Assembly: GCA_026671195.1 (NCBI GenBank)
Contig: JAPOHD010000030.1
Span: 57,719 to 121,718 of the forward strand
From: Draconibacterium aestuarii
GTDB lineage: Bacteria > Bacteroidota > Bacteroidia > Bacteroidales > Prolixibacteraceae
Direction of reading: 5' to 3'
DNA: 64,000 nt
Below the pieces are notes generated by a model, which was given only the letters and a program-made list of their open reading frames with translations, searched no databases and was not told where the DNA came from. Of this stretch, positions 1 through 64,000 are shown one piece after another. How positions within the stretch are numbered: the stretch's first letter is position 1; each line of letters begins with the position of its first letter. The position numbers were made by a program, and so were the translations under genes.

Positions 1-965
1 GCAGTTTCTTTATCAGACAAACCTGCCTGAATACCTATTGCGCGTGCAACATTTGCATATTTCGGAATAGCTTCTTCTAAATTAAATTCCATTACAAATG
101 GCAGCAACAAAGCATTTGAAACACCGTGCGAAATCTTATACTTACTTCCCAACGGATAAGCAAGTGCATGCACTGCCGCCGTATTTACAGGTCCTAAACA
201 CATTCCACCATACATGCTTCCCATAGCTACTTTTTCGCGCGCTTCTATATTATTTCCATCAGCAAAAGCATTAGGAAGGTTCTTACCAATTAACTTAATT
301 CCTTCCAAAGCAAGCAAATCGGTTATGGGATGTGCAAATTTGTTTACATACGCCTCGATACAGTGTGTTAATGCATCGAGCCCGGTAGCAGCCGTAACAG
401 CCGGGGGCACTCCAAGAGTTAACTCCGGATCGATATAAGTTGCATCGGTTACCAGAGCCGGGCTAATTACCCCAATTTTTAAATTACTTTCCGGATCGAA
501 GAAAATGGCATTAGGCGACATCTCGCTTCCGGTACCGGAGGTGGTTGGTAAACAGGCCAGGTAAGTCTCTCTTTTCAACAGTGAATTATCGGCAATAATT
601 TCGCGAAGACCTGTTGAATTATTTAAAGTTGCCGCAACCAGTTTAGCTGTATCTAAAACGCTGCCTCCTCCTATTCCAACAACACTGTCGGCTTTAAATT
701 CACGCGCTTCAATTAAAATATTCTGATAATCCTGAAATAAGGGTTCAGCTGCAATAGTGTCGTTAACACAAATGGTTACACCCAACAATGTAAGCTTTTC
801 AAGTTCTTTCTCAACCTTATTTTTTAAAGCCGCAATGGTTAAAACATACAACCTTTTGTAACTGGTTTTTCCAAAATCATCTACAAACCTCGCAAAACTC
901 TTGTTTCCAAAGACTACTTTCGAAGGATTCTGGGCAGTAATATTACCAATACGTTTGTCAGCCAT
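1..965 (-). CDS. Iron-containing alcohol dehydrogenase (FucO-like), partial
   Basis: The gene starts at ATG 965 and runs off the low-coordinate edge of the window, leaving 321 codons and no C-terminus. It is a group III, iron-dependent alcohol dehydrogenase, a family that oxidises alcohols or reduces aldehydes with NAD(P). I see the nucleotide-binding GGGSVLDTAK (residues 99-108), the TTSGTGSE loop (141-148), and the four expected metal ligands D197, H201, H266 and H280. Their spacing matches E. coli FucO (lactaldehyde reductase) closely. L-lactaldehyde is the end product of rhamnose and fucose cleavage, so a role in disposing of it under anaerobic conditions fits the rhamnogalacturonan neighbourhood; this is inference. 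The upstream region carries LacI-type operators shared with the neighbouring genes. Butanol- or propanediol-type dehydrogenases of the same family remain possible. Confidence 0.9.
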   Translation of the reverse strand, partial: MADKRIGNITAQNPSKVVFGNKSFARFVDDFGKTSYKRLYVLTIAALKNKVEKELEKLTLLGVTICVNDTIAAEPLFQDYQNILIEAREFKADSVVGIGGGSVLDTAKLVAATLNNSTGLREIIADNSLLKRETYLACLPTTSGTGSEMSPNAIFFDPESNLKIGVISPALVTDATYIDPELTLGVPPAVTAATGLDALTHCIEAYVNKFAHPITDLLALEGIKLIGKNLPNAFADGNNIEAREKVAMGSMYGGMCLGPVNTAAVHALAYPLGSKYKISHGVSNALLLPFVMEFNLEEAIPKYANVARAIGIQAGLSDKET

Positions 966-1020
966 TCTAAATTTAGTTACTTAAACACCGGTGATTTTCG
1001 ATTCCACCAAAACAATGGAA

Positions 1021-1052
1021 CAAATGTAAACGTTTTCATTTATTTACACAAG
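1021..1052 (-). promoter_or_regulatory. Predicted promoter of the alcohol dehydrogenase gene
   Basis: Read on the - strand, TACATTTG (1028-1021) matches the Bacteroidota -7 consensus TAnnTTTG exactly. A CTTG (1052-1049) lies 20 bases upstream as a weak -33 element. The -7 box overlaps the LacI-type operator at 1025-1038, so a bound repressor should block RNA polymerase. The start codon lies about 55 bases downstream. Confidence 0.55.
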
Positions 1053-1105
1053 TATTTACAACGTTTTAAGAGTACTTAATAAATTTATTAATGTAAACGT
1101 TATCT
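1025..1105. promoter_or_regulatory. LacI-type operator pair upstream of the alcohol dehydrogenase
   Basis: TGTAAACGTTTTCA at 1025-1038 and TGTAAACGTTATCT at 1092-1105 are near-palindromes centred on CG, as expected for LacI-family operators. A weaker match (10 of 14 positions) lies between them at 1056-1069. The two strong sites start 67 bp apart. The first is identical in all 14 bases to the site in front of the lacI-type gene (5690-5703), pointing to that regulator. Confidence 0.7.
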
Positions 1106-1171
1106 CCAAGTCGATAAACCTTTATTTTTTGCGATTTTTACAGAATTGAAGAATGTTTAAAAAGCCAGAAA

Positions 1172-1199
1172 AAGGTGGAGCGGTTTCCCACTCCACCTT
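1172..1199 (-). terminator. Rho-independent terminator of the 1222-4464 gene
   Basis: A perfect 9-bp stem (AAGGTGGAG at 1172-1180 with CTCCACCTT at 1191-1199) has a 10-base loop. Read on the - strand it is followed by a short T run, just past the stop codon of the beta-helix gene. Confidence 0.75.
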
Positions 1200-1221
1200 A
1201 AAAATTTTATCTGTTATTTGC

Positions 1222-4200
1222 TTATTTTGAAATATTCAATTTGCCTTTCGCAACATTTTGGCCTACCTCCAGAACATAAATATACATTCCTTCGTTAAGA
1301 CGTTGCGTATTAATTTCAATTTCGTTGATACCCACACTGAATCGTTCTCTGGTTGAGACGTCAATTTTCTGGCCCATCATATTGAATAACGACAAACTAA
1401 CCTCTGAAGATTCGGTTAAAGTAAATCTCACTTTCGCATGGTTTTTAGCCGGATTAGGATAAACAAGCACATCGTTTGCTACTTCAATACGACTTACACT
1501 AGTTGTGCCACCTGCTCCAAGCACCCATTCTAACGAACGTTCAACAAGCATATTAAAATCGTTAGTTGCTTCATCTAATCCTTTTGCATTTGCAACAAAA
1601 AGCACAATACGGTTGTCAGTAGTTTGGCCGGAAGCACCTAATGCAGTTCCTCGGGGTATAGCCCATAACATTGGATATGTAATCTCAACATTCTGGTTTT
1701 GCCCCAATGCAATTGCTCCTGGTACATCCACAGTAAGATCAATACCCCAAGCATAAATATCACTGCTTGCCGCTGCTGCCGACAAAGACACTACCTGATC
1801 AACCGCTAATTCTTCGGTAATATAATGCGTGTTATCAAGAACTTTCATTTCCATATTCTCAAGACCTGCAACTCTGCTTTCCTGAAAATTTGCATCATCT
1901 GTCAACCAACCCCATTTATTTGTTTTTACCCCAAAACCTTCCATAGAAACCAATGGAATAGGATATCCATCTTCTTTACCAAAAGCAACAACATTACCTG
2001 AGCTTGATGACTCTCCAATTATCAGAGCTTCGTATTTAGAATAGTCATATCCTGCAGCAGCGATATCATTATCATCAACATATTTTACATCGTAGCCTGC
2101 CTTCATTAAGTAATCAACCAATAGCGAATCGCTGGGCTCCATTGCATCGGCTGCACCTGCTCCTGCATACAATAAATAAGTTGTAGTGTCTTCGTAAACC
2201 CAACGTGGATCACCAAGCCCCCATCCAGCAACATCTTCTCTCATCATATTGAAGTTACCATTCATTGGATCTACCCACAATTCTGCTGAAGAAAAATCTT
2301 TCTTATCACTTCCCAATCCTGGAATTGAATCACCAGAATACGAGAAGTCGCTTGTTACAATCGTTTGACTAACTGAGAATGGAGTAGATACTGAACCATC
2401 AAATCCTCTAAATGTATACTTATCTTCATTGTCCATATCCCAACCATGACCGAAGATACATTTCTGAATAGTTAAGCCATTAACAATAAGATTATGTCCA
2501 TCTCCTTGATCATATCTCATAAATTGACGACCAACATCAGGAACCTCAAAGAAAGTACAATTGATTATTGAAACCGATTGTGAATTTTCTTTGCTTCTAA
2601 TAAAATACTGGAAACGAGAGAAAGTAGAATTTTGAAGCATAATATTATTTACGGCACCACCACTCTTATCCATGGTCAGTAATCCATACCCCTGAATGCT
2701 GTCCATAACGCAATCATAAACAGTATAATTATTAATAACTGAAGGATTGTCCTTAATACGAACCACTCCACGTAACGATTTAACCTCGCAGGATTCGAAC
2801 AATAAATCACCAATTGTACTTTGCTTACTGACATTCATTACGTAGTTATCTCCAAAGTCACCGAAAAATTTAAGATTTCGGAAAATAATATAATCAACAG
2901 AAGAATCGGCCACCATATCAAAATTTTTGCCATATCCTTCCAAACCAGTTGCTCCACAATTAACAAGTGGTTTCATTTCTGCATCAGGATCACTACTTGT
3001 AAACTCCATTGATTTATCAAAAGCATAACCGCCAATATAATACATTTTGCCAGGTGCAAGAACGATCTGCGCATCTGCGGGGACACCAGTTAATGTATCT
3101 TTTAGAATGTATCCATCTTCTACGTCTGTCAAGTCAATAACATTCGAACCGGTTCCTTTAATATGTGCCTTATAAAAGATTCGGGCTCCACAATCAATCT
3201 CCAAATTACAATAATAAGTAACAGCTTCCGGCGTAGCCTTAAAAAAGAACATCAGGTCGTCATCTGTAGCTTCTGTAGAAGCCGCAATTTCGATACCCTG
3301 ATTTGACCATTCCATGGTTCCCATGTCAAGCGTAGCAGGTGTTAATGTGTATGGAACCTCAACAGTATAATTACCATTTCCATCATTGGCCATTACACCC
3401 AATGTATCAAGAAATGTTAGTTTTTTATTAAACTTATCACCTTTCCCATTAACGTATAAATTATCAATTATTTTTAATGCTGATAAACGCCCTTTTGTTT
3501 TTAATGGCATCGCAAACAGAGTTTCTTCACCAACTACACCAGTAAAAGGATCTTCTGCATTGTTATCGGTCGCGGGTTCAACCCAATATGGTACATTGTA
3601 TTTCACGACCATATTATCAATAACAATAGTAGGATCAAATTTATCCTTTGCCATTTCAGTTCCAGTTCCTTTTGTCTTTAACCAAAAATAAACTTTTTTA
3701 CCAGCAAAAGCTGAATACTCCAAACCAACTGCTTCAGCCAGTTTAACCATTTTTTTACCTGACCCTGTAACATAAAAATCAGAAATAGTATTCACAATTT
3801 CAGTTTCGCTACCCACTGCAACAACTAGATCATAACTAGCTGTTGCGCCGGTATTACCTTCATCATAAGTATCAATTTCAAATTCAATATCGGAAGCAAC
3901 ATCATATCCTTCAAATTTATAATGAAATCCATACTCAACCCTTTTGTACATGCCTGGATGAACGCCAAGACCCTGATTATCTGGATCTCCCTCAATATCA
4001 AATAAACAAGCTGAAGGTTTCCAAATTACGTTATCTTCCACTTTTGCAGAATCCGCAGTACCTTCATATTTTTCGGCCCATTTGTCAAAAATTGCTATCA
4101 TGGAATCGATACTCTGCATATGTACCGCATTATCATTTCTGTTCCATCCTCTAAGTTTAAAATCTTCATTATTGACAGCTGGAGCATTTGCACTATCAGC

Positions 4201-4464
4201 AACATAAACCAATGCCTGCATTCCTTTCTGAGTTCTACATTTTTCAAACTTAATCCCAATAATTCCATCTGCCACAGACCAATTACTGCTATTCCTACTT
4301 GTATTAAAATGCACAAGAAAAGTAGCTACGTGTGTTTCAGTATCTGTCTCAAGAGATTGCCCGATATTACTATCGCTCCTAAAACTGTACTGTGCATGTG
4401 AATAACCTGCAATAAAAATAAAGCAAGCCATCATTAACATTTTTAAAGTAAAAATTTTCTTCAT
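1222..4464 (-). CDS. Secreted multidomain beta-helix protein with T9SS sorting domain
   Basis: This 1080-residue protein starts with a signal peptide (residues 1-24, ending SHAQ). The N-terminal 350 residues look like beta-sandwich material. Residues ~460-750 form a right-handed parallel beta-helix-like stretch (repeated short strands such as YIIFRNLKF and NIMLQNSTF), resembling the DUF4957/DUF5123 domains found beside Bacteroidota pectate lyases. Residues ~765-990 look like a ThuA/class-I amidotransferase-like alpha/beta domain (YLLYAGAGAAD, EALIIGESSSSG). The last ~80 residues are a type A T9SS sorting domain (VLVYPNPAKNHAKVRF ... GMYIYVLEVG), so it should be exported across the outer membrane and displayed or released. 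No catalytic set is obvious; pectin binding or lyase activity is inferred from fold and context. Two LacI-type operators precede it and a terminator follows. Confidence 0.75.
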   Translation of the reverse strand: MKKIFTLKMLMMACFIFIAGYSHAQYSFRSDSNIGQSLETDTETHVATFLVHFNTSRNSSNWSVADGIIGIKFEKCRTQKGMQALVYVADSANAPAVNNEDFKLRGWNRNDNAVHMQSIDSMIAIFDKWAEKYEGTADSAKVEDNVIWKPSACLFDIEGDPDNQGLGVHPGMYKRVEYGFHYKFEGYDVASDIEFEIDTYDEGNTGATASYDLVVAVGSETEIVNTISDFYVTGSGKKMVKLAEAVGLEYSAFAGKKVYFWLKTKGTGTEMAKDKFDPTIVIDNMVVKYNVPYWVEPATDNNAEDPFTGVVGEETLFAMPLKTKGRLSALKIIDNLYVNGKGDKFNKKLTFLDTLGVMANDGNGNYTVEVPYTLTPATLDMGTMEWSNQGIEIAASTEATDDDLMFFFKATPEAVTYYCNLEIDCGARIFYKAHIKGTGSNVIDLTDVEDGYILKDTLTGVPADAQIVLAPGKMYYIGGYAFDKSMEFTSSDPDAEMKPLVNCGATGLEGYGKNFDMVADSSVDYIIFRNLKFFGDFGDNYVMNVSKQSTIGDLLFESCEVKSLRGVVRIKDNPSVINNYTVYDCVMDSIQGYGLLTMDKSGGAVNNIMLQNSTFSRFQYFIRSKENSQSVSIINCTFFEVPDVGRQFMRYDQGDGHNLIVNGLTIQKCIFGHGWDMDNEDKYTFRGFDGSVSTPFSVSQTIVTSDFSYSGDSIPGLGSDKKDFSSAELWVDPMNGNFNMMREDVAGWGLGDPRWVYEDTTTYLLYAGAGAADAMEPSDSLLVDYLMKAGYDVKYVDDNDIAAAGYDYSKYEALIIGESSSSGNVVAFGKEDGYPIPLVSMEGFGVKTNKWGWLTDDANFQESRVAGLENMEMKVLDNTHYITEELAVDQVVSLSAAAASSDIYAWGIDLTVDVPGAIALGQNQNVEITYPMLWAIPRGTALGASGQTTDNRIVLFVANAKGLDEATNDFNMLVERSLEWVLGAGGTTSVSRIEVANDVLVYPNPAKNHAKVRFTLTESSEVSLSLFNMMGQKIDVSTRERFSVGINEIEINTQRLNEGMYIYVLEVGQNVAKGKLNISK

Positions 4465-4510
4465 AAGTAATTATTTTTAAGTTTCACAAAAATTAATCTA
4501 GTTTCATTAA

Positions 4511-4590
4511 AAGTATCGTTTACACATACTATTATTCTGTTGTTTAGTTACTTAAAATCATTATATTTTCCATTATTGTTAACGTTTACA
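4511..4590. promoter_or_regulatory. LacI-type operator pair upstream of the T9SS beta-helix gene
   Basis: AGTATCGTTTACAC-like sequence at 4511-4524 (reverse complement TGTAAACGATACTT) and TGTTAACGTTTACA at 4577-4590 match the operator found elsewhere in this region. They start 66 bp apart, almost the same spacing as the pair at 1025/1092. They lie between the lacI-type gene and its neighbour, upstream of the latter. Confidence 0.6.
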
Positions 4591-4632
4591 TTAATATCTA
4601 TTATTATAAACAGCGGATCAATCAATTTACTA

Positions 4633-5628
4633 TTAGGAGGAACTACGCTCTATAAGCTGAGTATTTAAGGTCATCTGAATACAAGATCGCTCCGGATCCT
4701 GAATACGTTGTATTAAAAGTTCTACTGCTCTTTTTCCAATTTCAATTGCAGGTTGCCGAACCGCAGTTAGAGGAGGATTTAACGAACTGGACCACTGCAT
4801 GTCGTCAAATCCTACAATAGCAATATCTTCAGGAATTCTCAATTTCCTTTTATGAATCGTTTCCAAGGCACCTAAAGTAATCAGGTTATTCCCTGTAAAA
4901 ATAGCGTCAGGAGGATTGGTCAATTTCAACAATTCCTCGCACAACTCAACACCACTTTTATGCTTCGAATCTCCAAATCTTACCAGTTCTTTTTCAAACG
5001 GTATTCCATTTGCTTCCAAGGCTTTCCTATAGCCTTTTTCTCGTAACAAACTGGATGGAATTTCCACTAATCCGGCAATATATGCTATACGTTTATACCC
5101 TGATTTTATTAAGTAATCAACTGCTGTAAATGCTCCGGTAACATTATCAACCAAAACAACATCAACATTCGAATCTTTTAATCCACGATCGACACATACA
5201 ACAGGCAAACCATCCTTCACCATTTTCTTTAATAATGGATCATCTTCACGCGCTGGAGCCACGATCAATCCATCGATTGCCTCTGATTGTAAAATTTCAA
5301 GATAGAGTTTTTCCTTTTTTTCGTCCTGCCCAAAATTACACATGATTATTGCATAATTATTATTGTAGGCTAACTCCTCGATGCCACGCAGTACATCAAC
5401 ATAAAATGGATTTTCAATATCGGGAATAAGAACACCTAAAAGATTACTAGAAATACTTTTCGAACGTAACCTTTTAGCCACTCGGCTGGGTTGGTATTTT
5501 AAGTCTTTAATTGCCTTATTAATTTTTGCTCGCGTTGCTTCGTTTACATTTCCATTGTTATTCAACACTCTTGAAACGGTGGCTATGGAAACTCCTGCTC
5601 GCGTAGCAACATCATTCATACTAGCCAT
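4633..5628 (-). CDS. LacI/GalR-family transcriptional repressor
   Basis: The protein has about 331 residues. An N-terminal helix-turn-helix with the canonical recognition segment VSIATVSRVLNNN is followed by a hinge helix (PSRVAKRLRSKS) and a periplasmic-binding-protein-like sensor domain (from LLGVLIPDIENPFY through GFDDMQWSSSLNPPLTAVRQP). The frame is open further to a TTG at 5634, but ATG 5628 (MASMNDV) is the likelier start; ATG 5619 is a third option. The gene is divergent from the GH106-like/GH105 operon and preceded by a perfect operator at 5690-5703, so it probably represses itself and its neighbours. Inducer: unknown, likely a rhamnogalacturonan-derived sugar given the target genes. 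Confidence 0.92.
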   Translation of the reverse strand: MASMNDVATRAGVSIATVSRVLNNNGNVNEATRAKINKAIKDLKYQPSRVAKRLRSKSISSNLLGVLIPDIENPFYVDVLRGIEELAYNNNYAIIMCNFGQDEKKEKLYLEILQSEAIDGLIVAPAREDDPLLKKMVKDGLPVVCVDRGLKDSNVDVVLVDNVTGAFTAVDYLIKSGYKRIAYIAGLVEIPSSLLREKGYRKALEANGIPFEKELVRFGDSKHKSGVELCEELLKLTNPPDAIFTGNNLITLGALETIHKRKLRIPEDIAIVGFDDMQWSSSLNPPLTAVRQPAIEIGKRAVELLIQRIQDPERSCIQMTLNTQLIERSSS

Positions 5629-5938
5629 TTGCAATCTAATTTTAGTTTATAGGAAATAAACTTAATCTTTTTATCTTTTAGTGATGCAATGTAAACGTTT
5701 TCATGCAGAAATAAAAATATTTTTTCATTAATTTTAATTATCACCTTCACTACGAATCCACCAAACCCCTTAATAAACAACATACACAGAAGGCCATAAT
5801 ACTTTTCAACAATTTTCAAACAGCTGAGCCATAAATTTGATATTTTATGAAAAACTTTATCTATTTGAATATATTAATGATAACGTTTACATTTTTTAAA
5901 TTTTCTTTGTACTTTTGAAATCCACGTAAAAACTAAGA
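5629..5938. promoter_or_regulatory. Divergent regulatory region with two LacI-type operators
   Basis: This ~310-bp gap separates the repressor gene from the divergent glycosidase operon. It holds TGTAAACGTTTTCA at 5690-5703 (repressor side) and TGATAACGTTTACA at 5878-5891 (operon side). On the + strand TACTTTTG at 5910-5917 is an exact TAnnTTTG -7 box. The operator at 5878-5891 covers its expected -33 position (TTTA at 5886-5889, 20-base spacer), suggesting direct repression. The operon start codon is at 5939. I see no convincing gene in the gap. Confidence 0.65.
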
Positions 5939-6889
5939 ATGAGGCAAATCTATACATATTTCATAGTCTGTACTTTGTTTTTTTTGTTTGCAAATTCATC
6001 GTGTATAGAAAAATTAGATAAAAAAACATCACCCAACAACTCCTTCCACAAAAGAATTGATTACCAAACATTTCTAAATCCAGATACAGAATTTCGCTCG
6101 TATCCCTTTTACTCTATCAACGATTCATTAGAGGAAAACGAAATTAAAAACCAAATTCACGGGTTTAAACAGGCCGGTTTTGGTGGTTTTTATCTACATA
6201 GTCGCCTTGGCTTAATTACAGAATTTTTAAGCGACGACTGGTGGAAAGTTATGGGTGCAGCCGTAGACGCGGCAAACGAAACGGGATTACAGGCCATGTT
6301 TTACGACGAAGATAAATGGCCCAGTGGATACGCTGGAGGAATTATTCCGGACATGAGCGAAAAATACCGGGCAAAGTGTCTTGCCCGCCTCGATAAAAAC
6401 ACTCCTTTTCCCCCGGGATCGGAATTAATAAAACAAGACGACACATACAACTATATTATATACACTGCCCAATACGGTTATGACATTTTTAACGGAACCT
6501 GTTATGTCGATCTGTTCGATCCTGAAGTTGTAAAGCAACTTATAAATGTGTCGTACCAACCTTACGCCCAAAAGTACAAAGCAAAGACACCGGATTATAC
6601 ATTTGCGATTTTCTCGGATGAGCCACATATCCATGCACGTTATTTCGATAAAAGCACGCCTAACCGCGGCGTACTCTCCTACTCTCCCTGGCTCGAAAAA
6701 AAGTTTGAGGAACTTTACGGATATTCATTGCGCGATAAATTAAACCTGCTTTTTGAAGAGAAAGAAAACTGGCGAGAGGTGCGGATGCAGTACTACAGAG
6801 CGAAGCACTGCAGTTTGAAGAGGCTTATACCAAACAGATTTCAAAATTTGCTACTGAAAATGATTTTGATTACACGGGGCATTACTTAG
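5939..6889 (+). pseudogene. GH106-like glycosidase, 5' fragment before a frameshift
   Basis: This is the N-terminal part of a large secreted glycosidase. It has a lipoprotein signal (lipobox ending NSSC, Cys22) and a TIM-barrel-like start (KQAGFGGFYLHSRLGL, FYDEDKWPSGYAGG) reminiscent of GH106 alpha-L-rhamnosidases and related uncharacterised families. Homologous sense is lost after REVRMQYYRA (about base 6800), where the frame changes; the last ~25 residues of this ORF are out-of-frame. The missing sequence continues in the next frame (LQFEEAYTKQISKF). The total span 5939-9093 is 3155 bases, one short of a whole number of codons, so a single-base deletion at about 6800-6808 would explain it. 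Either a real disrupted gene or a sequencing error. Confidence 0.8.
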
Positions 6890-9093
6890 GTGAAGATGTA
6901 TTAGAAAAGGTGCGCGACCGAATTGGAAACTCAATGCTTCATTACAGAAGTATGCAGCAACCCGGCATGGATCATTTGGGACTTTCCATTGCAAACCGAA
7001 TTTTAACGGCAAAAAGTTTAAGCAGTGTTGCCAATCAATACGAAAAAAAGAAACGTTTAAGTGAACTCTTCGGAATTAGCGGACAAAACATGAATTTCGA
7101 GGATCGAAAATGGATTGCAGGGTGGCACAGCATTTTAGGCGTCAATCATTTTTGCCCGCACCTTACTTTATATAGTATGAAAGGAGCACGCAAACGCGAC
7201 TACCCTCCCACCTTTTCGTACCAACAACCCTACTGGAATTACAATAAAAAAATTGAAGATTACCTTGGCCGGATTTCCTACGCTACAACGGTTGGAAAAT
7301 ACAATCCACAAATTCTTGTAATTAATCCATTGGAAAGTGAATACATAAAAGGAAGTAAGGATGGAGAATTTACTTCCGGAATAAATGCAGTGCTCGAAAT
7401 TTTACAGGCCAACCATTACGACTATGACATTGGCGACGAACAAATTTTGGATGACACGGCAAAAATTAAAAAAGCGGAACTGAAAGTTGGCGCAATGTGT
7501 TACAAACACGTTGTTCTGCCCGATATGATTTCCATTCGTCAGTCAACTTTAAATCTGCTTACTGAATTGCACAAAAACGGTGGATTAATAATTAGTACAG
7601 GCCGTTTTCCAATGTTTGTTGATGGAGTGGAAGATGAGGTTCAGCTTGCTGAGTTCAAAAAACGGGTAGTAAACAGTTCACCTGAAGATTTTGAAAATTC
7701 TCTTCTGAATAAAATTTCTCCGAATGTTTTGATTTCGGGTGAAAACAAAGAAAAAATTTGGTCGCAAACCCGCACTACACAAAATGGAAAATTGCTTCAG
7801 TTGTACAATACATCACACACCGAATCAATTCAATTTGAAATAAAAGCTGAATTTCCGGGCAAAAATGTGGTTTTGTGGGATCCAAGTCTGGCAAAGTGTT
7901 TTAAGCTCGAACCTAATAGTTCAGGAAGTTACGATATTGAAATTGCCTCATCGTCTAATTTATGGGTAACATCGGGAGAATTGAGCAAAAATGCCATAAT
8001 TGAAGGAAACTACATTCTACCCCATAAAAACCGGGACCTGATTACACTGAAAAAAGACTGGTCAGGGAAACGCCTTTCACCCAATGCACTTACAGTGGAT
8101 TTTGCCAGCTACTCAACCGACAAAGGCAAAACCTTTAGCACATCGGAACCTGTTATCGGAATTTTCAGCCGTTTGTCCGATCAGCATTATTATGGCGATT
8201 TAATGCTTAAATACGAAGTGCGAATTGATGATCTTCCTGCAGCATGCAAACTGGTATTGGAACAACCCAAAATGTACAATTCCATAAAAATTAACGGAAA
8301 AGATTTTGAATTTAAAAGCGATGGTTTTTATATCGATCACACCTTTGAAACTACAGAGGTTTTAAGTGTTTTAAAAGAAGAGCGCAATACAATTCAACTT
8401 GAACTGGACTTTGAACCGATTGATGCAGCAAACAAAGATACAAGGAAACGTTACGGCACTGAGATTGAAAGCATTTACCTGATTGGTGATTTTGGATTAA
8501 AGGCTTTTTCGGATAAGGAAAAATACGAAAGTTACGATACTCAAAAAAACCGCACAGGTGATTTCCAGCAAAGGCCGGTTCGGACTTTTACCGGTTTTGC
8601 CATTTCAAAAGAAAAAACATCGTTTGGAGGTTCGCTGGTTTTTGAAGGTTATCCTTTTTATGCCGGAGTTTTTGAATTAAAACAGAGCTTTAACATTGCA
8701 AAAAAGGAAACGAATAAAAAATATTTTCTGGAATTACCCAATTGTGAAGCCATCGTTTCTCTTGTTACAATCAACGGACATCAAACCGATTCGTTGGTTT
8801 GGACACCTTTTACAACCGACATTACTGAATTTTTAGTTGACGGTGAAAATGAGCTTCAAATAACGCTGATAAATTCGCTTCGTAATTTGCTTGGGCCACA
8901 CCACCACAAAGGAGGAGAACTTGAAAAAGTTGGACCCAAAAGTTTTACAGGAGCCGGCGGTTTTCCAGATGGAAGAGGCGAATCGAACTGGTACGACCTG
9001 CGTTTAGAAAATAAACCAACAGCCATTTGGACCGACACATACAATCACATACCATTTGGATTTGTTGAACAAGTTAAGATAACTACTAATTAA
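6805..9093 (+). pseudogene. GH106-like glycosidase, 3' fragment after a frameshift
   Basis: This is the continuation of the gene beginning at 5939. In-frame coding resumes at about 6805 (EALQFEEAYTKQ ... YTGHYLGEDVLEKVRDRIGN) and runs to the stop at 9093; the first internal ATG on its own reading is 6910. It carries the rest of the catalytic region (WIAGWHSILGVNHFCPHLTLY, ILVINPLESEY) and C-terminal galactose-binding/GH2-like sandwich domains (VTINGHQTDSLVW, WYDLRLENK). The restored protein would be ~1051 residues, a usual size for this class. The substrate is not certain: alpha-L-rhamnosides of rhamnogalacturonan are likely because a GH105 gene follows six bases later. Without its N-terminal signal and half a barrel this fragment would not be active. 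Confidence 0.8.
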
Positions 9094-9099
9094 AATACG

Positions 9100-10281
9100 A
9101 TGCATCAAAAAGCACCTTATCTTTTATTCATTTCAATTTTATTTTTGAGCGGTTTTTCGTGCAAAACGACTAAAACCGAAACTCCCGAAAAATGGAGTAT
9201 AAAAATGGCCGATGCCGTTATGCAGCGATATGACACGCTTGCCTATTACAACGGAAGAACACGTGCCGGCTGGTCGTACGATGTCTCTTTGCTGGGGGCT
9301 GCTATTGACAAACTGGGTGACACTGATCCAAAATATTCGGCCTATTTAAAAACTTTTATCGACATGTTGGTTGACGAAAATGGCCACATTGAACGCTACG
9401 AGATGGATAAATACAACATCGATTTAATTCGCCCGGCCACTACCCTTTTTACGCTGGCCCAAAAAACCGGCGAAGAAAAATACAAAAAAGCCATTCCGCA
9501 GTTTGTCACTCAAATGGAAAGTCACCCGAAAACCCAAAATGGCTGTTACTGGCACAAATTGCGATATCCTTCGCAGGTTTGGCTCGATGGAGTTTACATG
9601 GGCCTACCTTTTCTGGCTGAATATGCAAAAGAGTACGTTCAGCCACAGTGGTTCGACGTTGTAACACATGAAATCAGTACGGTTTATGATGTAACACTCG
9701 ATGCGAAAACGGGACTTTTATACCATGCCTGGGATGAAAGCAAGGAACAAAAATGGAGCAATCAGGAAACCGGTCAGTCGCCCCATTTCTGGAGCCGTGC
9801 TATGGGCTGGTATGTAATGGCAATTGTGGATGTACTCGACTTTTTACCCGAAGAACATCCCGACCGAGCAGAATTAATCAACATTCTAAAAAAAACACTC
9901 GACGCTTTAATTCAGGTACGCGACCCCAAAACCGGAGTTTGGTACCAGGTTCTTGATCGTGTTGGCGAAGACCGAAACTATCCGGAGGGATCAGGAACGG
10001 CAATGTATATTTATGCCATGGCAAAAGGAGCTAAAATGGGCTACATCAATAATTCGTATCTGGAGCTGGCCAATGCTGCTTTCGATGATATGCTTAAAAC
10101 CTTTGTGATAACTGATGATGACGGAATGCCCAGCATGGTCAATATTTGCGGGAGTTGTGGTTTGGGAGGAAATCCATACCGAGACGGATCATATGACTAT
10201 TATGTTACCGAAAAAATTGTAAAAAACGATACAAAAGGAGTTGGCCCGTTTATTTTGGCGGCCATTGAACTCGACCGCTAA
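9100..10281 (+). CDS. GH105 unsaturated rhamnogalacturonyl hydrolase, lipoprotein
   Basis: This 393-residue lipoprotein (lipobox ending GFSC, Cys21) belongs to GH105 (YteR-like). These enzymes remove the 4,5-unsaturated galacturonosyl residue left at the non-reducing end by pectate or rhamnogalacturonan lyases. The alpha/alpha-barrel landmarks are present: RAGWSYDVSLLGAA, the catalytic Asp163 in VWLDGVYMGLPFLAEY, HFWSRAMGWYVMA and YPEGSGTAMYIYAMAKG. Length is typical. It is co-oriented six bases after the broken glycosidase and 15 bases before the CotH gene, so it is probably in the same LacI-controlled operon. Confidence 0.92.
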   Translation: MHQKAPYLLFISILFLSGFSCKTTKTETPEKWSIKMADAVMQRYDTLAYYNGRTRAGWSYDVSLLGAAIDKLGDTDPKYSAYLKTFIDMLVDENGHIERYEMDKYNIDLIRPATTLFTLAQKTGEEKYKKAIPQFVTQMESHPKTQNGCYWHKLRYPSQVWLDGVYMGLPFLAEYAKEYVQPQWFDVVTHEISTVYDVTLDAKTGLLYHAWDESKEQKWSNQETGQSPHFWSRAMGWYVMAIVDVLDFLPEEHPDRAELINILKKTLDALIQVRDPKTGVWYQVLDRVGEDRNYPEGSGTAMYIYAMAKGAKMGYINNSYLELANAAFDDMLKTFVITDDDGMPSMVNICGSCGLGGNPYRDGSYDYYVTEKIVKNDTKGVGPFILAAIELDR

Positions 10282-10296
10282 ACAACACTTACATTC

Positions 10297-13032
10297 ATGC
10301 AAAAATCAATCCTTTTGAAGTCTGGCTTTTTTATTCTGCTGGTAGTAAATACTACCTTCCTTTTTGCTGAAAGTCAAAAAATTCTGATCAATGAATTTAT
10401 GGCCATTAACTCAACTATTATCACCGACGAAGATGGCGACGACAGCGACTGGATTGAATTGTTTAATCCGGGAGAAGAAGATGTAAATTTAAAGGGATGG
10501 TTTCTTACAGATAAAACCGATAATTTACAAAAATGGGAGTTCCCTGAAATTACAATTGAATCGGGAAAATACCTGCTTGTGTTTGCATCCGAAAAAAAAC
10601 GGGATGATCCGGTTGGTGAATTGCACACCAATTTTAAACTTTCAGGCTCCGGCGAGTTTCTGGCCATTGTGGAACCCGACGGAACAATTTCGCACTCGTA
10701 CGGTGAAATGTATCCGGCACAACGCGAAGACATTTCGTATGGGATTTACCAGGGACAAGTGGTATTTTTTGATAAACCAACACCCGGAGCCCAAAATATT
10801 CTGGGAAATCTGGTTCAGGCTCCGCAGTTTAGCAAAACCCGTGGTTTTTATGATGCACCTTTTCAGGTAACACTTTCGGCTGTTGGCAGCGGAAATAAAA
10901 TTTATTATACAACCAACGGCACACGTCCTACCGCTGAAACAGGCACATCGTATACAGGTTCAGTAAACATTACCACTACCACCCCATTAAGTGCGGTTGC
11001 TGTTAATTCTGAAGGAGTAGCAAGTGAGGTTATCTCGCACAGCTATTTTTTCATCAGCGACATTGTAAAACAATCAAACACCCAATCAGGCTATCCGGCA
11101 ACCTGGGGACCATTAAAATTTGGTGCCGGCAATGCCCCCGCCGATTACGAAATGGATCCCCAAATATGTAACAGCAACGATTACAAAAATTTGATGGACG
11201 AAGCATTAACCTCCATTCCTACTCTTTCGGTTGTTACTAATCCTGGCTTTCTTTTCTCTCACGAGTTAAATCAGGTAAGCGGCGGAATTTATATCTACAC
11301 GGGAAATACCGGGCAAGGTTATGCCGGAAAAGATTGGGAACGCCCCGCTTCTGTGGAATATTATGATCCGGCCAACAACAAACAGTTTCAGGTAAATTGC
11401 GGCTTGCGATTACACGGTGGCAACAGCAGAATTCCGGACAACAGCGCCAAACATTCGTTTCGTTTATCATTTCGAAGTATGTATGGCCCTTCAAAACTGA
11501 ATTACAATCTGTTTGATGAAGAAACAGCTACCAATGAATTTAACTCGCTTGTACTGCGTGCCGGATACAATTATTCGTGGATGACAAATGTTCCGGGTTC
11601 AAGAAGAAATGCACAATTTTTACGCGATCCTTTTGCAAAGGGCGCACAGCGGGCAATCGGACAGGTATCAGCACACGAACGCTTTGTTCACTTGTACTTA
11701 AATGGTATATACTGGGGATTATATAACATTTCAGAAAAGCTAACCAACGATTTTATGGAATCGTACATGGGCGGAAACGAAGATGATTTCGACATTATCA
11801 AAGATCATGGCGGACAAGTTGATGGATATTGGCAGGCCTGGAGTGCTTTATACAATCAGGCAAAAGCCGGTTTGGCGAGCAATACAAATTATCAAAAGGT
11901 TCAGGGTAAAAATCCGGATGGCACTGTAAACACAAGCTATGACAATCTTTTAGACATTACCCATTTGATTGGTTACATGCAATACAATATGTATATCGGC
12001 AATCTCGACTGGGACCATAACAACTGGATAGCTGCACGAAACCGGGTAAGCAACGAAGCAGGATTTCGTTTTTTCGCCTGGGATGCTGAAACATCACTTA
12101 CCAGTGTGAACACCAATATTGTAGACGAGAACAACGAAGGGAATCCAAGTTGGTTTTACCAGCTTTTACAGGATAACGAAGACTTCCGGATTCTTTTTGC
12201 AGACCAGATACAAAAGAACTTTTTTGATGGCGGCGCTTTAACACCCGAACCGTGTATTGAACGTTACACGCAACTTGCAAATGAAATTGACCTTGCCATA
12301 ATTGCTGAATCTGCTCGTTGGGGAGATTACCGAAAAGATGTTATGCCTTCTGATTACGACCGTATTTTATATACACGGAATGATCATTGGCTGCCCCAGA
12401 AGGAATATTTGATAAACAATTATTTCCCTTATCGTACAAATATTGTGGTGAATCAGTTTCGCCAAATTGGTTTATTCCCGAACATTGAAGCGCCGGTGTT
12501 TAGTCATGCAGGAGGAGAAATGAATTCAGCAATTAACCTGGGAATGACTACCAATTACGGCGACATTTATTATACTACCGATGGCAGCGACCCGCGTGAA
12601 TCGATCACCTCGAATGTTTCGTCATTGGCGCAACTATTCACCAGCGAACTCCCTTTATCCACAGACATTACAGTGAAAGCAAGGGCAAAATCGGGGAGCG
12701 AATGGTCGCCAATAACCGAAGCTACTTTTAAATTTGGTGAGTTCACCACAATAAATGAGTTGATTGTACACAACAACATCAACCATGGAAATTATCCAAA
12801 TCCATTCAGTGCATCAACAGAAATATTTTACACACTTCCCGCTAACGGGCAACTACAAATTGACATTATTTCGATTGATGGCCGACTTGTTAAAAGGGTT
12901 TTTGACGGTTATCAGCTTCAGGGCTACAATTCAGTAAAATGGAATCCTGAATCACAGGAGTCAGGCATGTACATTTATCGCATCAATTTCGAGAATCAAA
13001 ACTATTTCGGAAAAATCATTCGGAAACAATAA
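10297..13032 (+). CDS. T9SS-exported lamin-tail / CotH-like protein
   Basis: The protein has 911 residues. In order: signal peptide (1-24), a lamin-tail domain (~27-150; ILINEFMAIN, DWIELFNPG, LKGWFLTD), a chitobiase-type Fn3-like sandwich (~165-255; KIYYTTNGTRPTAETG), a CotH-like region (~300-640; RLHGGNSR, DFDIIKDHGG, WDHNNWIAARN, FFAWDAETSL), a second Fn3-like repeat (DIYYTTDGSDPRE) and a type A T9SS sorting domain (~830-911; NYPNPFSASTEIFY ... GMYIYRINFE). CotH proteins in Bacillus spore coats are atypical kinases that phosphorylate coat proteins; whether this extracellular relative is an active kinase is unknown. It is the last gene of the GH106-like/GH105 operon and is followed by a strong hairpin. 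Its role in polysaccharide use is obscure, perhaps substrate binding or surface display. Confidence 0.82.
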   Translation: MQKSILLKSGFFILLVVNTTFLFAESQKILINEFMAINSTIITDEDGDDSDWIELFNPGEEDVNLKGWFLTDKTDNLQKWEFPEITIESGKYLLVFASEKKRDDPVGELHTNFKLSGSGEFLAIVEPDGTISHSYGEMYPAQREDISYGIYQGQVVFFDKPTPGAQNILGNLVQAPQFSKTRGFYDAPFQVTLSAVGSGNKIYYTTNGTRPTAETGTSYTGSVNITTTTPLSAVAVNSEGVASEVISHSYFFISDIVKQSNTQSGYPATWGPLKFGAGNAPADYEMDPQICNSNDYKNLMDEALTSIPTLSVVTNPGFLFSHELNQVSGGIYIYTGNTGQGYAGKDWERPASVEYYDPANNKQFQVNCGLRLHGGNSRIPDNSAKHSFRLSFRSMYGPSKLNYNLFDEETATNEFNSLVLRAGYNYSWMTNVPGSRRNAQFLRDPFAKGAQRAIGQVSAHERFVHLYLNGIYWGLYNISEKLTNDFMESYMGGNEDDFDIIKDHGGQVDGYWQAWSALYNQAKAGLASNTNYQKVQGKNPDGTVNTSYDNLLDITHLIGYMQYNMYIGNLDWDHNNWIAARNRVSNEAGFRFFAWDAETSLTSVNTNIVDENNEGNPSWFYQLLQDNEDFRILFADQIQKNFFDGGALTPEPCIERYTQLANEIDLAIIAESARWGDYRKDVMPSDYDRILYTRNDHWLPQKEYLINNYFPYRTNIVVNQFRQIGLFPNIEAPVFSHAGGEMNSAINLGMTTNYGDIYYTTDGSDPRESITSNVSSLAQLFTSELPLSTDITVKARAKSGSEWSPITEATFKFGEFTTINELIVHNNINHGNYPNPFSASTEIFYTLPANGQLQIDIISIDGRLVKRVFDGYQLQGYNSVKWNPESQESGMYIYRINFENQNYFGKIIRKQ

Positions 13033-13067
13033 GCGGTTTCGCTGTCACCTATTTTCTCCCCATCTTT

Positions 13068-13107
13068 CTATTCGATTTTTGCACTGAAAACTGCAAAAAT
13101 CGAATAG
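13068..13107 (+). terminator. Strong hairpin after the CotH gene
   Basis: A perfect 16-bp inverted repeat (13068-13083 with 13092-13107, arm CTATTCGATTTTTGCA) has an 8-base loop. It lies 35 bases past the stop codon of the CotH gene. There is no long T run after it, so it may be a terminator or an mRNA 3'-end stabiliser. It separates the LacI-controlled operon from the DeoR-led one. Confidence 0.6.
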
Positions 13108-13212
13108 TCTATTTACATTAAACACAAAAAAACCAGAAGTTTTGTCATCTCATCCATTCCAAAACACCAGCAATTGTTAGCAATTAATTAGGAATCAACA
13201 ATTTTATTCTTA

Positions 13213-13248
13213 TTTGTTTTTACTTTCGATTTTTTTCGTTTAGTTTTG
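13213..13248 (+). promoter_or_regulatory. Predicted promoter of the DeoR-led operon
   Basis: TAGTTTTG at 13241-13248 matches TAnnTTTG exactly, 22 bases before the start codon at 13271. The nearest upstream TTTG is at 13213-13216, giving a 24-base spacer, somewhat longer than usual. No other good promoter is seen between 13108 and 13270. Confidence 0.5.
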
Positions 13249-13270
13249 AATAACCAAAATAACGAAAGAA

Positions 13271-14038
13271 ATGCTTGCAAATCAACGTCGTGATAAAATA
13301 CTTGAGCTTCTGAAAGAAGATGGTTCAGCTAAAGTGATCAAACTGTCCAAAATATTTAAGGTTTCTGAAGTAACAATTCGTCAGGATCTGGAAAAACTTG
13401 AAAAGGATGGTTTTATAAAACGCGAACATGGAGGAGCTTTCCTGAAAAACGTGGAAGACAGTGTAAAATCGTTTATTCCGCTTAATAAGGACAACCTGGA
13501 CAAAAAACAGATTATTGGCAAAGTAGCTGCCGATCTGATTGAAACAGGTGAAATCATCATTCTTGATTCGGGTTCTACAACCACAGAAATTGCCAAAAAC
13601 CTGATCGGCAGAAAAGGAATTACTGTAATTACAAATGCCTTAAACATTGCATTGATGTTGGGGGCAGAATCGGGAATTGAAGTAATTGTTACAGGTGGCG
13701 AATTTAAGCCGCCAACACTTTCACTTACCGGGCAAAAAGCAGCTACTTTTTTTGAAGACATTCATGTGGACAAGTTATTCCTTGCAACAGCCGGAATTTC
13801 GTTACGATCGGGACTTACCTACCCAAGTATCAGCGACATTGTTGTCAAAAAAGCAATGATTGATGCAGCCGACACTACCTACCTGGTTGCCGACTCAAGC
13901 AAAATTGGGAAAAATGCTTTTGCAAGTCTGGGTGCACTGTCTTTAATCGATTACATCATCACCGATGAAGCTATTGATAAAAACCGGCTTCAGCTTTTCC
14001 GCGATCACGAAATAGAAATATTAATTGCCAAAAAATAA
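13271..14038 (+). CDS. DeoR-family transcriptional regulator
   Basis: This 255-residue regulator has an N-terminal DeoR helix-turn-helix (SKIFKVSEVTIRQDLEKLEKD, residues ~27-47, followed by GFIKREHGGA) and a C-terminal sugar-phosphate sensor domain of the ribose-5-phosphate-isomerase-like fold (ILDSGSTTTEIAKNL, GGEFKPPTLSLTG, KVADSSKIGK-like segment LVADSSKIGKNAF). The family usually represses sugar catabolic operons until a phosphorylated intermediate binds. It is the first gene of the kinase/isomerase/transketolase/ABC operon, 20 bases ahead of the kinase, so it is most likely its local repressor. The effector would be the kinase product; this is inference. Confidence 0.93.
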   Translation: MLANQRRDKILELLKEDGSAKVIKLSKIFKVSEVTIRQDLEKLEKDGFIKREHGGAFLKNVEDSVKSFIPLNKDNLDKKQIIGKVAADLIETGEIIILDSGSTTTEIAKNLIGRKGITVITNALNIALMLGAESGIEVIVTGGEFKPPTLSLTGQKAATFFEDIHVDKLFLATAGISLRSGLTYPSISDIVVKKAMIDAADTTYLVADSSKIGKNAFASLGALSLIDYIITDEAIDKNRLQLFRDHEIEILIAKK

Positions 14039-14058
14039 AAAGATTACCAGCCTGTTTT

Positions 14059-15552
14059 ATGAATCAATCAAAACAATACATAATAACCATCGATCAAAGT
14101 ACATCAGCAACAAAAGTAATGTTGTTTAATAAAAAGGCTGAACTGGTCGAACGAATCAGCATTCCGCATCAGCAGTACTATCCGCAGGATGGTTTTGTTG
14201 AACACGATGCAGCGAAAATATTCAGCAATGTTATTTCAGGCTTAAACACCTTGATTTCGAAAACAAAAGTACAGGAATCGGACATTGCAGGAATTGGCAT
14301 TACCAACCAACGTGAAACCTCACTGATTTGGGATAAAACCTCAGGAAAACCAGTTGCAAATGCGGCAGTATGGCAATGCCAGCGTGGAGCCGCGCTTTGC
14401 AAAGAGCTGCTCGAAACCGCATGGAATCAAAAAATTAAAAAGAAAACCGGTTTGCGCATCGATCCCTATTTTTCGGCAAGCAAATTAAGCTGGATCATGC
14501 AAAATACAGCGGGACTGGCAGAAAAAGCCCAAAGCGGGGATTTAATGCTGGGAACCATGGACAGTTGGTTGCTGTACAAACTTACGGGTGGCAAAGTGCA
14601 TGCCACCGATTATTCGAACGCCTGCCGTACCATGCTTTTTAATATACATACTTTGGAGTGGGACAGCGAAATTCTGGACTTGTTCCAATTGCATGCTTCC
14701 ATGTTTCCTGAAGTAAAATTTAGCGATGAAGTGTTCGGCTACACCGATTCTTCGGTTGTTTTTGAAAATCCAATAGCCATTTCAGGTCTGATTGGTGACT
14801 CGCACGGGGCCCTCTTCGGTCAAAATTGTTTTACTCCCGGCATGGCAAAATCTACCTACGGAACCGGCTCTTCTATGATGATGAACATTGGAGAAGACGC
14901 ACTGGATGCTCCTGAAGGTTTGGTAACATCGGTTGGTTATAGCCGCGACAAAAAGATACATTACGTTTTTGAAGGGAATATTCACTGTACCGGAGACACA
15001 CTTAACTGGTTAAAAAACGAAGTTCAGCTAATCTCCGATGCTTCGGAAACAGAGCCGCTGGCCAATTCGGTAGAGAATAACAACGGAGTGTACCTTGTTC
15101 CGGCTTTTGTTGGGTTGGGAGCTCCTTACTGGGACAACGATGCACGCGCTTGTCTTTCGGGAATGCCGCGAAACACCACCAAAGCACACATTGTAAGAGC
15201 TGCGTTGGAAAGTATCGCCTACCAGGTAAAAGATCTGGTTTCGCTGATGGAAGAAAAAGGGGGTATTCCCTTAAAAGAACTGCGTGTTGATGGCGGGCCA
15301 ACCCGTAATAATTTTTTGATGCAGTTTCAATCGGATATACTAAGCCGCGAAGTAGTTTGTTCCAACATCGAAGAAATTTCGGCACTGGGTGCAACTTTTT
15401 TGGCCGGACTTGCAACAGGTTTCTGGAACGATCTGGAGGAAATAGAAGCGCTTCGAAAAGCAGGAAAAGTATTCCAACCAAAAATGGAAAAAGAAACAAT
15501 AGCAATTCTGGAAGCAGGATGGAAAAAGGCGGTTGAGCGAACACGACTTTAG
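14059..15552 (+). CDS. FGGY-family carbohydrate kinase, glycerol-kinase-like with altered pocket
   Basis: The 497-residue protein follows E. coli GlpK almost block for block (GITNQRETSLIWDKTSGKP, WQCQR, DPYFSASKLSWI, TDYSNACRTMLFNIHTLEWD, VDGGPTRNNFLMQFQSDIL). GlpK binds glycerol with R83, E84, W103, Y135, D245 and Q246, and F270 walls the pocket. Here R85, E86, W105, Y137 and the catalytic D247 are kept, but Q246 is replaced by Ser248 (GDSHGA) and F270 by Ser272 (YGTGSSMM). That gives a larger, more polar pocket, so a ketose such as a pentulose is more likely than glycerol. It lies between the DeoR regulator and an aldose-isomerase-like gene, consistent with ketose phosphorylation. Glycerol or another polyol cannot be excluded from sequence. 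Confidence 0.85.
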   Translation: MNQSKQYIITIDQSTSATKVMLFNKKAELVERISIPHQQYYPQDGFVEHDAAKIFSNVISGLNTLISKTKVQESDIAGIGITNQRETSLIWDKTSGKPVANAAVWQCQRGAALCKELLETAWNQKIKKKTGLRIDPYFSASKLSWIMQNTAGLAEKAQSGDLMLGTMDSWLLYKLTGGKVHATDYSNACRTMLFNIHTLEWDSEILDLFQLHASMFPEVKFSDEVFGYTDSSVVFENPIAISGLIGDSHGALFGQNCFTPGMAKSTYGTGSSMMMNIGEDALDAPEGLVTSVGYSRDKKIHYVFEGNIHCTGDTLNWLKNEVQLISDASETEPLANSVENNNGVYLVPAFVGLGAPYWDNDARACLSGMPRNTTKAHIVRAALESIAYQVKDLVSLMEEKGGIPLKELRVDGGPTRNNFLMQFQSDILSREVVCSNIEEISALGATFLAGLATGFWNDLEEIEALRKAGKVFQPKMEKETIAILEAGWKKAVERTRL

Positions 15553-15579
15553 AATAATAAAAACATAATAAAAAATACA

Positions 15580-16995
15580 ATGAAACAGACAAAACAAACA
15601 TTTGGCGTAATTATAGCCACACGTAACATTTTTAATTCGAAACTGGCTACAGAAGCACGAGCCAAAGTGCTTCACAAACTCGACAAAATGGGATTCGGAA
15701 CGGTAATTTTACCTGCAGAAGAAACACCAACAGGAAACATTGAAGGTTATGCTGATGCAGTAAAATGTGCAAAATATTTCAAAGACCATGCTGATGTTAT
15801 TGAGGGAATCGTTGTGGTTCTGCCTAATTTTGGCGACGAACTCGGAGTGGTAAATTCCATTAAAATGTCGGGTTTAAACGTACCTGTTTTGGTTCAGGCA
15901 GTTGACGACGATAATGATAAAGTGGATGTTAAAAGCCGCCGCGATGCGTTCTGCGGAAAACTATCGGTTTGTAACAACTTTTATCAGTACGGAATTAAAT
16001 TTACCGATACCATTTACCACACTTACAGTCTCGACAGCGAAGAATTTACAACAGACATCAACAAATTTGCAGGCATTTGCCGCGTTGTTAAAGGCTTGCA
16101 AGGATTACGTGTTGGAGCCATCGGAACCCGTCCAATCGGTTTTCAAACCATGCGTTTCAGCGAAAAGTTATTGCAAAAATACGGCATTACCATTGTTCCG
16201 GTTGATATGTCGGAAATTATTGCTGCAGCCGAAAAAATCAGCGACACCGATCCTGCTGTTCTCGCTAAAGTGGAAGACATTCAAAACTACGGAACGTGCA
16301 CCATTGCACACAAAGGCAAAATTGCAAAACAAGCACGTTTTGGTTTGGCAGTTGAAAACTGGATTCAGGAAAATAACATTGATATCTCAGCCATTCAATG
16401 TTGGGAATCGCTGGAGAAAAACTTTGGTTGTGCAGCCTGTGTATCCATGAGTATGATGGGCGAAAAACTGATGCCGTCGGCTTGTGAAGTTGATGTGGCC
16501 GGAACCATTTCGATGTATGCACTGGCACTGGCAGCGCAAACTCCTTCGGCCATTTTAGACTGGAACAACAATTTTGCAGAAGACCGCAACAAGGTAGTTT
16601 GCACTCACTGCAGTAATTATCCAAAATCATTTTTCCAAAATGAAATTGAAATTGGAAGCCTCGACGTACTGGGAACTGTTTTGGGTAGTGAAGATACTTT
16701 TGGTGCCGTAAAAGGAAAAGTTGCAGCCGGAAATATGACTTACTTCCGTATCTCAACCGACGATACTAAAGGTTTGATAAAATCGTACCTGGGCGAAGGA
16801 GAAATGACTGACGATCCTTATGGAATGGACGGCGGTATTGCAGTTTGCGAAATTCCAAATCTGCAAAACCTGATGAAATACATGTGCAAAAACGGATTTG
16901 AACACCATGTTGCAATGGTTCGTGGTAATGTTTCTGAAATTCTGGAAGAAGCCATCGGAAACTACCTTGGCTGGGATTTGTACAAGCACGAATAA
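15580..16995 (+). CDS. L-fucose/L-arabinose isomerase-family sugar isomerase
   Basis: The 471-residue protein resembles the fucose/arabinose isomerase superfamily: N-terminal alpha/beta domains (~1-170), a central segment (RVGAIGTRPIGFQTMRFSE) and a C-terminal catalytic part. Probable metal or catalytic residues are E276 (QCWESL), E303/D305 (ACEVDVAG) and H442/H443 (EHHVAMVRGN). It is shorter than FucI (~590) and close to AraA (~500), and is not an orthologue of either by eye. These enzymes interconvert aldoses and ketoses with a divalent metal. Placed after an FGGY kinase and before a split transketolase, it should convert the imported aldose to the ketose that the kinase phosphorylates. The substrate is not known; D-apiose is the favoured candidate from context. 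Confidence 0.82.
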   Translation: MKQTKQTFGVIIATRNIFNSKLATEARAKVLHKLDKMGFGTVILPAEETPTGNIEGYADAVKCAKYFKDHADVIEGIVVVLPNFGDELGVVNSIKMSGLNVPVLVQAVDDDNDKVDVKSRRDAFCGKLSVCNNFYQYGIKFTDTIYHTYSLDSEEFTTDINKFAGICRVVKGLQGLRVGAIGTRPIGFQTMRFSEKLLQKYGITIVPVDMSEIIAAAEKISDTDPAVLAKVEDIQNYGTCTIAHKGKIAKQARFGLAVENWIQENNIDISAIQCWESLEKNFGCAACVSMSMMGEKLMPSACEVDVAGTISMYALALAAQTPSAILDWNNNFAEDRNKVVCTHCSNYPKSFFQNEIEIGSLDVLGTVLGSEDTFGAVKGKVAAGNMTYFRISTDDTKGLIKSYLGEGEMTDDPYGMDGGIAVCEIPNLQNLMKYMCKNGFEHHVAMVRGNVSEILEEAIGNYLGWDLYKHE

Positions 16996-17040
16996 GAAAG
17001 GAAGCTGTAAGAATATGTCAAAGTTTTTTTTGTTTCATGT

Positions 17041-17118
17041 TGTCATTTCGAAGGAGAAACGACTGAGAAATCTGTTCCAGATGTAGGAGATTTCTCCTCA
17101 TTCTTCGTCGAAATGACA
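17041..17118. repeat. Palindromic REP-like intergenic element inside the operon
   Basis: Outer arms TGTCATTTCGA (17041-17051) and its reverse complement (17108-17118) enclose a second pair built on GAGAAATCT / AGATTTCTC, giving a 78-bp imperfect hairpin. The sequence is of the dispersed REP type common in Bacteroidota intergenic regions. It fills most of the 146-157-bp gap between the isomerase and transketolase genes, the largest gap in this otherwise tight operon, and could form a stem in the transcript. Confidence 0.75.
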
Positions 17119-17150
17119 TCTTACAGTCTCACTAATAATTATTGGAAGAA

Positions 17151-17990
17151 ATGAATAAATATACTGATCTGGAACTCCAGATAAAATCTGTCAAATACAG
17201 AAAAGCACTTTTAAAATACATCAAAATCGCCAATGCAGGTCACACAGGTGGAAGCCTTTCGTGTACCGACATTTTAAACGTTTTATACAACGATGTAATG
17301 AATGTGTCACCTGAAAATTTTCACGATAACAACCGCGATCGATACATTCAAAGCAAAGGGCACTCGGTTGAAGCATTTTACGTGGTATTAGCCGACAAGG
17401 GATTTTTCCCTGCAAGCGATTTGAAAACCATGTGTAAATATCAGTCGAAATACATCGGACATCCTACCCGAAAAGTAAACGGCATTGAATTTAATACCGG
17501 CGGACTTGGACACGGTTTGCCAATTAGTGCAGGTATTGCAAAAGCCGGAAAAATGGACAATGCCCCATATAAAGTATTTACCTTACTGGGCGACGGCGAA
17601 CTGGCAGAAGGTTCAAACTGGGAAGGAGCCATGATGGCCGCACATTACAAACTTGATAATCTTGTTGCTATTCTCGATCATAATGCTTTGCAAATTACAG
17701 GCACCAACCGCGAAGTGTGCAGCCCCTATCCCATTGATGAAAAATTTAAAGCGTTTGGCTGGGAAGTTCTGGAGGTTGATGGAAACAACATTTCTCAATT
17801 AAGAGAAACGTTTGCAAAAGTTCCATCGCATGAAGGCAGACCAACCTTAATAATTGCCAATACGGTAAAAGGGAAAGGTGTGAGTTTTATGGAAGATGTA
17901 AAAAAATGGCACCACGGAGTTCCTTCCGACGAACAATACGAACAAGCCATAAATGAACTAGATGCAGAACTTGAAAAATTAGAAGCATGA
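17151..17990 (+). CDS. Split transketolase, N-terminal (TPP-binding) subunit
   Basis: The ~279-residue protein is the thiamine-diphosphate-binding half of a transketolase. It has the GDG...N TPP/Mg motif (GDGELAEG at 147-154, N178) and the family's conserved histidines (H31 in AGHTGG, H71, H103, H121). An upstream in-frame TTG exists at 17142, but ATG 17151 preceded by GGAAGAA is the better start. The stop overlaps the start of the C-terminal subunit (ATGA at 17987), indicating translational coupling and a 1:1 complex. The pair would transfer a two-carbon unit from a ketose phosphate to an aldose phosphate. In this operon the likely donor is the kinase product. Confidence 0.92.
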   Translation: MNKYTDLELQIKSVKYRKALLKYIKIANAGHTGGSLSCTDILNVLYNDVMNVSPENFHDNNRDRYIQSKGHSVEAFYVVLADKGFFPASDLKTMCKYQSKYIGHPTRKVNGIEFNTGGLGHGLPISAGIAKAGKMDNAPYKVFTLLGDGELAEGSNWEGAMMAAHYKLDNLVAILDHNALQITGTNREVCSPYPIDEKFKAFGWEVLEVDGNNISQLRETFAKVPSHEGRPTLIIANTVKGKGVSFMEDVKKWHHGVPSDEQYEQAINELDAELEKLEA

Positions 17991-18934
17991 CAGCAACAAA
18001 ATTAGATATGGGCAGAGCCAACCTGGAAGAGTTTTCTGCCACATTGATTGAATTAGGCAAAAACGATAAAAACATTATAGCGGTAACAAGCGATTCAAGA
18101 GGTTCCGGAAAACTAGTGCCTTTTGGAGAGCAGTTGCCGGAACAGATTGTAGAAGTAGGCATTGCCGAACAAAATTTGGTAGGCGTTGCGGCAGGTCTTG
18201 CTTCGGCGCAAAAAAAGGTGTTTGCTGTATCGCCGGCTTGTTTCCTTACCGCCCGTTCGTTGGAACAGGCTAAAAACGATGTAGCCTACTCAAATATGCC
18301 GGTAACTTTAATCGGAATAAGTGCAGGAGTTAGTTACGGAGCATTGGGCTCAACCCACCATTCGTTGCACGATGTGGCAGTATTTCGTGCCATTAATAAC
18401 ATTGATATTATTGTTCCGGCTGATAATTTTGAAACCCGTGAAGCAATAAAAGCTGCATCAGAATCGAAAAAACCCATTTTTATAAAATTTGGGAAAAAAG
18501 CGATGCCTATACTTCCACGTTTGGAACAGTCATTTGAAATAGGCAAAGCCTCAACCATTTGCGAAGGTAGCGATGTAACGTTTATTGCCTGTGGCGAAAC
18601 CGTTGCACCAGCTTACGAAGCGGCTCAAACTCTGCAAGAAAAAGGAATCAGTGCCGAAGTAATAAGCATGCACACCATAAAACCACTCGATAAAGAAGCA
18701 GTGATAAAATCGGCGTCGAAATGTAAAGTTGTAATTACGGTAGAGGAACACAGTATTTACGGAGGGCTGGGCGAAGCATGTGCATCGTTGCTCATGCAGG
18801 AAAAAATTTACAAACCATTTAAAATTGTTGGATTACCTGATGAAGAAACGGTTGCCGGCTCGCAGAACGAAATTTTTAATCACTATGGAATTTCTGCTGA
18901 AGGTCTTTCAAAAACAGCTTTAGAACTATTGTAA
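17987..18934 (+). CDS. Split transketolase, C-terminal subunit
   Basis: The 315-residue partner of the preceding gene contains the pyrimidine-binding domain with catalytic Glu61 (VEVGIAEQNLVGVAAGLA), the central SLEQAKNDVAYSNMPVTL and HHSLHDVAVFRAI segments, and the C-terminal domain (VTFIACGETVAPAYEAA ... VEEHSIYGGLGEA). Start ATG 17987 overlaps the upstream stop by four bases. Two-subunit transketolases with the same layout occur in several dedicated sugar pathways, including as I recall the apulose-4-phosphate transketolase of D-apiose catabolism. A second, divergent copy of this pair lies at 56250-58089. Confidence 0.92.
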   Translation: MTATKLDMGRANLEEFSATLIELGKNDKNIIAVTSDSRGSGKLVPFGEQLPEQIVEVGIAEQNLVGVAAGLASAQKKVFAVSPACFLTARSLEQAKNDVAYSNMPVTLIGISAGVSYGALGSTHHSLHDVAVFRAINNIDIIVPADNFETREAIKAASESKKPIFIKFGKKAMPILPRLEQSFEIGKASTICEGSDVTFIACGETVAPAYEAAQTLQEKGISAEVISMHTIKPLDKEAVIKSASKCKVVITVEEHSIYGGLGEACASLLMQEKIYKPFKIVGLPDEETVAGSQNEIFNHYGISAEGLSKTALELL

Positions 18935-18989
18935 ATATGAATAAAACTTAACCAATAATTGCCCGAAAAGGCAATCATCAAACGTGAAC

Positions 18990-19934
18990 ATGAAAAGACA
19001 AAAACTGATCAAACTTATATTTCTACTGATTATTCTTTCCGGAACATTTGCTTGTTCCAGAAAGCATAACAATCCGTCTTCCAACAAAATTGCTGTTGTA
19101 ATTTCCACCTTAAATAATCCCTGGTTTGTTGTGTTGGCCGAATCAGCCGCCCAAAAAGCAAAGGATCTGGGTTACGAAGCTCAAATTTTTGATTCCCAGA
19201 ACGATCCCGCAAAGGAGGCCGAACATTTCGACAACATTGTTGCCATGGGTTACAGTGCCATTCTTTTTAATCCGACCGATGCCGATGGTTCAGTATTGAA
19301 CGTGAAACGTGCCAAAACAGCCGGTATTCCAACTTTTTGTATGGACCGCGAAATAAACTCGCAGGATGCAGCTACAACGCAATTGCTTTCCGACAACTTT
19401 ACCGGTTGTGTAAAACTGGGGCAATACTTTGTAAAACAAATGAACAAAAAAGGCAATTACGTGGAAATTTTTGGTTTGGTTGGCGACAACAATACATGGA
19501 ACCGTTCCGGCGGTTTTCACAGTGTAGTTGACGAATTTCCGGAACTAAAAATGGTTGCCCGGCAAAGTGCCGATTTCGACCGGAACAAAGCCATGGATGT
19601 GATGGAAACCATTATGCAGGCCCAACCTGAGATTGATGCAGTTTTTTGCGGGAACGATGCCATGGCAATGGGCGCTTATCAGGCGGTTCTTGCTGCCGGG
19701 AAAGCCGATAAAATAAAAGTGTTTGGTTTCGATGGTGCCGACGATGCAATACAAGGAATAGCCGATGGCAAAATTGCGGCGACCGTTATGCAATTTCCGG
19801 TACTTATGGCACAAACCTCAGCCGTTTTAGCAGACGAGTACATAAAAGGCAAACGCGATTTCGACACAAAAACACCCGTTGAAGTTATTTTGGTGACACC
19901 CGAAAATGTAAATAAATACCTTCCTAAAAAATAA
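18990..19934 (+). CDS. Ribose-type ABC sugar-binding lipoprotein (RbsB-like)
   Basis: This lipoprotein (lipobox ending TFAC; ATG 18990 preferred to GTG 18984) is the periplasmic binding component of a CUT2-type sugar importer. Aligned by eye with E. coli RbsB, nearly all ribose-contacting residues are kept: N13 (TLNNPWF), D89/R90 (MDRE), R141 (NRSGGF), F164 (SADF), N190 (GNDAMA), F214/D215 (FGFDG) and Q235 (VMQFP). F15 is replaced by Trp. This argues for a small pentose-like ligand with a modified pocket. It is 55 bases after the transketolase and heads the transporter block. Ribose itself is possible, but no ribokinase is present. Confidence 0.9.
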
Positions 19935-19939
19935 GCGGC

Positions 19940-20566
19940 ATGAATAAAACAATAAAATACATTGTTGGAATAGTGGTGCTTATTCTGGTGCTCTACTTTT
20001 CTTTCGATATTCAAAAACTGGATGCCTACAAAGCGGCACATTCACAAGTTCAGTTTGATGCATCCGAGTTCGCACAGAACTTTTGGGAGACACAACTACC
20101 TGAATGTATTAACGATGCGCCCGAAATAAATGCAGTAACAAAACAAATGGAACTAAATCCGGAAATTGTATTTCAAAACCATGCACACAAACTGGGAATA
20201 TCTAAAACGCATTATCTTTTTGTAAAAGGATCAGGAACTATTGAATCTGTTGAGGATGAGTTTTTGCTGGTACGAACAGGCGAAAATACCAACATTCAGA
20301 TTGCCACCGATTTTATATTCGGGAACGCGGTACGCGATGGTTCCGGTAAAGTCGATATCAACAAATTTGTAAATATGACTGATTTTAACAACGTTTCGGT
20401 GGCCTTAAATAAGCTGGCCAAGGAAAAGGTTGTTTCACGTTTACAAAAATCAGCAAAAGCCGGTATGACCATCGAATTTGCAGGGGCTGCCGAAATCAAT
20501 GAAAAAAATAGTGATGTAACAACACTCCGGATTATTCCGGTTAATGCAAAACTAAGCGATGAATAA
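19940..20566 (+). CDS. DUF2291 (COG5618-like) periplasmic/membrane-anchored protein
   Basis: The 208-residue protein has a single N-terminal membrane anchor (TIKYIVGIVVLILVLYFSF) and a soluble domain with the DUF2291 signature FGNAVRDGSGKVDINKF...DFNNVSVALNKLA. The family is found beside ribose-type ABC importers but has no settled function. It lies five bases after the binding protein and overlaps the ATPase start by eight bases, so it is translated as part of the transporter operon. A role as an accessory to binding-protein docking or to substrate processing is speculation. Confidence 0.85.
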   Translation: MNKTIKYIVGIVVLILVLYFSFDIQKLDAYKAAHSQVQFDASEFAQNFWETQLPECINDAPEINAVTKQMELNPEIVFQNHAHKLGISKTHYLFVKGSGTIESVEDEFLLVRTGENTNIQIATDFIFGNAVRDGSGKVDINKFVNMTDFNNVSVALNKLAKEKVVSRLQKSAKAGMTIEFAGAAEINEKNSDVTTLRIIPVNAKLSDE

Positions 20567-22091
20567 GCAAAAACAATCGCAACCAATACTGGAGGTTAAA
20601 AATGTATCGAAAGATTTTTCGGGTGTTTATGCATTGAAAAATGTGAATATGGAGATTTTTCCAGGACAGGTTACCGCTATTATTGGCGAAAACGGTGCCG
20701 GAAAATCAACCTTGATGAAAATTGTTTCCGGAGTGTACACCGATTACGACGGGAAAGTAGAACTAAACGGAGAAGAAATAACTTTCAAAAATCCGAAGGA
20801 AGCTGCTGAAAAAGGAATAGTAATTATTCACCAGGAACTCAACCTGATTCCGCATTTAACAATTACCGAAAACCTGTTTCTGGGGCAGGAAATTACCAAT
20901 AAATTCGGATTGCTCGATTATTCAACAATGAATAAAAAAGCAAAAGAACTGTTACACCGATTACAATTGGATATTAATCCTGCAACTCCTTTAAACCAAC
21001 TTCGTGTGGGGCAGCAACAGCTGGTTGAAATTGCCAAAGCACTGCTGCTCGAGTCGAAAGTACTGATTATGGACGAACCCACATCCGCCATAAGTGATCA
21101 CGAAGTAGAGCTGCTTTTTTCAATCATAAACGATTTACGAGCCAAAGGAGTAGCCATTGTTTATATCTCTCATAAATTAAAAGAACTGTTCGAAATTGCC
21201 GACCGTTACGCCGTGTTACGCGACGGAGAAAATGCAGGGGCAGGCATGTTAAAAGGTACATCGCGTGACGAATTGATTCAGATGATGGTGGGCAGGGATT
21301 TAAGGAACAGTTTTTCGAAACAGGAAATCAAGCATGGAGACGAAATATTGCGCGTGGAAAATCTGAGTTTTCAGAATCCGGAAAATAAAAAGGATTACCT
21401 GGTTCACGATGTCAGTTTTTCGCTGAAAAAAGGTGAGATATTAGGTATTGCCGGTTTAATGGGAGCCGGAAGAACCGAAGTGCTGGAAGCCATTTTTGGA
21501 ATGTATCCGAAATACGTAACAGGAAAAATTACGGTGGATGGGCGCGAAATGCAGATAAGGAGTGTCAACGACGCCATTTCTGCAGGCATAGGACTTGTAC
21601 CCGAAGACCGTAAACTTCAGGGGCTTATTCTGAATATGGATGTGGAAAAAAACAACACACTCGCAAGTCTCGACCAAGTCTCGAAATTTGGTTTTATCAG
21701 CAAAATAAAGGAAGAGAAATTAAGCAAACACTACGTTGATAAAATGAATACCAAAGTTTCATCCTCAAAAATGAGCGTACAGAAACTGAGTGGTGGAAAC
21801 CAGCAAAAAGTGGTAATTGCAAAATGGCTGGCAACCCATCCTAAAATATTACTGCTCGATGAGCCAACCCGGGGAATTGATGTGGGAGCCAAATCGGAAA
21901 TCTACAAACTGATAAATGAACTTGCCGCACAGGGAATGGGAATTATTGTTGTTTCGTCTGAACTCCCTGAAATATTGGCCATTTCGGATATAATCATTGT
22001 TCTGTCCGAATCGAAATTAACTGCAAAACTAAACCGGAATGAAGCCAGCGAAGAAGTAATTATGCAAGCTGCGCTCGTTGAAAAAGAATAA
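20559..22091 (+). CDS. Sugar ABC transporter ATPase (RbsA-like, two ABC domains)
   Basis: The 510-residue protein has two fused nucleotide-binding domains, as in RbsA. Domain 1 has Walker A GENGAGKST, the signature-like LRVGQQQLVEIAKAL and Walker B VLIMDEPTS. Domain 2 has a degenerate Walker A (GLMGAGRTE), signature LSGGNQQKVVIAKWL and Walker B ILLLDEPTRGIDVGAK. Such asymmetry is normal for the CUT2 family. It energises the importer with the downstream permease and upstream binding protein. ABC sugar importers of this type are uncommon in Bacteroidota. Confidence 0.95.
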   Translation: MNKQKQSQPILEVKNVSKDFSGVYALKNVNMEIFPGQVTAIIGENGAGKSTLMKIVSGVYTDYDGKVELNGEEITFKNPKEAAEKGIVIIHQELNLIPHLTITENLFLGQEITNKFGLLDYSTMNKKAKELLHRLQLDINPATPLNQLRVGQQQLVEIAKALLLESKVLIMDEPTSAISDHEVELLFSIINDLRAKGVAIVYISHKLKELFEIADRYAVLRDGENAGAGMLKGTSRDELIQMMVGRDLRNSFSKQEIKHGDEILRVENLSFQNPENKKDYLVHDVSFSLKKGEILGIAGLMGAGRTEVLEAIFGMYPKYVTGKITVDGREMQIRSVNDAISAGIGLVPEDRKLQGLILNMDVEKNNTLASLDQVSKFGFISKIKEEKLSKHYVDKMNTKVSSSKMSVQKLSGGNQQKVVIAKWLATHPKILLLDEPTRGIDVGAKSEIYKLINELAAQGMGIIVVSSELPEILAISDIIIVLSESKLTAKLNRNEASEEVIMQAALVEKE

Positions 22092-22101
22092 GATCTGAAT
22101 T

Positions 22102-23076
22102 ATGAATACACAACAGTTGAAACAATACATCATTAAATTTCAATCCATCATTGCACTGCTGCTCATGTGCATCGTACTCAGTTTTCTTTCCGACAGTTTT
22201 CTTTCGGGAGAAAATGCGTGGAATGTGATGCGACAGATATCGGTTAATGTAATTATCTCGGTGGGTATGACCTTGATAATTTTGACCGGAGGAATTGATC
22301 TTTCCGTAGGTTCCATTCTTGCCCTTTCGGGAGCAGTTACTGCCACCTTATTAAAGTTTGGTGCCGAATTTATCGACATGAACCTATACATTGGATTTAC
22401 CCTTATGGGAGCTTTGGTTGGCGGCACATTGGCCGGTACCGTTCTGGGCTGGTTTAACGGATTAACCATTACACGCTTTAAAGTCCCGCCTTTTGTGGCT
22501 ACCCTGGCCATGCTCACCATTGCACGTGGATTAACCATGTTACTTACCGGCGGTTTTCCAATTACGGGTCTGGGAAACAACATGGCATTTATCGGTACCG
22601 GTTGGTTTTTGGGAATTCCAATGCCTGTTTGGATTTCGGCTTTAATTGTTTTGGCAGCCGCAGTTGTAACCAAAAAAACGACACTGGGTCGCCATATTTA
22701 TGCCATTGGCGGGAACGAAACTGCTGCTGCTTTGTCGGGGCTAAAAATCAAAAAAGTAAAGATGATGGTGTATGCCATTGCCGGTGCTTTAGCCGGTATT
22801 GGTGGTATTATTGTTACTTCAAGGCTCGACTCGGCACAACCCAACGCCGGATTTGGCTTTGAACTGGATTCCATTGCGGCAGTTGTAATTGGCGGCACTT
22901 CCCTTTCGGGCGGAAAAGGTACAATTATGGGAACCGTTCAGGGCGCTCTTATCATCGGTATTTTAAACAACGGCCTGGTACTTTTAAACGTCTCTCCTTT
23001 CTGGCAACAGGTTATTAAAGGTTTTGTAATTCTGCTGGCTGTTGTTATTGAAAAATTTAATTCAAAAGAAGAATAG
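22102..23076 (+). CDS. Sugar ABC transporter permease (RbsC-like)
   Basis: The 324-residue polytopic membrane protein has the RbsC features: LTGGIDLSVGSILALSGAV, a cluster of about eight to ten hydrophobic helices, the ATPase-contact segment TTLGRHIYAIGGNETAAALSG and the C-terminal SIAAVVIGGTSLSGGKGT. It lies ten bases after the ATPase gene. It should form a homodimeric inner-membrane channel for the pentose-like ligand. Confidence 0.95.
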   Translation: MNTQQLKQYIIKFQSIIALLLMCIVLSFLSDSFLSGENAWNVMRQISVNVIISVGMTLIILTGGIDLSVGSILALSGAVTATLLKFGAEFIDMNLYIGFTLMGALVGGTLAGTVLGWFNGLTITRFKVPPFVATLAMLTIARGLTMLLTGGFPITGLGNNMAFIGTGWFLGIPMPVWISALIVLAAAVVTKKTTLGRHIYAIGGNETAAALSGLKIKKVKMMVYAIAGALAGIGGIIVTSRLDSAQPNAGFGFELDSIAAVVIGGTSLSGGKGTIMGTVQGALIIGILNNGLVLLNVSPFWQQVIKGFVILLAVVIEKFNSKEE

Positions 23077-23106
23077 AAAACGAATAAAATTTAAGAAGGT
23101 AATCTC

Positions 23107-24582
23107 ATGAAAAATTATGTGATTCTATTATTTCTGATGGTATTCACCACGATTGCGTGTTCCAACCAGAATACTCAATCCGAAGGAGCAAGCAGCACAG
23201 CTGTTAAGCCGCGTGTAATTGTAACAAGTGATGGAGAAATTGATGATGAATGCTCCATGGTTCGATTTTTATTGTACACCAACGAATGGAATGTGGAAGG
23301 TATCATTACTTCCAGTTCGCAATACCACTGGCACGGCCACCGCTGGGCAGGCGACGACTGGCTTGATCCCTACCTTGATGCATATGCAGATGTATATCCA
23401 AATCTGGTAAAACACAGCAAAGACTACCCCACTCCTGACTATTTAAAATCGATCGCCTTACTAGGAAATGTTGAAGACGAAGGAGAAATGGATTCCATTA
23501 CTCCGGGTTCGCAACACATGGTAAAAGTCCTTTTAGACGAATCAAAAAACAATCCAATCTGGCTTCAGGCGTGGGGTGGCACAAATACCATTGCCCGAGC
23601 TCTTAAAACCATCGAGGAAGAATATCCCGATAAAATGGAACAAGTGGCCAATAAACTACGCTTTTTCTTTATCTGGGAACAAGATTCTACCTACCAGGCA
23701 TACATTCGCCCGCATTGGGGAAAATATGAAATCCCCACCATTATCTGCGACCAGTTTTGGGCTATTGCTTACGAATGGGATAAAGTATTACCTGAAGATA
23801 AAAAAACTTACTTCCAAAGCGACTGGATGATCTCAAATATTCTGGAAGACCACGGATCACTGTGTTCGCTGTACAAGGCACATGAAAAAAATGACATTAG
23901 AGGTTTTCAAAAAGGTGATCCTAAACAAAAGGGTGATTTCAGATCGGAAGGCGACTCACCAGCATTTCTCCATACCATCCCAACAGGACTTCGTTCTTTG
24001 GAAAATCCGGCGTTCGGAGGTTGGGGTGGCCGATACATTAATGTTCGCCAAAACACCTGGCTCGATCCTGTATCTGAACCAGATTATACTTACCCCGAAG
24101 GCAGATGGTACACCGAAACAGCTTGGGGACGACAATACATGAAACGTGAATTCCCCAACAATAAGGATTTAATGAAAGAGTATTTTAATCCGATTAGCCG
24201 TTGGGCTGATGTTTTACAAAACGATTTTGCTGCCCGTGCCGACTGGTGTGTAACATCCTTTGAAGAGGCAAATCATCCTCCCGTGGTTAAACTTAACCAT
24301 CCGCTTGATTTGGATGTAAAAGCCGGCAGTACAATTGAATTAAGTGCAAAAGGAACTTCAGATCCGGATGGTGATGAACTTACTTTTAAATGGTGGCAAT
24401 ATCAGGAAGCAGATACATATAAGGGAACTGTAAACATTGAAAACTCTACAAATGGGGAATCTTCATTTACAGTACCTGCCGAAGCGAAAAAAGGTGACAC
24501 CATTCACCTTGTTTGTGAAGTTAAGGACAATGGCACACCACAACTTACCCGGTACCAACGCGTGATTGTAACGGTTCAATAA
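23107..24582 (+). CDS. DUF1593/Sde0182-type nucleoside-hydrolase-like lipoprotein (copy 1)
   Basis: The 491-residue lipoprotein (lipobox ending TIAC, Cys18) has an N-terminal domain related to inosine-uridine nucleoside hydrolases. The calcium-binding Asp cluster appears as SDGEIDDECSM (D42, D46, D47), followed by WLQAWGGTNTIARAL and GDSPAFLHTIPTGL. A C-terminal Ig/cadherin-like domain (~385-491; SDPDGDELTFKWWQY) follows. Real nucleoside hydrolases cleave N-ribofuranosides using calcium; secreted DUF1593 relatives are found in plant-cell-wall degraders and I know of no settled activity. It follows the permease by 30 bases in the same operon, so it may release the sugar that the ABC system imports. 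Two paralogues lie downstream. Confidence 0.82.
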   Translation: MKNYVILLFLMVFTTIACSNQNTQSEGASSTAVKPRVIVTSDGEIDDECSMVRFLLYTNEWNVEGIITSSSQYHWHGHRWAGDDWLDPYLDAYADVYPNLVKHSKDYPTPDYLKSIALLGNVEDEGEMDSITPGSQHMVKVLLDESKNNPIWLQAWGGTNTIARALKTIEEEYPDKMEQVANKLRFFFIWEQDSTYQAYIRPHWGKYEIPTIICDQFWAIAYEWDKVLPEDKKTYFQSDWMISNILEDHGSLCSLYKAHEKNDIRGFQKGDPKQKGDFRSEGDSPAFLHTIPTGLRSLENPAFGGWGGRYINVRQNTWLDPVSEPDYTYPEGRWYTETAWGRQYMKREFPNNKDLMKEYFNPISRWADVLQNDFAARADWCVTSFEEANHPPVVKLNHPLDLDVKAGSTIELSAKGTSDPDGDELTFKWWQYQEADTYKGTVNIENSTNGESSFTVPAEAKKGDTIHLVCEVKDNGTPQLTRYQRVIVTVQ

Positions 24583-24605
24583 AATCAAAACAAAAACATA
24601 AGAAT

Positions 24606-25979
24606 ATGAACAAACTAAAAACCATAGTTATTGCACTTCTTTTAACCAGTTTTGCTTATGTACTGAATGCGCAGGAAAACCAGGCGGACCGAATTCCCGA
24701 ATACGAAATTCCATACGAATTGCCATCAGTAGAAAATGTAAAAGAAGTATTAAACCGAATTCGGATGTACTATGAATCCACAAGTCTACAACATTTAATC
24801 GATTCAAAAACCGGCGAAAAAATAAGCGATTTTAATACATTCAATCCCAATGCAGTTCCGTCGCCTGGCTTTTCCGGAGAATGGTCGTACACGCATGGAG
24901 TCGTTCTTTCAGCATTCGATTACATTACAAAAGTTACAGGCGACAAAACTTTCTTTAACAACAACACAAAGTTTTATGAGTATGTAATCGAAAACCTCCC
25001 CTATTTTCAAAACAACTCGGACAAAATAAAAAGTTCAAAAATTGGAAACTGGGGAAGAATTTTGGAGTTTGAAGCATTGGATGATTGTGGTTCGATTACT
25101 GCAGCAATGATTAAAACCTATTTAATAACAAAAGACGACAAATACCTCGAAATCATCAATCGCACAGCAGAACACATCTCTAATAATCAGTTTCGTTTGG
25201 AAGATGGTACACTGGCCCGCAACCGCCCGCAATATAAATCGGTTTGGGCCGACGATATGTACATGAGTGTACCGTTTTTAATAAATATGGGTGTACTAAG
25301 CGGCGACAAAGCCTATTTTGATGATGCAGTAAAACAGGTGCTTCAAATGGCCGACCGTTTATACATTCGCGAAAAAGAATTGTTCGATCACGGCTGGAAT
25401 GTAACTTCCGGCGATTATGATCCTCGCTTTTACTGGGGCCGTGCCAATGGCTGGGTTTTAATGTCGATGGCAGAAGTATTGAGTATTTTACCTGAAGATT
25501 ACCAGGGACGCGATAAAATACTTCACCTCTATCGTTCAATGGTTCGCAGCCTGGCCAACCTTCAGGATGGCGACGGATTCTGGCACAACCTGCTCGACAA
25601 AAACGACACCTACACCGAAACATCGTGTACCGCCATGTTTACCTTTGTCATTGCAAAAGGCATAAACGAAGGTTGGATCAGCCATGTTTATGGTCCGGTT
25701 GCCCTAACCGGCTGGAATGCACTGCAAACTCGTGTACTTGAAAATGGTGCGGTGGATGGAACCTGCGAGGGCACAACTTTTGCTCACGACAATACCTATT
25801 ATTATCACCGCGGAAAAAGCATTTATGCAACCCACGGATATGGTCCGGTTCTTTACGCCGGTGCAGAAATGATTCGCTTACTTCAAAACAATAAAATTGA
25901 AATAATCAATACCAATTTTGGTTCAATAAACAGTACTTTTCATTTTCTCTTAAAAAGTGAATGGCCTGAAAAAAAATAG
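24606..25979 (+). CDS. GH105-like unsaturated glucuronyl/galacturonyl hydrolase, secreted
   Basis: The 457-residue protein has a signal peptide (ending LNAQ, ~22) and an alpha/alpha-barrel of the GH105 class. Landmarks are SPGFSGEWSYTHGVVLSAFDY, the probable catalytic Asp in SVWADDMYMSVPFLINMG, RFYWGRANGWVLMSMAE and TETSCTAMFTFVIAKG. It is longer than the classical ~380 residues, mainly at both ends. It should trim the unsaturated uronic acid left by the PL1 lyase encoded next. It is the second GH105 member in this window and is not close to the one at 9100. Confidence 0.85.
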   Translation: MNKLKTIVIALLLTSFAYVLNAQENQADRIPEYEIPYELPSVENVKEVLNRIRMYYESTSLQHLIDSKTGEKISDFNTFNPNAVPSPGFSGEWSYTHGVVLSAFDYITKVTGDKTFFNNNTKFYEYVIENLPYFQNNSDKIKSSKIGNWGRILEFEALDDCGSITAAMIKTYLITKDDKYLEIINRTAEHISNNQFRLEDGTLARNRPQYKSVWADDMYMSVPFLINMGVLSGDKAYFDDAVKQVLQMADRLYIREKELFDHGWNVTSGDYDPRFYWGRANGWVLMSMAEVLSILPEDYQGRDKILHLYRSMVRSLANLQDGDGFWHNLLDKNDTYTETSCTAMFTFVIAKGINEGWISHVYGPVALTGWNALQTRVLENGAVDGTCEGTTFAHDNTYYYHRGKSIYATHGYGPVLYAGAEMIRLLQNNKIEIINTNFGSINSTFHFLLKSEWPEKK

Positions 25980-26021
25980 TCTCTTCACAGTTTCTCTTAA
26001 ATATCAATTTGAACAATTAAC

Positions 26022-27422
26022 ATGAGAAAATATATTTCTAATTCAGTACTCCTGATGATTCTAATTTTGTTGCCAGCATTAAGTTATTGTCAACAACTGG
26101 CATTTCCAACTGCCGAAGGATATGGAAAATACTCCAAAGGCGGTCGTGGCGGAGTGGTATATGAAGTAACGAACCTTAATGATTCCGGCGAAGGAAGTTT
26201 ACGAGCTGCAGTTGAAGCATCCGGTCCGCGTACTGTGGTTTTTCAGGTATCAGGTAACATCGAACTTGAAAGTACGCTTAGTATTAAAAATCCGTACATA
26301 ACAATTGCAGGTCAAACGGCTCCCGGAGATGGCATTTGTATAAAAAAATACCCCCTGAGCATTGATGCGGATCATGTTATTATCAGGCATATAAGAGTGA
26401 GGTTCGGAAATGAATCGGGTGATGATTCAGATGCGGTATCCAGCAGATATACCAAACATATTATTTTAGATCATATTTCAGCGAGTTGGAGTGTTGATGA
26501 AACCATGTCGGTTTATCATTGCGACAGCATTACCGTACAGTGGTGTATCGTTTCGGAAAGTATGTTCAATTCGAACCATATAAAAGGTGCTCATGGTTTT
26601 GGAGGAATTTGGGGATCAAATTACGGCACCTACCACCATAATCTCATCGCGCACCATGGAAGCCGCAATCCACGTATGGCATCCGGTTCAGGTTATACCG
26701 ATTATCGAAATAACGTTCTGTACAACTGGGGTTACAATACTTGCTATGGAGGTGAAAACCAACAAGTCGGAAATCCTAAATTTGCTTTCTCGCAGTTTAA
26801 CATCGTAGCCAATTATTACAAACCCGGACCGGCAACTCAACCAGGTGAAGTATCTTATCGCATTTGTAATCCATCAATGCGCAATACTACAGATGATTTT
26901 GGGCTTTGGTATGTTGCCGATAATGTTATTGAAGGAAACAAAGAGGTAAGTTCCAACAACTGGAATGGAGGCGTTCAACCTCAGGGAGGTAAAAACAAGC
27001 TTTCATTTGTAAAAATGGAAAAACCTTGGCCGTCGATGCCAATTAACCAGCAAACCGCCAAAGAAGCCTTCGAATTAGTTTTGAAAAATGCAGGAGCTAC
27101 TTTGCCCAAAAGAGATCCGATTGACACCCGCATTTGTAAAGAAGCGAAAGGTGGATTTGCTACTTTTGAAGGAAGTTCATACAAACAAAATAAATCGTTA
27201 GCTGATCGATCGAAAAAAAGCGGCATAATTGACTCACAAGCAGATGTTGGAGGCTGGCCGGAGTTGAAAAGCTCGACAGCCCCGGTCGATACAGATCACG
27301 ATGGAATGCCGGACTCGTGGGAAAAGAAAAACGGACTTAATGCAAATGACGCTGCGGACAGAAATAAGGTGGCCGAAAATGGATACACCATGCTCGAGAA
27401 ATATTTAAATAGTATTGACTAA
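26022..27422 (+). CDS. PL1 pectate lyase with C-terminal calcium-binding repeat
   Basis: The 466-residue secreted protein (signal peptide ending LSYCQ) is a polysaccharide lyase family 1 enzyme, cleaving polygalacturonan by beta-elimination with calcium. It shows the parallel beta-helix start ([17 protein letters not shown]), [11 protein letters not shown], the [21 protein letters not shown] strand, [18 protein letters not shown] and [15 protein letters not shown] with the probable catalytic Arg. The C-terminus has a thrombospondin-3/EF-like [12 protein letters not shown] repeat and ends [10 protein letters not shown]. Its product suits the GH105 encoded just upstream, in the same operon as the sugar importer. 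Confidence 0.92.
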
Positions 27423-27439
27423 TACATAAAGATCGAAAC

Positions 27440-28888
27440 ATGCAAAACCAATTGATTTTCTTATTGAAAAGAGCAATTAAAAATATATTTTTTATCGTGC
27501 TCGCATTGGTGTTTTCATCAGCTGCCGGAATTGAAAAACCAAGAATATTTGTGTTAACCGACATCGAAAATGAACCTGACGATGCCATGTCGATGGTGCG
27601 CTTTTTAGTGTATGCCAACAATTACGACATAGAAGGTTTGGCAGCTACTACCTCAATTCACCAGCAAAAAAGAGTGGCTCCCGAACGTATCCGCCAAATA
27701 GTTGATGCCTACGGGAAAGTTCGCGACAATCTTGAAAAACACGAAATTGGGTTTCCAGCAGCAGATTTCGTACGATCTAAAATTACAGAAGGACTTCCGG
27801 AATATGGAATGCAGGCAGTTGGCAAAGGAAAAGATTCGCCGGCGTCTGAAGCACTTATTCAAGCTGCCGACCAGGACGATTCGCGGCCTTTGTGGGTAAC
27901 AGCCTGGGGAGGCCCGAATGTGTTGGCACAAGCGCTTTGGAAAGTTAGGGAAACCCGCACTGCAAAAGAACTGGCAACCTTTGTTTCCAAACTTCGGGTA
28001 TATACCATTTCCGACCAGGACGACAGTGGGCCATGGATTCGAAAAGAATTTCCGGATCTCTTTTATGTTGTCAGTCCCGGATTTAATGCAGGCGGCGCTT
28101 ATCATCATGCCACCTGGAGTGGTATAAGTGGCGATTATTTTCATGCCCGTTGTGCCGGCGCCGATTTTTCGTTGGTAACCAACGAATGGCTCGAAACAAA
28201 TATTCGCAGAAAAGGACCACTTGGTGCTGAATATCCTTTCTGGGAATATTTAATGGAAGGTGATACTCCCTCGTTTCTGAATTTAATAAACAATGGATTA
28301 AGTAATCCTGAACATCCTGATTGGGGTGGCTGGGGCGGACGTTACGAATTGTACACGCCCAGGATGCAGAAGTGGCATCTGTATCCTGAAACACGGCCGA
28401 TTTGGACAGATGCAGAAGATGAAGTATTGGGCATTGACGGACGCTGGCATGAAGGAAACCATGAAACTATCTGGCGCTGGCGTGAAGCGTACCAGAATGA
28501 TTTTTCAGCTCGAATGGACTGGACAATAAAATCGGTTGATAAAGCCAATCATCCACCGGTTCCGGTAATTGAGGGAGAGAAAAACAGATCTGCCCAAAAA
28601 GGGGAACGTATAAAATTAAGTGCAAAAGCATCAAACGATCCGGATGGCGATGCATTGTCGTACGAATGGTTCTGCTATAGAGAAGCCGGTACTTTTCCGA
28701 TATCGAGTGCACGTAGTGGACAGCCCATTGAAATTAAAAATTTCGATCAGGCAGAAGCCTGGTTTGATATACCAACAAGCCGGGTGATGGATCCGGGCGT
28801 TGGTACCATCCACATTATTCTTGCCGTAACCGACCATGGTTCTCCCAGACTTACACGCTATCAAAGACTAATTATAACTGTTGAATAA
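27440..28888 (+). CDS. DUF1593/Sde0182-type nucleoside-hydrolase-like protein (copy 2)
   Basis: The 482-residue secreted protein (N-terminal hydrophobic segment ~15-29) has the same layout as copy 1: Asp cluster [15 protein letters not shown] (D41, D47, D48), [29 protein letters not shown], the GWGGRYEL segment, and a C-terminal Ig/cadherin-like domain ([16 protein letters not shown]). Unlike copies 1 and 3 it has no obvious lipobox cysteine. The Asp cluster is closer to the classical nucleoside-hydrolase DxDxxxDD arrangement than copy 1. It is separated by six bases from copy 3, so the two are coupled. Confidence 0.82.
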
Positions 28889-28894
28889 CTATTT

Positions 28895-30220
28895 ATGACA
28901 CCTATTAAAAAATCATTCTTCCCCACAATCCTCTTCGTTTTATCTTTCGTAGTGCTAAGCTCCTGTGGCACAAAGTCCAAAAGCCATTCGAATACAATTA
29001 ACGAAGAAAACAATCAAGCATACCGTGTAATTGTATCGTCTGATATTGGCGGAACTGATCCTGATGATTTCCAATCGATGATCCATCTTTTTCTTTATGC
29101 AGACACGCTTGATATTGAAGGAATAATCTCCTCTCCTTTTGGTCCGGGGAAAAAAGAACACATTCTGAATGTGATCGATCAGTACGAAAAAGATTATCCG
29201 AATTTAAAAACGTATTCTGATAAATATCCTTCGGCTGATTCACTTCGCCATATTACCAAACAAGGCGCAGAAGAAGTTGTAGATTACAGTGGAATTGGAA
29301 AACCTTCGGAAGGATCGGAGTGGATAATTGAATGCGCCCGTAAAAACGATCCTCGCCCGCTTTACGTTTTGGTTTGGGGAGGCATTGAAGATCTGGCTCA
29401 GGCTTTGCACGATGCTCCCGATATTTTGCCAAAACTGCGTGTGTATTACATTGGTGGCCCCAATAAAAAATGGACGCCCGACGCGTATCAGTACGTTGCT
29501 GATAATCATCCCGATCTTTGGATCATTGAATCGAATGCCACTTATCGTGGCTGGTTTACCGGTGGCGACCAATCAACAGAATGGAGCAACACCGGTTTTC
29601 CTGAAAAATACATAAGCGGACAGGGAGCCATGGCCGATTTTTTTATGACTCAACTGGATGGAACCATTAAAATGGGCGACACTCCATCTCTGGCCTGGCT
29701 GTTAAAAGGCGATTTGGAAGATCCATCAAAACCAGGCTGGGGTGGACAGTATGTACGTGCCTGGGATCGTCCCCATTATCTGTTTACCGAAATGCCATCG
29801 GCAACTGACAGCATTCAGGAATTCTCCATTCTTGAAATTGCCCTTTCTGTTGAAAATGATTTACCACAGAATCCGGAAGCCAAACTTCTTGTTGAAAATC
29901 AGGCACTGGCCGGAACTTTTACGGAAGACGGTACTGTTCGATTTCGTTTTTCTCCAAAATCAGATAAAATATTTAAGTTTAAAATAGAAAGTAATGTTGC
30001 CGAATTAAATGGCAAATTGGGAGAAGTAACCGTATTTATTCCACCTCCATACCTTGCTGAACAGGCATCGGAAAAGTACCCCAACTGGTGGACCGATGAT
30101 CCTAACACGGAACTTATGGAAGGGAAACATATAGGAGCTAAAACGGTGAGCAAATGGAGAAAAGAGTTTTTAACTGACTTTGCCAAACGCATCCATCGTT
30201 GTGCAAATACTGCCGAATAA
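28895..30220 (+). CDS. DUF1593-type nucleoside-hydrolase-like lipoprotein (copy 3)
   Basis: The 441-residue lipoprotein (lipobox ending LSSC, Cys24) has the Asp cluster SSDIGGTDPDDFQSM (D50, D55, D57, D58), closest of the three to true nucleoside hydrolases (DTDPGxDD). It shares YVLVWGGIEDLAQAL and GDTPSLAWLLKG with the others. Its C-terminal part (FTEDGTVRFRFSPKSDK) is different and lacks the DPDGDxLxxxW Ig-like repeat. It is the last gene of the DeoR-led operon, followed after 33 bases by a strong terminator. Confidence 0.82.
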   Translation: MTPIKKSFFPTILFVLSFVVLSSCGTKSKSHSNTINEENNQAYRVIVSSDIGGTDPDDFQSMIHLFLYADTLDIEGIISSPFGPGKKEHILNVIDQYEKDYPNLKTYSDKYPSADSLRHITKQGAEEVVDYSGIGKPSEGSEWIIECARKNDPRPLYVLVWGGIEDLAQALHDAPDILPKLRVYYIGGPNKKWTPDAYQYVADNHPDLWIIESNATYRGWFTGGDQSTEWSNTGFPEKYISGQGAMADFFMTQLDGTIKMGDTPSLAWLLKGDLEDPSKPGWGGQYVRAWDRPHYLFTEMPSATDSIQEFSILEIALSVENDLPQNPEAKLLVENQALAGTFTEDGTVRFRFSPKSDKIFKFKIESNVAELNGKLGEVTVFIPPPYLAEQASEKYPNWWTDDPNTELMEGKHIGAKTVSKWRKEFLTDFAKRIHRCANTAE

Positions 30221-30253
30221 TTTTCTGTTTACAGAAAGATTTGCAGGCAACAA

Positions 30254-30289
30254 AAAAGCCGTTTGAAGATGTTACTTCAAACGGCTTTT
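30254..30289. terminator. Bidirectional terminator between convergent operons
   Basis: A perfect 15-bp stem (AAAAGCCGTTTGAAG at 30254-30268 with its complement at 30275-30289) has a 6-base loop. It is flanked by an A run on the left and a T run (CTTTTTT) on the right. It can end both the + strand DeoR-led operon and the - strand SGLT/mutarotase operon. Confidence 0.93.
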
Positions 30290-30324
30290 CTTTTTTCTAT
30301 TGCTTAGCAATAAGAGCTACTACA

Positions 30325-31440
30325 CTACTTAAATTTATAAATACAAAGTGAGTGGTATTTTTCTCCGGGCAATAACTTTACACTCGGAAATTCAGGTTTA
30401 TTAGGGCTGTCAGGAAAATGCTGTGTTTCCAAACAAAGTGCTCCTCTGAAATCAACACTAATTCCGTATTTACCTTCAATTGTTCCGTCAAGGAAGTTAC
30501 CGCCATAAAACTGAATACCCGGTTCAATGGTATAAACTTCCATAACACGTCCCGAAACAGGATCTTCTACTTTAGCAGCCAACACTGCTTCGTTGTTGTT
30601 TACATTAAGTACCCAGTTGTGGTCGTATCCTTTTCCTTTTGCCAGCTGATCATCTTCAGTGTCAACGCGGTCGCCAATGGCAGTGGCACTTGTAAAATCA
30701 AACGGAGTTCCTGCAACAGCTACCAACTCTCCGGTTGGAATTAAACCTCCGTCAACAGGTGTATAATAATCTGCATTAATAGTCAGCTTGTGATCATTGA
30801 TACTGCTTTTCCCTGCGTCTTTTAAATTGAAATAGGTATGATTGGTAAGGTTCAAAACAGTTGCTTTGTCCGTTTCAGCAAAGTATTCAATTTCTAATTC
30901 ATTGGCATCGGTTAGCTGGTATTTTACCTGAACCTGCACATTTCCGGGATATCCTCCGGCCATATCAGGAGATAACAGGCTAAAAGTTATTTCGTTGCCG
31001 GTTTGGTTTTCAACAGTCCAAACCTGACGATGAAAACCATCGCTTCCACCGTGCAAATGATTGGCACCATCGTTCTTTTCCAAAAGATATTCCGTTTCAT
31101 CAATTACAAAACGACCTTCTCCTATGCGGTTTCCATAACGACCGATTATGGCCCCAAAGAAATTTTCCTTTTTATTGATAAAATCGTCTCCTGTACCATA
31201 TCCAACAACCACATCGCCTAAATTTCCATCTTTATTGGGCGTATACAGACTTACAACACGAGCGCCAAAGTTGGTCAGCTGGCAAATAAGTCCGTTGCTG
31301 TTTTCAAGCGTGTAGAGTTTTACTTCCTCACCTTTATAGGTCGTATTAAAATCCTGTTCCGATAGAATTGTAAGTTCTGCTTTCTTTTCGCTACAATTCC
31401 ATAGCAACAAAGCCAATATAAAAACACCTAAATATTTCAT
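30325..31440 (-). CDS. Aldose 1-epimerase (galactose mutarotase-type), lipoprotein
   Basis: The 371-residue protein starts at ATG 31440 (MKYLGVFILALLLWNCSEK, a lipobox); an upstream in-frame start at 31497 would overlap the symporter gene and hide the signal. It is a mutarotase: NGLICQLTNFGARVVSLYTP, FGAIIGRYGNRIGEG, GANHLHGGSDGFHRQVW, the catalytic His/Glu regions (NLTNHTYFNL; CLETQHFPDSPNKPEFPS). It interconverts alpha and beta anomers of free aldoses before uptake. It lies 20 bases after the SGLT symporter gene, with which it should be co-transcribed, and among arabinofuranosidase/galactosidase genes. Confidence 0.93.
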   Translation of the reverse strand: MKYLGVFILALLLWNCSEKKAELTILSEQDFNTTYKGEEVKLYTLENSNGLICQLTNFGARVVSLYTPNKDGNLGDVVVGYGTGDDFINKKENFFGAIIGRYGNRIGEGRFVIDETEYLLEKNDGANHLHGGSDGFHRQVWTVENQTGNEITFSLLSPDMAGGYPGNVQVQVKYQLTDANELEIEYFAETDKATVLNLTNHTYFNLKDAGKSSINDHKLTINADYYTPVDGGLIPTGELVAVAGTPFDFTSATAIGDRVDTEDDQLAKGKGYDHNWVLNVNNNEAVLAAKVEDPVSGRVMEVYTIEPGIQFYGGNFLDGTIEGKYGISVDFRGALCLETQHFPDSPNKPEFPSVKLLPGEKYHSLCIYKFK

Positions 31441-31459
31441 TTTTTCAGTTTTAAATTGA

Positions 31460-33181
31460 TTACCAGAAATATATGTAAAAAACGACAGTAATACCAATAA
31501 TTATTGCTGAATGTGCTACATCCCAAACACCCCAGCTTGCTCTGGTTGCAGCCTTTTGTTCATCAGTAGCCGATCCAAATGTTAATCCAACCAATTGTGC
31601 AGCCGGAGCCGACTCAGTGAATCTACTAACTACCATCACTACGATCATACTAAAAATAAGCATACCGCCACTAAAGAATAACCAGTTTACATCGTAAAAC
31701 AGAGTATAGAATATGTTATGAACATCAGTTTCAGCAGCCCAAAGTTTTACATCAGTATAACCATCATGTCCGGCCAAAGTAGTATAAAGCACTTTTGCTC
31801 CCAAACGTAATACACCAACAATAAAACCTGAGATCATTCCCCACATACCTCCTTTAGGAGTTGGTTTTGTTGACAGAATACCCAACAGGAAAGCCGCGGC
31901 AATACCCGGAGCTAATACCGACTGAACATCTTGCAAATAGGTATATAATACATCACCAATTTGTCGCATAACAGGAATCCATAATATACCCAAGATAACA
32001 ATTACAATTGTGGCGATACGACCAACATGTAATAATTTCTTTTCAGTGGCAGTCGGTCTGAATTTCTTATAAAAATCGATGGTGAACAACATGGCCGAAG
32101 AGTTAAATAACGAAGCCAGTGAACTCATCAATGCGGCTAAAATACCACATACCACAAGTCCCTTAACACCTGCAGGCAATAGTTTAGCAACCAAAGTTGG
32201 GAAAGCTGCATCGGCATTTGGTAAGCCATTCTCAAGCATTGGCAGAAAAGTACCTGTTTTCTGATGCAAAGCAAAAGCAATCATTCCCGGAATCATAAAT
32301 AAAAATACGGGAGTAAGTTTAAGGTAGGCACCAAAAACAGTACCTCTTCGAGCCTGAGTTTCATCCTTTCCGGACAGTACACGTTGTACAATAAACTGGT
32401 CGGTACACCAATACCAGAAACCAATAACTGCCGAGCCTATAAATACTCCTAACCATGGAAATTCAGAATCACGATTACTACGAATCAAATTTGCCATACT
32501 ATCGCCATGTTCGTTTACCGGAACAGCACTGGTTATGCGAATCATTTCGTCCCATCCACCCAGTTCTTTTAAACCAAGAACTAAAATAATAATTGATCCT
32601 AATAAAAGAATTGGTGTTTGCAGAACCGAAGTATAAAGTACTGATTTCATTCCACCAACAACTGTGTACAATGCAGTAAGTAGTACCAGACCAATTGCAG
32701 AAATCCAGAAGAAATCGATTCCCCACATGGTTTCAATTCCAAATACCTGCTGGAAAACCAATCCGCCGGCATAAACAGTTACGGCTACTTTTGTAAGAAC
32801 ATAACTAATAAGAGAAATTACGGATAAAATTGAACGCGACTCCTTGTTGTAACGACGTTCCAGAAATTCGGGCATTGTAGTTACCATACTTCGCGAGTAA
32901 AACGGTACAAATACCCACCCTAAAATCAGAATCATCCATCCCTGAATTTCCCAGTGAGCCATTGCCATTCCACTTGAAGCACCGGCGCCAGCCAATCCGA
33001 TTAAGTGTTCTGAACCAATATTTGAAGCAAAAATAGAAGCACCAATTGCAATCCATGTTGCATCGCGGCCGGCTAAAAAATAGTCGCCCGAACTACTTTG
33101 TTTCTGCCGAAACACCCAAACAATTATACCAATAAGAAGTATTGCAAAAATTGCAATCACTATCCAATCTAATGTAGCCAT
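31460..33181 (-). CDS. SGLT-type sodium:sugar symporter
   Basis: The 573-residue polytopic protein (about 14 helices) belongs to the solute:sodium symporter family. It shows SGDYFLAGRDATWIAIGASIFASNIGSEHLIGLAGAG, the EFLERRYNKESRSILSVISLISY segment, ALYTVVGGMKSVLYTSVLQ and QFIVQRVLSGKDETQARRG, all typical of vSGLT-like sugar symporters. Substrate is probably galactose, arabinose or xylose released by the neighbouring glycosidases. It is preceded on the - strand by a good promoter and followed by the mutarotase. Confidence 0.93.
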   Translation of the reverse strand: MATLDWIVIAIFAILLIGIIVWVFRQKQSSSGDYFLAGRDATWIAIGASIFASNIGSEHLIGLAGAGASSGMAMAHWEIQGWMILILGWVFVPFYSRSMVTTMPEFLERRYNKESRSILSVISLISYVLTKVAVTVYAGGLVFQQVFGIETMWGIDFFWISAIGLVLLTALYTVVGGMKSVLYTSVLQTPILLLGSIIILVLGLKELGGWDEMIRITSAVPVNEHGDSMANLIRSNRDSEFPWLGVFIGSAVIGFWYWCTDQFIVQRVLSGKDETQARRGTVFGAYLKLTPVFLFMIPGMIAFALHQKTGTFLPMLENGLPNADAAFPTLVAKLLPAGVKGLVVCGILAALMSSLASLFNSSAMLFTIDFYKKFRPTATEKKLLHVGRIATIVIVILGILWIPVMRQIGDVLYTYLQDVQSVLAPGIAAAFLLGILSTKPTPKGGMWGMISGFIVGVLRLGAKVLYTTLAGHDGYTDVKLWAAETDVHNIFYTLFYDVNWLFFSGGMLIFSMIVVMVVSRFTESAPAAQLVGLTFGSATDEQKAATRASWGVWDVAHSAIIIGITVVFYIYFW

Positions 33182-33229
33182 AAGTTATTTTTAAAAGTTT
33201 AATATTATTGACAAAGTTTTCTTAAGTGT

Positions 33230-33260
33230 CAAATATACATTTATAATTTTATTTTTCAAC
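33230..33260 (-). promoter_or_regulatory. Predicted promoter of the symporter/mutarotase operon
   Basis: Read on the - strand: GTTG (33260-33257), a 19-base spacer, then TATATTTG (33237-33230), an exact TAnnTTTG -7 box. The symporter start codon is about 50 bases downstream. Confidence 0.65.
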
Positions 33261-33303
33261 TTTTGCTTTAAAAGATTTTGTTGTTTTTAATAATTCTAAA
33301 ATT

Positions 33304-34167
33304 TCATTTTGTGTAAGTGCATAATCGTACAAGCCACACTCTCCCCAATAAGTCTTCGTTTATGGAGTGAACCAAATTGTGTAACAAACGGTTTTTACCG
33401 GTTTGTTTTGATGAAAAACGTGTTGAAAATCCGTTGGCAAGATTTATTCGGTATAAACCTTTGCTTACTTCTCCAATCCAGACATTATTGTGCGAGTCGA
33501 GATAAAAGATCGTAACATTTTCAGCTACCAGATCATTGGGTAAAGTAAATTCTCGTTGTTGATTATTCCTCTTATTTAAAATAAATAAGGAATTGGTATT
33601 GGTTAAAGCAACTACGTGCTCATCCTTTTCTTTAAGATTAAGAATTTGAGTATACTCGTTCAAAAAAGAAAAGTTAATTTTCTCCTTACCATCTACAATT
33701 TCATTGGTTCTTTTATCTAAAAAATGCAGTTTATCTTCTCCAAAAATCCAGATTCCATCGTTTGAAACTTCCAAACCGCTTACTACTCCCAAATTATTTA
33801 TTTGTGCAAATGGGTCGAAATGTTCCAACTCAAAATCGAATGTATAATATTTGTTTTCGGTGGTTTGTGCAATTAAAACAGAGTCAGTGGTTATATAAAA
33901 TTTGTTACACCAAATATCGTAAGCAAGTCCTTCCTTGTCATACGCCTGAAAAGTTTTAAAAACATTTCCATCGAACCGGCAAACTGAACTCCGCGTTGCC
34001 AGCCAGATAAATCCATACTGATCCTGGGTGATGCTTTTTACATACGACGACGGCAATCCATCCTCGTTGGTATAATGACTAAACTTTAGTCTTTCAGAAT
34101 TTGAAAAAGCTAGTAATGTTTGGAGGATTAAGACTATGATTAATACTATTTTGTTACCTGCTTTCAT
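33304..34167 (-). pseudogene. Truncated hybrid two-component sensor (N-terminal remnant)
   Basis: About 287 residues from ATG 34167 (MKAGNKIVLIIVLILQTLLAFS; a further upstream start at 34203 is possible). It has a signal/anchor followed by two-component-regulator propeller repeats (YTNEDGLPSSYVKSITQDQYGFIWLATRSSVCRFDG, DSHNNVWIGEVSKGLYRI, ending EDLLGRVW then unrelated residues). Complete hybrid sensors of this class have ~1300 residues with a second propeller set, a Y_Y_Y domain, kinase, receiver and AraC domains; all of these are absent. The next gene begins 122 bases away, so the rest was deleted. It is presumably the decayed regulator of the surrounding pectin/arabinan genes. Confidence 0.8.
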
Positions 34168-34327
34168 TTTAACTTTGCCCCATACATTACTTCGAAGTTT
34201 CAAAAATAGTCATACATCAGGCAAATCCTTTCACAAATGTGTAGTAAACTTGTACTATTATCCTAAACATCAGAAAACATGAACTGATCAGAATCAATGA
34301 GGAACAAAGAAAGTAAAAGGAATGCTA

Positions 34328-36475
34328 CTACTGCAATCCCTCCAAAGTTGGTTTTACTTCAATAATATTTCCATCTGCATCAAACTCCAGTTTATCGATA
34401 CAAACCTCGCGGTTAAAACCGGCCGACCGTCCCATGTATTTTCCTTTTGGATAAGTAAAACGGTGGTAAACCAAATACCACTCATCTTTGCCGGGCACTT
34501 GTATGGCCGAATTATGTCCGGTTGCCATTATTTCCTGTGCGTCGTCGCGCTGAATTACTATGTTATTTTCGGGTATGGTAAGTTCGCCCAGCGGCGATTT
34601 GGAAGTGGCATAACGCACTTTGTAATTGGGGCTGCGTGTATCGTCTTCCGACCACATAAAGTAATAGGTATCGTTTCGAAAAATCACATATACACCTTCT
34701 CTGAATGTTTGATCAGGAGTCATTACTTTCAGCGTATTCATTTTAAGCGAGGTCATGTCGTCGTTTAATTCGGCACCTGCCATGTAACCGTTTCCCCAAT
34801 ACAAATAACTTTTGCCCGTTTTTGGGTCGGTAAACACATCCGGATCAATTTCCTGTCCGCCTTTTACTCCATCGGGTTTCCAGTTAATTAAAGGCTTTCC
34901 ACTATCAACAAACGGTCCTTCCGGATTGTCGGCAACGGCCACACCAATTTTTTGTTTCCCGCAGAAATAAAAGAAATACTTGTATTCGCCTGCAATTTTC
35001 TTTTCGATAATACAAGGAGCCCAGGCATTGTCGTTTGCCCACGAAACATCTTCTCTTAAATTCAGAATAATACCTTCATCTTTCCAATCAATTAAATTTT
35101 CGGAAGAGAACGTTTTAAAATAATAACCACCCCAATTGTGAAAACCATCGGAAGTTGGATAGATGTAGTACTTTCCTATTTTCTCTGCGAACAAAATGTC
35201 AGGGTCGGCATATAAACCATCCAGAACCGGATTATTGTCTTCAGACGCTATAGCCATAAACACTTTTTCGCCTTTACCTGTGGCACTTACTTTATATTCA
35301 ACCGGACCTCTCGAGAAATCCTGAGGCCCAAGCGGAGTTACTGTTGTACCGGAAAACGATGTAAACTGCGGATCGAATGAAGAAATATCGACACCTTTTT
35401 TTACAGGGAAACGCATAATTCCCCGGGTGCCGTTTATCACCACATTTTGCTTTTTCAGAAGCTCCGAATTTGCTTCAATCAGCGGATCGTCCAAACTACC
35501 CCATTTATCTATCAAACGCTGCAATTCCTTTTTTGTAATTGGCATTACTGTTCCGTGTCGTGGTTTAAAGTTCATCGAAACAGCCTCATCAATAACTGTA
35601 AAATTTTTAAGATCTGTACTTTTTGTAAACTGGTAACGGCCAAGTCCATATACATCGTACATTAAAATCCACTCGTCCGAATTATTCAGTTTAAAAACTC
35701 CGGAACCTTCCACATTTTCTTTTTCACAATCAACTCTTTCTAAATCGGGATATTCATAACCTTCGGTTAGTTTGTCCGAAATTGCCAGTTTTATACCTGG
35801 AGCACCACTCTCCGATTTGTGGAAGAAATAATATTTACCGTCTTTTTTAATAATATCGCCATCGATACAAGCATTGTTGGTTGGATTATACAACAACTGT
35901 TTAGGCGCTTCTTCAAAGCCGGTAAAGTCTTCGTTGGCATAGGCATAATAAATGATATCCGGACCTTCGCCTTGAATCATCGAAAAATACACCATGTATT
36001 TTCCCACTTCTTCGTCATAAATGGTTTGAGGTGCCCAAACCCGCCACACATCGCCAAACTGTTCTGGAAATGTCTTTGGAATATTAATAACCGACGATTC
36101 CCAATGAATTAAATCAGTAGACTTTAACAACACCATTGCATAATTTTTCCACCCCATTTCGGGTACATACAAATCGGTGGCAACCATGTAGAATGTTTTA
36201 CCATCGGCACTGCGTAAAATATGCGGATCGCGAACTCCACCGGTTTCGCAAATTTCGTTGTTGTTTAACACCGGTTGATTGTTGTTTAAGGCTCTGTAAT
36301 TGTAGCCATCTTCGCTTACAGCAAAGCGAATGGCTTCTTCGCCGGGTGCATTACCTGTAAAATAGGTGAACAGATATGCTTCATATTTCTCACTTTTTTG
36401 GCAGGAGGTAAATATGAAAGTACTTGCAACAAAAGCAAGTGCCACCACTTTATATATTTTTTTATTGAATTTCAT
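34328..36475 (-). CDS. Tandem double-GH43-like lipoprotein
   Basis: The ~715-residue lipoprotein starts at ATG 36475 (MKFNKKIYKVV ... FTSC lipobox; an ATG six codons upstream is possible). It contains two five-bladed beta-propellers. The first (~30-350) has GGVRDPHILRSADGKTFYMVATD, WRVWAPQTIYDEEVGKYMVYFS and ENVEGSGVFKLNNSDEWILMYD. The second (~410-715) has LYADPDILFAEKIGKYYIYPTSDG, WAPCIIEKKIAGEYKYFFYFCG, EIDPDVFTDPKTGKSYLYWG and FREGVYVIFRNDTYYFMWS. The Asp/Glu residues expected for GH43 catalysis can be placed in the second; the first has a plausible set too. Likely alpha-L-arabinofuranosidase or beta-xylosidase/galactosidase activity on pectic side chains. Confidence 0.85.
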   Translation of the reverse strand: MKFNKKIYKVVALAFVASTFIFTSCQKSEKYEAYLFTYFTGNAPGEEAIRFAVSEDGYNYRALNNNQPVLNNNEICETGGVRDPHILRSADGKTFYMVATDLYVPEMGWKNYAMVLLKSTDLIHWESSVINIPKTFPEQFGDVWRVWAPQTIYDEEVGKYMVYFSMIQGEGPDIIYYAYANEDFTGFEEAPKQLLYNPTNNACIDGDIIKKDGKYYFFHKSESGAPGIKLAISDKLTEGYEYPDLERVDCEKENVEGSGVFKLNNSDEWILMYDVYGLGRYQFTKSTDLKNFTVIDEAVSMNFKPRHGTVMPITKKELQRLIDKWGSLDDPLIEANSELLKKQNVVINGTRGIMRFPVKKGVDISSFDPQFTSFSGTTVTPLGPQDFSRGPVEYKVSATGKGEKVFMAIASEDNNPVLDGLYADPDILFAEKIGKYYIYPTSDGFHNWGGYYFKTFSSENLIDWKDEGIILNLREDVSWANDNAWAPCIIEKKIAGEYKYFFYFCGKQKIGVAVADNPEGPFVDSGKPLINWKPDGVKGGQEIDPDVFTDPKTGKSYLYWGNGYMAGAELNDDMTSLKMNTLKVMTPDQTFREGVYVIFRNDTYYFMWSEDDTRSPNYKVRYATSKSPLGELTIPENNIVIQRDDAQEIMATGHNSAIQVPGKDEWYLVYHRFTYPKGKYMGRSAGFNREVCIDKLEFDADGNIIEVKPTLEGLQ

Positions 36476-36530
36476 TTGTGTTCTTTTTAGCATTTATTTG
36501 TGTTAATTCTTTAATTGGCTAAATTCTTTT

Positions 36531-36560
36531 CACCGCAGATTACACAGATAAACACAGATC
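36531..36560. repeat. Short intergenic repeat with CAGAT every 9-10 bases
   Basis: CAGAT occurs at 36536, 36545 and 36555 within CACCGCAGATTACACAGATA-type sequence, between the GH43 and GH51 genes. It resembles a degenerate dispersed repeat seen in intergenic DNA of many genomes. No function is assigned. Confidence 0.45.
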
Positions 36561-36582
36561 GATTTTGTTGAAGTTGTATTCG

Positions 36583-38523
36583 TTATTTTAAAATTTTTAG
36601 TTTGCAAACATAAAATGCATTTCCAAGTGCTTTTAAACTAAAACCTTTATCGCTGGCTGTAAGCGAAAACTGGCCGGGAACAATTGTATTTGGTGCTTCC
36701 AGGGTATTTATTGCTTCAGGCACATTGTTATGCAAGTAGCTAACTTCAACCTTTTGGTTTTCCGCTGTCACTTTTAAACCTTTTAAATCAACGGTCAGGT
36801 CGTGAACTTTATCACCGGCATTTACAATTTTAACAATCACTTCCGAACTGTTTTTATCAATTACGGCACTGGCATACAAACTGTCTTGTCCGGTAATGTT
36901 TACACCATCCATAGTAATGGATAAAACATTTGTTCCCGCATTGTTGGCATACATTTTTTGCACAAAATAGTTGGGTGTACGAACCACCGAAAAGTTGTCG
37001 AACCAAATCATATCGGGTTTCCACTGCCAGGCGTCAACATGTGCAAATAAAGGCGCATAAGTTGCCAGCTGAACAACATCAGCATTACGCTCTAAACCAG
37101 TCATAAAAGCGGCTTCCGAAATGGCAGCACGCATATTGTTATTGCGGCTCTTGTGGTGCGAAGCAAATTCACCGGCAAACACTTTCGGTCCATTTCTATC
37201 GTACGAGTCGTAACGTTCGGCATTGTCTAAAAACCATTCCGGACTTCGGTAGTAGTGTTCGTCCACCAAATCAACTTTTAACTCTTTCATTTTTGGCCAG
37301 AGGTAATCAAATTTTTCTCCATCAGGAGTTGGGCCGGCAGTTCCTATGATTTTAATTTCAGGGTATTTTTTATTCAATGCTTCCATAAAAGGAATCAATC
37401 GTTCAACATAACCTTCGCCCCATTGCTCGTTTCCAACCGCCAGATATTTAAGGTTGAACGGTTCCGGGTGTCCCATTTCTGCACGTACTTTTCCCCATTT
37501 TGAATTTACCGGACCGTTTGCAAATTCAACCAAATCAACAGCATCGTCGATATAGGGTTGTAAGTCGCCCACTGCCACACATTCTTCACTTTCGTACTGA
37601 CAAGCCAAACCACAACTAATAACAGGCAGTGGCTCTGCTCCCAGATCTTCGCTCAGCAAAAAGAACTCGTAAAATCCTAAACCATACGTTTGGTAATAAT
37701 CCGGGAAAAACCGGTAATCAAAAGTATAGTTCCAACGGTTTTCATTTAAGGGACGATTTTCAACAGGTCCAACACTGTTTTTCCACTGGTAGCGTGTTTC
37801 CAGGGTATTTCCTTCTATAATACACCCCCCCGGAAAACGAAAAACTCCCGGATTCAATTCGTATAAGGCTTCCACCAAATCTTTTCGTAAACCATTTTCT
37901 CTGTTTTTCCAGGTTTCGGCCGGGAACAAAGAAATGTGATCCAGATCAACTTCACCCGCAGTTTGTAGAATTAAACGTAGCTTACCTTTTGCAGAAGTTG
38001 CAGTTGCCTTAATTTGAGCAGAATATTTTTTCCATTCCTTGCCCGAAACCTGAATTTCGGCATTCCCAATATTTTCGTTTTCTGCACTTACTAAAATCAC
38101 TTTAAAAGTCATTTCATTTTCAGTAAGTGAGCGTGCAAAAAAGGAAAAGTTATAATTGTCGTTTTGTTTAAAGCCAATACCTGTAAATCCTACATTCTCA
38201 AGGCCGGTTCCGCGTCGTAAACCTTTTTCGTTTAAACGCACATAATTCGGATTTCGATCGAAACAAGGAGATTCATCCATTACCTGAACATCGCCAAAAG
38301 GAGTCCATCCCACAAAAGGCTGATGGAAATCGAATGAACGGTTTTTAATTAATTCGGCATACAATCCGCCATCGGCTCCAAAATTGATGTCTTCAAAAAA
38401 AACACCATACATATCAGGTTGAATGCCAGAACCTACCTTCTGCACATCTACTGCAAACTTCTCCTGAGCCTGCAGAAACTGAAAAGAAAGAACAAGAGTT
38501 AAAATGATTCCAAAGTACTTCAT
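36583..38523 (-). CDS. GH51 alpha-L-arabinofuranosidase, secreted
   Basis: The 646-residue protein has a signal peptide (ending LQAQ, 20) and the GH51 layout: a sandwich start (MYGVFFEDINFGADGGLYAELIKNRSF), a carbohydrate-binding insert (~120-200), and the TIM barrel with acid/base E366 (LAVGNEQWGEG) and nucleophile E452 (VFAGEFASHH). The barrel is followed by the C-terminal sandwich (ASAVIDKNSSEVIVKIVNAG). It should release terminal arabinofuranose from arabinan or RG-I side chains in the periplasm. It lies eight bases after the second GH51 gene, in the same run. Confidence 0.93.
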   Translation of the reverse strand: MKYFGIILTLVLSFQFLQAQEKFAVDVQKVGSGIQPDMYGVFFEDINFGADGGLYAELIKNRSFDFHQPFVGWTPFGDVQVMDESPCFDRNPNYVRLNEKGLRRGTGLENVGFTGIGFKQNDNYNFSFFARSLTENEMTFKVILVSAENENIGNAEIQVSGKEWKKYSAQIKATATSAKGKLRLILQTAGEVDLDHISLFPAETWKNRENGLRKDLVEALYELNPGVFRFPGGCIIEGNTLETRYQWKNSVGPVENRPLNENRWNYTFDYRFFPDYYQTYGLGFYEFFLLSEDLGAEPLPVISCGLACQYESEECVAVGDLQPYIDDAVDLVEFANGPVNSKWGKVRAEMGHPEPFNLKYLAVGNEQWGEGYVERLIPFMEALNKKYPEIKIIGTAGPTPDGEKFDYLWPKMKELKVDLVDEHYYRSPEWFLDNAERYDSYDRNGPKVFAGEFASHHKSRNNNMRAAISEAAFMTGLERNADVVQLATYAPLFAHVDAWQWKPDMIWFDNFSVVRTPNYFVQKMYANNAGTNVLSITMDGVNITGQDSLYASAVIDKNSSEVIVKIVNAGDKVHDLTVDLKGLKVTAENQKVEVSYLHNNVPEAINTLEAPNTIVPGQFSLTASDKGFSLKALGNAFYVCKLKILK

Positions 38524-38531
38524 AATAATAT

Positions 38532-41123
38532 TTAGTTAATAGTTTTTAAACGAATTACAGAAAACGAATAAGCCGGCAACTGATAATTAAACTGATCAGA
38601 AACCTGTAGGCTTCCCACTTTGGGTGCAGCCATTTTATCATCGGGAGATCCTTCTAAAACCGATAAAACAGCTTCAGAGCCGGCAATATTTAAGGCTGAC
38701 AAATCTATTCCGGCATTTACCTCAGCCGGCAAAAGGTTTACTAATTTTATAATTATATCCTTGCTTTCAGCATCCTGAACTACCGACATGGCAACTCGTT
38801 TACTGATGTTTTCCCGCTTATCTGAAAGCTGAATTGTACCGGGAATATAGGTTTCTCCAGCATTCTGACCAAACAGTTTTTGCACATAATAACCAACGGT
38901 TGGTTTTACCTCGTTGTTGTTAAAATAAATCAGATCAGGAGTCCACTGTGTGTTGCCTTCTTTTGCCAGTAGAGGTGCATACGATGTCATCTCTACAACG
39001 TCTCCATTTCTTTCCAGCGAAGTCATGTAAAGGGCTTCCGACAAAGCTGTTTCGATATTATTTGGCCTGCCCGGCAAATGAGCTGCATATTCGCCCAAAT
39101 ACACTTTTGATTTGCTGCGATCGTAGCGGTCGTAAAAATCCTGATTATGAATAAACCAGCCCGGCGGTTGGTAATAATGTTCGTCAACCATTGGCACTTC
39201 CAGTTTTGTGGCAAGCTCCCAACCTTCTTCATAGTCGGTTCCCATGTAAAACGGACCTACTGTTCCAATTACCGTAATTTCGGGATGTTTTTCCTTTACT
39301 GCATTAAAAATCATTGTAAAACGTTCCTCAAAAATATCAGTAATCAAATCTTCGTTACCAATTCCAATGTATTTTAAATGAAAAGGTTCAGGGTGTCCGG
39401 CATCGGCACGTACTTTTCCCCATTTTGTGTTTTTATCGCCATTTGCCCACTCTATTAAATCGAGTACTTCCTGAATGTATTCATCCATGTCGCACATTGG
39501 AATTCCGCCTTGCTGTCCGTGTCCGCATGTTGAAGAATTCTGACAAGGAACACCCGCTGCCAAGACCGGAACCGGCTCTGCATTAATATCTTCACAAAAC
39601 TGGAAATACTCAAAATAACCTAATCCGGCTGTCTGGTGGTAGTTCCAGATATTACGCTGCGGAACACGTGCTTCCAAAGGTCCCACTGTTCGGCTCCAAC
39701 GGTACATATTTGCCAATCCGTCGCCATGTGCTACACATCCTCCCGGAAACCTTACAAATTTCGGATGAATATCGGCAATGGTTTGAGCCAGATCGGCACG
39801 CAGACCGTTTTTTCGACCTTTAAATGTATTTTGCGGAAACAGGGAAATCATATCCAAGGCCACTTCTCCGGTTGTTTGCGGTATAACTACAATTTTTGCC
39901 TTCTCCGAAGCTGCATTTGCTTCCAATACTGTTTCGTATTTTTTCCACTTTCCGTTAATCGTTCCGGTTTTCGATTGGGCAATTACATTCTTATTTTCAT
40001 CAATCAGTTGAACAAGAAGCCTTCCCTTATTGTCTCCTACAGATTTTGCAAAAACCGAAAAATTATATTTCTCACCTGTTTTAACCGGAATTCCGTCAAA
40101 TCCTTCGTTTGCCAAACCTGAACCTGTTTTCTCCACTTTTAATACAGCAAAATGTTTATTGTTGATGTGAACAGGTTCTGTGGTATCGATTGAAAAAGAA
40201 GCACCAAAGCCTTCTATGCTCCACGATTTAGAACTATTCCATGTACTGTCGCTGTTTTTACGGTCACTCAGTGCGTATTCAAATCCACGATTTTGAACCA
40301 ACTCAGCGTATAAACCGCCATCGGCTGCATAGTTTATATCTTCAAAGAATATTCCTACAAGCTTATCGCTGATTCTTTTGCTATTTTCGGGCTGAAAGGA
40401 AATTGCAGCCTTCACAGTTTGCAAGTCTTTGAACCTTTCTGCATCTAAACTTGTGTTATCTGCCCTTTCCTGGTTGTGAAAAAGACTCCATTCATAGTGT
40501 TTTATGATTTCGTCAATTAGTTCCCACGATACTTTTACAACTACACCGCTTTGTTGTTCACCATCCAAAACAATTGTACTACGCAGGTTAAGCCTGTCGC
40601 TTTTAGTGGTTTCCTTTGTTTCAGAGTAGTTTTTAAAATCAACAGTAGTAGTTCTAAATAATTTTTTTTGTCCTTGCTTTTCGCTTATCCAGGTGATTAG
40701 ATATTTTTTGCCGGCCCCATCAAACGAAACTTCCAAATCAAGCACATTCCCTTCTTCAGTTACCTCGGGATATGACTGACGTTTCCAGTTGTATAAATCG
40801 TCTGAAGCAGCGTGGGCAAATTGTCCCACTTCATTGTTCAGTGTCCATATACAGTGTTTCAAACCGGTTTCATCTTCGAATAAAAAAGGATCGATCATTT
40901 TCTTTTGCGATCCCCATGTGCCAAAATCGCTTGCTAAAAAACGCCACTCGGGTCCAATAGTATGCCAGTTTTGTTTATCGATACTCCACGCATAATGCAA
41001 TCCGGCAGTATTGTTTTGCTTACCGCTTGTATATGCAAAAACGTATGCTGAATCGGGTTCGTTGGCAAAAACAAAAAATACCTGACAAATCAGTAACAAA
41101 CTAATAATGAGTACTTTTTTCAT
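38532..41123 (-). CDS. GH51 arabinofuranosidase with extra N-terminal propeller-like module
   Basis: The 863-residue secreted protein (signal 1-20) has a GH51 body from ~240 onward: GIFFEDINYAADGGLYAELVQNRGF, acid/base E591 (IGIGNEDL) and nucleophile E678 (VYLGEYAAH). In front of it residues ~25-230 form an added module with beta-propeller-like blades (HYAWSIDKQNWHTIGPEW, DPFLFEDETGLKHCIWTL, HAASDDLYNWKRQSYP). This resembles half of a GH43/GH32-type propeller, too short for a complete enzyme, so a binding or degenerate domain is likely. Translation looks continuous with no frameshift. It is the paralogue of the adjacent GH51. Confidence 0.9.
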   Translation of the reverse strand: MKKVLIISLLLICQVFFVFANEPDSAYVFAYTSGKQNNTAGLHYAWSIDKQNWHTIGPEWRFLASDFGTWGSQKKMIDPFLFEDETGLKHCIWTLNNEVGQFAHAASDDLYNWKRQSYPEVTEEGNVLDLEVSFDGAGKKYLITWISEKQGQKKLFRTTTVDFKNYSETKETTKSDRLNLRSTIVLDGEQQSGVVVKVSWELIDEIIKHYEWSLFHNQERADNTSLDAERFKDLQTVKAAISFQPENSKRISDKLVGIFFEDINYAADGGLYAELVQNRGFEYALSDRKNSDSTWNSSKSWSIEGFGASFSIDTTEPVHINNKHFAVLKVEKTGSGLANEGFDGIPVKTGEKYNFSVFAKSVGDNKGRLLVQLIDENKNVIAQSKTGTINGKWKKYETVLEANAASEKAKIVVIPQTTGEVALDMISLFPQNTFKGRKNGLRADLAQTIADIHPKFVRFPGGCVAHGDGLANMYRWSRTVGPLEARVPQRNIWNYHQTAGLGYFEYFQFCEDINAEPVPVLAAGVPCQNSSTCGHGQQGGIPMCDMDEYIQEVLDLIEWANGDKNTKWGKVRADAGHPEPFHLKYIGIGNEDLITDIFEERFTMIFNAVKEKHPEITVIGTVGPFYMGTDYEEGWELATKLEVPMVDEHYYQPPGWFIHNQDFYDRYDRSKSKVYLGEYAAHLPGRPNNIETALSEALYMTSLERNGDVVEMTSYAPLLAKEGNTQWTPDLIYFNNNEVKPTVGYYVQKLFGQNAGETYIPGTIQLSDKRENISKRVAMSVVQDAESKDIIIKLVNLLPAEVNAGIDLSALNIAGSEAVLSVLEGSPDDKMAAPKVGSLQVSDQFNYQLPAYSFSVIRLKTIN

Positions 41124-41138
41124 CTAATAAAATTCCAA

Positions 41139-42506
41139 TTATTTACGAATAATGTACAAGCCACTTGCATGCGCAGCTAAATCTTGTGAAAATTTGCCGG
41201 AGAAATTCCCTACACTTTCACCCGTCCACATATTGCTTACCGAACATTCTCCATCGATTCCAATATCACTTAAATCTACTGAAACAGGAAGCGGGGTTTC
41301 ACTATCGGAAATATTAAATAAGGCCAAATAAACAGCTCCGCTTTTAGGATTTGTAGAAGTAATTACCACTTTTCCATCTTCTTGAAACAGCTGTTTTACA
41401 TCGGTACCTTCGCGGTGCATTTTTAAAACTTCTGCATTTCTTAAAAGTGAAAGTGTAAATTCATCGTTACTGGGTAAATCTCCGCCAAACATTAATGGCG
41501 AACGAAAAATCGTCCAAAAAGTCATCAATGTATATTGTTCGTCTTTTGTAAGGCGTGTCATTCGATCTTCTCCCCGCTCACCACGAATGGAAATTCTTCC
41601 CAAGGGAATCATATCACAATCGGGCCAGGTACCCGGAGTAATATATGAATACCAAGGTTCACTTACTTTCATTAAATGTGTTATGTGTCCCCATGTATCC
41701 CAAACGTCGTCAACCATACGCCACATATTGGCATGTTCGCGAACATGATCCGCAGCTTCAATCGGAGTTGCACCGGGTGAAGTACTTAGTACAATCGGAC
41801 GGCCACAATTATCAATGGCATTCCGAATTAATTCAATTTCTCCCTGATGATACGGCCTTGACAAATCATCAATTTTAATGAAGTCGACTCCCCAGGCTGC
41901 ATACAATTCAAAAATGGAGTTATAATATTCCTGTGCACCGGGTTTGTCTGCCACAATGGTATAATTATCGCGCAACCAAGGACACTGCAATTCAGTTGAA
42001 TAAATCTGATCGGCAGTTATTCCATCGGTTCCTTTTATCGGTAGTTTATTCTCGACGGCAACTTTGGGGATTCCGCGCATTATATGAATTCCAAATTTTA
42101 ACCCCTTGTTGTGAATGTATTCCGCCAGTTCCTTAAAACCTTTGCCATCTGCTGCCGAAGGAAATCGGTTTACTGCAGGTTGATAACGACCAAATTCGTC
42201 AATCACATAACGTGGATCGGTTTGATTGTACCCACCCGCTTTGTCGTTTTCCACAAACCATCTGATATCAACAACTATGTATTCCCAACCAAAATCTTTC
42301 AAATTTTCTGCCATGTAGTCGGCGTTGGCCTTTACTTCGTGTTCTTCAACAGTTGGACCGTAACAATCCCAGCTATTCCAACCCATTGGCGGAGTTTTCG
42401 CCCAGGTTTTGAATTCGCCTTTGGCAAATGGTTGAGGCTGTTGTTTACTCGAACAAGAAAGTAAAATGGATAAAAAAAGAAATGCGAAAAGATTTAGTTT
42501 CTTCAT
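41139..42506 (-). CDS. GH27 alpha-galactosidase-like lipoprotein
   Basis: The 455-residue lipoprotein (lipobox ending LLSC, Cys18) belongs to GH27: TPPMGWNSWDCYG (39-51), the nucleophile region VDFIKIDDLSRPY (probable nucleophile D213) and WRMVDDVWDTWG with the acid/base Asp (~266-267). A C-terminal beta-sandwich (VYLALFNISDSETPLPVSVDL) follows. The family includes alpha-galactosidases, alpha-N-acetylgalactosaminidases and beta-L-arabinopyranosidases; the arabinan-rich context makes the last a real alternative. It lies 15 bases before the GH51 fusion gene. Confidence 0.9.
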   Translation of the reverse strand: MKKLNLFAFLFLSILLSCSSKQQPQPFAKGEFKTWAKTPPMGWNSWDCYGPTVEEHEVKANADYMAENLKDFGWEYIVVDIRWFVENDKAGGYNQTDPRYVIDEFGRYQPAVNRFPSAADGKGFKELAEYIHNKGLKFGIHIMRGIPKVAVENKLPIKGTDGITADQIYSTELQCPWLRDNYTIVADKPGAQEYYNSIFELYAAWGVDFIKIDDLSRPYHQGEIELIRNAIDNCGRPIVLSTSPGATPIEAADHVREHANMWRMVDDVWDTWGHITHLMKVSEPWYSYITPGTWPDCDMIPLGRISIRGERGEDRMTRLTKDEQYTLMTFWTIFRSPLMFGGDLPSNDEFTLSLLRNAEVLKMHREGTDVKQLFQEDGKVVITSTNPKSGAVYLALFNISDSETPLPVSVDLSDIGIDGECSVSNMWTGESVGNFSGKFSQDLAAHASGLYIIRK

Positions 42507-42835
42507 GGTTAAGTATAATTAGCAAGTGAATGAAAAACAAATGTATAATAAACACTTTATATTTAAAGATACTTTTTTAAAAATTTTATGTACATGATTT
42601 TTGATTAATGTAAGATAAATTGGATAAATCACATAAAAGGAGGAATTACTATGACAAACAAAGCCCGTTTAAAGCTTTATTTATTTAGGATAAGGGAGCG
42701 GTTGTTTGAAAAGAAGGACCTATAGTCAGTACAACGACAAGTCCTTTTACATCTAAAAAATGACAATTCAAGTATTTATATAAAATCTAGAATAGCAACA
42801 CAAACACTAATGTACTCATTTCTTGATACTTGCAT
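42507..42835. other. 329-bp gap between the GH27 and GH43 genes
   Basis: This AT-rich stretch is the longest gap in region C. It holds a short + strand ORF with a strong ribosome-binding site (42651-42725) and a weak inverted repeat AAGGAC ... GTCCTT at its end (about 42714-42749) followed by TTTT. No TAnnTTTG promoter with a good -33 element was seen for the GH27 gene. Confidence 0.5.
42651..42725 (+). CDS. Possible 24-residue small protein with strong Shine-Dalgarno
   Basis: AAAGGAGG ends seven bases before ATG 42651. The ORF encodes a basic, amphipathic-looking 24-residue peptide (starts MTNKARLKLYLF, ends RERLFEKKDL) and stops at TAG 42723-42725. It is antisense to its neighbours. Bacteroidota seldom rely on strong SD sites, which makes the match notable but also compatible with chance. 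No homology can be judged at this length. Confidence 0.25.
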   Translation: MTNKARLKLYLFRIRERLFEKKDL

Positions 42836-43792
42836 CTATTTCTTTGTTTTCAATCCCTCTTCGGTTCTTTTTACTTTCATTATAGTACCATCGGAATTAA
42901 ATGAAATGTATTCGGCACAAACGTGTCGCTGTTTTCCGCACTCCGAGTCAATATCGAGCCAGCGGTGATAAAATAAAATCCACTCTCCTTTGTATTCGAC
43001 AATTGAATGGTGGTTGTTATTTTCTCCTTCGCGTTCCATAAAAACACCTTTATATTTCCATGGTCCTTTGGGCGAGTCAGATATATAATAGGACAATTCA
43101 CGATTGTTTTCGGGCATGGTAAAATAATACATTCCATTTCTTTTAAACACCCAAGGACCTTCCATTTTGGGCTCATAACCTCCCATGTCCATTTTATAAA
43201 AATCGCCCTTTATACTACGCATATCCTCTGCCATTTCAGCGACCAAATAATCATCGCCTCCATGAAAATAGACAAAAGCTTTTCCATCATCGTCAACAAA
43301 AAGACAAGGATCGTTGGCATACGGAACGGTCCAAAGTGGCGCCCCGATTTTATCGACAAAAGGGCCTGTGGGAGAATCACTTTCTGCAATTCCTATTCCC
43401 ATCCACTTGGTGCTTTTTTCAGGATTTACCCTGTCTTTATAACCGGTTCCTGCCGGAAAACAAAAATAATATTTCCCATTTTTATACGCACAGTCGGGTG
43501 CCCATGCATAATTATCGGCCCACGATAATTTATCAACCGATAAAATTGGTCCGTGATTGGTCCAGTTAATCAAATCTTCGGATGAAAAAACATACCAGTC
43601 TTTCATCCAGAAATCTTCCTGGCATTCTTCGTCATGCGAAGTATAAATATAAATTCTACCATCGTCCCAAACATGTGCCGAAGGATCCGCTGTTCGTAAA
43701 TTACTTCCAAAACTTATTGGATTCTGCGCCACACATACACTTGAAATTAAAGTCAGGACAAAAAGAATGAAGGTATATTTTGATTGTTTCAT
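42836..43792 (-). CDS. GH43 beta-xylosidase/arabinofuranosidase-like enzyme, secreted
   Basis: About 318 residues (start ATG 43792; ATG 43798 is two codons upstream), with a signal peptide ending VCVAQ. A single five-bladed GH43 propeller: catalytic base in RTADPSAHVWDDGRIYIYTSHD, pKa-tuning Asp in ANDPCLFVDDDGKAFVYFHG, general acid Glu in KMEGPWVFKRNGMYYFTMPEN, and NNHHSIVEYKGEWILFYHRW. Short, catalytic-domain-only members act on small arabino- or xylo- or galacto-oligosaccharides. It is transcribed with the PL10 gene upstream. Confidence 0.9.
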   Translation of the reverse strand: MKQSKYTFILFVLTLISSVCVAQNPISFGSNLRTADPSAHVWDDGRIYIYTSHDEECQEDFWMKDWYVFSSEDLINWTNHGPILSVDKLSWADNYAWAPDCAYKNGKYYFCFPAGTGYKDRVNPEKSTKWMGIGIAESDSPTGPFVDKIGAPLWTVPYANDPCLFVDDDGKAFVYFHGGDDYLVAEMAEDMRSIKGDFYKMDMGGYEPKMEGPWVFKRNGMYYFTMPENNRELSYYISDSPKGPWKYKGVFMEREGENNNHHSIVEYKGEWILFYHRWLDIDSECGKQRHVCAEYISFNSDGTIMKVKRTEEGLKTKK

Positions 43793-43838
43793 AATCATTC
43801 AGGTTTAATAAATGTTTAAAAATGGTTTAATTCTTAAT

Positions 43839-44963
43839 CTACTGTATTTTTGCAAGCCACTCCGGATATTTGTTAATTATAATTTGCGGAGCATCGGTGT
43901 ACCAGCTATATCCGTTTCGTCGTTCGTATCCAATTTCAGCCAGCGAATTTTTCTTAATTCCATCACGGTCGCAGAAAAACACTTTTCCCGTATTTAAATC
44001 GTAAAAACGTCCCCACAAAGCCGAAGCATTTTTATCTTCAACAACTATTCTGTTTCTTTTTCCATCGGGAAGGATTTCTCTGTCGATACGTATTCCCTCA
44101 ATTTTATGATTCTCAAACCAGTTGACAGCTCCTTTAACCGAAAGAATAACCTGCTCCGAAGGATGCTCAATATCCATCAACAGCATAATGATCCCAACCG
44201 ATTCGGAACCACTAAATGAAGCCAGTTCGTAGCTTCGTGCATTTGCAGGAGCCAAGGTAACTTCGTGGTGTTGAGCACACCAAACTGTTGGCTTACCGTC
44301 AACCACAATTTGTGTATTCAAAATACATTCAATCCCTTTATCGAAAGCAATTTTCGCCTGTTCTTTCAATTTTTCATTCAAGTCGAAAACTGCAAATTCT
44401 TCTGAATTGGTAAATACTCCTTTTAACAACAACATGATGTTAACCATCGCATTATCGTTGTAAGTAATATGCATTGAATACGGTTGAGTATGATCTACAA
44501 AAACTTCATCTTCCGCATTTTTAACCGGAAAATATTGCGGCCAGCCACCATTTGCATATTGCGCCTGAAAAATATAATTCACTCCTTTTTCAAAAGCCGA
44601 TTTATAGCGTTCGTCGGGTATTTGTGCGTATATTTTTGCAAGAAATTTTAACTCAGTAATGGTTGAGCCATTGTCAAAAGTCCCACCAATTTCCAACTTA
44701 CCGTTTTTGTAGTTTTCGATTTCTTCTTGAGTGAAAACGTGATGATAAGGTTTATTTTTTGCCCAGCCACCAATTTCTTTTTGACTGATTAACACATTTT
44801 CAGCAACCGATTTGGCTTCCTCAGATCCATACCATTCTTCAGGCATTCGGGTAGCTACATACCCCCATCTCATTTTAAGATAATCAGACGAACGGTTTTG
44901 TGCGGAACTGAAGTTTGTTGATACGAAGAAAACAAAAATGGAAATACAGATGATTCGTTTCAT
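43839..44963 (-). CDS. PL10 pectate lyase, secreted
   Basis: The 374-residue protein has a signal peptide (ending SSAQ, ~22) and the alpha/alpha-toroid PL10 motifs: GGTFDNGSTITELKFLAK, YANGGWPQYFP, MHITYNDNAMVNIMLLL, WCAQHHEVTLAPANARSYELASFSGSES and ASALWGRFYDLNTGKVFF. PL10 enzymes cleave polygalacturonic acid by beta-elimination with calcium. The length matches a stand-alone catalytic domain. It opens the - strand pectin/arabinan run, upstream of the GH43 gene. Confidence 0.93.
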   Translation of the reverse strand: MKRIICISIFVFFVSTNFSSAQNRSSDYLKMRWGYVATRMPEEWYGSEEAKSVAENVLISQKEIGGWAKNKPYHHVFTQEEIENYKNGKLEIGGTFDNGSTITELKFLAKIYAQIPDERYKSAFEKGVNYIFQAQYANGGWPQYFPVKNAEDEVFVDHTQPYSMHITYNDNAMVNIMLLLKGVFTNSEEFAVFDLNEKLKEQAKIAFDKGIECILNTQIVVDGKPTVWCAQHHEVTLAPANARSYELASFSGSESVGIIMLLMDIEHPSEQVILSVKGAVNWFENHKIEGIRIDREILPDGKRNRIVVEDKNASALWGRFYDLNTGKVFFCDRDGIKKNSLAEIGYERRNGYSWYTDAPQIIINKYPEWLAKIQ

Positions 44964-45177
44964 GGTTTATGGTAATTGGTTTATTCGAACAAGATTTTTA
45001 TCTCAATTTCGATCTTGTTTTTGCTTGCAATATCCCATTTATTTCCAAATCAGATGCCTTTGAAAGTACCAAAAACCATGGTCGGTTTTCCCGGAACAAG
45101 AAATATTGTTAATACCTAAACCAAGGGAATAGAAACTTCCTGATTCAGATAAATAGAGGTAATAATTTTGAAATAGA

Positions 45178-45810
45178 TTAAATTTTCAAACGATAATCTA
45201 TTCCTATAATACTGAATGAATTCTGATCGTCTTCAGTAAAATGTTGCAAACGATAATAGATCCCGATTCGGTGAAGCTTGCCCATTTTCCGGGTAAAACC
45301 TATATCAAAACGCCCCCGATATAGTTTGTTGTTAACCAAATCGTAGTACATTTCATATCGGGTATAAGGTGTAAACTTATTCCCCTTAATATCATAAGCC
45401 ACTTTTACCCTGGGACGAATAACATTTACCCGTTCACCATCAACATCGTTATACGTAACAAACCGCGTGCGGAAGGATGGAGTAAATTTCCCGACATCCG
45501 TTTTTGCAGTGGCATCCAGAACCAATCGGTGAGTTACTTCATTTTTCTTACTTTTTACGTTGGTTTTTATCCGGTAGGCAGCTGCCACTTCAAAAAACTG
45601 AAAGGGTTCGTAAGCCAGTTTTGCGTCAAACTGGTACTTATCCAATGTAAAATCGTCTTGTAAACGAAAATCAGGAATAATACTAAACTCAAACTTTTTC
45701 AGAAACTCCTTTGTAAATTCCAGTTCAATCCAGGTACCAAATTTTTCGGTTTTTGCACTAACCGAAAATACACTTACAAGAGCGAGTGCAAAAACAATTA
45801 TTCGTTTCAT
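45178..45810 (-). CDS. DUF2490-like outer-membrane beta-barrel protein
   Basis: About 210 residues from ATG 45810 (MKRIIVFALALVSVFSVSAKTE signal peptide; an upstream in-frame start at 45858 would overlap the DUF4956 gene). The mature part is a series of amphipathic strands (FEFSIIPDFRLQDDFTLDKYQFDAKLAYEP-type pattern, ending GIDYRLKI) expected of a small barrel and matching DUF2490 by eye. Function unknown. It is the last gene of the VTC/DUF4956/DUF2490 trio. Confidence 0.8.
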   Translation of the reverse strand: MKRIIVFALALVSVFSVSAKTEKFGTWIELEFTKEFLKKFEFSIIPDFRLQDDFTLDKYQFDAKLAYEPFQFFEVAAAYRIKTNVKSKKNEVTHRLVLDATAKTDVGKFTPSFRTRFVTYNDVDGERVNVIRPRVKVAYDIKGNKFTPYTRYEMYYDLVNNKLYRGRFDIGFTRKMGKLHRIGIYYRLQHFTEDDQNSFSIIGIDYRLKI

Positions 45811-45814
45811 AAGC

Positions 45815-46429
45815 CTAGATTTTATATTCACGCTTCGTATTTTGTTCTTTAACATCAAAAATTATGGTGATTTGAGCTACATCACGTAAAAAATCAACTT
45901 TATCAATCTGGTACCTTTTTATTTTAATACCGGTTCTCTGCTCTAAATCAGCTATCAATTCTGATTCTCGATCCTGGTGGAGATTTTGAATGTTCTCGTA
46001 CACCACAAGTAATGAGTCTACCTGGCGCAACATTAAAGCTTTTTCAAGAATCCAAAGTGTTCCGACAAGCAATAAATCAACCAGCGAAAGTTCCAGGTAA
46101 CCAAAGTAATTTTTAGAAAGTGCATTTATTACCGACACTGCAATAATCACAAAAAGATAGGTCATTTCTTTGGGAGGAATAGCATCGGTTCGATACCTGA
46201 TTATACCAAAAATGGCAAATAATCCGAGTGCAAAACCAAGCTCCAGCTCCACATTCTCAAGAAGATAGACCAAAAGAAACACGGCAACACTTATTGCAAA
46301 ATAGCTAAAATAGAATTCCTTTTTCCTACTAATCCGGGCATACAAAACCACCACTAAAAAGGTAGTTATCAGATTGAATATAAACCGAATAGCTAAAATC
46401 GTAAAGTTCTCAAGTTGTAAAAAGTCCAT
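45815..46429 (-). CDS. DUF4956 integral membrane protein
   Basis: The 204-residue protein has about four transmembrane helices in its first 135 residues (FIFNLITTFLVVVLYARI, FAISVAVFLLVYLLENV, with the typical GLFAIFGIIRYRTDAIPPKEMTYLFVII loop) and a cytoplasmic C-terminal ferredoxin-like domain (IKIKRYQIDKVDFLRDVAQITIIFDV). DUF4956 genes regularly sit next to VTC-domain genes and are thought to work with them; the biochemical role is not established. It lies 15 bases downstream of the VTC gene. Confidence 0.87.
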   Translation of the reverse strand: MDFLQLENFTILAIRFIFNLITTFLVVVLYARISRKKEFYFSYFAISVAVFLLVYLLENVELELGFALGLFAIFGIIRYRTDAIPPKEMTYLFVIIAVSVINALSKNYFGYLELSLVDLLLVGTLWILEKALMLRQVDSLLVVYENIQNLHQDRESELIADLEQRTGIKIKRYQIDKVDFLRDVAQITIIFDVKEQNTKREYKI

Positions 46430-46444
46430 AATTATTTTTTCAGG

Positions 46445-47197
46445 TTAGTTTAGTATATGTTTTTCGATAAAACGAAGACGTGGCTTAAAAGCATTACGGT
46501 TTAATTTCGGGTCTAAAAATGCACGGCCTGTGCAGTATTTCGAAAGGCCATGTTGATGCACTTTCAATTTTCGAAGAATGTTAAGCATAGGTGAGTTTTT
46601 CAAACTACGGCCCTTTTTTAATTCAATAATTACCAGGTCTTTAAATTGAACTTCTCCCTTTTCGTTCCAAAATTCAGGCTGAATATCGATGGTGCAACGG
46701 TCGAGTTTCTTTTTATGAATCAGAGTAATTCTGTAAAACCTGTTGTTAAGACTGTTTATGAGTTCCTGCCCCTTAAACGGTGTAGCTTGATCTAGAAAAC
46801 TGTTTTCAGATGAAACTAATTTATTTGAATTAAATTCGGTTTGAATACGCTGTTTTATCGTTCTTCGTTTATTCGTTTTAAATTTAATTTCAAAAAAATC
46901 TTCGTTGGTAGTTAAATAAGTTCTCCGTCTTACTTTGTAACGATTCAATTTTTTGATGTGGTGTTTCAGGTACATGTAATTATCATCGGTATCGAAATAA
47001 GCCGATTGATATTTCATTAAACGATTTTTATTGATTTCAAGTACATCGTAATCCGGAACAACCTCTTCCAACAATTTTTCAAGCATAGAAAAATGAAACC
47101 AATACTTTCGATCAATACGATTCATTAATTTTACTTTATCGATCTTGGCAAGCGAAACAGCATTAAACTGTTGCAATATGGTTTCAATTTCCTTCAA
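46445..47197 (-). CDS. VTC-domain (polyphosphate polymerase-like) protein
   Basis: The 250-residue cytoplasmic protein has the tunnel-domain motifs of the VTC family: RIDRKYWFHF, YFDTDDNYMYLKHH, RYKVRRRTY, FFEIKFKTNKRRTIKQR and LVIIELKKGR, where the basic and acidic residues bind nucleotide, metal and polyphosphate in yeast Vtc4. In yeast this domain polymerises inorganic polyphosphate from ATP. The start appears to be TTG 47197 because no in-frame ATG precedes the conserved region. Bacterial VTC plus DUF4956 pairs are known but their product has not been settled, so polyphosphate synthesis is inference. Confidence 0.85.
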   Translation of the reverse strand: MKEIETILQQFNAVSLAKIDKVKLMNRIDRKYWFHFSMLEKLLEEVVPDYDVLEINKNRLMKYQSAYFDTDDNYMYLKHHIKKLNRYKVRRRTYLTTNEDFFEIKFKTNKRRTIKQRIQTEFNSNKLVSSENSFLDQATPFKGQELINSLNNRFYRITLIHKKKLDRCTIDIQPEFWNEKGEVQFKDLVIIELKKGRSLKNSPMLNILRKLKVHQHGLSKYCTGRAFLDPKLNRNAFKPRLRFIEKHILN

Positions 47198-47256
47198 TAT
47201 ATTTTTCTAACTTTTATACTATTTGAGTGCTTATCACTCTACTTTCCGGCATCTCA

Positions 47257-47293
47257 CAAAATTAGAGTATTGCCACACATTTCCTAGTACAAA
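47257..47293 (-). promoter_or_regulatory. Possible promoter of the VTC/DUF4956/DUF2490 operon
   Basis: On the - strand TAATTTTG (47264-47257) matches TAnnTTTG exactly, about 60 bases before the VTC start. A TTTG (47293-47290) lies upstream but with a 25-base spacer, longer than the usual ~19-20. Nothing else is recognised in the 47198-47392 gap. Confidence 0.4.
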
Positions 47294-47392
47294 TGTTTTA
47301 CATCCTTATACTATTGAACATACATTATGTACATTCGTATCAAAATAGTCTAGATTGGGATTATATATAGCACTGGTGTTAATACAACCTTA

Positions 47393-50173
47393 CTATTTCT
47401 GAACTACAAACTTATATTTGCCGGATTCAACTTCCAGACTTACTTTTCCATTCAATTGTTCCACATTAAAACCAGCAGTAGAAACCGGCGCTCCACTTTC
47501 AGTTACATTTTGAATACTTACGGCAGGTATAATGACTTCCGCGGTGCAATTCACCGGTATTTCAACAGCTAAACTAAAGAGCTCTTCAGAATCTTTCCAC
47601 GAGCTTAATATCGTTCCGTATGGTGATTCGTACTTTGCCTTTGCTGATTCAATTCCTCCTACAACCTTCGGTTCTATTTTAACGAATTTATATGCCAACG
47701 ATTCTTCAGTTTGACTAATGCCGCCCAATCCTTTGTAAAACCACTCCATCAAATGCCCCAGCATCAAATGGTTGTTCGATACAACTTCCAACGCAGGCCA
47801 CGACTCGGTTAGTGCAGTGGCACCTTTTTTCAACTGATAGCCATAACCCGGCACATCATCGCGGGCATTCATTTTATACAATAATTCGCTCTGTCCGTTA
47901 CTGTCCAACGCTTTTACCAAGTAATTAAAACCAACATCGCCGGCTGTTAATTCGTATTTCGAATTTGAAATGGATTCTACCAAGGTTTGCACCACCACTT
48001 CACGATTTTCTTCGTCAACCAAACCAACTACCAGTGGCATAGAAATGGCGGTCTGACTTCCGGTGGAATATACCTTGGTTTCCTGATCAAAAAACTTAGT
48101 ATTAAAGGCAGTTTTAATTTCATCCGACCAGTTAGAGTATTTCCCAATATCAGAATCCTTTCCGATAATACTTGCAATCTCCGACATCAATTTTACATCG
48201 TAAAAATAAATTGCAGTAGCCGTTAAAGCTTTTGGTGTTAATTGCGCATAGCCGGGTCGCTCGGGGCCCATATCGAACCAATCACCTAATCCGTAATCAA
48301 TAATATTATTTTCAGATTTACCTTTTAGATACTGCACATATTTTTCCATCATCGGCCAGGCTTTTTTCATGGGTTCAATATCGCCGTACCATTTATAAAT
48401 CAGCCAGGGCACAATAACTGCAGCACTTCCCCACTCCGGCGAATCTCTGAAATCCTGCCAAAACTCCACATATTCCGGAGCAATATCCGGAACAAGTCCA
48501 TCCGCAGTTTGGGCCGCCATCATATCATCTACAATTTTTACATACAACCCATATACGTCGTAATTAAAATGAACGCCTTCACCCATTAAAAAGGCTTGTT
48601 CCAACCAGCCCAGCTTTTCGCGATGCGGGCAATCTGTGAGCACACTCTGAAAGTTACTTTTTATGGCCCATTTTATAAGCGTATCAATCCGGTTAAACAA
48701 CTCGAATGAAGTGGAAAATTCACCCACTTCGGGAGAAGCATTTCGGTTATGAATCATTTTTAATTCTACAATTTCCGGAACGCCTTCAATCTGCTCTTCT
48801 GATGACGGAGTACCTCCATCAACCTGGATGTAACGAAAACCATAATAAGTAAATTTGGGTTGCCAGGTTTCCACACCATCGTCTTTTAAAACGTATGTAT
48901 AATAATGCGAACGTCCGGTTGCTTGTTGGCTGGCGTGTCCGTTTTCATCCAGAAGCTCGGCGGGTGTAATTGTAATTGAGTCGCCCCGGTTTCCTTTTAC
49001 CGACAATTCAAATGTTCCGGAAGCATTCTGTCCATAATCGTACAAATACGAATTCTCCATGTCCTCAATCTGCGCAATGGATTTTAAAGGAATGGTTTCT
49101 ATTAATTCAACCGGGTAATCTTTTTCAGGATGAAGTTCTTCACACGGACTGTCAACTACCAACACGTTTTGCCAGTTTGAATCATCAAATTCCGGCATGT
49201 CCCAGCCTTTTTGTTCCAGGGTAGCATTATAGGTTTCGCCGGCGTAAATACTCGAATAAGTAAGCGGACCGGGAGTAGTATGCCACGATTCATCCGAAAC
49301 AATAATTTCAGAGCTACCATCGGAATATTCCAACTGCATTTTTAGAATCATCATCGGGTTTCCATAAGCAGTCATCACTTTACGATAGCGGTTGTTGGGC
49401 ACAATAAAAAACCCATTTCCCAGCGTAACACCAATTGCATTTTTGTCTGATTCCAACATGTCGGTAACATCGTAGGTATTGTACAAAACAGTTTTGTCGT
49501 AGTGCGTCCAACCCGGTGCCAGAAAACGACTTCCAACTTTTTCGCCGTTTATGATCATTTCGTAATGTCCCAAACCCGATACAAAAACCAAGGCCTGTTT
49601 CACCTCTTTTTTTAGCTGAAATTCTTTTCGGAACAATGGAAGTTTATGAAATCCCAGATCTTTTCCACTGTAACTTTTACCCGGAAGATGAATCCCAGGT
49701 ACCAACCGGTTTTCAGGAGCCAGTTTATCGAAGGCAATCCATTTTGCTCCCGCCCATTCCTGTTCTGAAAACAGTCCGGTAGTAAATTGATTTACTTCGC
49801 TCCAGGCCGATTCGCTTCCAAAATTATCCGTGCTTTTTACTTTCCAGAAATAGGTTTGTCCGGGCTCTGGTTTCGTTCCTTTGTATTCAACAAGAATACT
49901 TTTTTCATCCTGAATAATTCCGGAATCCCAAATCAGATTTTCTTCTGAAAAATCGATATTTTTTGAAACCTGTATCTGGTAAGCCGATTGTTTTACACCT
50001 CGCTCTGACGATTGCATTTTCCAGCTAAAAAGGAAACTTTCAGGATTTACTCCCGTTGCTTCTTCCATGTTATCGACGGTGGTAGATACGATGCTAAAAG
50101 TGCTCTGCTGTTTGCAAGCAAAAAGAGACAACAACAGCACCATCAAAATGTACACAAAATTCTTCTCAACCAT
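47393..50173 (-). CDS. GH78 alpha-L-rhamnosidase, lipoprotein
   Basis: The 926-residue lipoprotein starts at ATG 50173 (lipobox ending LFAC, Cys20); the longer frame would begin at a TTG. Domains: Fn3-like (~45-130; QTYFWKVKSTDNFGSESAWS), two carbohydrate-binding sandwiches (~180-360; GHYEMIINGEKVG, APGWTHYDKTVLYNTYDVT), a linker domain, and the GH78 alpha/alpha barrel (~480-820) with the hallmark DCPHREKLGWLEQ (514-526), EWGSAAVIVPWLIYKWYGD and ALTESWPALEVVSNNHLMLGHLMEW. It removes terminal alpha-L-rhamnose from rhamnogalacturonan or glycosides. It is the last gene of the region E run. Confidence 0.94.
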   Translation of the reverse strand: MVEKNFVYILMVLLLSLFACKQQSTFSIVSTTVDNMEEATGVNPESFLFSWKMQSSERGVKQSAYQIQVSKNIDFSEENLIWDSGIIQDEKSILVEYKGTKPEPGQTYFWKVKSTDNFGSESAWSEVNQFTTGLFSEQEWAGAKWIAFDKLAPENRLVPGIHLPGKSYSGKDLGFHKLPLFRKEFQLKKEVKQALVFVSGLGHYEMIINGEKVGSRFLAPGWTHYDKTVLYNTYDVTDMLESDKNAIGVTLGNGFFIVPNNRYRKVMTAYGNPMMILKMQLEYSDGSSEIIVSDESWHTTPGPLTYSSIYAGETYNATLEQKGWDMPEFDDSNWQNVLVVDSPCEELHPEKDYPVELIETIPLKSIAQIEDMENSYLYDYGQNASGTFELSVKGNRGDSITITPAELLDENGHASQQATGRSHYYTYVLKDDGVETWQPKFTYYGFRYIQVDGGTPSSEEQIEGVPEIVELKMIHNRNASPEVGEFSTSFELFNRIDTLIKWAIKSNFQSVLTDCPHREKLGWLEQAFLMGEGVHFNYDVYGLYVKIVDDMMAAQTADGLVPDIAPEYVEFWQDFRDSPEWGSAAVIVPWLIYKWYGDIEPMKKAWPMMEKYVQYLKGKSENNIIDYGLGDWFDMGPERPGYAQLTPKALTATAIYFYDVKLMSEIASIIGKDSDIGKYSNWSDEIKTAFNTKFFDQETKVYSTGSQTAISMPLVVGLVDEENREVVVQTLVESISNSKYELTAGDVGFNYLVKALDSNGQSELLYKMNARDDVPGYGYQLKKGATALTESWPALEVVSNNHLMLGHLMEWFYKGLGGISQTEESLAYKFVKIEPKVVGGIESAKAKYESPYGTILSSWKDSEELFSLAVEIPVNCTAEVIIPAVSIQNVTESGAPVSTAGFNVEQLNGKVSLEVESGKYKFVVQK

Positions 50174-50319
50174 ATCTTTTATTTTTCTGTTAATGTTCAA
50201 AATTCTGTAATTGAAACCAACAAGTTAAGTTTTAAAATACCAAATCATTAAGCTTCAAGCCGCAAGTATGAAGATGAAAATTACAAATTTCTATTTTCCA
50301 TATTCGTGTTCCTGTCTTC

Positions 50320-51621
50320 TTACTCTTCCATCTTCTGCCTTCCGCCTTCTATCTTATCACTCTTCTTCCGCCAGTAATTTCCAAGTACCGAGCCCGAAAT
50401 GTTCATCCACGGACTAAATACAGCAGGTGCCAGTCCAAGAGTTGCCAGTTTGCCCATAACCCCGGCAAGTCCCGATGCCATCCCTCCGTTTTGCAAACCC
50501 ACTTCCAAGGCCACTGTCCGGCACGAATCTTTGTCCAATCCCAGTGCCCGGCTGATCCAATAACCAAAGGTGTATCCCAATGAATTATGCAGGATGGAAA
50601 CCAGTAACATGAGTAAACCCACGGCCAGAATATTTTCGCGGCTGGCAGCCGTCGTTACCAGTGTAAAATATACAATTCCGAACATCGAAAGTTTGGGCAT
50701 AAACTGCTGTATTTTTTTCGAATATACCGTTGCATGATAATACAATTTTCCAACCACAACAGCTCCACCTAAAAAGCTGATGAGTTCGATGGCAGTTAAT
50801 ATTCCTTCCGAAAAATGCTTTTCCAAAACAGACCAGAATCCAAAAATCAGCGCCACAAACCAAACAACAAAAACTAAAAAAATAAGATTGACTCTTGCTT
50901 TCCACACTTTTGAATCGCTTTTAAACAAGTCGACCAACATGGCAGCACCGATGGGTACAATCACAATTTTTATGATCTGAAAACACATATCCAGAAATTT
51001 CACTTCGACATAAGTTCCGGCCAGTAATTTCATTAAAAGCGGTGTCATAACCGGAGCCAGCAAAGTTGCCACTGCCGTTAAAGTCACTGATAAAGTAAGA
51101 TTTGCACGAGCCAGATACACCATTACATTTGATGCCAGTCCGCTTGAACACGAACCGATCAGAATAATCCCGGCTGCAATTTCAGGTTCGAAATGAAAAA
51201 TGCGCGTTAAAGAAAATCCCACCAGCGGCATAATCGAAAACTGGCAAAGTATGCCCACAAGAACACCTTTTCCCATGGTTTTTATGTTTGTAAAATCGCG
51301 GAAACTCATTTGCGTTCCCATGCCAAACATAACCAGCTGAACAATAATCAGGATTACCCATTTATCGCGCAAATCGAAATCACCCCATTTCAAAAAAGCC
51401 GATGGATAAAGCATTCCACAAACAATAGCTACAATAATCCATGCTGTGTAGCGGTAGTTTTTTAAGGATTTTACTGAACCTAATCCGATGGTAATTGATA
51501 TGGCTGTAAAAACTGCCAGTGGCGATTTCCAGTCGTTCACATCAATAAAAAGTGACAGTATTAAAATCACTAATGCAAGTAATCCAGACCACAATGCTAT
51601 TTTATTAATTTTTCCCTTCAT
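50320..51621 (-). CDS. BASS (bile acid:sodium symporter) family transporter
   Basis: The 433-residue protein has about nine to ten helices with BASS features: VQLVMFGMGTQMSFRDF, AAGIILIGSCSSGLASNVMVYLARANLTLSVTLTAVATLLAPVMTP and a final ALEVGLQNGGMASGLA. Family members carry organic acids (bile acids, pyruvate, pantoate) with sodium. Start ATG 51621 overlaps the racemase stop by one base (TAATG), so the two are coupled. The last few residues (KIEGGRQKMEE) are encoded by CT-rich repeat-like DNA. Substrate unknown; an uncommon acid from pectin is a possibility. Confidence 0.88.
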   Translation of the reverse strand: MKGKINKIALWSGLLALVILILSLFIDVNDWKSPLAVFTAISITIGLGSVKSLKNYRYTAWIIVAIVCGMLYPSAFLKWGDFDLRDKWVILIIVQLVMFGMGTQMSFRDFTNIKTMGKGVLVGILCQFSIMPLVGFSLTRIFHFEPEIAAGIILIGSCSSGLASNVMVYLARANLTLSVTLTAVATLLAPVMTPLLMKLLAGTYVEVKFLDMCFQIIKIVIVPIGAAMLVDLFKSDSKVWKARVNLIFLVFVVWFVALIFGFWSVLEKHFSEGILTAIELISFLGGAVVVGKLYYHATVYSKKIQQFMPKLSMFGIVYFTLVTTAASRENILAVGLLMLLVSILHNSLGYTFGYWISRALGLDKDSCRTVALEVGLQNGGMASGLAGVMGKLATLGLAPAVFSPWMNISGSVLGNYWRKKSDKIEGGRQKMEE

Positions 51622-52283
51622 TATAAAATAGCTGCCAAATGTTGCATTGCCAGTTCGGGACTTGTTAAAATAGGTACTTTTTTATCTTCTTCCGAAAGTT
51701 GATCAACTACACGAGCCATTGAGGCCTGCGCCAATACAATCACTTCAACTTGTTGCGCCAGTTCTTTTAGGGCTGAAGCTACCGATTCGTCATGAACTTC
51801 AGGTTTACCACCCATCAACGCATCAAAAGCTCCCTCGCAAAGTTTCGATGTCAATTCAATCTCTTTTCCGGCAACAATTGCGCGGCGACGAACCAAATCA
51901 CTGGTAGGTTCCAGTGTTGTGGATAATGTGGCTACTACGCCAATTTTAGTTCCCATTTGTACCGCTTTGTCGGCCATTGGCTGATCGACACGCAAAACAG
52001 GAACACCGGTGAGCGGCGCTGAACTTTCCACTGCAGCCCCAATCGACGAACAGGTTACCAATATAAAATCGGCACCGGCAGCTTCGGCCGATCCCACATA
52101 ATCTACCACTCTTCGGGCAGTATCGGGCGTCATTGCTCCTCGTTCAATGGTATTTTTTATCAGACTGTCGTCAACAATATTAAATATTTTCAGGTCTTTT
52201 CCTGCCAGGTATTTGTTGATTAATTCCTGAAAAACAGGCACCAATGTTGCCGATGTGTGTATTAGTCCAAGTGTTTTAGTCAT
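51621..52283 (-). CDS. Asp/Glu racemase-superfamily protein lacking the second cysteine
   Basis: The 220-residue protein has the two-domain racemase fold. The first catalytic Cys is present in ADFILVTCSSIGAAVES (~79), and GTKIGVVATLSTTLEPT is conserved. At the place of the second catalytic cysteine (usually a GCTH-type motif) it has VIVLAQASMARV, with Ala in place of Cys. Loss of one cysteine makes a standard two-base racemase unlikely; decarboxylases and isomerases of this superfamily manage with one. Substrate unknown, perhaps a carboxylated intermediate handled with the neighbouring BASS transporter and aminotransferase. Confidence 0.85.
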   Translation of the reverse strand: MTKTLGLIHTSATLVPVFQELINKYLAGKDLKIFNIVDDSLIKNTIERGAMTPDTARRVVDYVGSAEAAGADFILVTCSSIGAAVESSAPLTGVPVLRVDQPMADKAVQMGTKIGVVATLSTTLEPTSDLVRRRAIVAGKEIELTSKLCEGAFDALMGGKPEVHDESVASALKELAQQVEVIVLAQASMARVVDQLSEEDKKVPILTSPELAMQHLAAIL

Positions 52284-52345
52284 TTTATATCGTTTTATTA
52301 GTTTGCTTAATTTTCTCTTCTTTCCAGTTTTAAATTTTATCTCGC

Positions 52346-52502
52346 TAGCCTTAATGGCTAAAGCCTCTTTCTTATTTCCATTTCATTCACCGGGCTGAAG
52401 CCACGGTGCAAAATATTTCCTTTTTACTGCTTCTTCTAACTTCCTTTTGCACCATGCTTTAGCTTGGTGATCTCATAAAATCTGCATTAATGGCTTTAGC
52501 CT
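52346..52502. repeat. REP-like repeat block (TGGCTAAAGCC / CACCGGGCTGAAGCC type)
   Basis: In the gap between the racemase and DUF5703-like genes: TAGCCTTAATGGCTA palindrome (52346-52360), CACCGGGCTGAAGCCACGGTG palindrome (52388-52408), CACCATGCTTTAGCTTGGTG (about 52450-52469) and ATTAATGGCTTTAGCC (about 52487-52502). These are related modules of a dispersed REP-type repeat. A related block occurs at 56172-56227. Confidence 0.75.
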
Positions 52503-52507
52503 TTAAT

Positions 52508-54820
52508 TTATTTAATCAATATTTCAATATCATCCAGTCTCTCCGCCGGTTCAACTTTTAAAATCGTTGCTTCCCCATTTTTTAATTGAGCTTCCACAAC
52601 TGTATTTCCCGGGGCGTGTAATTTAAAATGCACATCCCAATCCTTTGGCCAGGCCGGAAAAAGGTAGATTTTATCGCCGTTGGTTTGCAGTAACATTTCC
52701 TGTACACCAATCATTCCCGAGCCTCCCCAGTTGTGATCGGGCACCCAATCGAAACCGGGCCCCCAAAAGGCAGGAAACCGTCTTCCTGAATCCTGCAATT
52801 TTAATAGCGTCTGTTCTTTGGCTTCCTCTGTTAATCCCAAACGGGCAGCAAAAATGCTGTATTGTTTCCAACTCTCGTGGCCCTTAAACCGCTGAACATC
52901 CGGATCGAAGAGATAGGTATTTTTTGCAATCTCCAGATCAGGTTTGCCAACTCCGTAAATCCCCCACGGATAAACCGGGTACAATTGCGGCGCCTCGGTG
53001 TTATTAATTCGTTCCCACAATTTTGCAGGTGAAATGCATGTTTTTCCATCAATTTCTCTGAAACTCAAAGGTGGAATCCGATTCAGGAATTCGGCCCATT
53101 TTTCTTTTGTTGCTTCATCAATATATTTTTCGGGCAATTCCAATAAGCCTTTTGTTACCGTTTTTAAAGCAGCAATTGTGGAGGTTGCGTTGTACGCCAT
53201 TTTATAGGTTTCGCACGACGAGCCCGGATACAAAACCAAATGCCCGTTTTCGTCCAGTGTTTTTGCTCCCCTGTTTTTTGCCAGGTATTGGTAATGTTCG
53301 TCAAAAAATGTCAGGCAACTTTCAATCAGCGGAATGTATTCAGAAATGTCCGTTTTATTGTATTGATGCAACTGAATTGCCATCCAGCAAAACTCCAGCG
53401 AAGTATCCCATTGGTATTCGAGCCAGGCATTGTAAGTCATTCCTGCATCATAACCTTCCGGACGCTTCCAACCGTATTCACTTGGATTTGGCAAGCCAAA
53501 ATTTTCAATTTGCTCATTAAAACAAGCGCCAGTGTGTCCCCAGTAATGTTGGCTGCGGAGTTCTCCATTTCTCAGAATCCGTTTGTAAAAATCAAGTTGA
53601 GGTTTTATCAGCTCAAAATCTCCCGACTTTAACATCGGAAAATATACCAAACGCTGGTTCTGCGCTGTAAAAGTTCCACCTCCCCAATTCCTGAAATCTG
53701 GAGAAAACGGACGGTCCGGATTTACAAACTGCGGATCGTAGGTAAACAGGCCGCCATTAAATTTGGTAGGGTATTCTCCCTTGGCATTGCATCCCAACAA
53801 ATAACGAAACAGCTGATAGTTGCAACCGACCTGCCACTCTGCCAAATTTTCGTTTTTACTTTCAGCCTGAACAAAAACAAAACTTTTGTTCCAGTATTCT
53901 TTCCACCAGATTAATATTTCGCTGCGTGCCGATTTTTTCTTTTCCGAAGCGTTTTTTATTACAGATTCCAATCCATAATTCCAATCGGCAAGATTTCCGT
54001 ACTGGCCGGTATGCAGATAAATTTCGAGGCTTTGTTTTTTCGCCGGTGTTTTACTTTTTAAACTCCAGGCTTTAAAATCAGCATCAATGTATTTTCCTTC
54101 GGAAGTACCATATGCAATAAAATTTTCGCCCGACATTTTTCCTCCAAAAGTGAGGTTTTTAAGAGGGTCGAACATCTGATCTTTTACGGCCTCCATTTGT
54201 TGCTGACGAACAACCACATCAAACATGGTTTCGCCCGTGTTTCGGTGGTAAAACTCAAGCGAATTCTCCTTAAAGCAGATTTCATCTTTTTTGATAAGAA
54301 GACCTTTGGGAGGTGCCCATTTATAGGAATTTCCAAAACTTTCATTCTTTTCGAGAACACGATCCTGAAAACGCCAATTTTCATAAATTGCCTCAACTTC
54401 GATTTGCTGATTGCTTTCAACATCCACATGAATTACAGGAGAAAAAACATCAACCCAAATTTCAATTTTCGTTAACTGATTTTCCTTCTTGCCGGTAATT
54501 TTAACACTGCCACTTTGTAAATCCAATTCCTGTTTAAAGGTGCCATTATCGAACGGATTGGGTGTTAATTTTAGACGAACACGGCCTAATTTTGGCATCC
54601 CGTTGTTCTCGTCGAAAGTACCGCTGCGTGCTATGTAGAAAAGAATCTCACCATTTTCAGCCCATACGTTTAAGCCAATATCGCCACCTCCACAAGGCAT
54701 TGATTCGGATGAGTTTAGGCTTTGCGAATTCCAAACAAGATTGTAATTGTCCAGTTCAGAATTTTGAGCAAACAGAACTCCGTGAAAGACTATGAATAAT
54801 ATGATGATGTATTTTTTCAT
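52508..54820 (-). CDS. DUF5703-like secreted putative glycosidase
   Basis: About 770 residues from ATG 54820 (MKKYIIILFIVFHGVLFAQ signal peptide); the frame extends 41 codons further upstream (to 54943), overlapping the aminotransferase gene, and is unlikely to start there. The N-terminal sandwich (LVWNSQSLNSSESMPCGGGDIGLNVW, FYIARSGTFDENNGMPKLGRVRLKL) matches DUF5703 by eye. It is followed by an alpha/alpha-toroid (WQVGCNYQLFRYLLGCNAKGEYPTKFNGGLFTYD, NWGGGTFTAQNQRLVYFPML, YPGSSCETYKMAYNATSTIAAL) like GH95/GH65-type clans. Its activity is unknown; the GH95-like shape and pectin context suggest a terminal sugar such as fucose, methylfucose or galactose of RG-II. Confidence 0.8.
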   Translation of the reverse strand: MKKYIIILFIVFHGVLFAQNSELDNYNLVWNSQSLNSSESMPCGGGDIGLNVWAENGEILFYIARSGTFDENNGMPKLGRVRLKLTPNPFDNGTFKQELDLQSGSVKITGKKENQLTKIEIWVDVFSPVIHVDVESNQQIEVEAIYENWRFQDRVLEKNESFGNSYKWAPPKGLLIKKDEICFKENSLEFYHRNTGETMFDVVVRQQQMEAVKDQMFDPLKNLTFGGKMSGENFIAYGTSEGKYIDADFKAWSLKSKTPAKKQSLEIYLHTGQYGNLADWNYGLESVIKNASEKKKSARSEILIWWKEYWNKSFVFVQAESKNENLAEWQVGCNYQLFRYLLGCNAKGEYPTKFNGGLFTYDPQFVNPDRPFSPDFRNWGGGTFTAQNQRLVYFPMLKSGDFELIKPQLDFYKRILRNGELRSQHYWGHTGACFNEQIENFGLPNPSEYGWKRPEGYDAGMTYNAWLEYQWDTSLEFCWMAIQLHQYNKTDISEYIPLIESCLTFFDEHYQYLAKNRGAKTLDENGHLVLYPGSSCETYKMAYNATSTIAALKTVTKGLLELPEKYIDEATKEKWAEFLNRIPPLSFREIDGKTCISPAKLWERINNTEAPQLYPVYPWGIYGVGKPDLEIAKNTYLFDPDVQRFKGHESWKQYSIFAARLGLTEEAKEQTLLKLQDSGRRFPAFWGPGFDWVPDHNWGGSGMIGVQEMLLQTNGDKIYLFPAWPKDWDVHFKLHAPGNTVVEAQLKNGEATILKVEPAERLDDIEILIK

Positions 54821-54845
54821 TTCTATTTTATTAACCGCAGAGGCA

Positions 54846-56093
54846 CTAGGATTTTCTTGTATACACTTTGGCAACCCGCTGAAAACCTTCTTCAATCTTT
54901 GCTTTGTCGTAAACCAGCGGGCCGAACGATATGCGGATTCCATTTTTTAATGAAGCGCCGAAACCGCTACCCGGCACAAACACCACACCCGTTTTTTTAA
55001 GGATATCGGCAACAAACTTATCGCCATCCATTCCCACGTCAACCACCGAATACAATCCACCTTCGGGCACCGTGTATCGCGATGACAAATATTTTTCGAT
55101 ACAATAGCACAAAAACTCCGAAGCACTTTGATAGTCGTCATTTATACGTTTGATGTAGTCTTTTAAAGAACCATCTTTTAATCCATTATTGATGTAGTTC
55201 GTTAAGGTCATTTGATGGATGGTATCGGGACAAAGAACCACACTTTGCTGAACCACTTTTAACGATTCTACAATGTTTTCTGTAGCCTCGAGCCAGCCCA
55301 ACCGACGCCCAAGTCCGCGGCACCATTTGGAATTTGAATATAACTTGATCAGGTTTGGATAATCCTCCGCAGAGTATGTAAAATATTCAGGCTGTTCTTT
55401 CCCGTAAATGAATGTGTTGTAGGCAAAATCGATGGTCACATAACAGTCGTATTTTAGTGCCGTTTCCAACATCTTTTTTACAAATAAGTCGGGCAACATT
55501 TTGCCGGTCGGATTGTCAGGACTGGAAAACAATACCAACTTTGGTTTCTCCCTTTCCATAAAAAGCCCGAACTCAGCCGCCAGCTTTTCTTCATCTTCAG
55601 CAAACGTCCATTTTTCGGCATCAAACACCGGGAAGTGAACCGTTTCGCAATTGACTCCCATTTCAATTTGCTCGGGATAATTTGCGTAAGCCGGATCCAG
55701 CAAAGCAATTTTATCATTCGGATTTAGCAGAACTTTAAACAGCGAGTACGCCAACTGCGTAGAGTTTGCACCAATGATAATATTTTCCTCCTTTGATTTT
55801 GCTCCAAAAAGCTGCGCATTAAAATCAACTAATGCCTTTTTTAACTCAGGACTACCATCGGAAGGACTGTAAGCGCCTGTTTTATGAAATAGGTCAGCAT
55901 CCTGTGCAATGGCGATGTATTCCTGACGCAATTCTTCAGGTGCCTGGTGATTTACCCAACCTCCGGCAAATGAAATTACGTCGTTAGGATCAAGGCCCAT
56001 GTTCACCAGATTGGCAGGGCTTGCCATTTCCATAATTCGCCGGATGGGCGATGAAGTGACTCCGTTTTTAAATGAATCGGCTAATGTCAACAT
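54846..56093 (-). CDS. Class I/II PLP-dependent aminotransferase
   Basis: The 415-residue cytoplasmic enzyme is of fold type I (MocR/ARO8-like group): ISFAGGWVNHQAPEELR, AYSPSDGSPELKKAL, ENIIIGANSTQLAYSLFKVL, SSPDNPTGKMLP, TIDFAYNTFIYG, and the PLP lysine in KLYSNSKWCRGLGRRLGW. A C-terminal arginine is in GIRISFGP. It lacks the N-terminal DNA-binding domain of MocR regulators. Embedded between a DUF5703-like gene and a split transketolase, it may aminate a keto-acid or keto-sugar produced in the same pathway. The start ATG 56093 is the only good one. Confidence 0.87.
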   Translation of the reverse strand: MLTLADSFKNGVTSSPIRRIMEMASPANLVNMGLDPNDVISFAGGWVNHQAPEELRQEYIAIAQDADLFHKTGAYSPSDGSPELKKALVDFNAQLFGAKSKEENIIIGANSTQLAYSLFKVLLNPNDKIALLDPAYANYPEQIEMGVNCETVHFPVFDAEKWTFAEDEEKLAAEFGLFMEREKPKLVLFSSPDNPTGKMLPDLFVKKMLETALKYDCYVTIDFAYNTFIYGKEQPEYFTYSAEDYPNLIKLYSNSKWCRGLGRRLGWLEATENIVESLKVVQQSVVLCPDTIHQMTLTNYINNGLKDGSLKDYIKRINDDYQSASEFLCYCIEKYLSSRYTVPEGGLYSVVDVGMDGDKFVADILKKTGVVFVPGSGFGASLKNGIRISFGPLVYDKAKIEEGFQRVAKVYTRKS

Positions 56094-56171
56094 ATTTTCC
56101 CTAGTTACGAGATACGAGCTGCGAGTAATAAGTTACAAGCTTCAAGTATCTGTTTTGTTTTTCTTTCAATT

Positions 56172-56227
56172 AAAGGCTAAAGCCAGTTTTCTTCGTTTGT
56201 CTTAAATCACCGGACTGAAGCCGGGGT
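56172..56227. repeat. REP-like repeat block, second copy
   Basis: AAAGGCTAAAGCC (56172-56184) followed by TCACCGGACTGAAGCCGGGG (56207-56226) lies in the gap between the aminotransferase and transketolase genes. It has the same order and modules as the block at 52346-52502. The flanking TTCTGCCTTCTAACTTC sequence (56240s) is also like that around 50313-50356 and 52430. Confidence 0.7.
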
Positions 56228-56249
56228 GTAAAATTTTAAATTCTGCCTT

Positions 56250-57203
56250 CTAACTTCTAACTTTCCTCGCTATGGTTGCTTCAGCTGCTTTTACAATATC
56301 TTCCACACTCATTTCGTAATAATCAAGCAATTCCTGTGGTAATCCTGAGCCCGGGAATTTATCCCTAAGTCCAATTCTGGCAATCGGAACCGGACAATTT
56401 TCGGCAGCAGCTTCCATTATTGCACTTCCCAAACCGTTAATGATATTATGATCTTCTGCAGTAACAGCTGCTCCGCATTTTTTTAGAACATCGGTCACGC
56501 CTTGCACATCGAGCGGTTTTACAGTATGCACTTCCACAAGTGTAACACCAATTCCTTTCGACGCAAGTATTTCGCTGGCTTCCATTAATCGAGGCAACAG
56601 AATTCCGTTTCCGAAAAGGGCGATGTCATTTCCATTTTCTCGCAGAACATTAATCTTTCCCGGAACAAAGGGCGTATCTTTTTCGAAAACCACAGGATCG
56701 CGACCACTTCCCAAACGGATGTAAACCGGCCCTGGAATTGATGCTGCCGCAATACAAGCTTGTCGCGCCTGGTCGGCATCGGCCGGAACTAAAATGGTCA
56801 TATTCGGAATGGTTCTTAAAATACCAATATCTTCGAAAAACTGGTGGGTTGTACCTTCTCGTTCACCACCTGCAATTCCACCGTTTACTCCGGCCAGTTT
56901 TACATTCAAATTCGGGTACGCAATAAACGTACGAATCTGTTCGCAGGCGCGCATGGTAATAAAACCGGCGTAGGTAGCAAAAAACGGGATCATTCCTTCC
57001 AGCGCCAAACCGGCAGAAGTAGCTGCAGCATTCTGCTCGGCTATGCCAATTTCAACGTACTGTTCGGGATATTTCTCAACAAACTCGGTGGCACGCATGG
57101 CCAGTAAACTGTCGGCACAAATCAACATTACACGATCATCTTTTTCAGCAAGAGTATCCAACCCCTGCATGAATCCTATACGGGTGCTTTCTATTTTATT
57201 CAA
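56250..57203 (-). CDS. Second split transketolase, C-terminal subunit
   Basis: The 317-residue protein has catalytic Glu57 (VEIGIAEQNAAATSAGLAL), RACEQIRTFIAYPNLNVKLAG, THQFFEDIGILRTIPNMTILVPAD and the C-terminal domain (VTAEDHNIINGLGSAIMEAAAE). The start is a TTG at 57203: the next ATG is at codon 12, and a strong Shine-Dalgarno AGGAGG (+ strand 57212-57217) ends eight bases upstream of the TTG. The gene overlaps the N-terminal subunit stop by eight bases. It is well diverged from the first pair at 17-19 kb, so the two probably act on different donors. Confidence 0.9.
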   Translation of the reverse strand: MNKIESTRIGFMQGLDTLAEKDDRVMLICADSLLAMRATEFVEKYPEQYVEIGIAEQNAAATSAGLALEGMIPFFATYAGFITMRACEQIRTFIAYPNLNVKLAGVNGGIAGGEREGTTHQFFEDIGILRTIPNMTILVPADADQARQACIAAASIPGPVYIRLGSGRDPVVFEKDTPFVPGKINVLRENGNDIALFGNGILLPRLMEASEILASKGIGVTLVEVHTVKPLDVQGVTDVLKKCGAAVTAEDHNIINGLGSAIMEAAAENCPVPIARIGLRDKFPGSGLPQELLDYYEMSVEDIVKAAEATIARKVRS

Positions 57204-58089
57204 GATCTTTTCCTCCTAAAATTGACATTGCTAATTCACGTTCTTCATCGGTTGGAACTCTTTTGTGCCAGGCATTGTTGCCCTCCATATACGGCACGCC
57301 TTTGCCTTTAACCGTTTTTGCTACAAATATCACCGGCTGATCAGGATGTGGTGCTGGCATTCCGTGGAGAATGATCATTCCTTCCCTTTCCTCGCGCGAC
57401 GCACGTCCGCGTTTGGCAGCATTTTCAAGTGCTAAAGTCAGCAATTCGATATCATGACCATCAATTTCAACCGTGTACCATCCAAAGGCTCTCCATTTCT
57501 CAGGCAGATTATATAAACCACTGATAACTTCCACTGTTCCACCACTCTGTTTTCCGTTGTTATCGATAATGGCAATTAAATTGTGCAGTTTATACTTGGC
57601 AATATTCATGGCAGCCTCCCAAACCAATCCTTCATTTAATTCTCCGTCGCCTGTTAAAACAAAGGTAAGCGTTTCGTCACCGCGACGACGGGCAGCCAGT
57701 GCCATTCCACATCCTTGTGGTAATCCGTGTCCCAACGAACCGGAAGTTGCATCTACTCCCGGTGTTAATTTCTGATCCGGATGTCCCTGTAGGCGCGAAT
57801 TGAGCGAACGCAGCGTTTTTAATTCAGCCGGTGGAAGATACCCGCGCCGCGCAAGTGCAGCGTAATAAACCGGACAGGCATGTCCTTTTGATAAAATAAA
57901 ACGATCGCGACCTACCCACTTTGGATTTTCAGGATCTAATTTTAAAATATCGAAATAAAGTACTGCAAGAATATCGGCAATTGACATACAGGGACCGGGA
58001 TGTCCATCGCCGGCATAATATATTGTATTTACCACATCGCGACGCAATTGCGTTGCCATTGCAGTTAAATGTTCTGTTCTTTTTGTCAT
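57196..58089 (-). CDS. Second split transketolase, N-terminal subunit
   Basis: The 297-residue TPP-binding half has GDGELNEG (147-154) with N177/N178 and conserved H30 (DGHPGPCMS), H70, H103 and H121. The equivalent motif positions coincide exactly with the first split transketolase. A 25-residue insertion relative to that copy near residues 222-245 (AKRGRASREEREGM) is visible. The gene opens the metabolic block of region E after the acetylesterase gene. Confidence 0.92.
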   Translation of the reverse strand: MTKRTEHLTAMATQLRRDVVNTIYYAGDGHPGPCMSIADILAVLYFDILKLDPENPKWVGRDRFILSKGHACPVYYAALARRGYLPPAELKTLRSLNSRLQGHPDQKLTPGVDATSGSLGHGLPQGCGMALAARRRGDETLTFVLTGDGELNEGLVWEAAMNIAKYKLHNLIAIIDNNGKQSGGTVEVISGLYNLPEKWRAFGWYTVEIDGHDIELLTLALENAAKRGRASREEREGMIILHGMPAPHPDQPVIFVAKTVKGKGVPYMEGNNAWHKRVPTDEERELAMSILGGKDLE

Positions 58090-58120
58090 CTTTTTTCTTT
58101 CCTATTACTTATTACTTCTA

Positions 58121-58147
58121 CCAGATTCCTCGCTACACTCGGAATGA
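58121..58147. repeat. Half REP-like element
   Basis: CCAGATTCCTCGCTACACTC followed by GGAATGA (58121-58147). Its reverse complement (TCATTCCGAGTGTAGCGAGG then AATCTGG) is the same type of sequence as one arm of the palindrome at 17041-17118. It lies just upstream of the transketolase gene, as that other copy does. Confidence 0.6.
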
Positions 58148-58159
58148 AAAAGCTTGTTT

Positions 58160-59590
58160 TTACCAATCGTCAGATCGAAACGAAGAAACCGGCAAACCGT
58201 CGGTTCCAAACAATGGTCCTACAATAAAATCTTTAAAAGCGTAACGAACTGCCACAGGTTTTTCCACGCGGGGTGAAGAAACAATTACCGACTTGGACCG
58301 TAAAAAAGTACTGGCCGGATAAAAAACTTTGTCTTCTCCTGCAATTTCAAAGCCGGTCAGCTCTTTGCCAAAAGTTGTTAAACCGTTACTGGCATTGTTA
58401 AACGAAACAATCAGTTGACTGCCTTTTACCTCTATTGCATTAAATGCCGGACTTTTATAGCTAAAATCACGAATTCCGTATGTTTGTCCCAATGCCCACA
58501 GCGCCAGTCTTTCGCCACCTTCTTTTTTGTGCATGGGATGTATGCTAAACTCCTCTCCAATATCCATCAACACTGCCATTCCACAGTTTGGGATTTTATC
58601 CATGGCTTTTAACTGCGCTTCTCTTAAATAAGCTGAATTGGCTTTGGGTTTATTTGGTTTGAATACCGCATAATCGAAGGGTGCAATCTGTGCATAATAA
58701 AACGGGAATTCACCAACGTTCCACAAACTTCGCCACTCTTCAACCATTTTTGGGAACAGATCGACATACGCCTCAGGCTCCTGATAATTGGTTTCGCCTT
58801 GGTACCAAATGGCACCTTTTATTCCGTAACCGATCACCGGATTGAGCATTCCGTTAAAAAGAACAGTTGGAGTGCGATTTACCACAGGAATTGAATCTCC
58901 GGGAGCCGGAACCTTGTTGTCTTCAAAAGGAACTGCAGATTCGCTGCTCATCCAGGCCTGAATACACGATCCTCCGTAACTCACTTCAATCAACCCGATT
59001 GGAACATCGAGCATTTCGTTTAACAATTTTCCAAAGTGATAACCGGTTGCACTAAAGTTCCGAATGGCAGCCGGGTCAGCAACTTTCCATTTGGCGTCAA
59101 AATTATCTTGCGGAACGGTTTGCGAATTTCGGGGAACAGTAATCACACGAATCTGGCTGTTATCCGATTTCAAAATATCCATATTTGAACCAATCACCGG
59201 TTGTCCCGGATAACCTTTCATCGGCATTTCCATATTCGATTGGCCGGCACAAATCCATACTTCGCCAATCATTACATTTTTTATGGTAATTGTTTCCTCA
59301 TCGCTGATCGTTAAATCGTAAGGACCACCTGCAGTCGGAGTCTGGAGCATTACTTTCCAGTTCCCGTCTTTGTCCGATTTTACCGAAACATTTTCCTTGC
59401 TCCACGAACCGGAGACAAGCACCTCTGTTTTTGGCGAACTCCACCCCCACACAGCTACTTTTGTTTGTTGCTGCAATACCATATTATCGGCAAACAAAGC
59501 CGGAAGTTTTACTTTTGCCTCCGACTGAAATCCATACGCGACAAATGCTGCCAACAGAATTATAACTCGTATCCTTCTAATCATATTCAT
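58160..59590 (-). CDS. Sialate-O-acetylesterase-like SGNH esterase, secreted
   Basis: The 476-residue protein has a signal peptide (ending QSEA, ~25). An N-terminal beta-sandwich (ALFADNMVLQQQTKVAVWGW) is followed by the esterase domain with catalytic Ser in WICAGQSNMEMP, the GIKGAIWYQGETNYQ block and the His in FSIHPMHKKEGGERLALWA. Despite the family name, many Bacteroidota members remove O-acetyl groups from plant glycans; acetylated pectin fits here. It lies between the GH106 gene and the split transketolase. Confidence 0.92.
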   Translation of the reverse strand: MNMIRRIRVIILLAAFVAYGFQSEAKVKLPALFADNMVLQQQTKVAVWGWSSPKTEVLVSGSWSKENVSVKSDKDGNWKVMLQTPTAGGPYDLTISDEETITIKNVMIGEVWICAGQSNMEMPMKGYPGQPVIGSNMDILKSDNSQIRVITVPRNSQTVPQDNFDAKWKVADPAAIRNFSATGYHFGKLLNEMLDVPIGLIEVSYGGSCIQAWMSSESAVPFEDNKVPAPGDSIPVVNRTPTVLFNGMLNPVIGYGIKGAIWYQGETNYQEPEAYVDLFPKMVEEWRSLWNVGEFPFYYAQIAPFDYAVFKPNKPKANSAYLREAQLKAMDKIPNCGMAVLMDIGEEFSIHPMHKKEGGERLALWALGQTYGIRDFSYKSPAFNAIEVKGSQLIVSFNNASNGLTTFGKELTGFEIAGEDKVFYPASTFLRSKSVIVSSPRVEKPVAVRYAFKDFIVGPLFGTDGLPVSSFRSDDW

Positions 59591-59644
59591 TTTAAATATT
59601 TGTTGTATCTAATTTTTCAACCACCAATTTCAAATTCTTTTCTT

Positions 59645-59671
59645 TTCGTGTAATTCGTGAAATTAGTGGAC
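59645..59671. repeat. Nine-base degenerate tandem repeat
   Basis: TTCGTGTAA (59645-59653), TTCGTGAAA (59654-59662) and TTAGTGGAC (59663-59671) form a 3 x 9-base array between GH106 and the esterase gene. It resembles the dispersed 9-base-period repeats known from intergenic DNA; no function is assigned. Confidence 0.5.
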
Positions 59672-59674
59672 ATT

Positions 59675-62600
59675 TTATTCTTTATCATTCAATATTGTAA
59701 CCGGGCCCATCAAACCAGCTTTTAAAAGCGGCTGTCCTTCCAAGCGGTAAGGTGCATTTGTCCATGTTACTTTTTCTTCTTCCGGTAAATCGTGATCGCC
59801 GATTAAGCGGTTTGCCCAGGTATTTGTAACTGCAATTTCAATTTCGTTTGTTCCTAATTTAACTGCTTCTGAAATATCTACCCGAAATGGAGCCGTCCAG
59901 GCTACTCCGCAATTCACACCATTTATAGTTACTTCTGCCATGTTATTTACCTCTCCCAAATCAAGGAAAACTGACTGTTTTATTTCTTCTGTCCATTCAA
60001 AAGACTTTCGATAAACCGCCGTTCCCGAGTAGTATTTTATTCCGTCAAGTTGATTTATACTCCAGTCGCTTAACTTTTCAAAAACTACCGGATTCTCCGG
60101 TCCCCCTAACGATGGATCAAACTCAACCTCCCAGATTCCCTCCAAACTTGTTATAGGAGTTAAATCAGCTTTGTTCTCTCCTGATTTCGAAACTGTTTCA
60201 GAAGTCGCCTTTTCAAAAATCACAAAAACCGATTCGTTATTTTCAAACTGAAAAGGGATGATAGTGCGTCCATTTTCAGCCCGCCAATCGTTACAATCTG
60301 TTGTCTTTCCTGAAACCGGAAAATACAATTGCGGTTGTTTTCCTTTTACTCTGAAAGACAGCTGCAAATCCCGTTTACGATCTTCCTGATTTGAAATAAA
60401 GTAGATTTCTTTATTCTCGGCAGTTCGATGATTCCAGGCAACTTTTATTGCTTGTTTTCCATCGTTTTCTAAAACATAAAAATCTTTTTCAATGCCCACC
60501 GACACAAAATCTGGCTGATCGTATTTTCCACTTAACACCTGCCCTTTTCCAATTTTCAGGCGAAGTAAATTCTCAGAAATAGTTGCAGAATTTTCGTTTG
60601 AAAACAACTCATTTATCACTGCTTCAAATCCGTTCTTATCTTCGTCAGGTCCTAAACATTTAGTAGGTTTTTCCTGAAAATAAACCGAGGCTCCGTCTTT
60701 CACCAGCTTTAAAATCTGCGTAGCAACTGCGAGGCTCATTCCTGCTTCAGGGTTCATTTTCCGTTTGCCGGGAATAATCAGCAATGCATAACTTGCACCT
60801 CCCGGAAGTTCAATTCTCCCATTCTTCACTGTGGCTCGATTCAACAACACATCTTTGTTAAACGAATCGTAAGCATAACCTTTTAAAGGATCAATCCAAT
60901 CGATTGGATCAGCCAGATTTTTCAAAGTCGTCACCCCTTTGGGCTGTTGACGAAATGGCTGACCAGTATTGTCCAGTCGCTGCTTTTCTGCTTCAACTCT
61001 ATCGGCTCCAAAAATACCAGGCAAAACCGGCACCAAACGATCGGGCAAAATAGCACGGCGAGGAATTTCTTCGCCGGTAAAAACGGCAACATCAACAACC
61101 GGTACTCCCTGTTGTAAAAGTACCTGACAATTTTTGATGTATTCAACCCATGCTTTTCCGGGTTTCCACCACGTTTGATTGGGCTGAAAAAACTGACCAA
61201 CCACGCCAACAGTTTTACCCGGTTTGCGTGTTGTCCAGGGATCGTGCGCAAAAACATGGAAAATTATTTTGTTGATGCCAATCGCAAAATTTCTGTCGAA
61301 TAATGTCTTTAATATTCCGGGATGCTCGTCCCAATCCAAACGTATTTCGGTGCCAGCTTCAGCACGTGCCAGTTTCTTGCCATAAATATGTGCTCCAGAA
61401 ACGGCATCCAACACATCGTTGGGTTTGTCGTGTGAAGGGCTCCGGAACCAGAATTCGCCGGTTGGTGCATCCGTTAATTTGTAGTGCAACATTCCATCGC
61501 TTACAAAAACAGGAGCGATGCACTCTGCACTGTAACGACATCCTTTTTCGTGCGCCAGTTTTTCCATGGTACCGTGATAGTTGTCCACAAGTACTTCGGC
61601 AATCGTTTCCCTGATATCATATAAAACCTGCTCCGAAAATTCCACATTTTTAACCGGCACACCGGCCACCACAGGCAGGTAAGCCATTAAATCGTATCCT
61701 TTTCGTTTTTGAAATTCATCCAGAAAAACGGGCGACCAGTTTTGGCTGCCACACTCCCAGCTATCGTTGTACAGTTCTTCAATTACATTTTGGGCCACCT
61801 CAGTGTCAACATGATTGTAAATGGTATCGAACCAATTTTCAAACTGAAGTTTTACGGCCGTGGGATTAAGTTTGTCGCATTCCAATCCCACAGCTCCACC
61901 ACCCACATAATTGGTCAATCCGGTAGAAGTATGTCCCATTCGAAGGATCACCCAATTCCCCTCGGGAACATCCCAGCTTAGTTTTCCCTCCTCATTTAAA
62001 AATGAAGTCAGATTGATTAACTTTTGCGGATCGACACAAGCAGTTTCGAGCAAAAAACTTTCGTTCGAGCTTTTGCTGATTCTCCAAACTGCCCCTGATT
62101 TTCCTTCAAAATGATGAATTTTTGCTTCGCCCGACAATTCAATTCCCGATACTTTTAATCTGGGTTTCCATTTGGCGTCGTCAAGGTCTTCTGCACCCGG
62201 CTCTGTCCCTGTAGGATCAAAAACAAAGCGGAAATATTTTGCAGTAACAGGTTCAATTAAATGTGTAACAGATTCGCCCCGATCATCCCAGCCGTGACGG
62301 TACTGATCCAGTCTTCCATGAGGTTTAAAAGTCTTTCCATCGTTGCTTGTCTCAATAATCAAACGATTGGCCTGGTAATTATTCCAACCTGATTGCAATG
62401 TTATGGAGCTGCACGAAAAGGGTGCATCAAACCGGTATTGAATCCAGCATTCTTCCTTGCTGGTAAAATCTTTCGTATTTCCTTTTACGGTAAGATAAGA
62501 AGCATCTTTTCCGGCAATACTTGAACTTACTTCAGGAATTGTGATGTAGGAACTCCTCCCAAATCCTTCAGGGGCAGGGTAAGCAAAAGTGGCAATGTCC

Positions 62601-63106
62601 TTGTAATAATCTTCCACCTCTTCGGGTTGTGGTAAAGTGCTTTCAAATTGCTGATTTCCGGGCACCAGTGTGTCGGCCCAAACTACCTTTTGCATCGAAA
62701 GTTCGGGAGTTATCCACGGGCCACCGGCAGCGGTGAAACCATCGCAGGCATGAATACCCAGTTTTAATCCCAAACGATTCGCTTCAGTAATGGCATATTT
62801 CATCATATCCCACCATTCGGGAGTTAACTGAACCGATGTTGGTTCGTACAAAGAAGGATTAGCGGCACCTCTTATCGTAAACAAATATGCACCTCCAATT
62901 CCGTTCTCTTTCATGGCTTCCAAATCGGTGGTAATTCCTTTTTCCGAAATACTGGCATCGGTTAAAAACCAGTACACCCAGGGTTTGGTATCATCTGCAT
63001 TTGGCTGGATCTTGCCATCCGTCATAATCGCATCAGGTTTAGTTCCACAGCTAAACAAAAGCAGGCCAAAAAGTAGAATCAGATATGTGTATTTATTTGT
63101 TTGCAT
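59675..63106 (-). CDS. GH106 alpha-L-rhamnosidase, lipoprotein
   Basis: The 1143-residue lipoprotein (lipobox ending LFSC, Cys20) shows the GH106 start KPWVYWFLTDASISEKGITTDLEAMKENGIGGAYLF, a barrel (LGIHACDGFTAAGGPWITPELSMQ; ELYNDSWECGSQNWSPVFLDEFQKRKGYD; YSAECIAPVFVSDGMLHYKL; HVFAHDPWTTRKPGKTVG), and C-terminal sandwich domains ending NGVNCGVAWTAPFRVDI and TNTWANRLIGDHDLP. These calcium-dependent inverting enzymes cut alpha-L-rhamnose linkages in rhamnogalacturonans. It is intact, unlike the related gene at 5939-9093. It follows the partial GH2 gene by nine bases. Confidence 0.93.
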   Translation of the reverse strand: MQTNKYTYLILLFGLLLFSCGTKPDAIMTDGKIQPNADDTKPWVYWFLTDASISEKGITTDLEAMKENGIGGAYLFTIRGAANPSLYEPTSVQLTPEWWDMMKYAITEANRLGLKLGIHACDGFTAAGGPWITPELSMQKVVWADTLVPGNQQFESTLPQPEEVEDYYKDIATFAYPAPEGFGRSSYITIPEVSSSIAGKDASYLTVKGNTKDFTSKEECWIQYRFDAPFSCSSITLQSGWNNYQANRLIIETSNDGKTFKPHGRLDQYRHGWDDRGESVTHLIEPVTAKYFRFVFDPTGTEPGAEDLDDAKWKPRLKVSGIELSGEAKIHHFEGKSGAVWRISKSSNESFLLETACVDPQKLINLTSFLNEEGKLSWDVPEGNWVILRMGHTSTGLTNYVGGGAVGLECDKLNPTAVKLQFENWFDTIYNHVDTEVAQNVIEELYNDSWECGSQNWSPVFLDEFQKRKGYDLMAYLPVVAGVPVKNVEFSEQVLYDIRETIAEVLVDNYHGTMEKLAHEKGCRYSAECIAPVFVSDGMLHYKLTDAPTGEFWFRSPSHDKPNDVLDAVSGAHIYGKKLARAEAGTEIRLDWDEHPGILKTLFDRNFAIGINKIIFHVFAHDPWTTRKPGKTVGVVGQFFQPNQTWWKPGKAWVEYIKNCQVLLQQGVPVVDVAVFTGEEIPRRAILPDRLVPVLPGIFGADRVEAEKQRLDNTGQPFRQQPKGVTTLKNLADPIDWIDPLKGYAYDSFNKDVLLNRATVKNGRIELPGGASYALLIIPGKRKMNPEAGMSLAVATQILKLVKDGASVYFQEKPTKCLGPDEDKNGFEAVINELFSNENSATISENLLRLKIGKGQVLSGKYDQPDFVSVGIEKDFYVLENDGKQAIKVAWNHRTAENKEIYFISNQEDRKRDLQLSFRVKGKQPQLYFPVSGKTTDCNDWRAENGRTIIPFQFENNESVFVIFEKATSETVSKSGENKADLTPITSLEGIWEVEFDPSLGGPENPVVFEKLSDWSINQLDGIKYYSGTAVYRKSFEWTEEIKQSVFLDLGEVNNMAEVTINGVNCGVAWTAPFRVDISEAVKLGTNEIEIAVTNTWANRLIGDHDLPEEEKVTWTNAPYRLEGQPLLKAGLMGPVTILNDKE

Positions 63107-63115
63107 TTTATTTTC

Positions 63116-64000
63116 TTAAAACTTTATAGATTGCGGCACTTTTTTCAGTTTTTCGGCCGTTAATTTTGCAGGAACCAAATAGAATGAATAGCTGTAATTT
63201 TTTGCAGGAACCTGGTATTGTTCAATGGGCGCTGCCACCGGCGACCATGTATCGTTTCCTCCAATTCCCATTTGAATCAGGTCGATATTCAGAGTAATAA
63301 ATCCCGCTTCACTGAGCTCATTGGTATGTTTGGCCTCGTTAATGTTTTTTTCGGTATAAGGCCAGGCACTCATACTCAGCAAACTATCGGCAACCACAAG
63401 CATTCCAGTATTATTTTCATCTGCCAAAAACATCCAACGCACATCGGTGCGATTGCCGTTTTCCTGTGGCATTACGTAAGGCTCCATAAATTCATCGATT
63501 GGCAGCGAATAAACACCTGCATCGAATCCCCAGCGGCGGTCGAGGTAGTTTTCGTACAAACCACGCCCGTACCAGGTAATGTTCCGGTAATCGTTTTTAA
63601 TGCCACAACTCATTCCTACTTTCGGAATGTTTGGAAGATCGGAATCAGCATTCAGCTTGTAATCCACTTTAACAACTCCATCTCCATTCACCAAATAAGT
63701 GACTTCAACCTGCGCTTTTCCGCTTATCACATTGTAGGTACTGGTTACAGTTATTAAATCCTCATCAACTACCTTAACTTCCAAATTCTCGAGGTTTGGT
63801 TTTGTTCCGTACCACTCTTTTAATACTTTCTGTGGCTTCCATCCACGTTCATCATTATCGGTTAAAGGACGCGTGAACGATGGAAATAAAGGACTAAATA
63901 CCTGTTCTTTACCATCGCTTTTATAAGAGGTTAATGCTCCATTCTTTTTACTAAACTTCACCACAAAATTATTTCCTTCAATCTGAATCGCCTGTTCATC
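63116..64000 (-). CDS. GH2 beta-galactosidase-type protein, C-terminal part
   Basis: This gene runs in from the high-coordinate edge of the window; about 294 codons of the C-terminus are visible (the frame is open to the edge: IQIEGNNFVVKFSKKNGALTSY). They form the LacZ domain-5 small-chain fold: SFTRPLTDNDERGWKP, ITWYGRGLYENYLDRRWGFDAGVYSLPIDE, and the closing IQMGIGGNDTWSPVAAPIEQYQVPAKNYSYSF. In LacZ this domain completes the active-site pocket. The catalytic barrel lies outside the window, so galactosidase versus glucuronidase or arabinosidase specificity cannot be decided. Confidence 0.9.
   Translation of the reverse strand, partial: DEQAIQIEGNNFVVKFSKKNGALTSYKSDGKEQVFSPLFPSFTRPLTDNDERGWKPQKVLKEWYGTKPNLENLEVKVVDEDLITVTSTYNVISGKAQVEVTYLVNGDGVVKVDYKLNADSDLPNIPKVGMSCGIKNDYRNITWYGRGLYENYLDRRWGFDAGVYSLPIDEFMEPYVMPQENGNRTDVRWMFLADENNTGMLVVADSLLSMSAWPYTEKNINEAKHTNELSEAGFITLNIDLIQMGIGGNDTWSPVAAPIEQYQVPAKNYSYSFYLVPAKLTAEKLKKVPQSIKF

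What the first reader, a model, noticed from the sequence alone, without database searches (positions are those of the whole stretch)
13271..30220. Candidate D-apiose (or other unusual pentose) release, import and transketolase catabolism operon
Seen: one co-oriented run encodes a DeoR regulator, FGGY kinase, fucose/arabinose-isomerase-like enzyme, split transketolase, complete ribose-type ABC importer with DUF2291, then three nucleoside-hydrolase-like lipoproteins, a GH105 and a PL1. Known: an isomerase - FGGY kinase - two-subunit transketolase route exists for D-apiose (apiose to apulose, apulose-4-phosphate, then transketolase), and apiose occurs in RG-II pectin, the kind of substrate degraded by this window. 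Inference: the operon is a self-contained scavenging system for D-apiose or a similar free pentose, coupled directly to pectin lysis. The use of an ABC importer by a Bacteroidota pectin degrader, with dedicated surface hydrolases, would be a new arrangement.
Basis: partly seen in the sequence, partly recalled or inferred. Interest (0 to 1): 0.8.

Follow-up and report, generated by a model that had tools for sequence, protein, structure and literature searches.

The report
Pectin-linked D-apiose import and breakdown operon
This stretch is an operon that most likely imports and burns the rare branched plant sugar D-apiose by a known enzyme route, and it points to an orphan family of secreted nucleoside-hydrolase-like proteins as possible new enzymes that cut apiose off pectin.

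Summary
In detail: 14 co-oriented genes (13271-30220), closely packed between two terminator-like hairpins, encode a DeoR regulator, FGGY kinase, L-fucose/L-arabinose-isomerase-fold enzyme, split transketolase, a ribose-type ABC importer with DUF2291, GH105, a pectate lyase and three PF07632 nucleoside-hydrolase-like proteins (two with a lipobox). D-apiose is the best-supported sugar. The kinase keeps glycerol-contact residues of glycerol kinase but has Ser-His-Ser where 18 of 18 sampled glycerol kinases have Gln-Gln-Phe. The kinase of the E. coli D-apiose cluster, whose carriers grow on D-apiose (PMC13001218), has the same change. The same gene set, with DUF2291 importer, occurs on Sodalis, Rahnella and Klebsiella plasmids; in Listeria the module sits beside an apiosidase-like (PF13204) gene. 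The genome's only PF13204 gene lies about 32 kb upstream in an RG-II-like cluster. Route and importer type are therefore known; the setting is a variant. The new lead is PF07632: it lies in the fetched flanks of 20 of 80 related isomerase genes, follows SusC/SusD in three Bacteroides/Parabacteroides loci, and keeps the aspartates of a nucleoside-hydrolase metal site, while a solved relative is reported inactive on nucleosides (PMC8910321). These may be apiofuranosidases. The binding protein still looks ribose-type. Nothing was tested biochemically.

The parts
13068..13107 (+). terminator-like hairpin (16 pairs) upstream of the operon
13271..14038 (+). DeoR-family regulator
   Evidence: PF00455 168.9 bits, PF08220; homologues over 50% identical in 35 of the 80 isomerase loci
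14059..15552 (+). FGGY kinase, predicted D-apulose kinase (ApsK/AplK type)
   Evidence: PF00370/PF02782; pocket REWYD-SHS; E. coli apiose cluster kinase REWLD-SHS; 18 of 18 glycerol kinases REWYD-QQF
15580..16995 (+). L-fucose/L-arabinose isomerase-fold enzyme, predicted D-apiose isomerase (ApsI type)
   Evidence: PF02952 110.1 bits; model pLDDT 87.3 matches L-arabinose and L-fucose isomerases, TM 0.70-0.83; 46.5% identical to the isomerase of the Sodalis cluster
17041..17118 (.). palindromic genomic repeat in the isomerase-transketolase gap
   Evidence: 18-nt arms; 45 match rows in the genome, five of them the other strand of a place already listed
17142..17990 (+). transketolase N-terminal subunit (AptA type)
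   Evidence: PF00456 153.6 bits; 46% identical to E. coli SE15 AptA
17987..18934 (+). transketolase C-terminal subunit (AptB type)
   Evidence: PF02779/PF02780; 38% identical to SE15 AptB
18984..19934 (+). sugar-binding lipoprotein of ABC importer
   Evidence: PF13407 191.5 bits; 360 bits to 2fn8; lipobox TFAC
19940..20566 (+). DUF2291 protein
   Evidence: PF10054 149.8 bits; DUF2291 is also annotated in the E. coli and plasmid apiose-type clusters
20559..22091 (+). sugar ABC importer ATPase (two ABC domains)
   Evidence: PF00005 two stretches
22102..23076 (+). sugar ABC importer permease
   Evidence: PF02653 154.3 bits
23107..24582 (+). NH1: PF07632 nucleoside-hydrolase-like lipoprotein, candidate furanosidase
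   Evidence: 235.4 bits; lipobox TIAC; conserved Asp set
24606..25979 (+). GH105/GH88-type unsaturated uronyl hydrolase, signal peptide by eye
   Evidence: PF07470 262.3 bits
26022..27422 (+). pectate lyase, signal peptide by eye
   Evidence: 208 bits to PDB 9buj
27440..28888 (+). NH2: PF07632 nucleoside-hydrolase-like protein, signal peptide by eye, no lipobox
   Evidence: 383.4 bits; model matches 2yhg, TM 0.76/0.89
28895..30220 (+). NH3: PF07632 nucleoside-hydrolase-like lipoprotein
   Evidence: 198 bits; lipobox LSSC
30254..30289 (+). terminator-like hairpin (15 pairs) then CTTTTTTCTA

Best explanation
The operon releases, imports and catabolises D-apiose. Inferred steps: secreted pectate lyase and GH105 open the galacturonan backbone, and the three PF07632 proteins (or the PF13204, GH140-type enzyme about 32 kb upstream) set free apiose from apiose-bearing pectin (RG-II core or apiogalacturonan). 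The ABC importer brings the pentose in. The isomerase makes D-apulose, the FGGY kinase makes D-apulose 4-phosphate, and the split transketolase moves its two-carbon unit to glyceraldehyde 3-phosphate, giving dihydroxyacetone phosphate and xylulose 5-phosphate (reactions recalled from the known D-apiose pathway). DeoR probably represses until a pathway phosphate appears. Shown here: gene content, operon layout, homology and pocket signature of the kinase, fold and putative metal residues of the isomerase, recurrence of the module, and its neighbourhood with PF13204 and PF07632 genes. Not shown: any activity, the transported sugar, or the linkage cut by PF07632.
For: Kinase pocket: glycerol kinase contact residues R83, E84, W103 and D245 kept (Y135 kept or Leu/Asn), Q246-Q247-F270 replaced by S-H-S in the window kinase, in 66 of 67 kinases from related loci (the exception, L062, is a 20%-identical FGGY kinase of another kind), in Sodalis, Klebsiella, Rahnella and Monoglobus, and in the kinase of the E. 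coli SE15 D-apiose cluster (Listeria S-E-S). 18 of 18 glycerol kinases, one from the same genome, have Q-Q-F and form a clade (97/99) that excludes the window kinase. PMC13001218 (passages): strains carrying the same cluster grow on D-apiose. The SE15 cluster has importer with DUF2291, kinase and split transketolase; three plasmid clusters have these plus an isomerase 45.6-46.5% identical to the window's. Listeria: isomerase-TK-TK-kinase-PTS-PF13204; Monoglobus: isomerase-TK-TK-kinase-DUF5060 protein, whose relatives carry PF13204 matches. PF13204-like gene in 12 of 80 loci (four confirmed by Pfam). Own genome: single PF13204 gene at C24:37734-38735 beside a BT_1020-like gene; ribokinase and a separate glycerol kinase elsewhere.
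Against: At ten pocket positions (recalled from ribose-binding protein) the window's binding protein is identical to the Thermotoga ribose-binding protein, and it is only 31-36% identical to the SE15 and plasmid binding proteins; SE15 differs at five of the ten. In Thermotoga maritima a ribose operon with two predicted D-arabinose enzymes and a transketolase is induced on ribose and on xylose (PMC3750489, passages). No PF13204 gene is in the operon or the window. In the 395-genome sample PF13204 is only weakly tied to the isomerase (6 of 19 vs 41 of 376, p 0.017, or 0.046 without the own genome; not corrected for kinship), and no PF13204 match there lies within 20 kb of an isomerase on the same contig (read). 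The window kinase is slightly closer to E. coli GlpK (45.8%) than to SE15 AplK (38.7%) in overall identity, and the module kinases are not resolved as one clade. The E. coli cluster that supports growth lacks the isomerase.
Confidence: 0.82

Rival explanations
1. Ribose (ribonucleoside) scavenging operon: the nucleoside-hydrolase-like proteins free ribose, the ABC importer takes ribose, the isomerase and kinase make ribulose 5-phosphate, and the transketolase feeds the pentose phosphate pathway.
For: Binding protein pocket and nearest solved relative are ribose-type; a ribose operon of Thermotoga holds two predicted D-arabinose enzymes and transketolase (PMC3750489 passages); PF07632 is nucleoside-hydrolase-like; a PF01156 gene over its cut-off (41.3 vs 34.2 bits) lies in one related locus, L065.
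Against: No ribokinase in the operon; a ribokinase over its cut-off lies elsewhere. A solved PF07632 relative is reported inactive on purine and pyrimidine nucleosides (PMC8910321). Kinase signature equals that of the E. coli D-apiose cluster. PF13204 and pectin enzymes are among the neighbours.
Confidence: 0.1
2. D-arabinose (or another aldopentose or tetrose) route: the isomerase is a D-arabinose isomerase, the kinase a D-ribulokinase.
For: Fold matches include Bacillus pallidus D-arabinose isomerase; Thermotoga enzymes in a like operon were predicted for D-arabinose (PMC3750489 passages).
Against: No D-arabinose source is known to me in pectin; a dedicated split transketolase is not needed after ribulose 5-phosphate; identity to solved isomerases is 10-14%, so the fold does not carry the specificity; kinase signature as above.
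Confidence: 0.05
3. The catabolic half is for apiose, but the PF07632 proteins are non-catalytic furanose-binding surface proteins or cut another pectin furanoside (for example aceric acid or arabinofuranose). This is a rival to the PF07632 part only and overlaps the best explanation.
For: The Sde_0182 domain is described as inactive on nucleosides and as a furanose-interacting module (PMC8910321); 25 of 33 PF07632 genomes in the phylum sample lack the isomerase.
Against: Four aspartates that match a nucleoside-hydrolase metal site by motif are invariant in 25 of 25 aligned proteins; in L060, L065 and L069 the downstream genes scanned beside the module showed no other glycosidase family except the PF01156 gene of L065 (most upstream genes were not scanned).
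Confidence: 0.5

Closest known systems
D-apiose degradation I (apsI, apsK/aplK, aptA, aptB with ABC importer; Carter et al. 2018, not held, cited through PMC13001218)
   Same: Isomerase, FGGY kinase with the S-H-S pocket, split transketolase, ABC importer with DUF2291. PMC13001218 states that Bacteroides were reported to degrade apiose.
   Different: DeoR instead of the 'sugar-binding transcriptional regulator' of the enterobacteria; the E. coli cluster lacks the isomerase; here the operon also holds pectate lyase, GH105 and three PF07632 genes.
Thermotoga maritima ribose operon (PMC3750489, passages)
   Same: Ribose-type ABC importer beside two sugar enzymes and a transketolase; the T. maritima control genome also has PF13204 (over cut-off) and PF02952 matches.
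   Different: LacI regulator and ribokinase there; the T. maritima genes themselves were not compared except the binding protein.
GH140 apiosidase of RG-II loci (PF13204; BT1012 recalled)
   Same: Expected to free the same sugar; one copy on the same contig.
   Different: Different Pfam family from PF07632; not in the operon or the window.
Sde_0182 of Saccharophagus degradans (PDB 2yhg)
   Same: NH2 and NH1 share PF07632 plus the C-terminal Sde0182_C domain; NH2 model TM 0.76/0.89, 36% identity.
   Different: The passages seen in PMC8910321 tie Sde_0182 to no sugar pathway; NH3 shows no Sde0182_C match.

Membership tests
D-apiose transketolase pathway (ApsI/ApsK/AptAB) | isomerase, FGGY kinase and two-subunit transketolase in one cluster | tested here: met
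   same set in plasmid clusters
D-apiose transketolase pathway (ApsI/ApsK/AptAB) | kinase of the kind found in a cluster whose carriers grow on D-apiose | tested here: met
   shared pocket signature; outside the glycerol kinase clade. A single apulose-kinase clade was not resolved in the tree (open forks), and overall identity to SE15 AplK is 38.7%.
D-apiose transketolase pathway (ApsI/ApsK/AptAB) | isomerase orthologous to ApsI | tested here: inconclusive
   46.5% identity to the isomerase of Sodalis, whose AptA/AptB are 78/73% identical to SE15; the characterised ApsI sequence itself was not available
D-apiose transketolase pathway (ApsI/ApsK/AptAB) | enzyme activity and growth on D-apiose | not testable with these tools
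   needs assays
glycerol kinase GlpK | score over the TIGR01311 cut-off | tested here: met
   611.3 vs 590.35
glycerol kinase GlpK | Q246, Q247, F270 of the glycerol site (numbers recalled) | tested here: not met
   S, H, S; 18 of 18 GlpK rows have Q, Q, F
ribose (rbs) operon | ribokinase in the operon | tested here: not met
   absent from the operon; ribokinase at C20:533602
ribose (rbs) operon | ribose-type pocket of the binding protein | tested here: met
   identical to the Thermotoga ribose-binding protein at 10 of 10 positions (positions recalled)
sulfoquinovose isomerase SftI | NF048012 cut-off | tested here: not met
   111.7 vs 700 bits
PF07632 Sde182_NH-like | score over gathering cut-off in NH1-NH3 | tested here: met
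   235.4, 383.4, 198.0 vs 26.8
nucleoside hydrolase (metal-site aspartates) | Asp set of the Ca site conserved | tested here: met
   D41, D47, D48, D275 invariant in 25 of 25; equivalence to the D10/D14/D15/D242 site is by motif, recalled, not by superposition
GH140 apiosidase | PF13204 gene in the operon | tested here: not met
   none in the window; the genome's one match is at C24:37734-38735

The most novel reading that the evidence does not exclude
PF07632 (Sde182_NH-like, DUF1593) is a new family of O-glycosidases, made from the nucleoside hydrolase fold, that release branched-chain furanoses (foremost beta-D-apiofuranose) from pectin. The three divergent copies here (23-33% identical) act on three different apiosyl linkages, for example those of RG-II core or of seagrass and duckweed apiogalacturonan, in place of GH140.
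Probability: 0.4. Interest if true: 0.75.

Novelty: new variant of a known kind. Interest (0 to 1): 0.55.

Why it matters
Apiose links side chains A and B to the RG-II backbone and is the branch sugar of apiogalacturonan (recalled). A Bacteroidota operon that couples pectin lysis, an apiose-type ABC importer and the transketolase route widens where this sugar is consumed. The kinase signature gives a simple sequence marker that separates these kinases from the glycerol kinases they are annotated as (as in Listeria and Monoglobus). Above all, the recurring neighbourhood offers a concrete substrate hypothesis for PF07632, a family with a solved structure that a review describes as inactive on nucleosides (PMC8910321, passages).

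Tried and rejected
Tried without use: literature for 'apulose' (0 papers), 'DUF1593' (0 papers), Sde182 with PULs (10 of 119 papers listed, none of the ten holding the term Sde182), GH140/apiosidase (listing only), ribose scavenging (listing only). Carter 2018 and the Thermotoga kinome paper are not held. Phmmer of the isomerase against PDB gave only two designed TIM barrels, taken as chance. Considered and rejected: sulfoquinovose transketolase route (isomerase far below the SftI cut-off and no need for a kinase, the latter recalled); glycerol use (pocket, and a separate GlpK in the genome); fold matches of NH2 other than 2yhg (GH158, PKD and cadherin domains at TM 0.14-0.22 of the query; XopQ-type nucleoside-hydrolase-fold effector hits at TM 0.29-0.33). 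Counts mended on checking: one search lists PF13204-like hits in 13 of 80 loci, but the L025 hit is its PF07632 ORF, so 12 of 80, and 3 loci (L009, L011, L028) have both. L009, L028 and L055 are of the weaker DUF5060 type (49.7-65.1 bits to PF13204), and L011 and L033 match the DUF5060 query best. RibB beside DeoR remains unexplained.


Full report
What is there. The window is a stretch of a genome of 6.37 Mb in 69 contigs (contig C24, 57719-121718); its closest isomerase relatives are Bacteroidota. Fourteen genes on the + strand, 13271-30220, form one closely packed run between two long terminator-like hairpins. Pfam assigns DeoR, FGGY kinase, Fucose_iso_C, Transketolase_N, Transket_pyr/Transketolase_C, Peripla_BP_4, DUF2291, ABC_tran twice, BPD_transp_2, Sde182_NH-like three times and Glyco_hydro_88. 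The pectate lyase is seen by PDB similarity. The only wide gap, 146 bp between isomerase and transketolase, holds a palindromic repeat with 45 match rows in the genome.

Which sugar: kinase. The kinase scores as glycerol kinase, but the genome has a separate, better-scoring one at C45. On an alignment with E. coli GlpK and in a tree of 40 rows, all 18 glycerol kinases (E. coli, own genome, 16 from a phylum sample of 41 genomes) read R-E-W-Y-D-Q-Q-F at positions 83, 84, 103, 135, 245, 246, 247, 270 (positions recalled from the glycerol complex). The window kinase reads R-E-W-Y-D-S-H-S. So do 64 of 67 kinases of related loci; two more (L070, L077) differ only at 135, and the last, L062, is a 20%-identical FGGY kinase of another kind. 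These 67 are the FGGY hits aligned over more than 440 residues, one per locus, of 80 loci. The kinase of the E. coli SE15 D-apiose cluster reads R-E-W-L-D-S-H-S. The glycerol kinase clade has support 97/99 and excludes the window kinase; the module kinases themselves do not form one resolved clade, and Listeria and Monoglobus sit on long branches. Loss of the aromatic wall F270 with retention of the glycerol-contact residues fits a substrate that is a glycerol with an extra substituent, which apulose is; this is chemical inference.

Which sugar: clusters with evidence. PMC13001218 (passages read) reports a D-apiose cluster in the E. coli STc131 and STc14 lineages, names aplK, aptA and aptB in SE15, and shows growth on D-apiose for three E. 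coli strains and E. fergusonii carrying it and for Pectobacterium carotovorum; SE15 itself was the sequence query. The gene content in SE15 is ABC importer with DUF2291, kinase, regulator, aptA and aptB, with two oxidoreductases that the paper supposes to replace the isomerase apsI of Pectobacterium. Plasmid clusters of Sodalis, Rahnella and Klebsiella have the importer set plus two transketolase subunits, isomerase and kinase. The Sodalis subunits are 78/73% identical to SE15 AptA/AptB, and the isomerases are 45.6-46.5% identical to the window's. These were 3 of 14 plasmid records with an isomerase match; of the others I looked at two (Listeria, Monoglobus).

Which sugar: apiosidases. In Listeria the module is followed by a PTS gene and a PF13204 'Apiosidase-like' gene (313 bits). 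In Monoglobus pectinilyticus it is followed by a DUF5060 protein; that protein was not scanned itself, but its relatives in L009, L028 and L055 carry weak PF13204 matches over the cut-off. Of the 80 best isomerase loci (80 of 280 relatives kept), 12 hold a PF13204-like gene within the fetched flanks by phmmer, some of weak DUF5060 type. In L002 a GH95 gene precedes it. The own genome has one PF13204 gene, about 32 kb upstream of the operon on the same contig, next to a BT_1020-like protein.

Isomerase. AlphaFold model pLDDT 87.3, pTM 0.90; best matches are L-arabinose isomerases (TM about 0.8), then D-arabinose and L-fucose isomerases, at 10-14% identity. E303, D327, H343 and H442 are invariant in all 22 sequences aligned, from 17 genome loci and window, three enterobacterial plasmids, Listeria and Monoglobus, with the spacing of the known metal site (recalled).

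Importer. The binding protein scores 360 bits against the Thermotoga ribose-binding protein and 224 bits against 5ibq, a 'probable ribose' binding protein. At ten pocket positions (recalled) it is identical to the Thermotoga protein. So are 10 of 11 binding proteins from related loci; L007 departs at three. In the Sodalis, Klebsiella and Rahnella clusters eight of the ten are the same, one is Phe for Trp and one Trp for Phe; in SE15 five differ. So the pocket does not exclude ribose, and the importer may carry both.

PF07632. The family is found in the fetched flanks of 20 of 80 isomerase loci and in the same gene run as the isomerase in 13 of 77 loci where a run could be drawn. In L009 it is followed directly by an apiosidase-like gene. 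In a sample of 395 genomes of the phylum, own included, the isomerase is in 19 (over 440 bits; a 20th hit of 107 bits was dropped), PF07632 in 33, both in 8 (p 4e-5; without the own genome 7, p 2e-4). PF07632 and PF13204 (47 genomes over cut-off; 4 below it dropped) occur together in 19 genomes (p 2e-11). These tests ignore kinship. Within the sample only the own genome and G158 show PF07632 within 20 kb of the isomerase on one contig, and 25 of 33 PF07632 genomes lack the isomerase, so the family is wider than this pathway. In L060 and L065 (Bacteroides) and L069 (Parabacteroides) the module is followed by a permease, SusC, SusD, then PF07632 and PF00756 esterases in varying order. Among the genes scanned there the only other glycosidase-type match is a PF01156 gene in L065 (41.3 bits, cut-off 34.2); SusC, SusD and PF07632 were scanned by Pfam in L060 and taken by similarity in the other two, and most upstream genes were not scanned.

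PF07632 structure. Four aspartates (D41, D47, D48, D275 of NH2) are invariant in 25 of 25 aligned proteins; some rows read CDPELDD, close to the classic nucleoside hydrolase motif (recalled). The NH2 model (pLDDT 82.6) matches 2yhg. PMC8910321 (passages) says that protein keeps its Ca ion, is inactive on purine and pyrimidine nucleosides, and may be a furanose-interacting module. I propose apiofuranosides as the real ligand or substrate.

Against ribose. No ribokinase is in the operon; one lies at C20:533602 without a transporter among the six neighbours scanned. One nucleoside hydrolase of the classic family lies at C20:477607. [quoted passage not shown] maritima control scores for PF13204 over the cut-off and for PF02952 (whether over the cut-off is not told). 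Its genes were not compared here.

Novelty. The route and the importer type are known; the statement that Bacteroides degrade apiose is in print (PMC13001218, citing Carter 2018, which I could not read). New in this window is the arrangement with pectin enzymes and the PF07632 link. No paper linking PF07632 with apiose was found, which cover only openly licensed papers; one search found two papers on Sde182/Sde0182, of which I saw passages.

Noticed in passing
L001, L002, L004, L006, L010, L014, L030, L034, L037, L038, L040, L047-L049, L054, L055, L059, L061, L069, L074: A stand-alone RibB (3,4-dihydroxy-2-butanone 4-phosphate synthase, PF00926) with its conserved motifs lies next to a same-strand DeoR gene over 50% identical to the window's in 20 of the 21 loci holding it (of 80), 5-31 bp away in 18 of them, beside the apiose-type module. 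No role is known to me; no such hit in the window.
   Followed up: partly
window 56250-58089 (-): A second split transketolase (42% N subunit, 32% C subunit identity to the operon's) with an aminotransferase, a SASA-type esterase and a GH106 rhamnosidase nearby.
   Followed up: partly
window 17041-17118: Palindromic repeat of about 80 bp inside the operon; 45 match rows in the genome, one at C24:37349-37429 beside the PF13204 gene.
   Followed up: partly
contig C24 29038-39803 (L093): RG-II-type cluster upstream of the window: PF13204, BT_1020-like propeller protein, BT_3657-like N-terminal domain, BNR protein, DUF3826, DUF6298, xylose-isomerase-like protein.
   Followed up: partly
L084 8485-9948 and L085 13201-14688: Listeria and Monoglobus kinases annotated 'glycerol kinase' carry the S-(H/E)-S pocket and sit in apiose-type clusters, so the annotation is probably wrong.
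   Followed up: partly
window 45178-47197 (-): A VTC-domain protein (PF09359) near a DUF2490 protein within the pectin gene region.
   Followed up: no
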